Below, one piece after another: positions 1 through 64,000 of a stretch of 64,000 bases of DNA. The stretch is taken from assembly GCA_963402885.1 (NCBI GenBank), contig OY727096.1, forward strand, positions 17,341,820 through 17,405,819. Reading direction: 5' to 3'. The stretch comes from Antedon bifida. Taxonomy: Eukaryota; Echinodermata; Crinoidea; Comatulida; Antedonidae. The notes under the pieces were generated by a model, which saw only the letters and a list, made by a program, of their open reading frames with translations, was not told the origin of the DNA and ran no database searches. Each line of letters starts with the position of its first letter. Within the stretch, counting starts at the first letter, position 1. The position numbers were made by a program, and so were the translations under genes.

Positions 1-47
1 AAACATACGATATCTTCTGCCAACCTTCTTGTTGTTGTTTGACCTCA

Positions 48-3000
48 CTAATCCTCTTCTTCGACCTCTCCATATGCCTCTTCTGCCAACATGTAGTATT
101 TATTAGCTAATCGGCCTTTCATACTTGCCATTGCACTTTCTGCTGCTTCATTGTATAGGTCACCTAGAATATTAATATGTCCCATAATCATTTTTGTTCT
201 CAATGTTTAGCACAACTGTAAAAAGCTTTTTTTGCAGTAGAATCACTCCTTTTTAAGAAGATACTTTCCCATGAAATGAAACGGGTCAATATATATTTCA
301 ACACTATGGCCAACCTTTACTCAGGGGACACCCCCATTAAGGGGAACTTTGTTTGGGCCTGAAGGTGTTCTAAATATACTTTATTAATTAATTAGTAATA
401 TAGCACATCACTGACCTGCACGTGATGGGTCTTTATCGACACCAAAACCGCCCTCTCTGTATATTTCTGCTTGTCTAGCTGTCAGTTGATATATGGGCGT
501 ATCAACAACAGCATCATAGCCGCCAGAATCATCGTCTTGCGGAGCATCTGTGACGGAAGAGTACCAATGAAGAGCTTCATCCCAATCTTTCTCTCTGGAA
601 AAAAGAGTTTCCCAAATTTAATTCTTGATCTTGTCAGTAAATTTCTATTATTATTAATTACTGACCAGATGTTTGCATACACTTTAATTACCTCTGTGTG
701 CCTAGGCCATTGCCAGTGTCAAATGCTTTAGCCATGTATATCTGTGAAGCCCTGTCTCTGGCATCTGCAGCCTGCTCCATGTAGTCTAACCCTTTGTCTT
801 GAGTTTGAGGATTGTCCTGGAGGATAACAAGAAAAAAAATAACAATACTTCGTCATCAAGGCATTGCCTTGGAAAGTTTTCCTGAAATACTAACAGGTGG
901 TCTAAATACTGAAGAGACAATATCTGCATAATTAGGAACAACCCTAACCCACTCTACCATCAGCAAGTCATGTATGCTGGCCAAGGTCTGTATATTGCCT
1001 AGGAATTTAGCATTGTATGACATGTATTGTGTTTTGTCTACTGTGTGTCCCATTTATTTGATTTAATTGGAGACATGACGCACACCAACACATATTGTGG
1101 TACTGGCACATGGGTACTCACTAAACATGAGAAAAATAATACACACCTCAACTGAGTGGTCCTCGAGGACGTCATGCGGTAGCTGCAGATATATCTTAGC
1201 AAGATTGATGATAGCTTCAAGTGATCCACATAGGCCCGACTGTTCAAGATGATAGAGGGCGGCCTCCATATTACGTGCATCATCTGTCTGAGCAAACCGT
1301 CCAATTTCGTGGTAACGAGCCATGTCCATGTGAATCTAGGGAAGATAATTTATTATTAGCATTTGTGTCTTAATAATAATCTCATTCTTTTTTGTTCTGT
1401 ACTGTACAAAGCCATTACCTTGCCTAAAATGGAATCATCCGATTTTCTCATATTTGCTCGTAATCTTAACTGCATTTCCAAATTAACGCATGATGCACGA
1501 GCCTTCATGTTGCACTTGAAATATGCAGCAGCTTCTTCTTCCTAATTGGTTAACAAGAAAAAAATATTACTAGCCTGCACTCCACCTTTGCTAGCCACAA
1601 GTAACATTATAAACTGAGGGTGTGTGGCGCAGTGTGTTGAACGTTGGATTACTGATCATGAGATAGTGAGTTTGAATCCAACTCTTGCTGCATTGCTTGT
1701 ATCCTTAGGCAAGACACTTTACTTACATTTGCCTCTCTCCACCCAGGCTACGCGGTTAGATCAAGACACAACTTTGTGTTGATTAAAGCTCCATTATGGG
1801 AGTACGTTTTTGAGATTTTGAAGCATTGTGCAATAAGTGCTATATAAGAACGAATATTATTATTATTAAACTATAGATTTTGATCTTGTTAAGTGAAATG
1901 TATGGATCAGGCTTATTGTCATTATGTGCTGAAAAATGTATTTATTTATTCCTAGTACTATATCTTGATTCAGCACCACTCAATTAAAAGAAACGATAAA
2001 AATATTGTACAAAATTACCCTCGTCATAGAGTCTCCTTCTCCGCCTGAAATTGTACGGCTTCTATTTCTTCCAAAAGTCACATGATTTGTAGTCGTACCA
2101 TGTTCCTCCTCTCCGTTCTCATCCTCGTCCGCAATCTCTGACAAAGGAGATGACGGCATGCAAACCTCTTCTGGAGATGCAGGTGACGTAAAACAAATTG
2201 ATGCGCCGTATCTCAATGCCCGTCTCTTATCAATGATCGGTCTGGAATTGGCAAAACGTGACGGTGGAAGATCACCAATAGTGTCAGAACTTTCCGATAA
2301 CGATCGGTTACTGTCAGAAGACGTACGTCTTTCAAACTTGTAATCCATTTCTTCCGTGCTTTCTTCGGAGCATTCTGATATGTGGCGTTCTCTCACTTCG
2401 CGTATTATGAACTTGGTCATATCAAGTGGTGTGATTGATTTACGAGGACGAGGCCGGAACACAGGCTCCTCTTCACCGCTACAAACTGTTGATGAATTCT
2501 TCTACAAAATACAAGATTATTATAAAAATAAAGTAAAAAAAAAAAATTTTGTTATATATTTGGGTTTTTTTTTCAATGAATTTCAGAAATACAAGATTAT
2601 TATAAAAATCAAATAAAGTAAAAAAACGTTTATACATTTTGGGTTTTTTTCATTGAAAGTCAGAAAAAAATGTTTGCTTCAACATTGGTTTAATATGGTC
2701 AACAGATCCTTCTGCTCTTAACACCACACCATCCGTACACTTTCATTTCTAACCACACAAATATAATTAGAAACAATGTTCTATAAAAATACCATATGAT
2801 AAATATATAAGATAATTAGTTATTAATTAGTTGTCTTACATGCATATCAAGATATCTAGAATGATCAGCAATTTCTGACGAGTGCATATCAAATGGTGTC
2901 ATGTCCATCTTTTCACAGATAGTGTTACAAGTATGTGTGAAGAAGAACAGCGCCATCCCCTTTGTACCAAGGTTTCCATCGTTGTACTCCGTTCCATTGG

Positions 3001-6000
3001 AGGTGTGAATCTGTGGATCAGTCCAAAGGTCACCAACACCTAAAGATGATACATAATTTTAGAAAATTTATATTAGATGACATATTTACAATACCCTGGG
3101 AATTAGCATAACACTGACCTGGAAAGTATTAGCATACACTGAAATAGGATGCATTAACATTACACTGACCTGGGAATATGAGCATAACACTGACCTGGGA
3201 ATATGAGCATAACACTGACCTGGGAAGTATTAGCATAATACTGACTTGGAAATTATTAACATAATACTGACCTGGAAAGTATTAGCATAATACTGACCTG
3301 GAAAGTGTTAACGTAATACTGACCTGGAAAATATTAGCATAACACTGACCTGGAAAGTATGACCTTGTTGTAATTAAACTAGCATTGTGAAAGCTAAGTT
3401 GATTACTAGATTACCAAGCTGTATTAGTTACATTTAAGCAATGTGTCATGTGACGAAAAGAATTTTAACATATGTTCAAACTGTCAGCCAAAAAATCAGC
3501 ACAACAAATATTGTGTGTAGATATTTGATATTTAGTTTTATGTAATTTTGATTCGACATGAAACTGAATTAGTTATGCAGAAAACAGATAGTGTAAAGTT
3601 ACACTTAATTAACTTTATGCAAATTAATATTATCAACAAACATTTACCTTGAATATCAACAACAATCAACTTGTGACCTGACCTTTCAAATGTGAAATGA
3701 CTGAAGGCCTAAAAAAGAAAAAAAACTTAATAATACAAAATCTTATTATGAAATCATAATACTGATTAAATATCAAAAGCAAATGGTCAAATGGTCATTG
3801 ACATGAGATAACCATGAAATAAAAATAGATTTTATAAATCAGCATATTCCCCTTTGGGATCAAAAGGTTTACATATTATAAGTAAAGATCCAATTAGTCT
3901 AGCCTGAATTATAATATTTAACATATTATATTTGTATAGTGTTACTTCAAGTTATAGTTAACTAATCATGCGATTCCACAACAGGATTAGTTTACAATAA
4001 TGTTCAAGAGCGCTTGTTGTTGATGCTCTTTTTATGAGTCATTGTGGATTATCTGATGATCAGGCAGTATAATACAGCAGCAGATAATGTATTGTATAAG
4101 TATTTGTGAATGTTAATATTTCCATGTCATGCTAACTGAGATATACAACATGCATGTAGTACTGCACGCAAGTGTTTGTAAGAGCAACTATACCCCAAAT
4201 AATTTATTTAATAATAATCATGTTTTCCAATCCCAGAGTTTAACCTGTATCTGACCTCCTTTCCTACAATATGTATAGTGTGAAAGTGAAATTGTTTACA
4301 ATAAAGTTATTCTAATAAATACCAATGATACATTTCTTTGCATTTAGTAAAAGATAAATTAAACTTGTCTGCTGTCAATTGAGCCACCTATCTTCCACAA
4401 AACAAAAAGGCAATATTTATGTAGAAATACTATAATATGTATTGTGACTAGAGGTACTGTGCTATAATAATTTATGTACTGTATTATGACTAAAGCTCTG
4501 TTTACACAAGCTTTAATTTTGTGACAAAAAATGTCATATCACTACCATATTTGGGCACATCACACTTTTTTTTGTCGTCAAACTAGTTTAATAATGTATA
4601 CAGAGTCTTAGATGTGCAACTACATTATGTATTGTGTACCTGTGGAGTGAGTCTCAATGCTTCGTCTCGGACAAAGCCAGAATTTGAGTTATACTTCATG
4701 TAGTCACCCTCAATGAAATTCTCGATGTGGTAAAGTGGGCTACCAGGTCGATCTTTGAACTCCAAAATGCACATGGCCATAATGTCAATCTAATAATTGA
4801 ATAATTATTGGAAACAAAAGAAAACAAAATGATATATTAATATCACTACTAATATGGTACAATAATGTTATCACTTAAATATATTTGTTGTCATAACAGT
4901 ATACAGTTGAACCTCTATTATGGGGACACCTTCTAGACCAAACAAAGTGTCACCTTAATACTTAATAGCCCGGGTGTCCTCTGAATAGTATTGGCCATAG
5001 TGTTAAAACTTCCAGTGTTCATTTGACAGGAAAAATGTCTCCTTAATAGGCGTGTCCCTTGAATAGAGGTTTCTGCTGAATAGGTGTATGCCAAACAAGG
5101 GGTTGTATTGTAATATACGGGTTTGGATGGATGTTATCTATTTTTAAATTCCTCAGGCAGGTCACAACAAATTAATTCAAAACAAAACTTTAAAAAATTG
5201 AATACATATTATCAGGGGACCCCTCAGGTGGATACCATACCATACATGAACAAAAACAGATAAAAACAAAACAAAATCATTTTGTATGGTACCAGGGATA
5301 GCACTCTGTTTTTGTTTATGTATGGTATGGTATCGAAATAAATCAAATTCAGCTTATTAATTTTCAAAATAGTAAGTTGTTAATACCGGTTTAGGTGGAT
5401 GGTGTCTGTTATATTCCTCGGCCCAGAGTTTAGCATCCATTTGTAATCGCACATCATTAAAATAGACGTCTCGTTCAACAGATGTCATGTACCGCTTAGA
5501 AACAAAATTACCAGCATGTTTCCAGTTCTTTGTTCTGCTCATGTTTGAGATTTTTTTCCTGTCAGATAGAATTCGTAGATTCATTTTATTATGAATATGG
5601 TAAACATGGGTTAATTTCTTGTAAAATTATCTGTTCACTAACTCACAATATACAAGGCAGTCATATGAATTTGGCGAGATCACTCTAGCTATAAGTATCT
5701 CATTGTATTGTTGTGCTTTTGTTGCTCATAATACACTTAATAAAATAATAATTAAATTACATTAATTTTGATAATTGATTTATAAAAAAATAACAATAAC
5801 TAAGAAATGATATTTCAATAGTTTACTCTGCTAAAACATAATATCATTAATATTTAAGTTACTTATTTATGTTATGATACTAATAGTACATAAAATTCAT
5901 GCAAAATCAATATATTATAAAATATAATATTTAATAATATTATGAATGTATTATTTTATTGTTCTATTTTACTTCAATGAAAAACATTGAAGTTGAAAAC

Positions 6001-9000
6001 AGGATAAAGGCATTGACTGACATGCACACCAGGAAACTGATTGACCCCAAGGTAATGACCTAACCATAGACTTCCTGAACCAGATGTAGTTTAAATAATG
6101 AACCCTGGATGTCAATGAATACAAAAGCCTAGCCTTCATTTTTGGTCTTTTCTTTTTCTTTTCATTCAGAGGGTCAAGGCAGGTTACCTTTAATATAATT
6201 TGTTATTCTCTAGTTACACGCCTCAGTAATTTTAATATTTGATTGGACAAAGAAAAGTAGGTGGTCACCTGCGGTCATATTTCATACAGCACAGTCTGTG
6301 ACCAGTCATCTATGGAGTGAATTATTGTTGATGAAAAACAGGACATTATGATTTGCTAAAAACCTATGCTGACAAATCTCACACTATACAGTAGCCCTGG
6401 CAGTCAGTATACTCAATTTGCATTCATTAAATGGACAAGAAATATTTACGAAAGAATAATAATTTCATTTAAAAACATGTACTGTAATTAGTCTAACTGG
6501 TTTTTATAGAATTTTACAAAATTCTTTATTTGATCAGAAAGAAGAGAAATTTATGTTTTATGTCAGATACGGTATTTTGAAATTCATGTACAGTAACAAA
6601 TAGTATCTAAAACTTATGCTTGTAGAAGTTTACTGATAAAGCATGCTGCAATAAGAACGGGAAGGAATTGGTAATAACAGATGGTACAAACTGACCAGTA
6701 TGGACAGATCTTATCAAAGCATGACAAGGCAGTTAGGAGTCATCATAACCAAGTCAACAGACTGTTAAAACTTTGAATGCTTTTTTTTACAAAAATAGGC
6801 CTATAATAAAAGTGTATGTTGCTTAGTACACTCAAGCGCAGGATTGGCTATAGCATGAAACCAACAGTAACAAATAGCTATACTGGAACTTGTGACTTGA
6901 TATATACGGTAGGTGGTGTTTCTTCGAACACCCCTACCCCCTCTTACTAAAAAAAACATAAGATTGAATGAATGAAACACATTTGTGCATTGCAATCCAA
7001 TGTTATTATTTAGTAGTCTTCCGTTGCATCCCCTCTCCACCCCCCTTTCCCCAACCTCTAAAAAAAACCAGTTTCACAAACTATTTGTTTACATTGTAAT
7101 CAGGGGACTTTCCAAAAAATGGAAAAAACCGATATCTTTTTAAAATTATTATTTATTACAGTAATCTTAATAGACCCACATCTATCAGTGTGACAGTTTA
7201 CTAGTTATTTGAATAAATATTTACATAAGAATTACTGTTTACAATATTATTATTATTGATATACTGAATCAATATCTTGCACATTATTATAATAGTAAAA
7301 ATTACATTGCACACAATAAGGGGACTTTCCCGAGAATGGAAAAACCCAATAAATACATTGTAAACATAAAAATGATTAAAAATATTAGTTTATATTTGAA
7401 CTTTAACTGACAGTCTGATGTGTGTCCTCGAAAGTGAATTTGTTGTGTAGGAGTGATCCAACAGACACATTGACCTTTGAGTTTGTTGTGAGGCTATGGC
7501 TGTTATTTGTTTACAAAACGGTGTTATCATCATCAGTTAGTTTAATGACAAACTAAATAAATACATTAAATGTATTATACTTTAATAAATTGTTTTTCAA
7601 TCACATTTATGACTTTTTTTTGGTTCATTGTTAGTGAACTATATCCTGATGGATAAGCATTCTGTGTGGAAGGGCAAGGTGATCAGTCTATTGTTAAACA
7701 ATTTGAAGCTAGGACAAAACTTAATAAATAAGCAAATGGAAAAATAAATAAACCAAGAAAGGAAATAAGCAAAATATGAGGTTATTTATACATCAGACAA
7801 ATGAACATTTCAGCATTGAACATTAGACCAACATTGTTTGGTAACAAAGGGCTATCATCACACCACTGTGTTGTGACTACACCAAGTTCAGGTCAAGGAG
7901 TAAACAGTATTATTGATTGGTGTTAAATAAATAGTTAGTCAAAGAACTAGCTAGCCTTGCCTTAAAAAGTACTTAGGTGGTCTGTAAATTACAATTTAGA
8001 CACTACTAACTGTATTTTAAGGTACTCTATAGTATAGGTAGTCTGTAATTTATAACAATCCATGGACCGGTACAGTACAGATACTACTAGTACTATATTA
8101 TTTTATTTTTGTGGGCCTACAACAACTTTAATCAATATTAAGACTATAAATACAGTTACGAGTTATTCTACAATAATAATAATAATGGTAGTCTTATATA
8201 GCACCTAATTCAATGTTTCTAAGTGCTTTACACAAACAAATTATCCATAAAATATCAGAATTATATAACCAAAAAAGGAATAAAATCAGAGGAACCATTT
8301 ACATTAATCTAGATAGGCTGTAGAAATAGCTATCATATGGTTATGATATGAAACTGAATAATATCAAAATATATTCCTAAGGCTCTGTCTACACTATCAA
8401 ACTAGTTTGTACCCAAATATGACAGGAATTTGCCCAAATATGGTAGTCATACGACATCATTGTGTCCATATATGGGCACATCACATAAAGTTTGATAGTG
8501 TAGACAGAGCTTAATAGAGGAATATTTCACTGAAAGAAAACTGAAATAAATAAGTTACAGTTTATCAGCCATACTGAACAGGGTCATGTATGACAAAGGT
8601 CATTTGTATTGGTCATGAATCCTTCCACAGTACTGTACCCCATGGACATTTGAACCTGTCCCAAGGACACTTCTTCAACATTATATTAGGCGTTTCCTTT
8701 GTTTTACGAAAACAAGTAGAAACTAACAATTCATTTTTAACTGTTTTTAACTAACTTATAGTCCCAACTACTATAACTATTACAGTACTGTATATATTAA
8801 CTACTACTAACTATTTATATTACTGTGTTTAATTAATTAATAAATAAGTAAATTAATGGAGATACTTACATTCGAAAGCATTCTCTCATGGCTCCATTTG
8901 CAAATGGCTGTAAAGATTAAATCAATTCACTAAATTATTGAATAAAAATTTAAATGAAAGATTTAGTTTTTTTTTCAAAATGGTGCAATAGAATTTGTTT

Positions 9001-9675
9001 GCATTTTCTACGGTATAAGATAGGACTTTTTCCATGACTATGTATAATCAACAACTTGGTAACTATTTTTATATGTAAAATTAATTGTTCTTTCGATTGA
9101 ATACATTTTACCTCAAGTTTACGCTAATGAGAGACAATTTTTATGAATTGTCTATCTTTTTCACTACTGTAGAAAGATTCCTGTAGAATCACTTTTGAAA
9201 AAGGGGCTTATTTCATGACAATCATTCTTCTTTATCACATTCACAGTAAAATAGTGTAAAAAATATGGTAATTTACTTTCAACTTTATTTTCCAAATTGC
9301 ACGAGATTAAATAATAAAATATTTAAAATGAAGCAAAAGGTCCTTTCCGTATTCTTCACTTACCACATCAGCCATTTTGACGAAGACCATATCCACGACC
9401 CATGATTGGTCAATGGCATTATACCTGAATCTCTTGGCTTTCTCTTCCTTAAACACCTCCAAGTGAAAATCCTCCCATGGATCGGTACACTGGATTGCCT
9501 TCCTCATAACCCTCTGCCACCGCCGTCGCACAGCCATATTAATTGGCCGTGGAATTGGTTTGTGGACATTAGGCACATGATCGATAACTTCGATCTCTGT
9601 CAATGTTTTTATGTTCAAGTCATCATCTTCCTCTGTATCCATAGCAACCGGTACCAAATTGATGTTGACTGACAT
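48..9675 (-). CDS. EEF2K: Eukaryotic elongation factor 2 kinase, complete, 12 coding exons
   Basis: This alpha-kinase phosphorylates eEF2 and slows translation elongation; in known orthologues it is activated by Ca2+/calmodulin. Coding exons in transcript order are 9364-9675, 8870-8907, 5387-5558, 4640-4789, 3648-3708, 2840-3039, 2019-2501, 1419-1541, 1147-1335, 692-816, 416-594 and 48-163. They total 2,148 nt (715 aa plus TAG; human is 725 aa), and all phases agree. Exon 1 carries the calmodulin-targeting segment (VRRRWQRVMRKA) and DPWEDFHLE. Exon 3 holds the catalytic Lys in VSKRY, and exons 5-6 hold DIQGVGDLWTDP. The zinc ligands are kept (SGHK, then H-T-C-N-T-I-C). The glycine loop reads NDGNLG where human has GDGNLG. 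The large exon 7 is the regulatory linker and ends with a basophilic RSRTIS site. Exons 8-12 encode the SEL1-like C-terminus. The start at 9675 gives the expected N-terminus. The intron between exons 2 and 3 is 3.3 kb. Confidence 0.96.
1618..1868 (+). repeat. tRNA-derived SINE with (ATT)n tail
   Basis: The head (about 1622-1690) looks like a tRNA, with a box A-like GTGGCGCAGTGTGTT and a box B-like GAGTTTGAATCC. A body containing GGCAAGACACTTTAC follows, and the element ends in GCTATATAAG plus an ATT-repeat tail. It lies in an EEF2K intron. The tail resembles that of the LINE fragment at 12455-12967, which suggests borrowed retrotransposition machinery. Confidence 0.75.
3075..3362. repeat. Minisatellite, ~25-26 bp unit
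   Basis: About nine imperfect tandem copies of a unit like ATAACACTGACCTGGGAATA followed by TGAGC or TTAGC. The regular stretch runs from about 3160 to 3362 and the copies are more degenerate at the left. It sits in the EEF2K intron just upstream (in transcript order) of the exon at 2840-3039. Confidence 0.85.
4493..4608. mobile_element. Palindromic TA-flanked MITE, copy 1 of 7 (degenerate)
   Basis: Begins AAGCTCTGTTTACAC and ends with the inverted form (TACAGAGTCT), flanked by TA. The inner part carries the family words ATCACTACCATATTTGGGCA and CACATCACAC. It lies in an EEF2K intron. Confidence 0.7.
4912..5100. repeat. Dispersed GGGGACACC/TTAATAGG repeat relic
   Basis: Carries repeated words such as TTGAACCTCTATTATGGGGA, GTGTCC, CCTTAATAGG and TTGAATAGAGG. 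Similar diverged text occurs near 300-380, 21838-21945, 27060-27135, 46720-46845, 53485-53560, 53965-54062, 58785-58930 and 59840-60070. It has no coding potential and probably derives from an old DNA transposon. The family is not recognised. Confidence 0.55.
5231..5334. repeat. Inverted repeat, 29-bp arms
   Basis: The left arm at 5231-5259 and the right arm at 5306-5334 are reverse complements with one mismatch, around a 46-bp AT-rich centre. It is probably a very small foldback element in an EEF2K intron. Confidence 0.8.
8166..8245 (-). repeat. 3' tail of a SINE/LINE, reverse orientation
   Basis: An (AAT)n run is followed by GGTAGTCTTATATAGCACC and TCTAAGTGCTTTACA. This is the reverse-strand form of the GCTATATAA plus (ATT)n tails seen at 1618-1868 and 12455-12967. 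No head was recognised. Confidence 0.45.
8380..8512. mobile_element. Palindromic TA-flanked MITE, copy 2 of 7
   Basis: Ends are AGGCTCTGTCTACACTATCA and the reverse complement form TGATAGTGTAGACAGAGCTT. The interior has paired CCCAAATATG and CCATATATGGGCACATCACA. It lies in the first long EEF2K intron. Confidence 0.9.
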
Positions 9676-10642
9676 GCTGTAGTGCGCTCAGACCAATAAA
9701 TATATTTAGGAAAATGTTTGTTTTAATAATTCCTCTAGAACGGCCTACAGTAAAAGAAATATTGAAAGTTAAAAATGGCCTCAAAATAAATCATGACTTC
9801 ACACTGATGACACCTGTTTTTATACAAAAATTCCCTTTCCATTGTTGCTACATTAAGTTATAAGTATAGCCCCAAAAGCAATAATTTAGACCTAAACTAA
9901 TTTTCATTTAGGCCTACTATAATTATAATTTAATCTAAAAATAAATTACTAAAAGTAACATTAATATTTAATTTAAATTGATAGATTAGCATAGGTTACT
10001 AATTTCAATTATAATATGCTAGCCTAGCCTATATTTACTCTCAACTGAATGTAGGTCACACTCCTGCAAGAAGGATGCCTGGTCAACTAAAATAAAAGCA
10101 GACATACATCCCACACACGACACCACGTGAGAAGATGGCCTGGCCTGGGAAAAACTTTTGCACTTACTTGCATTCGAAGATAAAAACTGCAAAGATATCC
10201 GTTTCTCTACGATGATATATTGTATTTTACCATATTATATTTAATAGTATTGTAAGTAGTAAGGCATTAAACCCAGAGATGCTTTTGTGAAAGAAAATGA
10301 GTAGGCTGCTGCTCTGACTCTGAGAGCTATATTTTTACATCAACACCACCGTCATGCTTCACCGCCTATGACGACGTGACACACATGAGACGTTGTTGTT
10401 GTACATCTTTTGCATATTCATTAAATCATTGAACCGTTACTATTCATGAATATTCATTTAAAGTTAAAAAATAAACGAAATGTTGAAATGAACAATTTTA
10501 TAAATGTAAAAAAAAAAAAATTATTAGTAAGAGTTATTATAGCTAGTAAAAAATATGACGAAAAGTAAAGCAATATTCAATAAATATTAACATTGGTGTA
10601 TTAAGTGGTGATGTCCAATAAAAATACTTCAAACATGTTCAA
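9676..10642. other. Gap between EEF2K and tRNA-Leu
   Basis: Upstream of the EEF2K start codon. It must contain the EEF2K promoter and 5' UTR, but no clear core promoter or 5' UTR exon is visible. A GACGACGTGACAC patch near 10370 resembles a CRE/ATF half-site. TAGGCCTA-like words occur at 9890-10030. No ORF is worth calling. Confidence 0.4.
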
Positions 10643-10724
10643 GGTAGCGTGGCCGAGTGGTCTAAGGCGCTGGTTTTAGGCACCAGTCATTTCGATGGCG
10701 TGGGTTCGAATCCCACCGCTGCCA
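10643..10724 (+). tRNA. tRNA-Leu, anticodon TAG
   Basis: A full cloverleaf without an intron. The acceptor stem GGTAGCG pairs with CGCTGCC (one G-T pair) and is followed by discriminator A. Box A is TGGCCGAGTGG and box B is GGTTCGAATCC. The anticodon stem CTGGT/ACCAG encloses loop TTTAGGC, giving anticodon TAG. A long variable arm fits leucine. The sequence is near-identical to vertebrate tRNA-Leu(UAG), and CCA is not encoded. Confidence 0.97.
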
Positions 10725-10725
10725 A

Positions 10726-10735
10726 TTTTTTTTTT
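10726..10735 (+). terminator. RNA polymerase III terminator
   Basis: Ten T residues start two bases after the tRNA-Leu body, the usual pol III stop signal. Confidence 0.9.
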
Positions 10736-10860
10736 GGTAGATTTTTTTTTCATAAATATTTCTTCGTACTTCTCAAAACTATTATATCTATTTACAACAG
10801 CCCACAATTTCAAATATACAAAATACAACCAAATTATTTCATATTACAATTTTTATTCAG

Positions 10861-11189
10861 TTAAAGATATATTGTCCCCCTAAAAAATAATTAAAAAAAT
10901 TTTTTTTTTTTAATATGCCATTTTATTATCACACAATAGAACAAAAAAAAAACATTTTCCACCAAAAAAATGTAATTTAAAGCAAAATATACCTAAATTG
11001 TCTGGAAGACAATGGTTTTTGGTTGAAATTAACCATTTCTTTTGTCTTTTTATAGGTGAAATAATTATTTTTGATGATTTTTTTTCTACAGAAGTGAATA
11101 ACTTTATTAAAACTGTGAAATTGCCTATTCAAAATCTGATTTTATTAATCTTTATTTTTTCATGTTTTTGGGGGACAATACATCTTTAA
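10861..11189. mobile_element. piggyBac-type MITE, TTAA target duplication
   Basis: A 329-bp element flanked by TTAA (10861-10864 and 11186-11189). Its terminal inverted repeats are AGATATATTGTCCCCC and GGGGGACAATACATCT, with one difference. The interior is AT-rich and non-coding. The TTAA duplication plus short TIR suggests piggyBac-like mobilisation. It landed 126 bp after the tRNA terminator. Confidence 0.8.
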
Positions 11190-11720
11190 TAAAACATTTC
11201 TTTATTAGGCAAAAATACAGCTGCAAAAAGTGTAAAAACAGAGAAAAAAAAATTTGCTTGATTACCGTACAGTTGTGTATTGCACTGTATTTAGCAAGTA
11301 CACTATATCTTAGAAATACACTATAAATATTAAAATACATTGAAAAGACATTTCTAGAATATGGAAGTAACTTTGTAACCAAATCTGAAACAGAGTTCTA
11401 CGTCTTTCAGACGTACAATACAATAAATATGAATATGTTCATAATGCATTTTGTATAGTAGGTTTATTTCTGGGTTTATTTATCATGTATTAATATTTTT
11501 TTGGGTGTTAAAAAACTGGTTTAAAATAATTTTCTACTACTACTACTACTGGTTTATTTGTATTAATAAATAAGAGAAGTTTTTTTTTTACCTTCTCCAG
11601 GTAAAGTTGTACTTGCTAAATAAATATTACAGTACTGTATTAATAAACTAACAAGAGACTTTTAAACATTTATATGCATTATGTGCTTGTAAAAAAAATT
11701 GCAAGAAATTTATGTTTATT

Positions 11721-14335
11721 TCAATTTTCTAGATGAACTGGAACAATCTTATGACTAGATCGTAATGAGTAAGGTCTCCATACAATCAGCTGCAGAACAG
11801 CAATAGCTATTGGAAGTAAACACAGAATGTTGAACATTGCAGCATGCAATTCTTCACTCTGATTTTCTGAGGCTGTTCCGTGTTTCATCTCAGTGTAACC
11901 ATGGCTATTGAGAATACTTACAACCAACATTGGAGCAAATGACTGAGCTGGTTTAGTAAAAAGGGCATTGAAGCCAAACACGGAAGATGATAGTGGACTC
12001 CTGAAAAATAAATTGAACAAATTAACAGTCTGTGGCTTTAAATTCATAAAAAAAATAAATGTTAATCTATGACGGTGAAACTTACTTGCGTTGGTGCCGT
12101 TGTTGATCATCATCAATAATGTCAGACAGTGGAAGATTTGCAAAGTTAAAAACGGCGTTTGATAAACCACTAAAAAGAGGAAAAATTAAAAATCAATGTA
12201 ATGAATTAACATATTCCATACTACTGTATATTATAACATGCATGAGAATATTGTGGATAGTAATGGCGCTGTAATTGGCAGACGATGACATAATGTGACC
12301 CGACAGTGACCCTCAGGGAAGAAGCATGTTGTTGAAAAGGTGTAACATCATGAGCGCTATTACGGATATGGCGCTATATAAAACTTCATTAACTTTAAAA
12401 ATATAAAATCAATCATAGAGTTTACTCTATCTATTTACTCGGCAAATAAATTATTAATATAAAATATCCAGCAAAGGATATCTCTAAAATTCAGCGAGTC
12501 CAGAACACAGCTGCCCGATTGGTCGTTCAAAGCCCCATAAGGCAACATATCACACCTGTGCTGAGACAGCTTCACTGGCTTCCGGTAACACAAAGAATTA
12601 CTTTCAAGATCCTGCTCTTTGTTTTCAAAGCTCTTCATAATTCTTCATCTAAGTTCATTTCTGAACTTATTCAACCTTATGTTCCTAAGCGGTCTCTGAG
12701 ATCTAGATCTGAGTCTCTTCTTGCCCATATATTTCATCCCTCCTCTAAGTTTTATGGAAATCGTTCATTTTCTTCGGCATCCGTTTCTCTATGGAATGCG
12801 TTGCCTATTGAAATCCGTCAGGCTACTTCCACCAGTGTCTTCAAATCTCTCCTCAAAACCCACCTTTTTAATTTGTAATTTTTCAAAATTTTCTGTCTTT
12901 GTAAAGCGCATTGAGGCTTTCAGCATAATGCGCTATATCAAGTACCAGTTATTATTATTATTATTAAAATGAAAATTAAAACATACCAATCTAAAAGCAA
13001 AAAGAAAGCAATAAACCATGTATGCGTAGGCCCAAGCAGGAACATTAATGATGCCAAGATAAGCTTGAGATAGAAGGAATAGACCATTAGACTGTAGTAT
13101 CCTATTTTTGAAACTGTCGAGCTTAACAGCAACACCAACACCTGTAAATGAGAAATATTTATTCATATTTATTACCTATGCTGAGATATTATACAATCAC
13201 TAACAATATTTAAAATGAGAATTGTTTATTCATATTATTACCTTTGCTAAGGAGGTTATACAATCACTTTGCTTTCACCTTTTTAATTTGAACTTTCAAT
13301 ATTTTTTGCTTAATTTTGTTTTTTTTTTAACATTTTCTGTTGATCAGATGCGCCCTGCATTTTGCATTATTATTATTATTTGTCTGTTTATTTGCGAGTT
13401 TGTGTATTTGTTGGTTTGCGAGTGTGTAATATAATACTTACCTGAGGCAGGATCTGAGTGGATCCATACACTACTTTCCGTGAAAAACTACTGATATCAT
13501 CATCTGGTATAAGTTGATCCCCAAGGATTGCCAGAAAGCTTACTAAATACTGTATATGGAAAACCATCAGAAAGTTGGTTCCTATGAAACACAGAAAGTT
13601 CTTCTCAAAGCATATCTGCTTAAAACTATTATACAAAGATAGTTGTATTTTTTCTGGCTCGAGCAGAGACTCTGACTTTTGCTTTTCGAACATTGCGTCC
13701 TGATGAGTGTGAACATTGCGACCTGTGTAGGTCATTGATAACCAGCCAATGAACGCAATAAGCACGCAACACATTTGAAATGCTTGAAAATTCTGCATGC
13801 TATTGGATATAAACTCTGTGAAGAAAACGCTTGTAGCTCCGAGAGTTTTAGCAATTTGGCTCCAATTAGTCAAAAGTATACGATCTTCGTACTTGGTAGA
13901 TATCTCAGCAAATAGTGCGCACTGAGCGAGCAGTACAAAGGTAAACAAAGCATCATAAAATGACAATGTTACCATTAAGTGTACGCCACACAACCAGTCG
14001 TTTTTTTCATAGTCACGCCAGGGAAACCAAGGAAAAAGAAACGAAACGGCAAAGATTGGTGCCCCATACAATATTGATAATCTACGCTGTCGAAAGACAG
14101 CAATGTTTGAGTTATCTTGGAAATAAGCAAACAGCGGGTCATTGATGGCGTTCCAAAGAAGGTAAACTACCTGCGAAATTTGAAACCATGATTCAGAAAT
14201 CTCGTACTTATTTAGGAATAATTTAACATAGTAAAAACTAAAGACGCCTGTCATTAGACTTGCACCAAATGTTGTTAAAGAGTAAGCAAACACATTTAAA
14301 TGAAATGTTCTTCTGTTACTAGAAGCTTGTACCAT
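11721..14335 (-). CDS. MFSD13A: MFSD13A/TMEM180-like major facilitator transporter
   Basis: A multi-pass membrane protein of the MFS-like TMEM180 family; its substrate is unknown. Coding exons are 13442-14335, 12987-13141, 12086-12169 and 11721-12000. They total 1,413 nt (470 aa plus TGA; human is 517 aa), with phases 0, 2 and 2 at the three joins. Family hallmarks are visible: an N-terminal membrane segment ending FYYVKLF, the motif VYLLWNAINDPLFAYFQD, the acidic stretch LSDIIDDDQQRHQRK, and FTKPAQSFAPML near the C-terminus. About twelve hydrophobic segments can be counted. The start at 14335 aligns with the human N-terminus. A TTAG acceptor-like site just upstream (about 14360) suggests a non-coding 5' exon that was not located. 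A LINE tail sits in the intron between exons 2 and 3. Confidence 0.92.
12455..12967 (+). mobile_element. LINE 3' fragment (L2/CR1-like), 5'-truncated
   Basis: The reading frame from about 12480 to 12878 encodes the reverse transcriptase C-terminal tail typical of L2/CR1-like LINEs: VQNTAARLV, ITPVLRQLHWLPV, RITFKILLFVFKALH and SLWNALPIEIR. The frame then stops. It is followed by GCGCTATATCAAGTACCAG and an (ATT)n tail ending at 12967. Only the extreme 3' end of the element is present. It lies antisense in the MFSD13A-like intron. Confidence 0.85.
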
Positions 14336-14621
14336 ATTGAACGCCCTCCTGTTGTTGCCCTTGCGTCTAATAAAGAATGAAAAAAAAAAATATTTTTAAT
14401 GAACATGAGGAAGCATATGACACTATAGAATTTTACTGATTGCTTTTTTTATATCAACCTATGATCGAACCTTAAAAAACTTTTCGTTCATAAAATTATA
14501 GCATGCTAATAATAGGCTAACCTAACTATTTGAGAGAATAATATAGTGTGGCGCGTTTCTACTACGTCGACAGCCACTTCAGTTGGTAGGGCAATGTCTC
14601 GGCTTAGACTAGTGCTTTATG
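14336..14621. other. 5' flank of the MFSD13A-like gene
   Basis: Should contain the MFSD13A-like promoter and any non-coding first exon. A TTAG acceptor-like site lies near 14365. No TATA box or other clear signal was seen. Confidence 0.3.
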
Positions 14622-14821
14622 TTAAAGTCCATTCTCTACGTTTTTTAGATCTAATTTAAGGTCACAAACTACATTTAATGTAAAAATAAATATTATATGG
14701 TCCTATTGAGATAACTTTTTTGTCTTTAAACGGTTAAAAATGTGTAAAATAAGTCGATTCTAGTAATTATAAATCCCAAAATGCACTGTAGGGAATTGTA
14801 TTGTAGGGAAGGGGTCTTTAA
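14622..14821. mobile_element. piggyBac-type MITE, short copy (family of 29474-30080)
   Basis: Flanked by TTAA on both sides. The left end TTAAAGTCCATTCTCTAC is decayed and the right end is GTAGGGAAGGGGTCTTTAA. The interior shares TTTTTTAGATCTAATTTAAG, ATATGGTCCTATTG and AAATCCCAAAATGCA with the 607-bp copy at 29474-30080, but is about 400 bp shorter. Confidence 0.8.
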
Positions 14822-15374
14822 GTTTGATCACAGTTTATACCACAGATCCTAGCTAGACACATGTTTACACTGTGTGGTCTGCATAAGATTAGAGCTAGGT
14901 CATTTTACTTAGCAACAGCATAGTTATAGGCGAATTAATGATTATGATAAAGATTTGATCATTTCCTATTATTTTAGTTTATGCGTATTACGTACATTTA
15001 CTGTAGTTTAATATGATTTTTGAGTTATTTAGTTTAGTTATGTCTTAAATTTGTTGTACCAATTCATTATTCAATCACTAAGACAGTTTTAATTATCAAT
15101 TAATTTACAGTTTAAAACGTTCAATCATCCAACTTATCGTTCGTTCAACATCAGTCTAATCATCGTTTGTTCGTCCAATTATTTGTTCGACCATTCAATC
15201 AATCGTTCAACCATTTGTTCATCGTTCGTTCCATTGCTGCTGTGTTGAATAAACATTATTTTATCTATACCTTTGTGAATGCGTTTAATTCGTTTTGACT
15301 CCCAGAACTGCACTGTGACGTCAAGGTTACATAAGTTTAAAATCTCTCTTCTATTGCAATAATCTATCTCTAAG
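14822..15374. other. Non-coding stretch before the BEL/Pao-like fossil
   Basis: AT-rich. At 15117-15235 it contains a low-complexity run of GTTCAA/GTTCGT words. At 15248-15253 there is an AATAAA. It may be part of the fossil element's leader or terminal repeat, but no matching second repeat was seen. Confidence 0.25.
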
Positions 15375-15928
15375 ATGTCTGACATTGAACTAAATGATTC
15401 AGCGAGTTGCACAAGCTCTGAACACTCATCATTGAGCAACAGATCTAGACTCCGGGTTAAGGCTGAAGCTGCAGCATTAAGGGAACGAGCCCCCAGACAG
15501 AAAGAAATGCATGATTTGGAAATGCAGGAATTAATGCTCAGGCAAAACTTTATTACCATGAACAAAGTAAATAGACCAGTTCAATATGAGCTTACAAAGT
15601 TGGACATTTTTTATCTAAATCATCAGTGTCGCTTGCAAATGTCTATTCAGTACAAACACTGCCAATTTCTACCGATACAATCGCTACTCCAGATGACATC
15701 AAGAAATGGCCTCACTTAACTGGAATTCAAGTAAATAAAATGTTGAATCAAAGACAAAGGAATGGGAGAGAGAGAGAGATGCAATTAAGAAAGAAAAGGA
15801 GGACAGGACAGCCAACTGGACAAAAGAAAAAGAAATCGGACATGAAGCAAGCCTTCAGTGAGTTGGCTGAAGAATTCCACAACAAACTTTACAAAAAAGG
15901 CCAGAACGAGAACAATTCTGTAGTTTAA
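15375..15928 (+). mobile_element. Fossil LTR retroelement fragment, BEL/Pao-like
   Basis: The first part encodes a Ser-rich start followed by an Ala/Glu/Arg-rich helix (RLRVKAEAAALRERAPRQK), as in BEL/Pao-type gag proteins. The second part has the word PDDIKKWPHL, typical of the same clade. The element is a short, broken, internally deleted remnant with no convincing terminal repeats, so it is an old copy. It could instead be a domesticated piece, but nothing here shows that. Confidence 0.5.
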
Positions 15929-16231
15929 AAAAAAAAGCGAAATTCAAAAAGCACTGATTTGTTGGACTTTTTACTGTAAAAACTGTAATTTAAATTTTTA
16001 TACTAACTTTTGATACTATTTTTGTACATATATATTTTGTAGTTTTATATTTTGGTGAAATTAAATACTTATAGTATATAGAAGAAAAAAAAATTGTTTC
16101 CTTTTATTTCAATTGTCTGAATGATGGTGATGATGATAATGATGATGAAAACGACAAACGATGACAGAAATCAAATAATATTGGAAATTAAAAAGAAAAC
16201 AGGAAGAAATTTATCTGATCCAAGCTGAGGA
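15929..16231. other. AT-rich non-coding stretch
   Basis: Poly(A)-rich text with an imperfect (GAT)n microsatellite at about 16124-16150. Nothing else supportable. Confidence 0.4.
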
Positions 16232-16352
16232 TGTCTAGAAAACTAAGATCTAGAAACCAAAGACCTAATAAGATATCTTAGTTTTCTACATCTAGAAAAC
16301 TAAGATATCTTATTTATAGGTCTTAGCTTTTCAGATATTAATTTTCTAGACA
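16232..16352. repeat. 121-bp near-perfect hairpin
   Basis: Arms of about 60 bp on either side of roughly 16292 are inverted copies at about 85% identity. The ends read TGTCTAGAAAA and TTTTCTAGACA. Each arm itself repeats a CTAGAAAACTAAGAT word. Probably a foldback MITE. Confidence 0.75.
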
Positions 16353-16591
16353 CTTCATTAATTACATTTTTCAGAGGGCCCTACCACTTCTTGTCCTGTT
16401 ATCAAGAAACAAACAAATATCATCTGTCTGTTGGAGCAAAAGAGTAAAATGTTTAAAAGATGAAAATGTGTTTGTTGATTAGCTTTTATTCATACTTCAA
16501 GAATACAGCATATCCGTATTCCTTTCATTAGCATGTCGATGATCAGCACAGATCAAGTGGATCAACACGCGTCAACAGCGAAGCCTAGGCG

Positions 16592-16786
16592 ATGCATTAC
16601 CACAAACCTGTCATATCCAAAAAGACCGCTGCGATCTTGACCACGGTAGTCGTTTTGTTTACCTTCATCATAATAACGATCGTGCTCGTATGGGTACCAG
16701 ATTCCAAGGAAACGATAATTTTTTCATTGGACATGGCGAATGATAGCGCCGTTGATATCTACCAACGTTTGCTTAGGGAGATTTAG
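16592..16786 (+). CDS. Doubtful small ORF with one membrane segment (64 aa)
   Basis: Not recognised. The frame encodes a short basic N-terminus (MHYHKPVISKK), a strong hydrophobic segment (TTVVVLFTFIIITIVLVW) and a soluble tail ending RLLREI. Local GC is higher than in the flanking DNA, and the DNA carries CpG-rich words unlike nearby introns. It could be a single-exon small membrane protein, the first exon of a longer gene, or chance. No splice donor or poly(A) signal helps decide. Confidence 0.25.
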   Translation: MHYHKPVISKKTAAILTTVVVLFTFIIITIVLVWVPDSKETIIFSLDMANDSAVDIYQRLLREI

Positions 16787-17852
16787 ATCCTTCCGCTCAA
16801 CACAGGCGTAGCAGTGCGTACTGCGTAGGGCATATCTGATTGGTCGATTGCAGCAGCCATCTCCAGGAGAATCACTTTTTTAACTGCGATGACAGTTTCT
16901 TTGTGATCTAGCCTTCGGCTATATAAAATCATTGGATAATAATACAGTCTAAACTTTAGTTACTAAAACTAAGCTACGTACTAACTTAACTAGCCTACTC
17001 AACCTACTACTACGTACTAGGCCTAGCTAGGACGTACTACTGGCCTAGCCTATAATTATATATATAGGACGGTCTCTCTTTTTTACTATAACTGCCATCT
17101 ATCTTTCTACCCTCTTTCTTCCTACTTTTTGCGCCTATTGTTATTCTACAAAAAAATACCTCTCTTTCATTTGAATAATAATACTAGGCCTAGGGCCTAT
17201 TTGCCTCCTCTCTTTGGACAAATTATACGTAAAAATAATACTAACGTCCTGAAGAGGGCGGTAGAGTATGCGACGTGGTTTTTTTGACGATGTTGTTCCG
17301 AACGTGCACTTTATTAACCGGATAAGTTGCAAGCCTTTATACCGAAAGTCGCCATTTTAACGATAATTTTTTTCCAGTCAATACAACTCCAAAATCTTGA
17401 TAAATAATGTAGGTCTCCACATTATTATAACATTTGTTTTAACCGATATTATTAATTCTTATTCAACTTGAATGCAGTGTGTAAAAATTGTATTTTAGGC
17501 ATTCTATATACCTTAATAAACTTGAGTCAGTCAGGCTAAGCCTACTATAGCCTAGGCTAGCTAGAGTCTAGAGAGCACGCCCGGCGGGTGTGGGTGAGTT
17601 GGATGTGCATGTTGTATCTGGGCCTAGCCTCATAGTTATCCTAAACAAGAGAAGTTAGGCCATAGCTAGGCTAAATAAGTTAGGTAATAGAGGAATATGC
17701 TCTACAAAGCCTATCAATACAATAAAATACATTACTAATAAACTAGGCCTAATACTAACTAGGCTACGCCTAGGCCTAGCCTAATATAAATAAATAATTT
17801 CTTGAAATAAAAATGCATTATTATAATGATCCTGTAATTATTCTTTTTTCAG
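16787..17852 (+). promoter_or_regulatory. Upstream region of COX6B
   Basis: Contains the COX6B promoter and at least one non-coding 5' exon, because a splice acceptor (TTCTTTTTTCAG) ends at 17852, nine bases before the start codon. Candidate signals are a TATA-like CTATATAAAATC near 16919, ATTGG at 16840, and GCCATCTC (16857) and CGCCATTTTA (17351), the latter two resembling YY1 sites common in nuclear genes for mitochondrial proteins. The first exon could not be fixed. TAGGCCTAG-rich patches lie at 16970-17050 and 17530-17780. Confidence 0.35.
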
Positions 17853-17861
17853 ATATCCAAC

Positions 17862-18325
17862 ATGGCTGATGTAATGGATGCTATAAAGAACTACAAGACT
17901 GCACCCTTTGATGCACGATTTCCCAATCAGAATCAAACAAAGAATTGCTGGCAGAATTATGTAGATTTTCACAGGTGCCAAAAAATCAAAGGGGAGGATT
18001 ATGCACCATGTGAATGGTTTAAGAGAGTCTACCAATCTCTATGTCCTAATAGCTGGGTAAGCACACATCCTTTAAGTCTAAGGAATCATAGACCAATTAT
18101 CGCTAACTTTGATGGAAATAACATCCTAAGCACAGGCTTTAGTATGATGCTTGCCTTTACATTACTTACCATAGTTTACCATAATAAAACTCTTTGCCTG
18201 TTGAAGAAAAAAAGCATCAAGATCTAGAAATTTACATGCAAACCTTAAATGTATTTATTGTTCTATTTCAGGTGGAATCATGGGACGAACAAAGAGAAAA
18301 CGGAACATATCCAACAAAAATCTAA
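17862..18325 (+). CDS. COX6B: Cytochrome c oxidase subunit 6B
   Basis: A nuclear-encoded subunit of respiratory complex IV on the intermembrane-space side, linking the two monomers. Coding exons are 17862-18056 and 18272-18325 (249 nt, 82 aa plus TAA; vertebrate COX6B1 is 86 aa), joined in phase 0. The CHCH fold is clear: CX9C ([11 protein letters not shown]) followed by CX10C ([12 protein letters not shown]), the oxidised pairs used by the MIA40 import path. The start [20 protein letters not shown] and the end [14 protein letters not shown] match the family. An AATAAA at 18558-18563 with GT-rich text after it is the likely poly(A) signal. Confidence 0.97.
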
Positions 18326-19300
18326 CTTAGGAAAAATAAATTATGCAGCAATAGGAATATTTGGAATGCTTAGGACTGAGTGCTTTACGAAGGGCTGTTT
18401 GTGTTGAAGTGTTTTGAAATGGTCTACTACACAAGATGACAAACATTAATGTTTTAAAGGAATGAACTGAAATTATTACTTTCATGGCATTTGTTGTTAA
18501 TTAAACATCTGTTATACATACTCCAAAGCTTTGTTGACATGGATACGGATTAATATAAATAAATAATTGAATTATACTGTATTAAGATTGTTGTCTTTTG
18601 TTACTTGTACATTTCATTTATAAACATTGTAAATTTAGTTAGGGTTGCACATGGAAAAATAGTGTTGCCACAAGCCAACAGTAGAACCCTGGGATTGCAT
18701 TTATCAATCTGTTTGCTTATGTCATGGTAGTAAATTAAGAATGCGGTAAAATGATACAAATTAAACGTTTACTATTTAGCCTGCTAAAATTACATTTAAT
18801 TTACACAAATCTTACAAAGTACAGAAATTAGTAGCTTCTTAAAGTTTGTGCTAGAAGAGAATTATATATAATAATATATAAACAACTGTTGACAACCTAC
18901 CAAATTATTAAATGCTGTGTTTTTTTTCATGAAATCGGAATGCAATTTGTATTGAATAGAGTTTCAATTTATAGGTAATTCTGAGTTTAAATCCGTTATA
19001 TTTCACTATTGGAAATGAAAATTCTGACTATACTCTTAATAATATTATTTCCTAAAAATGCACAGTATTGATCAAAATCAAGTATTTTACATCACAGGTG
19101 CAATTAACTTAAACATCATCATGCAATAATAAATATGAAAGAAATAGAGTAAAAGTTCTCATTTGAACTTTCTTGTCAAACTGCTTACTTACAATAATAA
19201 TTTGCACAAAATATTAATTATACTCTTAGAATACATATAAATAGTGTGCAGACTTAGTATAAATCCATTTGTTTTGGTAGAAAGCATTTAATAGTCTGCA

Positions 19301-19672
19301 GCATAGTTACCAACCATCTCGCATCGTGCAGGGCGGTCCTGCATTTCAAAGTGATTTTTAATGAAACATGCATTTTGAACAACACAAGCATGACCACATA
19401 TTTGTCATGCATTTAGCAGAAGTATATACGTGATCATTTTTTATCATTATTTGAGAGGAAAATACATTCAAATTAATTGGTATATTTTAAAAGTATAAAA
19501 CAGTTATGTGAGTATTCATTAATAAACACCACACATAGCAAAATACGTAATATCAGGGAAAAATTACATTTACCGTGACGAAGGACTGAAATACTTATAC
19601 CAAACTCCCCCCGCCCCCAATGATGTAGTCTGTCGCGCATTTCAAATCTCGCAGGTTGGTTACTATGTGCAG
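19301..19672. repeat. Repeat with CATAGTTACCAACC ends, copy 1
   Basis: Starts CATAGTTACCAACC and ends GGTTGGTTACTATG, a 14-bp imperfect terminal inverted repeat. The interior, including AAGTGATTTTTAATGAAACA and GACCACATATTTGTCAT, is repeated at 19999-20228. It is probably a non-autonomous DNA element. Confidence 0.6.
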
Positions 19673-19998
19673 TCTTCTGAAAGTCTGGAGTGAACAGCCA
19701 AATATTTCTTATATCTAAACTAACATAAAATTGTCATTTTACAATGATCAAAGTGCTTTACAATATACCGATCATCTTGTGAACTTACTTATAGGAAAAT
19801 AGATGTGCTTTTAAGAATTGAATTGCGTATCATTTTAGTGAGGTTATTCCACATTGTTAGGTGTTGGGATATACCTGAAAAATTCTGTTCTGTGACATGC
19901 ATCGAGAATTCACAAGAATTGTTTTTTGTAACTTCAATATGAAAACCTAATTAAACCAATGAGCTACAATGCTTTTAGTCCATTTTTGTGCATGCTTA
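19673..19998. other. Non-coding stretch between two repeat copies
   Basis: Downstream of COX6B. AT-rich; no ORF, RNA gene or repeat recognised. Confidence 0.4.
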
Positions 19999-20228
19999 CA
20001 TCATAGTTACCAACCGCCTCGCATCGTCATGGACAATCCCGTATTTTAAAGTGATTTTTAATGAAACATGCATTTTTAACCAACACATGCGTGACCACAT
20101 ATTTGTCATACATTTAGCAAAAGTATATGTGATAATTTTTTATCACTATTAATTAATAAACGCCACCCACAAAAATATGTAATATCATGAAAAAAATTAC
20201 AATTATTTCGCTAACCGTGACGAGGGAT
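19999..20228. repeat. Second, truncated copy of the 19301-19672 repeat
   Basis: Begins CATAGTTACCAACCGCCTCG and follows copy 1 for about 230 bp, to CCGTGACGAGGGA, then is cut off by the poly(T) of the adjoining SINE. The SINE probably inserted into this copy. Confidence 0.65.
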
Positions 20229-20482
20229 TTTTTTTTTTTTTTTTTTTTTAACCATATTTAATGAGGGTGATCCATCCAGCTATTGCTGATCATTAGGGAC
20301 CCTCAGAGGTTCACAAGACAAACATATACACAAGATGCTTTACATAAACAAAGTCTTATTACAAGTCTTTGGGAGTGGAGTAATTTGGTCCTTAGAAAAA
20401 ATCCTGACATGTGACGGGACTTGAACCCAGGACCCTTGGAGTGGTAGCCAAGCATCATAACCACCAAGCCACAACTCCACTT
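20228..20482 (-). repeat. tRNA-derived SINE, reverse orientation
   Basis: On the minus strand it begins GGAGTTGTGGCTTGGTGGTT (box A) and has a box B GGTTCAAGTCC, so the head (about 20400-20480) is tRNA-like. It ends in poly(A), seen as a 22-T run at 20228-20249. The body is unlike the SINE at 1618-1868, so it is a second SINE family. Confidence 0.85.
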
Positions 20483-20794
20483 CAAAATTACTAAAAGTGA
20501 AATCATACAGTGGACTGAAACGACACAGTGACATGCGATGTGTGAGCGTGTTTATACAGTAAAAGGTAAACTCTGGGCTGCGCTGAATTTCATTGCCTTT
20601 GGTCAGTAGATAAGTTCAATTTGACCAAAAAAAAAAGAAATTTAAATAAAATAACTTTTAAAATCAGCTTAAAAATAACGTTGAATGATACGAACAGATT
20701 AACACACAAAAGATTAAAAATACATTTTGATAATGGGGTGGGGCAGGGGAGGTGGTGACTGTGGCTCAAATATCTTGTGTCCGAACTCCTCTCC
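20483..20794. other. 3' flank of polycystin gene A
   Basis: Directly downstream (minus strand) of the gene A stop codon, so probably 3' UTR. No minus-strand AATAAA was found here, so the poly(A) site is not placed. Confidence 0.35.
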
Positions 20795-23700
20795 CTAAGC
20801 AACAAATATCGGACGTCTTTCACCCTTTTCAAACCCTTGAACTTCTTTTTCTTTTCGGATAAGGTCATTTAGTTGGTCAACCATAAGGAGCAACTTTTGA
20901 CTCATGGCATCGCATTCAATCTGAATGGGATCCACTCCTAAAAAAGATAAGAGATAATTAAAGACATTAAGGGTAGCTTTGTGTTCAACATTTCTCCTGT
21001 TTATTATAAAATGTAAAGCTCTGTCTTTGCTATCAAACTTTATGTGACAACAAAATGTGATATGCCCATATATGGATATGATATATCATATCACTATCAT
21101 ATTTAAGCACATCACTACCATATTTGGACACATCACACTTTTTTGTTCAAACTATTTTGATAGTGTAGACAGAGCCTTTGTAACAACATTGATAAGAACC
21201 CCACTTATTTATTTATATTTTTTGTTTATATTTTATAATAATCAATAGCAAATTTAAAAATGGAGCTATCTTTCATATTATAAATCATTGGAAAATGTCA
21301 TGAATGGATATGAAGTCCGAAATATAAATAAATAAAAATTGCATTTTAGAAATTCATGATGGTTGTCACATACTGCAAATCACATACCTTCTATGTATGT
21401 ATGTTTTCTACGAGGCACTTTTTTAACCCTTTTTTCCGCAAAACCTGTCCAAATCTTAAATCGTTGTATCATAAACTCGACGATTTCAAGCGAGTTCTGT
21501 TGGCGACTTGTTTCAGCTCTGGTTCTTGCAAAAGCCTCATTGATGATCGTTAAGAACATGTTCATGAGAATGAAGACAATCATCAAGATAAAACTGAAGA
21601 AGAATATTGGTCCCAAGACCCTGCTTGTCTGTGTCATAGCCTCAAAGTCAAATTTCCCTTTAAATTAAAAACAAATATTACATTTATAATGTATTTGTTT
21701 ACATATTAAGACTTTCATTCCATTCAGTGATTGCATTTATTTTTCAAATCTGCCAATATAACCTCTCAGACTGTCTAATACAGTTTGCTAAACCCATTTA
21801 TATTGTATAATTAAGGCATTTGTTAACGATAAAGCAAAACTTTGGGACACCTATTCAATTCTATTCAAGAGACACTTTCCTGCGAAACAACGAGGGGCAC
21901 TATGGCAAAATCTTATTCAGGGACACTCCAATTAAACGAATTGGTTGAAAAACAAACAAAACAAAGCACGTACCTAATAATGTTGAGAACAGAGACTCAA
22001 CTGTCCCTATGATAGACCGGTAGGTTTGAACGCCAGTGAAGAAGATCATGTAGCCTACTGATGCATAAGATGCAAATATGATGACAAACATAACAAAAAA
22101 GTTGAGTAACTCTGTATAGCAGGAACCAATTGTATTGGCAAGCATCAGCATTTTACGGTTAAAGCGCAGTAATTTTAAAAACTTGATTGTAGAAATGAAC
22201 AGAATGAATCCCAGTATGTAGTAGTATATCTAGAAAATATAACATTTATTTTACTGTTTTGTTATTATTTCAGTCGATGTGTAATAATAATATTGTTTTA
22301 TTCACATATAATTTGTGGACATATTTATGGTCTGTTGTGGACATGAACGTGACCTTAACCACAATGTTAGAGAATATGTTAAAATTGCAGCCAGATACAT
22401 TTCAATTTAGGTACGTTCCTATATACAGTAGATTTAATGATGGCATTTAGCTCCATAACATTAGTTAAGATACAGTATGGACTGCAGTTGTCATACACAA
22501 CACCAACGATGTGCAGTAGTAGCGATAACAACTCCATTACCTAGTTTAGATGCAAAGGCATACACAATACCTTAATACGCAATACGAATGAACATACCCT
22601 TTCTCTAATAACCGAATAAGGTGCAGGTATGCTTGAGAACACAAGCTATCCTTACCTGATCCAACTGTCCAAAGAATTGAAAGTTCATGAATTCTCGGAT
22701 GTTCTCCTCTCGTTTTGCCAACAGACTCTCATTAATGAAATATCGGTAGACGAAAACAATAAAAGCCATCAACGATAATGACAAGACAATGAACTCCAAC
22801 AGGTTACTTGCATTTTTGAAGTAGTTAAACTTCTGTTTTCTGAATAACATGATTTCTCTGAAGAGGTACCAAAGAATAAACAAAGCAAAACAAACTTCAC
22901 ACAAGATCACCAAGAAACTGCCAGCGCTTGAGTAACGATCCAATAAAACAGGATGGAAATTGTAATGTGGTATAGCACCTATAAAAGAACATTATTTAAA
23001 GTCTCAGCAAATGAATTGCAATAAGTAATTTTTGTATGTCAAGCATAATTAATTTCTATAAAGTACTGTAAAGTATATAGAAAGGAATTGCAGAATTTAA
23101 ATGTGAAAAAACAGATCAGATGAAGCTGACACATCGACAATCAACTTGTCATTGGCTGTAAGGATCTGATGATGTCCATTTCTCAGGAAAGTGATGTACC
23201 AGCACAACGGGGGCCTCCTACTGTTCCGAAAGATGCATCAGGTTTTAAATTGAACTCAGCATTTAAAGTTTCTTTAAAGCTCTGTCTACACTATCAAACT
23301 AGTTTGACAAAATGACCAAAAAAAATGTGATATGCCCAAATATGGTAGTGATATACCCAAATATGGTAGTGATATAACATCATCATGTTCATATATGGGT
23401 ACATCACATTTGTTTTGTCACATAAAGTTTGACAGAGCAGCTTTAGAATTTATCAAGAAAATAAATCTGCTAGTATTACCTCCAGTCGGCAAGAACTCTG
23501 CAATCATATATGCAACGCCGTACAGATTTGTTGCAGGATTGAATATTGAAAACTCGTAAAACACTGCTCTTGTATGTTGATCTACCCATTTTGTAGATCG
23601 TAGATATTCTGCAATTTCCAAGGCATCATCAAGAGTGTAGCCAAGCTCAGCGACGTAGCCACCGCCGTTATACAGGGCATATGTACCCCAGTAAGGAAGT

Positions 23701-26700
23701 GAACCCAGATCATACCAAGACTTGTATCTCCACATGTTTTCATTTCCAACAGATGATGTTGGATCTAAAAATAATTTGGATAATAAATAAAAACACAGAA
23801 TCTCATTTGACAGCCCACGAATTAGAATTTTATAGAGAATAATTTGGGCATTAAAAAAAATATCACTTAAATTTTGAACACTGCTTAAACACTCACACAT
23901 AAATTCAATACTAAATTCAGAATTCACTAACTACAGTGACCATTCACCAATCACACACATATTTTCCTCAAGTATTATTCAGAAGATGGGAGAATTTTTA
24001 AAGGGCAAGATGTGTTCTTAGCCTATAAAGTACTGTATGAAGGTGAATTCGGCCACAGGTTTCTGGTTTAACTCTACAGGGTCGCATGATAAAATGCCTG
24101 TCAAATTGGACACCTATGATGCACACTAAAAATTCATCTTATAGATCTAAGCTCATCAGAGCTAACAATTCTTGCTACTCTAGTTATGAAAATAAAACAT
24201 TTAGACTTGCGTGTTTGGTTTTTCAGTGGAATCCAATGTTCATTAAAATGTCTGGTATCTTCAGATGCGGAGCTGTACTCTGGTCGACAATTATCAATAA
24301 GCATGTGCATTGGTGAAGGAACAACACAGGCATCTGGTAAAATAATACAAATGCAAATTATTGGGAATAGTTTTTGTTTTCATTCTGGTACACCTATAAA
24401 TCAAATCAAATATACTTATATTCATCATTGGTAAAATATAAAGAAATCAGAAAAATAGGCTGATAAAGAGATGAAAAGGAAATGCATAAAAACTTTAAAT
24501 GAGCTTGATAAAAGTGCGCCCTAAGATTTCTTTTTCTTCACCTTATGAACCTGCTGGGATAAAGATGCTCTATCACTTATATATTCAACCAATCATTGAG
24601 TATACATCTAAACATTTTATATTACACAGTGTTTTACATACACAGTGAAAATTAATCTGATATATCCTTAAGTTTGGTTCCCAGAGAGATACAAGTTACA
24701 AGTACCTGTATGTAGCTCTACACAAGTTAATTGACCAATCATTATGCGATGGATCAGCCGAACTTTCATTTTAGATTGGTCAACTCACTTTTATTGCTAA
24801 TATGCCATTGTGTTGCATCCAATTGGGAACCAAGCTCTAAAAATTCTAGTACTTAAAACCCACCATTAAAGGGTAGGTCCAGGTTTAAAATGTTTCTTAA
24901 CCTTGCAATCAGTATTGATAATACCACTTTTGGTGAATTCGGTGAATCACAACAAGTGACGTGAAAGTGTTCTGGACTTTTTTCTAGTATTAACAGGAGA
25001 TTGTTGCAAAGATTTATATTTTATAGTAATAGACATTTTATACCCTGAGCTATCCGTTAAGCTTAAACTTTTCTTTTGCCTATGTTAAAAAAAATGATAT
25101 ACCATCTTTAACCCTGAGCTGTCTAAGCCTTGCTACAGAAGTCAACGATGAGGTACGATCAGCTACCAGGTGCTCCACAGCACTCTTAGGGTCTGCCTGA
25201 CCATTGTAGGAGACGCCGGCATACAGGCTTGGCAGAAACACGTTGTTGGTGTAGTTCCAGAAATAATCACGTGTTGAAACCTTGGTAAAATGCATTTTTC
25301 CATTGTAAGAGGCTTTTACGAATGTCTGCACCATCGACGCACGAAGCGAGTAATTATCTTTACCAATGTTTCCAAATGCAACTCCCATCAACAGACATAA
25401 AAACATAGCATAAACTGTGATTTCTTTCAGTATCTCACGCATCTTAATTTCTTTCATCCTACAGTATAATATTAATATTAATCATCACACAAGAGGATTT
25501 TTATACATAGTCCTGGAATCAGAAAGAATCTGAATCAAGGGTGATAGGCCAGAATCTAACTTCCAATTCACAATTAAAATTATTAATTAAAAGCAGTCTT
25601 ATAGAATTTGTGTGTGAACTAGAAATGAAGAAAATCTGACCTAATATCTCTTTGATCTCTAATCTCATCTTGATCTGGGGGAAGTGCACTTGCTACTTCT
25701 GCCATTCGCTTCTTTTTGAACTCCTCAAGCTTACTGGGGTCTTCAAGGTCTTCCTCTTTCAATTGCTCATCATGCAAAAACTCTTCATCATTCTCTAGCT
25801 GCACATTTGTTAATTCATTGTCTTCTTTATCTGGACTTTTGATTACGAGGGAGTAGAATGTGGCCAACAGCAATACCTGTCAAAAATATTCACAAATAGT
25901 ACATATTTATAGAAATAAAGTTTCATTTTGTTGTGGTTTCATGTATGCTTTGTAAGTACTATACTATTGTTAATCTGTTTATTTTACCTTTAATTTCTAT
26001 TTTTAATTGTAAACAGTTTTGCATGATGTATAAATGACCTTGTATGTCCCATCTGAAGCTGAGAAAATGAGAGTAAAAAAACAAATGAGAATAAAGTAAA
26101 AGTTACCTTTATTGGTTGGTTGATGAAGATATCTTGAGTTAGTGATATAGACATTGTTACGACCCACTCGCCAGCCTTCTTTGATCCAAATTCTCCAGCA
26201 ACTTCTATGGTGAGCCAAAACGCCAATCCAATCGTCATCCAAGCCAATACCCATGCAACATATTTACACCACCAAGGTAGTGGTAACGTTGACTTGCGTC
26301 TTGCTTTCATTTTAGATGGTACATATAATTCAATACGAGATGTACCGACTTCGGATCTAGATGGAATTTCACCTTTGACATTTTCACCATTGATGCTCGA
26401 TTCTAACAGATCTCGTTGTAATCTGAGATCCTCCTTAGAAGAGGTACTGGATGCTTTGAAACTTTGCGGCTTGAATCTTGCCTTTTCTACGTCATTTCGT
26501 ATACAACAACCACGTTTTCTCTTCAGTCTCGGACGCGAAAGACGAAATAGTTGAACAATAATCAGATTTATCGGGAACACCATCAATGTGCTGATAATAC
26601 CAATAACAAGTTGACCTGTTGAGAAACTAACTGGTCCAAACGAAAACGAAGAAGATTCATTCGCTGTAATATCGATGCCATAGAAAAGAATGTTGGCCAT

Positions 26701-29700
26701 CATAGTACAAAAGAGAAGTGACAAACAGCATGTGGTTCTTTGACACCTGGTGAAGTTGCTTTTCGGAGGACGCATAAAAACCGAAACCCAAAGGTGACTA
26801 TCTGTAATGTTCCGCCTAGTCCGACTGTGAAATAAATGCCCAAAACTTGTTAGTTCACTCTGCCCTGCAGTCGGTACTATACGCTCAATCTGAAATATAG
26901 AAAGAAAATAAGAATTGTGTTCGATTACGCAATTGACTTGACAAATAAAGGTAAAAAGAATACAAGTAAGTAAACAGAAAAAAAAACTGTATATAAAGTA
27001 AATTCCTCAATGACAAGTATCATGTTTCCAGAAGTAGTATCTAAAAAAAAGTGGAACAAAAAAAGCATCCTCTAGCAGAGGTGTCCCCTGAATCGGGAAA
27101 GTGTCCTCTTAATAGGTGTTGGGGTTCTACTGTGATAGGAAGAAATAACACCTTTGTAAGTGTTTTTCATGAATGTTGACTGTACTAACCTGGCCATCAT
27201 CTTCCTCTAGGGCTAGCCATCGATCCAACATAAAGTAATACGTTCTATTGGTTTGAATGTCCTTAACAGACACACGGCTCAAGAACCATTGCGGACTATG
27301 ACCAGTATTATCATGCCAGATTCGAAGGTGCACCAGCGTACCTAACGTCTGCGGTACAGTCATCAGAAATGAATCAATCCCGCTTCGTTGAAGGATTGGT
27401 CGTTTCTTATCTTTGACAATACGGATGCCTGTTTCACCTTTCTCACCTTGAAGGATGAAGGAAACATTGGCAGTGGTAGAAGACTGTCTTCTCACCCCGG
27501 TGAATATTGTGATCTCGTACTTGTACGTATGTCTTGGGTCGTTATCAGACATTGGAGTAATGCCAGCCTGTAATAACAACAATGTTAACTCTGTCAAAAT
27601 ACTTGATCTAAGACAGCTAAAGTATAAGGCCCCAGAATAAAAAAAAATATGAAATCATCAAATGGTAAAATATCCCATGAAAGCTCATGACCCACATGAT
27701 ATTATTATACTAAAAGGTAAAATACATTATCAATTGTGTCTCATATCTTACCCTTGAGACATCTCGTTTATCTTCTTTGCGCGCCCAAATAATGATAACA
27801 ATATACGCACACAGACAGCAGGTCATGAAGGTGAAGACAACTGGATTTTCACTCAGTTTCGTAAATGCTGAGTTGCGTAAATTAATCGAGTTCATAGGTA
27901 CTGAAAACGATCCTCCCACGGTAACAAGGTTTTCTTCTTGTTCCGATTCTTGACCATAATCTTCAATGCTTCGTTTTGACCTTTGATGACCTTCACTTTC
28001 AGACGGTGCAAGATAGTAACAAAAACATTGAGTAGTGTCACGTGTTGAATCTTTGCCAACCTGTAAGTACAAAATTTAAAATAAGGGATCATTGCAAAGT
28101 TATTCTACTGCAGTTGCTGCAGTAACTACATTTTTATTGCAATAATGTATGATTTTAGTTTGATTTGACTGCAACAGTATGTAGAATAAAAAAATTAACA
28201 AATTATTAACTTTTTGTATGTTTCTTGGTTTCATCTGAGTTTCTTTCCATCGTCATCTTTCCATTAACATTTCACAAACATTTTTATAACTGTTGCATGA
28301 CTCTTGTAGCAAAATAACTTCTATAATATCATTGAAATAAAAACCAAACATATCCAAAATTTCTGAAAGATATCTAAAGCTCTGTCTACACATCAAACTT
28401 TGTGTGAAAAAATGTGATGTGCCCATATATGGACATGATGATGTCATATCACTACCATATTAGTTTGATCATGGAGCTATAAAATTAATTTTATAGCTCC
28501 ATGGTTTGATAGTGTAGACAGAGATTTAGTGTAACATACCTCACACTCTGTATAATGCCATTCTGTATCTGATGAGCTTCTGTAGTAACATTGAGAAGTA
28601 AACGACGAGATGTTATAGTACATTGGTATAAATTCTTCATTTTCTTCATCAGGAACGGTGTCATTTCCTTTGCTGCGTAACCGTTCATGTCGGACATTTA
28701 TGTATATATCCGAAGATGCGTTGGACAAAAAACTACAATTAAAATTTAAAAAATAACAGTTTAAATATAAAATTGACAATAGGGTTAGTTTCATTGTATT
28801 TATTCAATAATTTAAAAATAATGCATGAATGATTTCTTTTAATTATTCATTGAGATGCTATACCTGCTAGAGAGTGAACTTGTCGAACTGTCTAGCATTG
28901 GAGCTACATCTATAGTTATATAATCTCTTTTTTTAAATTTCATTATGCAACAATGTACAATTAAAAACATACAAATGAAACATAGAGCCTTTTCAGGCTT
29001 AGTTAATTTACCCACTAAGTTGGCTTCATGACCAAAGATTTCTGAGTTTAGTGTGTAGGCAACGTACCTTAGTAAATTATTAAGCCTTAAAGCCTGTTGC
29101 AGATTCAACGATTTTTTTTGTACACTTTTAAGGTCTGATATTTCAAATTAAATTATAATATAAAAGCTATTTAATTTAATTTAACAATCGGATTGATTTT
29201 ATTTAATACCACTATATTTCATTTTGATTTTATTTATTCAATAATTTAAACCAATAAAATTAATGCATGAACGATTTCCTTTAATTATTCATAGAGATGC
29301 TATAACTGCTAGAGATGGAACTTGTCAAACTGGCATTGGAGTTACCTCTATAGTTATATAATCTCTTTGGAAATTTTAATTTATTGAATGCAACAATGTA
29401 CAATTGAAAACAAACAGATAAAACATAGGGCCTTTTCAGGCTTAGTTAATGATCAATATATGTGGGTCAATTATTAAAGACACCTTCCCTACTTTTTTTA
29501 GATCTAATTTAAGATCACAAAATAGATTTAATGTAAAAATAATGCTATATGGTCCTATTGCGATAACTTTTTTCATCTTTAGATTCTAATAATTATAGCG
29601 GCCCGCTATAAATCCCAAAATGCATTGCACGCGGATTGATATTTTTGTTTTTCTTCTGTAATTCACCCACTTTTCGATCGATCGTGAGGCCAAAACAAAT

Positions 29701-32700
29701 GGAAGACTCTTAACTTTTCAGCGAAAATACCGGGTTTTCCCCAATTTGTATCAACGGAGTCTGGCAAAAATAGAAAGACAATTAATGCAGCAACTATACA
29801 ACGTTAGGCTAGGTATATAGCTAGCGTACGATGTTCGTACGTTACCGATGTTTACCAGCTAGGCCTACAAAACTAAGCCTAGCTAGGCTAGGCCTAAAGA
29901 CCGTCCACGAGAGGTCACTCACCGCGAGCTACTTAGGTAGTGCATTGTTTCTCACTTTTTATCATAATTTACCATAAAACTTACATTTAGGACAAGGAAT
30001 GACCTGGTTTAATGTTTTTAAAGTAATATACATGTATTATTTTTACAAAACGTCACAAATTGTAGGGAAGGTGTCTTTAAGCCTTAACATGCCCATTCAG
30101 TACCTGTTCATGACAGTGTTTGAAAAGAAACAGACTGTGTCTCCTTTGTGTTTCATCTCTGTCTCATTAAATTTGAATACATCAGAATCATTAAGAATTG
30201 CAGTCACACTTTGTATCAATGTACAGTTTAAGTCATGATTGTCTGTTACAAACAAAATAATAATTGTGTTAAAAATATACACTAGTACTACAAGTACTAT
30301 CCCAAAATTAATTTTAACTTAACTGGGTTACTCAATTGCCTCCTAAAATGCACGACCGATACATGTGCCAATTGAGCTGGGACAACTTTTAATTTCTAAT
30401 TAGTCATTCGGTTATGTTAGAAAGGCAATTTTTGGTTAAAAAAATGTTTTTTAGACAAATTTTAACAAACGTAATAGACCACAAGGTCACAAATGACGAC
30501 AAATTCCACACAACATACTCTTTCTGCACACATTTTAAATTTTAACTCTAAAATTTAAATCTAGTTTTATCTGCTAAGATTATAACATGTTTGAAACAAA
30601 GCAAGTGATTGGTACCCGGGGTAAGAGAAAAGGGATGGGAAACATTTTACCTTGAGTGGGTGAGGCATTGATTTTAATAAAAACTACAATTGTATAAGTA
30701 TATGAATACTCAGGTTTCATATCTTCCTCCCCTCTGCTTATCACAGTGATAGAGACAGCCGTGTGTTTTGCTGTATCTGAAATTTATACAACAAACAATT
30801 AAACATTCAGTGTAAATAAATAAGAAAAAACATATTTTATGACCATTTAACTGTATATTTAATACTTCTCAATTTAACTGGGAATTAAGGTTAGATTAAA
30901 TAGTAACATGAAGCGACTTATTAGAAAAGTAGCACACAAACTTATAGTGTAATGTCGAATATACATGTATTTTGCTTTGCTTTTTTACTTTGTAAAATTA
31001 TTTACAGGTTATAAATAAAGTCTCTCAATACTGTTGCTAGCCAGGTGTCCTTTGTTTTTTTTAAATTAGTTTCTTTCAAGGCTTTCAAGATCACACGTCT
31101 GAAAGGAATATGAGGACGATGTCTTGCGTGAGAGACGTTTGTACGGCCCGCTACAGCGCCTGGACTATTCCATTTTCCTTTCGAGAGGTGTCCATATTGG
31201 GAAAATGGCATATGTAGAGTCTATACATGTAGGGATCTCACGAAAAAGACAGTATACCCTAGAATGTATGTCTAGTTTTCCAAAAAAATGTTATACCAAA
31301 TGTCAAAAAGAATTTGAACCTCAAGGGATAGTTTCCATTTTTCAGATTTTGATAGTGGATAGTCAACTGTATACTATAAAAAAAGGAGTATACTGGAAGT
31401 AAGTACACCAATGGGTAAAAGAGCCATAGATACTTGTTAGAGAGACACGCCCTTTGGCAATAGTTATCTTTGACAGATCCTCTCTCTTCTCTCTCCTTTT
31501 TATGTTTCATTGAAAGGAATAAATAAAATAATATAGAGCAAATGCTACATACCTCTCAACATTAAATCATCTGGCGTGAAACTACTTGATACAGTTTCAA
31601 AAAATTGATAGTTTGAGGCATTCTCACTTGTCGCTGCAAACTGCTCTTCTCCCCTATAAATATTAAACTCCATTGGCTTAGTCATGGATGTGGCATAAAC
31701 TGGTTGTCCTGTATCATTTTTCATGTTGATTGAAACCACTGATCCTCGGAGGCTGGTGCTATTTCCTTGGCTAAAAGGATCATTACTTTGAACTATAATC
31801 TATGTAATAATAACAAAAGTTACATTCATATTAGTCTACTATAGATTCTAGACTGCATTTCAACTTAACACTGGTAAAAACATAAACATTTTGGCACACA
31901 TCGTGTTTCATATGTATAATACTTGATCTTGTAGTTTCAGACAAACATTGAAAGTCTATATTTGTAGTACAATCATTTTATTTACAATCATCCACAACAC
32001 TGTGTAACAAGCCCATAGCCACAGCCAGACGCACATGCCCCAAAATTGCATAGTCTAGTTATGACGATTTTGCCCCTTCTGTAGGAAAAAAACCCTCTAT
32101 AATATTTCTGTCTAACCATCACTTCCACCACTCTGCTGAAATAGGAGTTTCATTTCATTTATTTTGTCAATTAAAAACACGGTAATACAATACTAATAAG
32201 CATAACAAAAGATGATCACACAAACATGTGATATAAAGCTCTGTCTACACTACCAAGCTAGTTTGACAAAAAAGTGTGATGTGCCCAAATATGATAGTGA
32301 TATGCTCAAATATGGTAGTAATATGACATCATCATGTCCATATATGGGCACATTTGATGTAGACAGGGCTTTATAATCTGTACAGAAGGTAAAAGGCAAC
32401 ATACCCTGGTCTCTAATTCTGTTGTACTGTCATTTCCGCTTCCGATAATTTCTTCTACTTCAGGGAATTTTGTGACTTGATTGTCATTCTGATCCGTAAA
32501 ATCATAATTTACTAATTATTGAAAAATACATAAAAATGTTATTAATTATCAATACATATAAATGCATTAGGCTTTGCAAATAAATAAGAAATAAACATAT
32601 TTAAGTAAATTCATAAACAAATTATTTACTTACCATTTTCATCTCGAGTAAAAGATTTGGCAACAGTGACTGCCATCACGTCTGTGTCGATTTTAACATT

Positions 32701-33043
32701 TTTTTGTCCAGTTACCATTACGCCTATCATGGTATCAATAATAGACGTTACAACCTCAATTCCAGCTGTTGCCGACTAAAATAAAACAGAATAGGTACAT
32801 TAACATCTCTCTTGCAGGTGGCACCAACATCCAGACAGAAGAATAATGAAGCCACTCTTCATGAGAGAAATTTAATTGGGAATGGTACCATGCTGGTGAT
32901 GCAAGAGTTGTGGACACAACATGTTATGTCTTATGGTCAGTACCGCGTCATTTGCAAATTGGTTTTGACACCTAGAGACTAATATTATGAAATGAGTTTG
33001 GTATACTTGCCACAATTTCACTTTCTGCATTAGTCGGTACTCC

Positions 33044-33076
<33 letters not shown>

Positions 33077-36000
33077 TTCAAATCATAAAGAAGAATGTGT
33101 ATATGCTGTGTTAGAAGCATTTCCAAATAATGCAAGTATTACGTTGAGCATTGTGCTGCATCCTAGCAGCTTTCATTCACACATAATTATTTAGCTTGTC
33201 AATAGGGTCTTTTCTTTTCAATCCAGAGGCCTATCAATCAATGAAAATGCTAGTATTAGAATTTCATCTGCTGGGTTATATCTAAAACAACCTTTTCTTC
33301 AGTAACAGCCTTTATTAAGTCAAATAAAAGTCTGATAAGTGTGCTTACCAAGAGAACTAAATACCAGTTTTGCAGATTCTTCAATGTCTTCCGCCAATGG
33401 ACTCTCAGTTTTTTGTATTGTGCTGGAAAAGGTTGATGCTAAATGTATACTTGTATTCTACAACAAAATCATTACATTAATACATACAGCAATTGCAATA
33501 ACATATATTAATAAAAGCTTAAATAAGGTAAAAAATTATGTTGTATTTATTATATGATAGATAACATACCCGTGCCAGGTCTGTTAATTCATTAGGAAAG
33601 GTCGTTACATGTTTAACAGCAGATGCCATTAGTCTCAATATTCCCATATCATACGCTGGTTGCAAGGAAGCCATCGTAGTTAGCATATCTTCCCGAGTGA
33701 GACTTATTATAATAGAAGTATTTGATGACTCAGGTACTACAAATAAGAAAGAAAAAAAAACTCAGCTGAAGCAAGACAGACAAGCAACTATAAATCATTC
33801 TATTTTTTTCATTTTCAAAATGAAAGAAAACAACAAAACTCGAATATGGCCCGCAGCCCATGAGCATTTAATATTAAAGAGTACATACATCCAAATTGAA
33901 CACTATAGTACAGTGCATACATGCTCCAAGTTCCACGTTTAACACTAAAAGGTACATACTATACTTGGTTTAATTTAACACTGTTCCAAGTTTAACACTA
34001 AATACTGTAGTAGTGTACATACTTGTTCCAAGTTTGCTACAATAGTTTAAGAACTCAGCAGTTGAGGAGACAATATTTGAAACTTCTTTTGCTTTCCCTG
34101 CTCTTGCCAGCATCTTTAATTCATCCCCTAGTCCATAAGTTATTTTCAATGCATTTTCTTCAGTACAGTTCAGAGGATCAACCTTAAAATAATAATTGTT
34201 TTTGTAACAAAAACCTGTTTAATACAATCCTTACAATTTCTTTACGGATACTATATATGTTTTTTTAAAAACCCCAAAGTAATAAGAAAAATTAACTTTC
34301 AAATCATTTTATAAAAAACTCTGCAAATGCTAAAATGTTTTTTCCCTGGCTAACAACTCTACCAGTTGAATCACTTTGTTACAAAGAGAGGCCTTAATGT
34401 CCCAATTAGGATGAAAATGGACTATTACTACCCCTTTACTTACAGTTATGTTTAAGAACGTGTCCTTAAATGATCCGTAAGTGTCAGCCACTCTAGCGCG
34501 AATAGTAACCATGTAATTATTCGCCACTGAACCTGCTGGAAGATGTATAGTTTTGTCCATGCTACTGTACTCCTCTGAAAAAAGTATTATAAGTGTAATA
34601 TTATGCTTAAAATGCAAAAGTTTAGGACAGTGAAATAATGTTTAATGAGAACTTCTGTATAGGTTTATGTATTGAAATAAAACAGTATATAAAAATACAT
34701 CAATAACAGTGTTGTTTAAAAGCCTAAGCCAAGCATTGTGAATGTACTTACCATTGAAAAATGTAAACCAGTTTTGATCATCGGTACTATATTGATATAT
34801 GTAGGTCAAAGGTGAATCGGCATCAATAAAATTAACACAATTAACAATAAATTCAGTTATCGTAGCTGTACCATTCGTAGGAGTCACACTACACGTTCCA
34901 TTTACTGGTACATTGTTGACTTCAAAACTAATATATGATATTCCTGAAAAAAATCGGAATAATTTCATGTAATAATAAAAACTAAATGGCTGAGAGATGA
35001 CAATGTTACATCATTCTTTCTTATAAAAGAATACAAACCTGAATTGACGAAATTGGCATTTCTTGATACTCTTAATTTTATACGGATCTGTTGATTCTCC
35101 TCAAATAAACCTGGTTCAATTGAGAGGTTGGAAACATTCGTTCCAGTTCCAGAATAGAGGTTTACTTTCCTTTCAAGTATTTGTTGGTAGCTTTCACTTG
35201 CTAAATAGGATACTTCCCACCTACAGGTAATTAAAGCAAAGAACACTTTAGTGAAAAAAAACATAATTTAATAAGTTAATATCGATTTTAATACCTATTA
35301 TAATTTTGGCTATTTAATATCTTGTAAATTTAATATTAATTTTAATGTTGTGTCGTTTTAAGTTTGTAATATTGTTACTATTCGAGCAAATGAATTTCTC
35401 TTAATAAATTTTACTGATTACAAGAACCTCAGAATATGATTAATACAACAAAAATTGAAAAAAAATGTATGTAATTTATACTTGTAGTAAAGCGTAGTTC
35501 CACGACGTTTGTTCAATTCCTTTGTTTCTAGAGAAAACCGATTTGTTGACGTCTTCTTCTGTTTGCAATTCAATTTGCACCTTAAATTAATTAAATTGCA
35601 CATTAAAATTAACTTTTAAAAATCTGTTGTTCGAAAGCTCTGCAAATGTTTCTGGCTGTTTTACTTTTGATTTAGATTTTGCTTTTTTTCAATAATTTGC
35701 CTTGGCATTTATATATGTATATATTATAAACAAAAGTTTATTAGGAAATTATGGATAAAGTTTTCTTGACCCTTACATCTTTTTTTATCATAAAATTGCC
35801 ACTAGTTTCTAAGTATTGTTCCTGAATATTGTAATAGTATATTAATACATACGCCATTAGTATCTCAGGTGGTTCACCTTCCACAACATTAAGTATCTGA
35901 ATGTACTCTCCTCTTCGATCACCTTTACGCACCACAAACTTTACCTCATACTCCATAAGCCAGTACATAGCACTGGTATTCAATGTTAGATTAGCAGCTA

Positions 36001-39000
36001 TATAGGATAATTTACCTGTTGAAAAACATTTAAACATTGACTTGACGATGTGTAAACATAATGAACTTAGTGTAAATGTATTAGTCTCAACCTTAGTAGA
36101 CAATGTCTATATGACTCAAAGATGTTCTCCAGATGGAATGTATTCTGAGATTAGAGCAGATCATATTGTATTCTTATTTTTTAATTTTTGTTAATTTATA
36201 CGAAATAACAGACTGAATTGAAGATTAAAATGATTAATTGACGAATAATAATTTATTCATTCACCATTTATATAGTGCCAATCGAACAATCATTGCTTAT
36301 GGCACTGTGGACTACAGAAGTACATGATTCTTCCCTGCATGGTAAATTTATTTAAAATAATTTTTATCGATACAAGTCAATAAATGTTACCTCCTGGTTT
36401 TGGGACATCTGAGCCTCCTAATTTGCCAAAGCATCCTCCAACATCATCAAGATTATCTTTAATGTATAAATCTCTGTCTTTTACTGTTGAATTTCTCTGT
36501 AAAACTTCAAAATCATCATCCCATTCTTCAAAAGTTTCAAGTTCGTCAACATAAATGCTTTCATTCAAAAATTTAATTCTTGCTCTTCGACACAACCACG
36601 TAAAATCCATACCAGTTTTATCATGTTCATCAATATCAGGATCGTGTGTTAATGTCAAACCATCTAAATCGAAAGTGCCCTTAGTCCAGGAAATAGTGTG
36701 GTACTCCCCTCCTACCACCTCAACTGATAACTTAGTTGGAATGACTTCTATATTCACAGAATCTTCACTATAAACACCGATCTCTCCACCTAACATCGTC
36801 ACTCTCAGTTCAAATCTGTAAATACCATACGTAAGTTTTTTTGGTTCAATGATCAATGTTCCTAATCCGCTTCCACTAGTGACTGTATGAGACGATAATT
36901 CTATTTTCTCTTCATAATTGCCATCTTTTATAAAGCCCTTCCATTCGTAGAGAGTTAAATCGGTAGATGAACAGTTGACAGTAACAGCCGACTCTACTTT
37001 GATCCTCTTTGATGCTTCATATTGACGAATATTAAGATTACATTTACCTGTGTAGGTATCTCCACATCCGTTTTCGCCCGATACATTCACAATTGGTAAA
37101 TAACATGGATATTTAGTTATAAGCTGCGTCACTGTTTTGTTAACGTAAGATACCGTGTTTACACCTTCATAGTGTACTTCAAATCTCCCGTACTCATAAA
37201 ATGTATTTGAAATCTTGATTGTTGAATCAGCATTATCGTTATTCACATCATACCAAAGTTGCAAAGAGTCAATAGGCTCTACCTCTTGAAAATCTGCATA
37301 TTTTTCTTCACACATTGCGTGTGATCCATGGAAACGTACACGTTCTGGTTCTGATAGCTCACTTATGAAGTCAATCCGATAGCAAGCATCTGTAGCCACT
37401 CTGCCCAGTTCAATTATGAAATCCACGGTTGAGTTCACAAGCACTGCTTCAGATCCTGTTAATCTCAAATCAGTTACAACCTCTTGAACATATATTTGTT
37501 TGCTTGCTACTTCACTACTCACTGGGTTCGATGCATTCACTGTTATTATATATGAACCCGGCTCGGTGTACTGATGAATTCCTGTATGTTCATTTGTTGT
37601 CTGTACAGCAGTTGAATCGCCAAAATCCCAGGTATATTGAACATGCGATCCAGCGCCAATTGTAGTAGTCACAACAACCCAGTTTCCTAACGCCACATAC
37701 TCTTCCTCCAGTAAATCATCATTAGTTATGTTTGTGGCATTACGATGGTCAATGTGTACATCTGAATATTGTACTGTTTGTTTTAACTGCTCAATACCTT
37801 CCAACACCAGCATATCACACTGAAACACTGCATTGCTAACATGATTCCAAATGGTAAGATTAATAGTGTAACTGTTGGAAGTAGAATATTCATTGTTCAC
37901 TTTCACAACATGTAACATATTGTTTGTGTTTTTTGATGTTTCTACCACTCCATGTTCGGACAAATCTGCCAGCAGGCACATTTCCTCTATAGGGCAAAGA
38001 GCAGACCCGTCGTCAAAATCAATTGTAAAGTATGCATCTGTAGGCTCTTTAAAGATTTCATTACGATACACATCGATTGGTATAACTACATGTGATGGTT
38101 CACCGTTTTCGTTAATTCCCAATTTATTTATATACTGACATTCCAATTCATACTCTTTCACAGGGTACTGAACAGTAACATTGGCAAAGGTTGTGGTTTC
38201 ACCGATCAAATTTGTCGCATTTATTGTTACATTAAACACACCTTTATCACCAAATGAATGCAGAACAGAAATTCTATATTCAGATGTTTGTTCTTTTGTT
38301 ACTTTTTCATCATCACCAAAATCAATAGTATACTGAATTCGTGAGCCCCAGGTCACCGAGATGTCAAACGTGACAGATTCATCAACTCGAGCATAATATT
38401 CAGCGTTCACATTAAGGCCAGAAATCACCGCTTCTAAATCAACCGTACATGTACGTAAGACATTGCTTATTTTATTATGAAGATAAACAGAGATATCATA
38501 TGTACCATAAGTTGAAAGGTTAATCGTATGACTAGCAGATAGGTTTTCATCATACTCAATACCAACCATGTTCATTATAGTTTCACTTGCGCTCAGTCGA
38601 CCAATCACAGTGTAATTTGCAAACACAGCATTCGGAAGGTTTATAGGAATCCCAGTGAATGAATATTCTACAGTGATATTCCATGGTTCCTGAAAATCAA
38701 TTGCAACGACATCATCACAATTCAACTGTAGCTCATCCGTAATATTGTTCTGGACAGAAATCGTTTCAGTAACATTCATGACGCTGATATTATTCGAGCA
38801 ATGAAGGAAAATATCAAACTCGCCCAGGTTGTTGATCTGATGAGTAAAAGATATTTTATCCCCATCACTACGAAGCATTAAATATATTGAAAATTCTTTT
38901 ATGGTGGTATCATTTAGTTGTACGTTACAAGCGACATGTGACCCTCTCAACATATCAAATTCAATTTGAAAAGGACCACCTCTATATGCAAATTCTGGCA

Positions 39001-42000
39001 CGTATAACTTCAAGTCATAAATTTCATATTCAACTGAGAGGAGAATATAATCCTTGGCTGAACTTAACACATTGCTTCGTATCATAGTAACATTTAATAA
39101 ATCTAACTCATTAAACATTTCAGTCGCCATAGTGAGGGAATAAACAACGGTTTCTTCAACTTGATAATATGTCTCTGTGATATGTGTATAATTGACTCCA
39201 TCTATAAACAATTCAATACTAGAATTGACACCTGAAAATACTTCTGTTGCAATAAGAATCTTACGGCTGCCCCATGTAATAGGATTTTGGTTCATAATTC
39301 TAAACCCAGTAATACGCTCATCGAACTGTATATTTGTTGAGATGTTGGATTCGCTGACAACATTCTCTGACTGTATTGTAAGCGGAAGGTTAGCTGAATG
39401 GGCACAATCGAAACTAACAAAGTTGATGCCTAAACAAAAAAATAAATCAAACGTTTTTATTTCTAAACTGTACGTATGAAGTGCCCAAATTGTTGGCACA
39501 GAAGTTTAACTACTCTATATTCAACTCAGCGACTAAAAATAGAGCAGTCAATCTTTCAACTCATGACATATTATGACCACTTATAAACATTAATTATTTT
39601 GTATATTATTCTTATAAATCCAAAGGCAAATTACTGAAAAAAATGAAAATGCTGTGGGTATCAGTGGCTGGATCTCAATGGAGATACAAAAAAAAAGCGA
39701 AAAGCTAAATCAAAATGATAAGTAAAACAGCCAGAAAAGTTAGCAGAGCTTTCGGGCAACACTAGCCCTTCATCAGTGCAAGTGAAGGAATTTGGATAAC
39801 GTCATAGTATAAGAGCTGGCAAGTGCTGCTTGGGTGGACAGGAATAAAAGAAATACAACAAAAGGAGACAGGGTGGAGTCTGAATAAGAGTAGAAAACAA
39901 AGGTAGCTTGGTAGAGATATAAACAATTTTGGAATGAAACTAAAAAACAGCTTAAATGGTGGTTAATATTGAAACTTAAATTTTGGTAGTCAATAATTTT
40001 ACCGATCTGGGAGTATGTTCCTAATGTTAAGTCCAAAAGCTTTTGTGGTTTTAAGTTGTAATTCCCAGTGGTTTTCTTTTTCTTTGCGAGTTTTGTTGCT
40101 CCATTTGACTCCGTGGTCTATTGCAATAACTCTGAAATTTGCAATCGAGTGACCAGCTGAATTAAAATGTTCGGCTACAGGTTGATCAAGCTTTAATGTT
40201 TTGATAGCTGATCTGTGTTGTGTCATTCTCATACGGAGAGTGTTTTTTATTTCTCCGTTTGCCACAAATATTACAGTATTTGGTTAGACAATTAATTAAT
40301 TGATTGTCTTATCCGAAAAATGCGGCCAGTTTGGTTACTCTTAAATTTTTCAGTAGAATCAACCAATGAACATGTTTTGCAAGATTTGCCACAAAGGTGA
40401 CTGCCCAAATTTTGGCTGTCATGAGAGTTAATTTCACTCTTAAATTTGGATCTGACTAATATATCACGAAGGTTGGGAGGTCTACGAAATGCAATAATGG
40501 GTGGTTCCGGAAAAACAGTCTTGAGACGTTCTGTGGACTGTAGAATACAGGTAGCCCGTAAGAGGCAACCTTGGCGATAGGTTGTGACCAATGGCACTCT
40601 GGTCGAATTTTTTGGCTGACGTGGTTTGTACGTCAGTGTTTGAGATCGAGGAATATCGTTTGCTTTCTTTATAGCAGTTTCGATGTATTCTTTCTTGTAA
40701 TTTCTATTCCAGAGATGTCCGGTTGGTTCTTCGGTACAATTCTGAAAATCTGAATCTGAAGAACAGATACGTCCGATACGTAATGCATGACTGTACGGTA
40801 TGTTTTTAGTACAGTGTCAGGGATGACAACTGCTAGGGAGCAGGTACATATTTTTAACCGTGGGTTTACTGAGTAGGTCAGTTTTGGGTGTACCATTTTC
40901 TATGGTCACTATAGTGTCCAAAAAGTCAACGCTACTAGTGGATTTGGTAGCTGTAAATTTGATAGTTGGGTGGGCTGAATTAATATTGAGTAGAAAAGAT
41001 TCCAAATTATTTTGACCATGGGTCCAGATCATGAAGATGTCGTCAATGTATCTAAACCAAACAAGTGGTTTATTACGTTGGAGGGACAGAAAATTGGCCT
41101 CAAATTGTCCCATAAATAAATTTGCAGAAGATGGCGCCATTTTTGTGCCCATCGCTGTGCCATGAATGTGAAGGTAATTGTCATTTCCAAAAATAAAATT
41201 GTTGTTGGTTAAAATCAACATGACCAGTTCTCTTAAATGAGCTTTAGTAGGCGTTTTGCCTGGAATTTGTTTGTAATCTAAAATACATGCGTCGGCTCCT
41301 TCTTCGTGAGGGATATTAATATACAATGATGAAACATGTAAATTTAAATAATTTTTATATATATATATTTGTATAACAAACGTGTACCTTTGCAACCAAG
41401 TAATCCAATTTTCAAGAGCACAGCACCTTCAAAGTCCATAAAATTTATTTTGACATACTTGGCTATGAATGTGTCATCAAACATTTGGTACATAAAGCCA
41501 TCATGTGTGTTATGATATGTAAATTTCTGAAAAATACAACAACTTGTTTAAATGAATATATAATGGCAGTCTTACGACAAAAAGCTAGGTGGTAACCCTT
41601 GAAGTGTTCAGTGTAAAATTCAGTATTTTTCTTACTTATACTTTTGTGAGCCTTTTCATCTGGAAGCATTTTTTGCCTTAAATATTCTGTCTAAATAATT
41701 ATACTCTTAAAATATGGCTAGTGGAAAGCAAGAGGGTAGAACTGTTATACCATGGAGGAAATATCCTCCATGGTTATACCCAGCTTAGATCTACAATGTC
41801 AACTCATCGAGCAGTTTAACTATTTCAATCATGGTTATAGTAACTAGGCTATGCCATGTTCTTTGACTAATTTTCTCCCATCAACTCAAAAACATTCATT
41901 AGTAAGTTTACCTTGATTTCCCCTTTTTCATAAAGGAATTTCCAAGAAATTTTGTCTACACTGTGTTGTACACAAAACTGTCGTTGATCACTTGAATCCA

Positions 42001-45000
42001 TGTTACTCAATAAAATGCCTGATAGTTCCTGTCTCCCAGGCAGTACGATTATCACCCATGGTTCATAGCGGTTTTCTATTGAAATCCAATTTTTACCACT
42101 TGAAAATTCTGTTCTTGTAGTGTCAATTTCGATCATTTCATGACATGTCTGTGGCCCTGTAGTTGACACAGAAAATGATATGTAATACATTTTTAATCCT
42201 CCACAATTACAAAACAACCAAACAACTCACAAGTAAAAAAATAACATAAATCTATAAATAAACCAACAAAAAAATTCATTAAACCTGACAACTAACTAAT
42301 TAACCAAACCAATTAAATTAACAAACTTATCAATCTAGTCTCCATAACATACAATCATACTTACTCTTGCAGCCTATTAGCTTAAAAGTTTGTGGTCCAT
42401 TGAAAACAGGCGAAGCACCGTCATATGTGTAAACCAGCCGCAAAAAACGACAGATTACTGGGTAACGAAAACTGTTCAAAACTTTCTCATTAAAAACCTA
42501 AGGGCAAAAATAATACCGAGTTTATAGTGGTATCGATGAGAAACATTACCAAACAAACACGCCCCTTTTTATCTGAAAAGGTTGTGTGTGCAAAAAATGA
42601 CAGTATCAGGCAGTCCACCTAGCAACCTAATAAAATTACATTATTCGCCACAACCCGATACCAGGATTTTGTGTGAACGATCACAATTATATATTGCTGT
42701 GTGAGAGCAGATGGTTGCAGTTATCAAGTAAATAAAATAAACATGGTCTTTTTTTTGTCCCTTAAGCTGTATTCACATTGGATTAGGTCCGACGCCTTGA
42801 GGAAAATATCACAAGCGTTGAGCGCGCTTTCACATCGAGCATGAATTCTGTTATTCGTTCGTGAGGTCATTCATGCTCACTGTTAATTGGTTTCAGAATT
42901 TGGTTTGAACGATCTTGCACCCATTTTCAACAATATTTTTCTCAGGGCACTGGACCGATTCCATGCGTGATGTGAAAGTAGCTTTAATCATATAATTTGA
43001 CGATATACTACCAGTAGCCTCCACCATATAACATCTGAAAAAAATCAACAAGAACAAACCTCAATATCCCCATTATTGTCCTGAACAGGCTTGAAAGTGT
43101 TGTTATCCATTGAGTATTCCACATGGAATATGTTCCTGTCACTTTCTTCCATTTTCTGTATTCCTGTGACTGTGTAATGCTTCAGTAGGTCTACCATGAC
43201 ATACCTCTTCTCACCCTCATTAGAGGCTGTGAACTGACCTGATGGTATCATGCCACCTGATGCACCAATGTCTTGACGACACAGTCTTGACCCTATAAGT
43301 TTAAAATTGTTTCAAATAAATAAATAAAAAAAGGTAAAAACAAGTCAACAACAACAGAAAAATGTATTTTATAAGAAGAGACAAAGTTTATAGTGTATGT
43401 AAACAAATAAAAAAGATATACCTTTACAACCAAGAAGTTCAAACCGCAAGCAGAGTGTATTAGGATTCAAGAATTCCACGCGAATAAACCGTGTATGTAC
43501 CTCTTTATCAAACACAATCCATTTTTCAGAAGCGTCATTAGCAGTCACATTAAGCCATGCCTATAATTACAATAATATAACACTAGAAAAGGAAGAGTTC
43601 ATTCAAACCGTCCATAACAATGTATTTAAATATAGGTTTAAACAGATATACAGTACAATAAAACTGCAGTCACTATGTACTTACAGTATCAGAGCCAGCA
43701 ATATAAACATCCTTCCACAGCATTTTGTTTTCACTGTAAGACACTTTAAACAATGAAGAAACCCCTCTACTAGTCTCAACCTCAAAGATGAAGCCAGTGA
43801 ATATGTGAAGGTGTTCATATTCAATGTTGATCGGGTTGGCGTCATTCATGGAAAAACACATCCCGGATCCACTATGACCAATACGGACTAAATCAACGTT
43901 GAAGTTTGGTATGTCAGACGTCACTTGGCTATTAGTCACATCTCCATTTCTTAATCCCATTTCGTCAAGACATACATTGTTCGCTGGATAAAAAAAAAGA
44001 TAAATTTTACACAGATCTAACGAGAGACAAGTATTTTGCAAAAAATTGCATCTTGTGCACGCTTACCAAAATGGAAATTCTAAGTTTACCCACCAGCATT
44101 CTAATTTTGTATAACTTTGTATATAACATTAAATAGGTAGATCCAAATTTTTATTTCTATGCCAAAAGAGAGGATATTAGGTTAAGATCAGTTCATTTAG
44201 CCCCTGCTTCATCCAATGGATGTCAGGAAGCAGGAAATATTGTACAATTAACTATTTGAAATCTCCGCTTCCTAGAGTAATATGATGATTACATAGTGCC
44301 TTGTGCATGTGTACATACACTATTCATACTAATACTTACACCCACAACCCAGAAGATCAAACCTCAAAGCAGGCGTTCTTATTTGAGGTACAATATTTAC
44401 ACGAACATGAATAGCATAAACTGGCTCATTGAAAAAGTTTGTCACTATAGTGCCTTCATCAAAATTTCCAGTCAAATTCTGCCAACAAGAAGAGATAAAA
44501 CATTTCAAAATGTTATATTCATTGAATTCATTGAAAGACAAAAGAGGTGTACCATATGCACTTAATATGATTATGATCTGGAGTAAGATTTAACTTGCTT
44601 ACCAAAATGAAGCCAATGATTTTGCTTAAGTCAGTTTTGAAAATAACTTAAGCAAACTTTTTACATATATATTCTTACAATTAAAGATGACAAAGTTTAT
44701 TTTATAAAGATAAACAGAACTGGTTTGATCAGAGAAGAGTGAAATTTAACTCTAATTCCCTGGTTTGATAATAAAGCCTCAGCTTTTCACAAATCTTAAC
44801 TATCTTGACTTAAAGCAAACAATTGATAAATGCCAGCTCAAGTTAAACACAATCATACCGTAAAACAAGGATATATGTATGTCTACCTTTGTTGTGTTAT
44901 TTTCCATATCTACATTGATCCAAACATTTCCACTTTGGCTGTAGGTTACAAAGAAACTTTCAATCCAAGACTCAGCATTGGAACTACCTTGCGTGGCAAT

Positions 45001-48000
45001 ACCAGTAATAATATACATTCTCAGCAAATTTATCTAACGACAAATAAATAAAATTTAAATGAAATTAAATGAATAACAAAATAATGTACTGTTTTCTGAG
45101 ATAAAGAGGTCTATAAAAACAGAAAATTATTTGTACTTTTTAAAACTATATAAAATGAATTTTCAAAAGAAAAAATTTCATATATATTTAAAACATTACA
45201 ATACAGTACCTGAATCCATTCATTATCTCCATTTTCTGGAGACCACACGCCCTCTATGTTGTTCAGTCGTGCAAGGTGAGGAAACGAATTCAACACTGAT
45301 GTAGATGCCACAAACTGTGAGTCTGCAAACTTGTCCTCAAATTCTAGTCCCAACATATTCCGACAATTATCTAAATAGCAAAATTAAATATGTATCATAT
45401 TACATTACAGTATATAATACGTTTTGTATTTCATCTTGCATCTACGTTTGTTGTATTCATCTTCTAATTTATTATGTATGTGTATAAAGCCTGGTTTCCA
45501 TAAAATCGCTAGCAACTGGAATTATGGCTGGTAAACAAGGAAATAGGGAGCTTTCAAACTGCAAAAATCAATAAGCTACGCACAAGTTAACGTCAATTCA
45601 ATGTGCGCATGCAGGGAAGTTGGAGCGTTGGTACCAGACGAAGATGATTGACGACGCATCAATGAGTAAGTCATTGGTTGGCAGTTTTCGCAAATCAAAC
45701 TACTTCCTTATATTACAGCTTCCTTACCTTTGTTTGATACCTGTATATTTTGTAACATAACTCCATCAACGTTTAACAAGTCTTTATACAAAGTTAAACC
45801 TGGTTCAACAACTAACGTTATTGGCTCATTTTCTCCAATCGTTACATTTGTAGTAATATCTGAGCCTGAAATATAATTTGTAGTTATCAGTGGAAAATCC
45901 GGAATCTACAAAATACAGGAATGTGGAGAATTTAATTAGGTTTATACAAGTCCAATAACAGGGTAGAATTATATATATATGTATGTATATTTTTACGGTA
46001 AAATAATTGTTAAAGTCACCTGTAGAGAACCATTGGACCCGCGCAGCATGGTTGATATCCACAACATATTTTTCATCTTCAACAATGTTCCAATACGAAG
46101 GATTTTCTTCAACAAAACTTAAGTTAGCTATTTTATGTACAATTTTTACCAAAGTCTACAAATAACATTTTAAATATTAGTTAATACCGTATGAGACATA
46201 TGTACTAATATCTGAGATATTATCGAAAAAATAATGCCTCTCAAAAACCTATGCAGAATACTATAATAAAATATGTTTTAAAACAATCTTTTGTAGGCTA
46301 TATCTGCAGCCCTAGATTGATACCACCTAAGGTACTTGGCCTCTATCATGTTCAGACTCTAAAAAAGAAACTTACATATTCTGTCCACTGACTGTCTCTA
46401 TTATAAGCACGTAGGCTGACATTGTAAGATCCACTGTAGTGCCACAAATACATTAATTTGGTTGACGTGCTCTGCATTATATCACCATTAGCAAAATTCC
46501 ATTCATAATTACAACCAAGCATACCTGGATGATCCTCTATTGTGAAGTTTACAAAATCCCCAAATGACACTGAAAGGCATGAAAATATCATATTCTAAAA
46601 TTATCATGAAGAATATACAAGATGCTTATAATTCCCAATAACTGTATGTAGGCTTGATTGTCAGCATATGCTGTTTAGGGTCACCCTCACTAAATAAGGT
46701 TTAATAATAAATAAAATAAAATACAGTAGAACATCTATCAGTACACACAAAAGTCTCCTCTTAATAGGGGTTTTCCCTGAATAGAGGTTAAAACATATAT
46801 TCCTCCTCGTTCGTTTTACGGGAATGTGTCACCTTATTACATAAACTTACCAGTACTTAGACTGACATCATAAATATAAGGGTCGATGATGCGTACAACG
46901 GATACATCCTCGTTCAACCCTGCTACTGACAACTGAAACGAACAGGAGCTATTATGATTGCATGTATGTGATATAAGCGTTTGTCGTTGCCTAGCTACAA
47001 CAGCTCTGAATATATGATTCGTCTTGTTACTTGGATAAAAACTTCTCCCTTCAACAATATTTGATTCTGTATCTGTATTTATAAATTCTGTCGATGTTAA
47101 TGACATCTCTTCACCTAACTGTCCATCATTTACATAATTATAACTTATGAAATCTCCTTTTTCAACTTTGGTGTCGTTGACTTGCAGGTATGCTCGGCCG
47201 GTTGAAGACTGCTCAAAGATGAATGTTTTTACAGCCTCAAGTTTGACATCTGGTGGTGATGTAAAAATGATGTTTGCGGTAGAGTTTGTGCACAGACCAG
47301 TTCTGAAGTTGAATGGCGAAGACTCTGAACAAGTTTTCTTCCAGATGCTCGGCTGATCGTCGCACGAGGCGTCAATTGAAACATATGAATATGATGATAC
47401 ACAAAACTTATAGAAATCAGTAACGTAGGGCCTTAGAATCTGTGTGAAGAAATCATTATAAGCTGTGATCAGATAGTATTGTTAGATTTTTTTCAGGGCA
47501 CAATAGAAAAATAGTATCACCACAAACTAGATACGATACCATGTAATTGGCTAAATGCTTAGCTGTTGGTTTGGTTTGAAATGAACATAAGTGCATAGGA
47601 AATTAGGGTGAACACATAATTGTAGAGCTCTTGTTATCTGAAAAAAAAATTCTTTCTGAAATAGATCCTCTTGTGACCAGACAGATTAGGCTCTACTAGG
47701 CCTCTTTTGTTCTCACCGATGGCCATCGACATATTTGTTTGCCCAATATTTTAAATATATCTCCTGATACATAGCATGCATATTTACCTCTAATTTTATA
47801 GTTCCAGTTTTCTGGATGTACACTTCAAAACCCATCAGTTTACCATCAACTTTAATCGGGTCATTAAGTTTAATGTAACGTGCAGTTTGTGTGTAACTTT
47901 GACTGTCAGTTGTTAACAAGCTGTTGCTACCAAACATAACAATATCTTTACCTGATAAGGAAACAAAAATAGATTATCATAAAGAAATAGTGATTAGTAA

Positions 48001-51000
48001 AATGTTTTTTTAATCTTATGATATTCCGCGCAGAAAATTAACTTTTAAATATCAGTAACCAAATTCCAGATAAATTAGTACAAGTTTCAAGTTCGTTATT
48101 ACATATCGTCTTCAAAGTTATATTACAAGATATTTACATAAAAATGATTAAAATCGATGATAAAAGTACAATAAGTTTAAACCAGTTATTATAAATACAA
48201 TTGAAAGAGTTCCTCTCCTTCCAAAGATATATTTTTAATGATATTTTGGGTGAGTTCCCACGGTTTTCACATTTCCTTCATGTAACAAGAAAAATATCAT
48301 TAAAAATGTACAATTACATCAGAGTAGGGAAACATATCTGACCAATTAACTTAGCCAAAATACTTCGTAGTAGTCAAATTATCATCAATAATAGACTTAC
48401 TAGTATAAATATCTGTTGTTATCCCATCTGAAAATGCAACATTGATAAGTTTTTGACTGCCTATTATGTAGGAAAACATACAGTTGTAATGATCGATGAA
48501 TGAATTACAGGTTAGATTGTATTCTTGTAAATCATACACAACCGTTGTGGTATCAGTAGTCTTCAAAGTTTTACCAAGTTCATCGGTCACTTCAAATCCA
48601 ATTGACCGTTGCCCAGGTAACCTATAATGAAGTAGATTTTTTATTTGTTTTATTCATTAATAATCCATCTACCTTTATTAAAGAAATACAATAATATAAA
48701 CATTTCCATTCATTTTTTGGTATACTAGCACATTATTTTGTTAACAAATTATTTATTTTTTATAAAAAATGTTTGTTTTGCAAAAAAATGAAATAGTATT
48801 ATTGTTACAAACATCTTACAGAAACACATGCTTCACAGATCTCATTGTTCCTTTGTGTGTTTGTTTGTCTCCGAAATCATAACTGTAACTGGTAATTTTA
48901 GCTGAATTAGTAGGGTAGACAGATATGTTATACCATGCATTTCCCTGGATTCCATCTTTTATACCGTCAGCTAAAAATAAAAATGTATTCATAAAATATT
49001 TATGATCAATTATTAGATGTAGGTTATCTGGGTACGTATTGTTCATTGTCATAAATTTCTTTTCTAGTTTTATACTATGCCTCTAAATATTAATTAAATT
49101 TAATATGCGTCCGCTGTCAATTTTTGACTGTAAAAGAGACAGTGACTCAATAAAACCTTTGAATTGATCCTATGCCTGTACGCTGGGGGGAGGAGGAGGA
49201 GGAAGAGGAGGAGAAGGAGGAGGAGGAGTAAAAGGGGGGGAGGGGGGGGGGGCGGGAAGAGGTAATGTTACATTGGGTTAAACAATGTATGTAAAAAATG
49301 GTATGTTATTGTTAACTTAAAATAGGTTTTTTTTCACAAATTTAAACAGTTGAAGACTGTTTATAAAGAAGGAAGAGAAATTTCACTCTTTGTAAAATAG
49401 AAGATTTGTAAATAAGCATATGTATCTTTACCTGTAGGTCTATTATCGTCATCTTTATACCACATTGTGTTAAAAGCAGTCAGAACATCGTCATTATTGA
49501 ACACTACATTATGGATTTTCGTTCGACATTCATTGTGCAACATTGCAGGACATTCAGTGCAAGAATGCATTTCAACATAATTGTTGGTAATTGAGTCGTT
49601 GGCACATAAACACATTTCTGCACGAAATGCCGTAAATCTGTAATGTGAATCAGTATGACATTATTTATAAAATAAATATCAAATATCTACTGGCCCATAT
49701 TAACCAAAATTATGCACTGAAAAATGAATACAAAATACCAGAAGTTGTGATTTCCAACACGACTGATATCACATGGCTCATTATTTACATTACATTCCTG
49801 GTACAAACACCTAGAACCTTCCAGCAGGCCCCTGCCTGTACCTATTTACTAGGCCTAGTAAAGTAAGTACTGTACTACATTCCAATTCCTCTAGGTAGGC
49901 TTACTACTACCCACAAGGCCTAAATTTATACTCCAACTAGGCTAAAGCCTAACTAACCTAATAATTGGCTTACATGTAAAGTTTTTGTTATGTGTAAACT
50001 CAAGTATGCTTACACAGTTTAACTGAACAACATTTTGTTAAAACTATTTTTTAATCAATTTATGGTTGAACATCTTCACATCATCGCATGTCAACATGGT
50101 ATTTAAATCAAACCTTATATACTTTTGACCAATAACAACCCCTCTGCTGGGGTGTACTGGACTGTTGTGTTATATTAAACAGAGGGTCAATAAGAGGTAG
50201 AAAGGTGAATAATAAAATATATTAGGTTTTTTTAATGAATAATTATTTTTATTTTAACTTTAATTAAAACTACAAAATGGCATTCAAAGTTTGATTTTAT
50301 TCACCTATTTTTTTGTTTTAAGGGATGATACATCTCCAGCGGTGCATAAAATTTATATAGAGTACAAACATTGTATGTACTTACGCATATTTATTTTCGG
50401 CACAGACTTGACGGCAGTCTATAAAATCATCTGTTGGTGCACCATACGATCCAGGATTTATGTTAATTTCGCGCCCAATAATATTGTCCACGTGACATCC
50501 GAGAGAGGCTGTTGAAATATGAAAAAGTACATATTATATTATTATGACAAGTTTTAAAATAAAATATACGTTAACACAGTACATAAAATTAAACTTTAAA
50601 GAAAGAGCGGCCTGTGTATAAGCATTATTTTCATTGCACTGGTTAAACCATTTTAAAGATCTCATGAAATATTGAAATTTAGAAGACAAGAAAATGAAAA
50701 GAAATGATAAAAACAATCCCTCACGTACAGTAGGCCAGTTTAGAGGTTTAGTATGATGCTGTTATGTCAAATAGTAGTAAGGAAGTTTACTTACATATTG
50801 TCTGAATGTGAACAACCAGAGCATATGACCGATTTGCACTATTTGATAAAACCCATTCGGACCTATAACCGAGATCTTGTGTGTCGTCATCAGTTGCAGA
50901 GTACCAAACAGAGCTACCACCCTCTTTATACACAATACCATTGGTAACAGAAGAGAAACCAATAAGATTGCCATAAGCAATTGCCAGATTATCTTCTGAA

Positions 51001-51764
51001 TTCAAGCTCACGTGACGTGTCACTCCATTTCCAAAAGTATCAACTGTCAATTTCCCAGTAATGGTGAACTTTCCGGCGATGTCTGGTACTCTTTGTAAGA
51101 CAAAGAACTGGATCGTTCCATTATTTTTGGCAGAGATGAACTCCCAGCTTGTTATTTTCCCGAAACATTTGGATGGAATACCTTCAAGTACGACTATTTC
51201 TCCAACATCTCTTGTTAATATATCAGTATCATTCGACCAGCCAACTGTGTAAGGCTCTTCGCATACTGCGTCTGAAACACAAATAAACATATAAAAGATA
51301 AAAAGTATTTAATTTGCCAAAAAAAAAAACAAAGAAAATGGCAAACATGATTGCAAACTGACATGATCTGTTTTTATGATTTTGTTCGTTTAGTTTTTTA
51401 AAAAAAAAACCTTTAAATAAGGTTTAGACCTAATATGTCTAAGTTATAAAACCTTCTTGCAACCCCTCACCATTTATCGAGGGATGTTTATTGAAAAATA
51501 AATCTAAATTGAACTAATGTGTATACTTACCATCATAAATGGCCGAAGAGACACAACTAAGCATACACAAAATCTTTGGGAAAATAAAAAAAGTATACAG
51601 TAATTATTGTAGGTAAAAAATAGTATAGCAAGTTTTAAAAAAAAATGTCATATTGTTCCATATTAGTTTTGTCTTTTAACAAATTGTCAATAACTACAAT
51701 AATATCAATAATATATATATAAATAATAGATAACTCTTACCTGAAGTAAATTTAATAACCTCAT
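20795..51764 (-). CDS. Polycystin-1-family receptor-channel with WSC, PKD, four F5/8C, REJ, GPS, PLAT (gene A), complete
   Basis: A large surface receptor with a channel-like membrane core. The 48 coding exons in order are 51741-51764, 51531-51573, 50795-51271, 50385-50508, 49432-49637, 48820-48970, 48401-48621, 47788-47951, 46851-47439, 46376-46569, 46020-46155, 45728-45865, 45210-45370, 44887-45033, 44340-44478, 43685-43983, 43422-43560, 43060-43292, 42365-42497, 41912-42156, 41388-41526, 36391-39429, 35853-36015, 35482-35580, 35039-35220, 34752-34943, 34444-34574, 34023-34182, 33570-33736, 33349-33457, 33007-33042, 32634-32765, 32405-32511, 31553-31799, 30651-30776, 28864-28903, 28540-28732, 27752-28060, 27190-27567, 26107-26889, 25641-25876, 25103-25458, 24211-24333, 23480-23764, 22656-22978, 21974-22229, 21388-21657 and 20795-20937. 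Their sum is 12,687 nt, an exact multiple of three (4,228 aa; human PKD1 is about 4,300). The signal peptide is MRLLNLLQILCMLSCVSSA. The WSC domain is about residues 182-291, PKD 667-731, F5/8C 823-1367, PKD-like repeats 1368-2140, REJ about 2140-2750, GAIN/GPS to about 3090, PLAT 3179-3304, and there are 11 membrane segments. Least certain are exons 31, 33 and 36 and the GC donor of exon 43. The natural ligand is unknown. Confidence 0.92.
21016..21177. mobile_element. Palindromic TA-flanked MITE, copy 3 of 7
   Basis: Starts AAGCTCTGTCTTTGCTATCA and ends TTGATAGTGTAGACAGAGCC. The interior has repeated CATATATGGA/ATCACTACCATATTT words. It lies in the last intron of gene A. Confidence 0.85.
21388..22229 (-). 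other. Gene A exons 46-47: S4-S6 and pore
   Basis: Exon 21974-22229 encodes S4 (YYYILGFILFISTIKFLKLL) and S5, then TVESLFSTLL. Exon 21388-21657 continues GKFDFEAM, then RVLGPIFFF, S6 with ILMNMFLTIINEAF, and the post-S6 helix. RVLGPI and LxNMFLxIIN are close to PKD2, so this paralogue keeps a recognisable channel core. At the filter, PKD2's L-G-D reads L-G-K here, with a phase-1 intron exactly between G codon bases 1 and 2. Confidence 0.85.
23277..23443. mobile_element. Palindromic TA-flanked MITE, copy 4 of 7
   Basis: Begins AAGCTCTGTCTACACTATCA. The right end is internally deleted (AAGTTTGACAGAGCAGCTT) and is followed by TA. It sits 36 bp downstream (minus strand) of the gene A exon ending at 23480. 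Confidence 0.85.
27752..28732 (-). other. Gene A exons 37-38: GPS remnant and first membrane segment
   Basis: Exon 28540-28732 ends with YYRSSSDTEWHYTECE. Exon 27752-28060 begins VGKDSTRDTTQCFCYYLAP. Together these give the Cys/Trp skeleton of a GPCR proteolysis site, but the usual H-L-T/S cleavage triplet is replaced by Y-L-A. An RSKRSIEDYGQESEQEE linker follows, then TM1 (VVFTFMTCCLCAYIVIII) and WARKEDKRD. If the GAIN fold forms, self-cleavage at the normal site is unlikely. Confidence 0.8.
28377..28526. mobile_element. Palindromic TA-flanked MITE, copy 5 of 7, with a nested palindrome
   Basis: Ends AAGCTCTGTCTACACATCAA and TTTGATAGTGTAGACAGAGA, with TA flanks. It contains a perfect 34-bp palindrome at 28470-28503. 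It begins only 13 bp after the donor of gene A exon 37. Confidence 0.9.
28796..29007. repeat. Local duplication, copy 1 (contains gene A exon 36)
   Basis: Copy 1 of a ~215-bp local duplication. It contains the 40-nt exon 28864-28903. Copy 2 is at 29230-29450 in the same orientation; shared words include CAACAATGTACAATT and CCTTTTCAGGCTTAGTTAAT. Confidence 0.85.
29230..29450 (-). pseudogene. Decayed duplicate of gene A exon 36
   Basis: The duplicated segment carries an exon-36 relic at about 29306-29341. It is four bases shorter. The acceptor AG has become AA and the donor GT has become TT, so it should not be spliced in. It lies within the same intron as the live copy, upstream in transcript order. 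Confidence 0.7.
29474..30080. mobile_element. piggyBac-type MITE, 607 bp, perfect TIRs
   Basis: Ends are TTAAAGACACCTTCCCTAC and GTAGGGAAGGTGTCTTTAA, exact reverse complements including the TTAA target duplication. There is no transposase. The interior contains AGATCTAATTTAAGATCACA, a GTACGATGTTCGTAC palindrome and TAGGCCTAG-rich text. It lies in a gene A intron. A shorter relative is at 14622-14821. Confidence 0.9.
32236..32371. mobile_element. Palindromic TA-flanked MITE, copy 6 of 7
   Basis: Begins AAGCTCTGTCTACACTACCA, ends GATGTAGACAGGGCTT, flanked by TA. The inner words match the other copies. It lies in the gene A intron between exons 33 and 34. Confidence 0.88.
33046..33075. repeat. 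(ATA)n microsatellite at a splice acceptor
   Basis: About ten TAA repeats run to within three bases of the AG before the 36-nt exon 33007-33042. On the coding strand they form a (TTA)n tract in place of a normal polypyrimidine tract. Confidence 0.85.
36391..39429 (-). other. Gene A exon 22: 3,039-nt exon of PKD-like repeats and the REJ start
   Basis: Encodes residues about 1368-2380 without an intron, while every other exon is below 800 nt. Two canonical PKD domains show YTIDFGDDEKV (about residue 1740) and YTWDFGDSTAV (about 1968), each with a Y/F-GxYxVxVxAxN end. Diverged Ig/PKD-like units lie around them (FTIDFDDGSALC, CYRIDFISELSE). The REJ module starts near residue 2140 (CYLPIVNVSG, LTLYEWKGF). 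Many N-x-S/T sites fit a glycosylated ectodomain. Confidence 0.85.
39597..41345 (-). mobile_element. Penelope-like retroelement, 5'-truncated, with hammerhead-like motif
   Basis: On the minus strand, reverse transcriptase motifs run from about 41340 to 40800: SLYINIPHEEG, GTAMGTKMAPSSANLFMGQF and the catalytic YIDDIFMIW, then SVDFLD. A Cys-rich linker (LCGKSCKTCSL) and a GIY-YIG-type endonuclease region follow to about 40010. The copy is interrupted in several places and lacks the 5' part of the RT domain, so it is dead. At 39750-39776 its 3' end has a hammerhead-like core. It inserted in the gene A intron between exons 21 and 22, in the same orientation as the gene. Confidence 0.88.
41388..45370 (-). 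other. Gene A exons 13-21: four tandem F5/8 type C (discoidin) domains
   Basis: Domain 1 (exons 45210-45370, 44887-45033, 44340-44478) is canonical: C-RNMLGLEF, ARLNNIEGVWSPENGDNEWIQ, GIATQGSS, FFVTYSQSGNVW, GNFD and RFDLLGCG. Domain 2 is 43685-43983 plus 43422-43560, domain 3 is 43060-43292 plus 42365-42497, and domain 4 is 41912-42156 plus 41388-41526. Each ends in a (L/I)GC motif (LLGCK, LIGCK), and domains 2-4 are more diverged. Such domains usually bind carbohydrate or phospholipid. All four modules start and end in phase 1, the pattern expected from exon duplication. Confidence 0.88.
49185..49262. repeat. Polypurine G-rich tract, possible G-quadruplex
   Basis: 78 bases with only two pyrimidines, made of GGA/GAG repeats and then two long G runs (seven or more G each). 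It lies in an intron of gene A; on the coding strand it is a polypyrimidine tract. It can plausibly form a triplex or G-quadruplex. Confidence 0.9.
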
Positions 51765-53034
51765 TTTACAAGTTATTCTTGAGCGTCATGTTGATGAAAC
51801 AAGGAGTGATGTAATGTTTCAATGTTCTGTTACTCTCAAACATAAGAATATAAGCACATGCGCAAACGTAGTTAATTGACCAATCAAATAAGATATGCCG
51901 TCACTACCTTGAATTAGCAGCTAAAGTTTTCATTAGTGAAATAAAAGTATTGTTTGACAAGACACAATGATCTATTCAACTCGTGGAAATATTTTTACTG
52001 ATAGTTTATTCAGTATAATATTGAACGGTTATACACTCTAATTCAATATATAATATTCGACGACATAAACTACGTTCGTTTAATGTACATAATTAAAAAG
52101 ACGATGTTTTATACTTTATCAAAATATTCAAGAATCGTGCTTTTAAAATTTATAGAACAATAAGTTGAATTTTCATTATCTCAAAATGAGAGAATACGTC
52201 AATTTATATGCATCAACATTATTGATTTACGTGGATGTTTTGCAAAAATTACGATATTGATCTTTTTTATTAAAAAAAAAAACAAGAACAATTTATTGAA
52301 AATCGAATCATGGTAGACCTAACCTTTGATCAGCAATTAGTTAAAAACACATTACAATATAAACTAATAATGTAAATTCTGGAATAGTTGCTCCATAATC
52401 TGAGAGAAACTTACTAATTACTTACTAATAAGCGTTTTTAAAGTTTAAATTGTTTGATGCATGAAGTATGAGAGTTTGGTGTCAAGACAAATTTTGCTGT
52501 GTAAAACTATGCCCGTTTTGTTTGCAATATAACTTAAAATGCAGCGAAACCTTTTTAAATATTAGGTCAATGCAATAATACTGTGCAACTACCTTGTGTA
52601 GTTATTGATTTGTCAGATAATCAATACAAGTTTTTTCTAAACAATAATAATAATAATAATAAATAGAGTTTGTTAATTATTATTACAACAAAATGGAATT
52701 AATAATTATACCATGTATACATAACAAGATCAATGACAAACATTTATAAGCCATATCATGTATTATCTAATTTTTCTTTATATATCTACTGGGTTTTTTA
52801 TACTAAAATGTTACATGTTAAAGTAACATAATTTAAAAACCTTACTAACACAATACATAGTTCACCAACAGTGACAAGTCCCGAAACAGTAATGTTCAAA
52901 AGAAAGTACTTTAAAAATGTGTTAGTGTTAATTTATGTTTATAAACACTGTTGTTGCAGGTGTAATCCTGGTATTATAGTGTTTTTATAAATTGTTCCAA
53001 CATAAAGTTTATAAATACAACATTTGATGCCCCA
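51765..53034 (-). promoter_or_regulatory. Gene A promoter region and gene B 3' flank
   Basis: This 1.27-kb spacer separates the tandem paralogues. Near gene A there is a CCAAT box at 51880-51884 (reads ATTGG on the gene strand) and an NRF1-like GCACATGCGCA at 51854-51864, about 90-120 bp before the start codon. No TATA box stands out. The rest is AT-rich with an (AAT)n run at 52645-52663. No poly(A) signal for gene B was identified. Confidence 0.35.
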
Positions 53035-56000
53035 CTAGCAGGTGTAAATCTTGCGACTTCCACTCTTCATAATTCCTAGTTCGTAATATTTTTCCAGTCG
53101 AATAAACTCATTAAGTTTTTCAACCATTTCGTTTAACTTCTGCTGCATAGTGTCACAGTCAGCCTGTATTGGTTCAACACCTAGTAACAGAATAGCTAGT
53201 ATTACATTAAAGAGAGACTCTCAAATGTTATGCAATAACACTAAAAAAAGTGAAGAGGCTAAGAAGAAAATAATAATTGTAATCATTCTATTCTTATAAA
53301 TCCAAAGAAAAATTACTGAAAAATGACAATGCTGTGGGTATCAATGGCTGGATCTCAATGGAGGCACAAAATAAAAAAAGCAAAAAGCTAAATCAAAACG
53401 ATAAAGTAAAACAGACTGAAAAGCAACACTAGCCCTTCATCAGTGCAAGTGAGAGTATGTTTAATTTAACACTACCAACAATAACTATTTAGGAGACACT
53501 CCTAATTAAGGGGACACTTATTTTGGGTCACGGAGGTGTCCCCAATACTGAAATTAAAAAGAGTACATATGTGGCTAATGGGAAAATAAATTCAAACCAT
53601 AAGGCTTACTCTTCATAAACATAATAAAACAATATGAGTAATTCATAAAACCTACCTTCAATGTAAGTGTACCTCCTTCGTACCCTCGCTCGTTTTTCCT
53701 TAAAACCTGTCCAAACTTTGAAATGATTAATCATAAAATCCAACATTTCCAATTCATTATTCAGCCTCTCATTATCAGCTCTTGTTTGTGAAAAAGCCTC
53801 ATTTATTATCGTCAAGAACATGTTCATCAGAATAAACACAATGGTCATCATAAAAGAGAAGAAGAATAATGCTCCCAAAACACGATTCTCTTCTTGCATT
53901 GACAGAAAATCAAATTTACCTATAAAAAACAGAAGTTTTATTTCAATACACTACAACCCTTCTTTTGACAGACAGGTGTCCCTTGAATGAGGTCAATATA
54001 ACACTACAGCCTACCCTTATCCAAGGGAAGGTGTCCCCTTAATAGGGGTTCTACTGTAACACCAGTATTCATGGCAGTAGATCAACATGAATAATGTATT
54101 GAATGTTCAGTACATGATACCCTAAAATTTGTACTTGAGCAGAACTTGAACCCACATCACTAGCCTGGAATCATACCACTAACCAGGGTACGATTCATTC
54201 ATTTCATTAAAGAAAAAAACAGCACACTGTTCATAGCAATGGTGGGGGAGGTGGGAGAATGGAGTTGGAACTTCATAAATTATATGTACTGTAAAAATAT
54301 ACTTTTATGTAATACACTATTGATTTAAGTTGGATATACAGAGTAGTTTTATTATGATCTTTTATTTACAACAAAAAAATTTGATATGAATAAAACATTA
54401 CTATATCCTCTATTGATTTAGGTGGTACTTAGCAGTAATATTATGTGTTAGGTGAAAGAAAAATATTGATGAGTGATTTTATTAGTTTTTCACAAATACA
54501 ATATGATAACATCAAAGCAACAACACACTAATTGCATGTTGCAAAAAAAGTCATATATCATCATGATATTAATAATAATAACTAGACATGAAACTCGTCA
54601 CTTTGACGAGTTAGTTATCCGCACCACGACAAACGCCACGTGCACGTCATACGTTGGAATATTGCACACAGATAAAGATTATGGCATTATATGACAAGAA
54701 CTGAAGAATATGATATGCTGTTAGTGCTGAATTCTGTCAATTTTGTGTCATATAGTATATACATGCAAACAGTATAATCTGTATACATACTACAGTGTAG
54801 AATAGGTGAAATTACGAGACCCGCCATTTATTCCAATTTTTAACATGGCGACGGTATCAAAATGAAACACTTAGATAGCAATTTCAGAAGGAAATTATCT
54901 CAGGAACAACATATTAACGTGTAGAAGAAATTTGAATACGTAAAATATAGATGCGCACCCTTTTAAATGTGATGAACTATTACGCAAAATATGAAAATAC
55001 GACTTTTTTTATTCAACTGGCCATGATGATGACGTCACAACATCCGATTGGCAAAATGTTTACATGAATTCGTATCTACAATCCAATAGCTTCCAGAAAA
55101 CATTTTAATCGTGATTATCACATTTTATTCTTACGAGCTATTACAGATTAAAATTTACTGTAAAGATGAAATTAATGGCCCACGTAATTAAAATTTTTAG
55201 GCATGATGACGTCATAAAAATTAAAATATTTTTATCTCATGCTAAAGAAAGTTGATTGACCTACACAATATATAAATGTAGGAGAAAAAAGAATACAGAT
55301 AAGCGTGATGTGCTCCATTGAATGTGATGAGCAATAACGAAAGAGACAAAAATCCTATATTTTACATTCGTGTGGCCATACGATGACGTCACAATGTTTT
55401 TTATCCTTATCGATGCATGATCCGATATCTACAACTCATCAACTTCTAGATTTTGTAATAAAAATAAACGGTTCACGGTTTACTTTAGAAACTATGACTG
55501 TTTAAAAAAAGACATAATTTTGACGATTTTTTAAGCTTTTTCATAAAAAACGCGCACGAATTGTCTAATTCAACGTGTTCGTATGGCGTTATTTAAATTG
55601 GAAAAGGTCTAAATTGTTTTCAAAATTACTAGGAAAGGCTTGAAAAATATAATTCAAGAGAAAAAATATGTTTTTGCGCGCCCGTGGGAATTTTTGACAT
55701 GCTCAAAATGACAAGAAACGCATAAAAAGTTGATTAGAAATTCATTTTGAAACATGCCATTTTTAATCCGTAGAAAGTTTGCCCCTGATATGACTTAAAT
55801 TTTGTCAAAGTGTCAATACTAAATGACTTTTGGTTTTTAATCTATGATCAATCATTGAAATTCATAAAATTGGGCGTAAGTCACGTTGCGCAACTATGAC
55901 GTCATTCAAAAATAGGAGGTGCACAACTTCACGTAAATGCCCATATGTTGTCAAATGTTATGTTTACACATTTTAGAGAAACGCGACCCACAAAAAGGAA

Positions 56001-59000
56001 GGATGGAAAGAAGAATAATACAGAAAAAAATATTGATCCCATACAATAACAAGGAGTTATCCGCTCTACCAAGCGGATAACTAATAATAATTTTTTTCCG
56101 GAAGTGTGCATAAAATTTATAAATAGCATCAACTTATTATTAAAGAGTTGTGTTTGTAATAATCCTACTTGGAAAAATCAAACTATAGTTACCAAGAAGT
56201 GTTGCAAAGAGCGACTCCAGCGTTGTTAAGTAGCTTGAGTAGTCTTTCAATGTTGAGCCAAAAAGTAGGTACCCACATGATGCGTATGCAGCAAATATGA
56301 TTAGAAACACCATCAGGAAAAGAAGAAGTTCCAACCAGCAACAACTAATAGTGTTGGATAACAAGAGCATACGCCGATTAAACCGCAGTAATTTGAGAAA
56401 CTTAGCAGTAGAGATGAAGAGAATAAATCCAAGAATGTAGTAATACATCTGAAAAAAAATGTCAAATAAGAAAATATTTATTTGCAATAGTAATGTGAGT
56501 AGTGCATTAACAACGTGTTTGTTTCTGTATAGTATCAAAATAAATCAAACTTTTTTACTAACCTGTTCCCAAATTGCAAAATGGTGAAAATTCAAATATT
56601 GTTTGATGTCTTCTTCTCTTAAAGTCTTCAACCGTTTACCAAAAATGTAGCGATTTATATACGCTATCAAAGCTAGAATAGACAACAGCAACACGGCCAA
56701 CTCAATAAGATTGGAAAATTTCTTAAAATATGCCTTTCTTTCTTGCTTGATGGTGGAGTATTCTCTAGCTAGGAACAGCAGTATGAAAAAGCTGAAGACA
56801 ATCTCGCATAAGTTGATGAATAGGCCTAGACCTCCAATGTAGCGATCAAGGAATACACCTTGAAACGAGTAAAATGTCACAGCCCCTGTAAAGAAAATAG
56901 CTTTGTTTCATTCCCTCATTCAACACTTTACAATGTAAATGTTGTGAGGTATGGCATAATGGTATGGGATGTTGGACTAGCATGCGAGAATCATGGGTCT
57001 GAGACTCATCTATGCAATATCACTTACTATTTGCACAGAGTAGGAGACCATCTCCAGATGTGTTACTGTAATCATGCCCCTGTACTGGGCTTTTTGGAAG
57101 AAAAGTCTTTGTCTCGTACAGAAGAGGTCTCCCAGTATCAAGAGGAAATAAATAACAAATTATTTACAAAATTTAAGTTCATGTTCTCTTCTTTATAAAA
57201 CAAATATAAAACATGTATTTACCTCCTGTTGGAGGGAATTCAACAACCATGTTCGATACTCCAAATAAATTTGTTGGTGGATTGTACACAGAAAATTCAA
57301 TAAAGACGGCTCGTGTATGCTGGTCGACCCATTTTGATTTACGCAGGTAGTTGGTTGTTTTCCAGGCTGCTTCGTCCGTGTCACCTAGGTCTGCAATGTA
57401 TCCTCCGCCTCCGTAAATGCCATATACTCCCCAAAGTGGCAAGTTATCCAATTCGTACCAAGTTTTGTATTTCCACAGATTTTCATAATCATTTTTTACT
57501 GTAGGGTCTTAAAGATAAAATAATAAATATTTGTCTTTTCAGCATTTCAAGAAATGTTATGCTGCATTCTGCATTCTGTTTGAAAACAAAAAATGTATTA
57601 AGTACATTATAAATGTTATGATTGACCTTTGGTATTGAGCTGAAATTACATCAGGACACATTACTGTTTGGAAGATGTTCAAGGGGCCATAAGTTCAGAT
57701 ACATTCCAAGCAGGTATGTATTCAAGCAGGGAAATTATTCAAAACAGAGTGAATATTGAATACACATATCACTGGAGACTATTGGAGACTATTGCTGGCT
57801 CGAGGGCTCATTCTAACCAACCACTTATTTTAACAAGGTATTTTTTTCATTTTTATTAGTTATAATAATATATAAATTGCTACAATTATTAATATTTATT
57901 ATTAAACAATCACCAGTTTGATTCAGCAAAATCCAATTCTCTGAGAAGTGTCTGTCTTCTTCAGCTCCAAAGCTGTACGCTGGATTGCATGTTAAACTAA
58001 GTGTTTCAAATTCACTTGGTACATCACAGTAATCTAAAAATTGTAATTAAAGGATGTTAAACAGTACTACCTGACCATGATAATAGGAAACCTTTGAGTT
58101 AGGACTTACTTAAGCTCTGTCTATACAGTACTATCAAACTAGTTTGACAACAAATATAATAGTAATATGACATCACCGTGTCCATATATGACATAACCGT
58201 GTCCATATATTATGAGCATAGCACATTTTTTTGTCACATAAAGTGTAGACAGAGCTTTAGAACATATGAATATTGTGTCAATGAATCAAATGAGGAAGCA
58301 CATGTTTCTGCATGCACACAATGAATTAACATGACATAACTACAGTAGTTGCTAGGTCATCGCAAAGCAAACACACAAATGGCAAGACTCTTACAGTACT
58401 TTGTTATATTGAATTCTACTACAAACCTTCTTGAACTCTGACCTGTCGTAGCCTAGCTGTGCTTAATAAAGACGATGTCCTATCAGCAGCAAGTTGTTCA
58501 ATTTCATATATTTCATTTCTTGTTCCATTAAAGCCTACCCTGGAATACAGTGTTGGTACAAACACCTCATCCATGTAATCCCAAAAATATTCCCGGGAAT
58601 AAATCTAAGAATAAAGTAATGGCGTTTTTTTATTACTAGTATAAACATTTTAATTGATGCTGTTATTATTCCTATCTATTATATAGCGTTGCAGGATATA
58701 CAGCTTATTGTTTGTTTTTTTTTTTTTTCTAATTTTCTCCTTATACTTGCTTGTGTTTTTTACACGAGACAAGAATTAATTCTCTGAATAGGGTGACTCT
58801 ATAATTCACCTCAATAATTTCAAGGGTAATAGAGGTGTCTCCTGAATAGGGGTCTTTTAGATAGGTGTGTTTCCTGAATAAGCGTGTCTCCTAAAAAGAG
58901 GTTCTCTCATAGTTTTGAGGGATGGAGCCTCTATTGCTACTAGACAGGAGAATTCTTATAACTCCCATATCAATTAATTCTTGTGTAGAATCCCAATATA

Positions 59001-62000
59001 ATGCAAATATTATTTGTTACTTTTTCTCTCAGGATGTATCTCATCTGTATTTCAAAGAATACAATGATTGTGTATTGTGTGCATTGTATTAATAAAGGTA
59101 TACCTTATAAAATGGCTTTTTTCCATTGTAGTCAGCATTGATATAACTGGCGGTCATCGACCTCTGTAAACCATTGACACCGCTCCCAATATTACCAAAA
59201 GTAATTATAATCATAATGAGGAGGAATAACAGGTATGTAACAATCTCTTTCAGAATTTTACTCATCTGAATTTCTTTTTGTCTGTAAATTGAGACGAAAA
59301 ATCACATTAATATACTGCAATGTAAAAGGATAAGTGTGTATGTCAAGGTCTATAAGCTATGGTGAAATATTGTTTTCATAAAAATATAAATTGGTTATTG
59401 AGGATGACCCAAAACAGAAAAATTTAACAAGCAAGATGTAAAACAAACATGTAAAATTACAATTTATCCTGAAAAATCACAATATTGAAATCAAAAAGAA
59501 CAAACAAAATAAAAAATGTACAAATTCTATTCCCCTGGACTAACTGAATAATGAATTTAGTTTACCTTTCTTTTTTCAACTCTTCAATCTCATCAGAGTC
59601 AGGCGGTAATGCATTATTTAATGCTTCATCACTCTCGTTTATAACATTCTTGTCTCCTTTGCCATCCTGCTTCTGGTCATGAAGCCAGTCCTCATCTGTC
59701 TTTAGCTCTGGTGATGGGCCATCTTCATCTTTATCTGGGCTTTTGATCACAAGTGAATAGAAAGTCGCCAGAAATATTACCTGAATTTCATGAAAAGACA
59801 AATAATTACTTGAGTAAACAGTAATATATTGTTCATAAGCTGCAGTGAAGAGCTGGGGTACAGTAGAACCACTATATTGCAACATCTTCGAGACACAACA
59901 AATGTTATCTTTTTAATAGGAGTTGGGCTCTGCTGCAATTCCCCTTATTCGTTTCAGAGGAAACTTTTGAATAGAGGTGTAGGTGTTAAAAAATCAACAG
60001 AACAGTGTGGTACAGATATGGTTCTCCTGAAAAGGGGTTCTCTTAAATTTTTTAGGGATGGAGCCTCCTCCTCTACTGCTACTAGACATGAGATTTCTTA
60101 CAACCCCATATCAATTTTACCTTAATTGGCTGTGAAACAAGAATATCTTGAGTAAGTGATACACATATTGACATTAACCACTGCTCTGCTTTCTCAGCTC
60201 CAAAGTTTGCTGCCACCCCAATTGTCAACCACATTGCAATCCCAATAGTGATGAAAGATAAAACCCAACCAACATACAAACACCACCAAGGCAATGGCTT
60301 TCTCTTCTTTGACTTATTGGTCTTTTTGTTCCTCTCAACTTCATTGATGTTAATCACGACACTTGTAAGCTTCGGATCTTGACCACTTATGCCATTGTCA
60401 GGTGCTTTTTCAGGCGATATTTCTTGCTCTACCTTGGTTTTATTGTTCTCACCGTACATGCTCTTCATTCTTTTATGCCTATGACATTTGCGATTGAATG
60501 AAACTGGACGTGATAACCGGAATAACTGCACAATAGCGATGTTGACAGGAAATACCATAAGACTACTAATGACTCCAATTGTAATCTCCATGACGGATAT
60601 TTTAAAAGATCCGATTGCAAACGTTCCGGACTGTGCCGCATCAGGGTCTTCGTCAGTTTGGTACATAAGAATGTTTGCCATCATCGTGCAGAATAAAAGA
60701 GAAAGACAACAAGTTGCTCTTTGACACCGGGTGAATGTGCTCCTTGCCGGGCGGAAGAAGACAGACAACCAGAGATGAGCGTCGCTTAAATTTCGTCGAG
60801 TTTTACTATGGAATAAATGGCCAAAACTAGTGATTTCGCTTATACCAGCTGTCGGGATAACTCGTTCAATCTAAAATAGACATAAAAATAAATTTTAGTA
60901 TAAATCACGATGTTATGATTTCATGTAATTATGTATAACACTGTATAGTAATAGCTCACCTGCATGTCATCGTGTTCTAACGAGAACCATCTATCAATCA
61001 TAAAGTAATAACTCCGATTCGTCTGCAAATCCTTAATAAGTACGCGGCTTAAAAACCACTTAGCGTTCCCGGAATTATCATGCCATATTCGAAGATGTAC
61101 CAGAGTTCCAAGACTACGAGGCACTGCCATTACAAAGGAATCTATGCTGCTTCGTTGGAGTATCAAACGCTTTTTATCTTTGACAGCTCGAATCTCTGTT
61201 TGACCTTGTTCACCGTTCAAAATAAAAAACACATTTGCTGTTGTACCTGACCCAATTCGTACACCGGTAAAAAAAGTAACTTCGTAGTTGTAGTAATCAC
61301 AAGGATTGTTGTCAATCATTGGACAAACACCGGCCTGTAATGAAAAATAATAATTCATACAATTGTACAGAATATAGCACATTTTATGTAAACTAAGGAG
61401 ATTCGAAAAATAGTATATAATGGAAAATCAGCTAGCAACTCATTAAGTATATATTTTTCATTGAAATTGTAAATTTATCTTGCTGACTACAATTCTTTAC
61501 TGTCTGCAATATTATTAAACCAATCCCTATGGACGAACAAGTTGTTTTGTTACACTAGTGTTTCAGCAGGCTCAATGACATATTTCATTCTCAAATTTTA
61601 CAAAAAGAATCTTACTTTAATCATATCTCTTTTATCTTCTTTTCTAGCCCAGAATATCACCACAAAATAAAAGCAGATACAGCTGAGCATAAATGCAAAC
61701 ACTGTAGGGTTCTCTGCCAGTTGGTTTAGGCCTACTGTCAATTCAATTTGGTTAAAAGACACAGCCAGTCCTCCACTGAAGGTTGCTACATCACTCTGCA
61801 AGTCTTCACTGCCCTCTGTGGATCGTCGTCTACGCATTGGTGAAGTCTCATCATATGATGTTTCCGGGGGAATAAGTAGACAGAAGCACTGTGTTTGATC
61901 GACTGTTGTTTTATTTCCAACCTGTTGATCACATAAAACTAAAATGAATCATATCCTATGATACACATGTATATATAAAATAAAGCAATGACGGTAATTA

Positions 62001-62240
62001 AAAAATAAGTTTGTTGAGATGTGTGGTAACAAAAACACCTTCATTGTCTTCAAAATTCACAATTGAATACTTACTTCACATCCTTCTTGATTCCAAGTAT
62101 CTCCAGTTCTGTAATAGCATGCCGATGTATACAAACCCATAAGAAACCTCAATACGGTTGGTTCTTCAGAGGCCGAGTAACTCATCGTTTCACCATTATT
62201 TCTCACACAAACTGATACACTTCCTGTCGAGTATATGTAT
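53035..62240 (-). CDS. Polycystin-1-family protein (gene B), 3' part, 5' exons beyond window
   Basis: A tandem paralogue of gene A. Exons in transcript order are 62075-62240, 61616-61921, 60960-61334, 60121-60870, 59566-59780, 59104-59281, 58437-58605, 57914-58033, 57223-57507, 56563-56885, 56193-56448, 53656-53919 and 53035-53180. They give 3,553 nt; the first exon starts in phase 2, leaving 1,183 complete residues and a TAG stop. In order they encode the GAIN/GPS end (YYRTGDTWNQEGCE, then QCFCLLIPP, lacking HL-T/S), TM1, PLAT (VHLRIWHDNSG, WFLSRVLIKDLQTNRSYYF), TM2-5, a TOP/polycystin region (YGGGGYIADLG, KWVDQHTRAVFIEF), S1-S6 with filter LLGKFDF, and a short coiled-coil C-terminus. Exon phases match gene A throughout. 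One gene A exon (25103-25458) is split here into two. The upstream ectodomain is not in the window. Confidence 0.92.
53287..53460 (-). mobile_element. 3' fragment of the same Penelope-like family
   Basis: Repeats the 3' end of the element at 39597-41345 (CTATTCTTATAAATCCAAAG, GATCTCAATGGAG, CACTAGCCCTTCATCAGTGC). About 175 bp, with the hammerhead-like core decayed. It lies in the last intron of gene B. Confidence 0.85.
54125..54195 (-). repeat. tRNA-like SINE head fragment
   Basis: The minus strand reads CCTGGTTAGTGGTATGATTC (box A-like) and then GTGGGTTCAAGTTC (box B-like), with no cloverleaf. Probably the head of a truncated SINE. Confidence 0.5.
54575..56090. mobile_element. ~1.5-kb non-coding element with 12-bp TIRs and end hairpins
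   Basis: Candidate ends are TTAGTTATCCGC at 54611-54622 and GCGGATAACTAA at 56073-56084, exact inverted repeats. A hairpin lies at each end: ACTCGTCA/TGACGAGT at 54593-54611 and GTTATCCGCT/AGCGGATAAC at 56056-56081. The interior has no useful ORF but four near-identical ATGACGTCA words (about 55031, 55206, 55383, 55896). It is probably a non-autonomous DNA transposon of unidentified class, in the intron between the last S5 and S6 exons of gene B. Confidence 0.55.
56946..57165 (+). repeat. tRNA-derived SINE
   Basis: The head reads GTGAGGTATGGCATAATGGT (box A) and ATCATGGGTCTGAGACTC (box B-like). The body follows to about 57165, with CCCCTGTACTGGGCT and GAGGTCTCCCAGTATCAAG. It lies antisense in a gene B intron. 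It differs from the other two SINE types in the window. Confidence 0.65.
58112..58257. mobile_element. Palindromic TA-flanked MITE, copy 7 of 7
   Basis: Begins AAGCTCTGTCTATACAGTAC (with CTATCAAACTAG next) and ends AAAGTGTAGACAGAGCTT. The middle has a short tandem duplication of GTGTCCATATAT. It lies in a gene B intron. Confidence 0.85.
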
Positions 62241-62282
62241 CTGTAGAAGTATATGTCAAGAAACATGCTGTAGTATGATATT

Positions 62283-64000
62283 CCATAGTGTGTGTCTCGT
62301 CACACAGTGAGTGTGATATGTGTAACATTCACCCTATCGCAACCTAACAATGTGGTATGACGTCCCACAATGAGTGCGATGTGTGTTACATTTACCCTAT
62401 CGCAACCTAACAATGTGGTATGACGTCCCACAATGAGTGCGATATGTGATACATTCACCCTATCTCAACCTAACAATGTGGTATGACATCCCACAATGAG
62501 TGCGATATGTGATACATTCACCCTATCTCAACCTAACAATGTGGTATGACGTCCCACAGTGAGTGCAAAATGTGATACATTCACCCTATCTCAACCTAAC
62601 AATGTGGTATGACATCCCACAATGAGTGCGATATGTGATACATTCACCCTATCTCAAAATAACAATGTGGCATGACGTCCCACAATGAGTGCGATATGTG
62701 ATACATTCACCCTATCTCAACCTAACAATGTGGTATGACGTCCCACAATGAGTACGATATGATACATTCACCCTATCTCAACCTACCAATGTGGTATGAC
62801 GTCCTGCAATAAGTGCGATATGATACATTCACCCTATCTCAACCTAACAATGTGGTATGACGTCCCACAATGAGTACGATATGATACATTCACCCTATCT
62901 CAACCTAACAATGTGGTATGACGTCCTGAAATAAGTGCGATATGATACATTCACCCTATCTCAACCTAACAATGTGGTATGACGTCCTGCAATAAGTGCG
63001 ATATGATACATTCACCCTATCTCAACCTAACAATGTGGTATGACGTCCTGCAATAAGTGCGATATGATACATTCACCCTATCTCAACCTAATAATGTGGT
63101 ATGACGTCCTGCAATAAGTGCGATATGATACATTCACCCTATCTCAACCTAACAATGTGGTATGACGTCCTGAAATAAGTGCGATATGATACATTCACCC
63201 TATCTCAACCTAACAATGTGGTATGACGTCCTGCAATAAGTGCGATATGATACATTCACCCTATCTCAACCTAACAATGTGGTATGACGTCCTGCAATAA
63301 GTGCGATATGATACATTCACCCTATCTCAACCTAACAATGTGGTATGACGTCCTGCAATAAGTGGGATATGATACATTCACCCTATCTCAACCTAACAAT
63401 GTGGTATGACGTCCTGCAATAAGTGCGATATGATACATTCACCCTATCTCAACCTAACAATGTGGTATGACGTCCCACAATGAGTGCGATACAGTATGTG
63501 TTACATTCACCCTATCTCAACCTAACAATGTGGTATGACGTCCCACAATGAGTGTGATACAGTATGTGTTACATTCACCCTATCTCAACCTAACAATGTG
63601 GTATGACGTCCCACAGTGAGTGCGATATGTAATACATTCACCCTATCTCAACCTAACAATGTGGTATGACGTCCCACAGTGAGTGCGATATGTGATACAT
63701 TCACCCTATCTCAACCTAACAATGTGGTATGACGTCCTGCAATAAGTGCGATAAAGTATGTGTTACATTCACCCTATCTCAACCTAACAATGTGGTATGA
63801 CATCCCACAATGAGTGCGATATGTGTTACATTCACCCTATCTCAACCTAACAATGTGGTATGACATCCCACAATGAGTGCGATATGTGTTACATTCACCC
63901 TATCTCAACCTAACAATGTGGTATGACGTCCCACAATGAGTGCGATATGTGTTACATTCACCCTATCTCAACCTAACAATGTGGTATGACGTCCCACAGT
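62283..64000. repeat. Satellite array, ~61-64 bp unit, runs off the window
   Basis: About 28 copies of a unit reading ACAATGTGGTATGACGTCC, then CACAATGAGTGCGATATGTG or TGCAATAAGTGCGATATG, then ATACATTCACCCTATCTCAA and CCTAA. Two variants occur in blocks: CCCACAATGAG units at about 62340-62750 and 63465-64000, and CCTGCAATAAG units mostly between. There is no coding capacity. It lies directly upstream of the first visible gene B exon, so it is probably in a gene B intron. Confidence 0.95.

Follow-up and report, generated by a model that had tools for sequence, protein, structure and literature searches.

The ectodomains of polycystin-1 proteins are regarded as sensors of ligands or of force, and to our knowledge few natural polycystin-1 ligands are established. 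The F5/8 type C (F5/8C, or discoidin) domains of coagulation factor V/VIII, neuropilins and lactadherin occur in secreted or single-pass proteins. Human PKD1 has LRR and LDLa parts. It also carries a C-type lectin and a WSC domain (PMC1934368, in the portion of the text available, as throughout for this source). The human and sea-urchin SpREJ sets together use C-type lectin, EGF, SUEL, PKD, WSC, REJ, GPS and PLAT domains: WSC is present in SpREJ6, 7 and 10, PKD repeats in SpREJ2-7 and 10, and 11 transmembrane (TM) segments in SpREJ3-6, while a GPS is said to be present in all SpREJ proteins except SpREJ10 (PMC1934368). The available text of that paper does not name a discoidin or F5/8C domain for SpREJ proteins. 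A coral skeletal protein with a REJ domain combines WSC, PKD, REJ, GPS and PLAT in a multi-pass architecture (PMC4890752, available portion).

We analyzed a 64,000-nt window of the crinoid Antedon bifida (contig 9, 17341820-17405819), whose own assembly of 315.6 Mb in 27 contigs was the genome searched. The gene under study, P1, occupies 51764-20795 on the minus strand; P2, P3 and P4 are its three neighbouring paralogues. P1 resembles human polycystin-1 and the PKD1L proteins in its WSC-like, PKD and REJ domains, a GPS position before the first TM segment, PLAT after it, a polycystin domain and a channel core, and it resembles SpREJ1-10 as a member of an REJ-defined echinoderm family (PMC1934368). 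It differs from human PKD1 by four F5/8C domains, by a lost GPS triad and by an S6 segment like that of PKD2, not PC1. The coral protein differs as well, since in the available text no F5/8C is named for it and its GPS cleavage site is described as highly conserved (PMC4890752). With factor V/VIII C domains, neuropilins and lactadherin P1 shares the F5/8C domain by sequence, with the four copies here sitting on a polycystin. Our main reading, to which we assign a probability of about 0.7, is that P1 is a polycystin-1/REJ receptor carrying an F5/8C block between its WSC-like/PKD and PKD-REJ parts, that the block predates the local gene expansion, and that the receptor works as proposed below.

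None of the papers listed by our literature searches describes a discoidin polycystin; the searches covered few subscription texts and the string 'F5/8' is unsearchable in them, making this weak evidence of novelty. The available portions of PMC5318412, PMC12716839, PMC3605852 and PMC10855541 likewise contain none. As far as can be read from sequence, the architecture is real and the F5/8C-bearing P1-P4 are a new variant within the polycystin-1 family. The parts of P1 and the adjoining portion of P2 are as follows.

51741..51764 (-): exon 1, start codon and opening residues of the signal peptide (MRLLNLLQ)
51531..51573 (-): exon 2, remaining signal peptide (ILCMLSCVSSA...); hydrophobic segment 3-21
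50795..51271 (-): exon 3, N-terminal domain unnamed in Pfam; P4 has a 28% match
49432..50508 (-): exons 4-5, WSC-like domain; PF01822 E 0.0014, 19.2 bits, below the cut-off of 27.8
48401..48970 (-): exons 6-7, first PKD domain; the N-terminal 822 aa of P1 score 41.5 bits with PF00801 in 2 stretches, the best at residues 302-367
46851..47951 (-): exons 8-9, in our reading another copy of the exon-3-type domain; paralogues match residues ~469-675
45728..46569 (-): exons 10-12, in our reading a PKD-like stretch and linker ahead of the discoidin domains
44340..45370 (-): exons 13-15, F5/8C domain 1; PF00754 70.0 bits, E 2.7e-19
43422..43983 (-): exons 16-17, F5/8C domain 2; PF00754 25.6 bits, E 1.5e-5, under the cut-off of 28.2
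42365..43292 (-): exons 18-19, F5/8C domain 3; PF00754 36.6 bits, E 5.7e-9
41388..42156 (-): exons 20-21, F5/8C domain 4; PF00754 28.8 bits, E 1.5e-6
39430..41387 (-): intron 21, 1,958 nt, with reverse-transcriptase element fragments in the same orientation
36391..39429 (-): exon 22, 3,039 nt, PKD domains and first part of REJ; PF00801 93.4 bits, PF02010 65.2 bits
34444..36015 (-): exons 23-27, rest of REJ; PF02010 129.4 bits without exon 24
27752..34182 (-): exons 28-38, expected GAIN region, degenerate GPS, furin-like RSKR, first TM segment
28060-27752 (P1) and 61921-61616 (P2): GPS triad loss and furin-like motif, from the exon alignment
27190..27567 (-): exon 39, PLAT; PF01477 59.9 bits
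20795..26889 (-): exons 40-48, remaining TM segments, Polycystin_dom, PKD_channel and C-terminus; PF20519 144.2 bits, PF08016 167.2 bits
53038..64000 (-): C-terminal part of P2, continuing past the window end; gene model, PLAT match

Gene model and domain content

The exons of P1 were drawn from an open-frame listing and a simple exon-chain predictor, with junctions placed by eye and then corrected against the paralogue models. The final model has 48 exons and 12,792 nt including the stop, and encodes 4,263 aa with a single terminal stop and no internal one. The start codon lies in exon 51764-51741 and the stop codon ends at 20795; the introns comprise 45 GT-AG and 2 GC-AG pairs, giving 47 AG acceptors. 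Comparison with the paralogues added a 99-nt REJ exon (exon 24, 35580-35482), extended the exon at 30242 and removed a false exon at 29134-29068. Another false exon had been predicted automatically inside the reverse-transcriptase element, and the automatic chains also split or missed exons. The least certain parts are exon 31 (33042-33011) and exon 43 (24333-24211), both with GC donors, and exons 35-37. An earlier curated model, also of 48 exons but 4,217 aa, supplied the pieces used as Pfam and PDB queries; the 1,836-aa piece searched against Pfam lacks exon 35580-35482 and contains the false exon 29134-29068.

An earlier, sequence-only reading of the locus had given the same coordinates, strand and order of parts, all borne out by our exon-by-exon remodelling. 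Its count of 48 exons equals ours and its protein length of 4,228 aa comes very near to ours, the 35-aa gap being a matter of exon choice. It had also taken the exact multiple of three and the matching phases of the exons as an argument for one gene. That argument is weak: exons get chosen to fit, so we do not count phase fit as evidence, and the paralogues take its place. In our model, P1 is one very large intact gene encoding a receptor of the polycystin-1/REJ family.

PKD, REJ, PLAT, Polycystin_dom and PKD_channel all score above their Pfam cut-offs in P1. REJ membership follows from PF02010 matches in two halves, both well clear of the cut-off of 25, and PLAT lies downstream of the first TM segment (residues 3184-3202). 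All four discoidin domains proposed earlier match PF00754, three of them above the cut-off, and the predicted match to exons 13-15 is the strongest of the set. The domain chain of the sequence-only reading thus holds for PKD, F5/8C, REJ, PLAT and the channel core, but its WSC and GPS assignments fall below cut-off. For WSC, P1 scores 14.9 bits within a long piece and reaches its higher, still insufficient score only when the domain is searched alone, and we therefore call the domain WSC-like. Among P1, P2 and P4, the three tested at the corresponding place, P4 passes the PF01822 cut-off (35.9 bits) and P2 does not (18.4 bits). A hydropathy scan of P1 reveals 10 distinct segments above threshold, besides the signal peptide and one segment in the GAIN region; from family likeness, we infer an eleventh TM segment near residue 3601.

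Searched against the PDB, the F5/8C block matches 64 distinct sequences, and the best 60 of these 64 are mostly coagulation factor V/VIII, neuropilin and lactadherin, with the best stretches falling in domain 1 (query residues 2-174). A profile built from the 16 F5/8C copies of the four genes matches the same families. The channel part matches PKD2L1 and PKD2 (E 1.6e-79 to 3.1e-75), PKD1L3 (1.6e-43) and PKD1 (~3e-28).

No Pfam family scores above cut-off for the N-terminal domain of exon 3. This domain (50796-51269; a conserved W and a G-x-x-IG motif) is common to P1, P4 and genes on contig 10, and its weak relatives in the genome lie mostly on that contig; genes with exon-3-type domains are found at contig 10, 4475501-4481500, with an F5/8C-like frame nearby. 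Pfam matches to CoV_S1_C (E 0.033, exon 3), C1_1, Big_3, DNAJC11_beta-barrel and Protocadherin stay under their cut-offs and were dismissed as chance.

Paralogues and the discoidin block

The genome search for REJ yielded 27 matches; four genes at 17.37-17.70 Mb of contig 9 account for nine of these. P2 is the upstream tandem paralogue of P1 and continues outside the window. With a query joining the four F5/8C domains to the start of exon 22, F5/8C sequence is found just before the exon-22 counterpart in P2 (17.4199/17.4170 Mb), and the same adjacency recurs in P4 (17.6858/17.6891 Mb); 58 of 150 first-look candidates were scored. F5/8C-like matches also appear at many other places in the genome among the candidates scored. 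P3 is a fourth gene of the same layout, identified through tblastn, open frames and gene models.

In all four genes, four F5/8C domains directly precede the large PKD/REJ exon. In the models, this exon starts at phase 1 in every gene, and each of the 16 F5/8C modules also enters at phase 1. The arrays contain 3+2+2+2 exons in P1, P2 and P4 and 2+2+2+2 in P3, counted after six model exons were dropped by hand; the models of P2-P4 are computed and include some small exons that are false. Each of the 16 copies matches PF00754 with an E value of at most 0.01. A search of 7,116 ORFs with their joint profile (E up to 1) picks out 34, every one of them within the four slots that precede the PKD/REJ exon; as the profile was built from the same copies, the result demonstrates exclusivity of place and says nothing on membership. 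The ORFs cover 314 kb, made up of clusters A and B plus 30 kb at each of two other REJ loci. Within their 30 kb, those two loci contain no F5/8C match to the profile; WSC, PKD and REJ stretches can be read in them by eye, and one has an LRR-like start.

Mean identity between F5/8C domains at the same position in different paralogues is 26.1% (n=24), against 22.7% (n=72) for different positions, so that the sequences weakly support a position-by-position shared descent of the array. Several P4 copies lack the terminal cysteines. Identity among the four genes is 57-78% in PLAT, 43-63% in exon 44 and 50-65% in exon 47, and by this measure divergence is far greater in the F5/8C part than in these three regions. 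Judged from sequence, the shared design of P1-P4 marks a real receptor family and not a misread fusion, and the F5/8C block was most likely gained before the local expansion to four genes on one contig of this echinoderm genome. This suggests that polycystin-1 genes swap their outer binding domains blockwise. The array provides a bounded, expressible binding module of ~550 residues in a four-gene echinoderm family, with testable ligand classes.

A further feature of the modelled N-terminal part of P2 is the presence of three EGF domains (Pfam, three joined model exons) together with a weak WSC match.

GPS region, channel core and proposed working

The GPS of P1 scores 12.9 bits against a Pfam cut-off of 22.5 and lacks the H-L-T triad of a cleavable GPS. 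P2 also falls below the cut-off (16.7 bits), P3 exceeds it (33.4 bits), and P4 yields no Pfam GPS match although it keeps H-L-T-S-F; a weak Pfam score alone therefore does not show whether a GPS is live or dead. In the exon alignment, P1 has N-L-V and P2 has D-V-A at the triad position, with the four cysteines kept in both. P3 and P4 retain H-L-T-S-F, but their second GPS cysteine is replaced by Met. P1 and P2 also share 28 extra alignment columns containing RSKR and RRRR, respectively, motifs that begin 12 and 15 residues past the last GPS cysteine. RX[KR]R motifs occur elsewhere too in all four proteins. From its sequence, the P1 GPS looks non-cleavable. The loss of the triad together with the polybasic motif implies that any cut at this place in P1 and P2 would be made by a convertase and not by self-cleavage, and furin might recognize both sites, to judge from the motif alone. 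A degenerate GPS is no bar to membership of the PKD1/REJ family, since the family is defined by the REJ domain and not by the GPS (PMC1934368). Two sister genes without the triad, beside two with it, amount to a natural experiment on the role of GPS cleavage.

On the main reading, the four F5/8C domains would act as a multivalent surface for the binding of sulphated glycans or membrane lipids. This ligand class is a guess, because F5/8C domains bind proteins as well. The earlier reading had suggested egg-coat, cell-contact or immune-like recognition, roles that are conjectural. The PKD/REJ stalk would hand load to the GAIN region and onward to PLAT and the six-helix polycystin channel core, which may admit cations jointly with a PKD2-type partner. 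P1 and P2 would be cut at the polybasic motif, if at all, by a convertase.

Whether the core conducts is where the strongest alternative arises. P1 may chiefly be a receptor for adhesion or recognition whose signalling involves no conducting pore, its channel part serving for assembly with a PKD2 partner, a reading we place somewhat short of even odds. The pore-loop position of P1 holds Lys (LLGK) where PKD2 and PKD2L1 have Asp (ILGD), and exon 47 starts with GK in P1, P2 and P3 and with GN in P4; a Lys at this position speaks against an ordinary calcium pore. PKD_channel also has matches on contigs 11 and 15, for which no REJ match was listed, and these could be PKD2-type partners. Against a non-conducting receptor stands the S6 segment of P1, which is hydrophobic, PKD2-like and free of basic residues. 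In human PC1, R4100, R4107 and H4111 block the pore pathway (PMC12183636, available portion). With no basic residue in S6, unlike human polycystin-1, the P1 subunit could line the pore.

A second alternative concerns the ligand. According to a review, the starfish sperm head has a receptor for the egg-jelly glycoprotein ARIS, and ARIS binding gates calcium channels; the receptor gene is not named in the available portion of the source (PMC3528131). P1 would be a candidate for this receptor, with its F5/8C domains in the possible role of the C-type lectin domains of SpREJ1 and SpREJ3. We consider this unlikely, although the echinoderm origin of the genome makes the egg-jelly idea more concrete, and the sperm-head location and calcium gating of the ARIS receptor agree with it (PMC3528131), as does a bindin match in the genome. 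The bindin match is the only one found with Pfam (E 2.4e-28; contig 9, 24090279-24090476) and lies ~6.4-6.7 Mb from the polycystin cluster. A bolder version, which we hold to be a long shot, would see in the four discoidin polycystins the missing receptor-channel of sperm (or epithelia) for the sulphated glycans of egg jelly. In it, F5/8C domains would have replaced the C-type lectins of the sea-urchin REJ proteins, and one gene pair would have given up GPS self-cleavage in favour of cutting by a convertase at the same position.

Intron 21 and neighbouring features

The discoidin domains and the PKD/REJ exon of P1 are separated by a long intron. Its element fragments span 39640-41330 (-) and match RVT_1 at E 2.9e-4 and 21.1 bits, below the cut-off of 29.6; with 150 of 376 candidates scored, the reverse-transcriptase fragment shows at least 164 genomic matches, and we take the element to be Penelope-like. 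The corresponding intron, which follows the last F5/8C exon and precedes the PKD/REJ exon, measures only 181 nt in P2, 446 nt in P3 and 529 nt in P4 (models). The earlier claim of one gene and not a fusion of neighbours is upheld by the order of Pfam domains in P1 and by the same order in the three paralogues; four copies with one order make an accidental fusion very unlikely. Two neighbours, a secreted WSC-like/PKD/discoidin protein ending before 39.4 kb and a separate polycystin beginning with exon 22, would suit the element between exons 21 and 22 and the unspliced frame of exon 21, which stops 14 codons on, but this arrangement is highly improbable given the strong acceptor that opens exon 22, the open frame above exon 22 without an ATG, and the adjacency repeated across the short introns of all three paralogue models.

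Several other features are apparent in the window and the genome. Frames at 411-9687 (-) resemble eEF2 kinase; two pieces of them returned no Pfam match. An MFS_2 transporter gene lies at 11724-14395 (-), with a Pfam score of 60.1 bits for 13391-14395, and we assume it to be TMEM180-like. A frame on the opposite strand, 12450-12878 (+), resembles what we take to be the end of a LINE retrotransposon polyprotein. The window also contains a tRNA-Leu gene at 10643-10724 (+) and a match to COX6B (cytochrome c oxidase subunit VIb; 73.1 bits) at 17838-18227 (+). Mollusc haemocyanin and GFP families gave no match in the genome, a result that does not prove them absent. In the mitochondrial sequence, the frame that we take to be ND1 is located on the strand opposite COX1, an arrangement of the asteroid type, and has AAA at sites that are Asn in conserved ND1 motifs, which points to the echinoderm code (common to flatworms).
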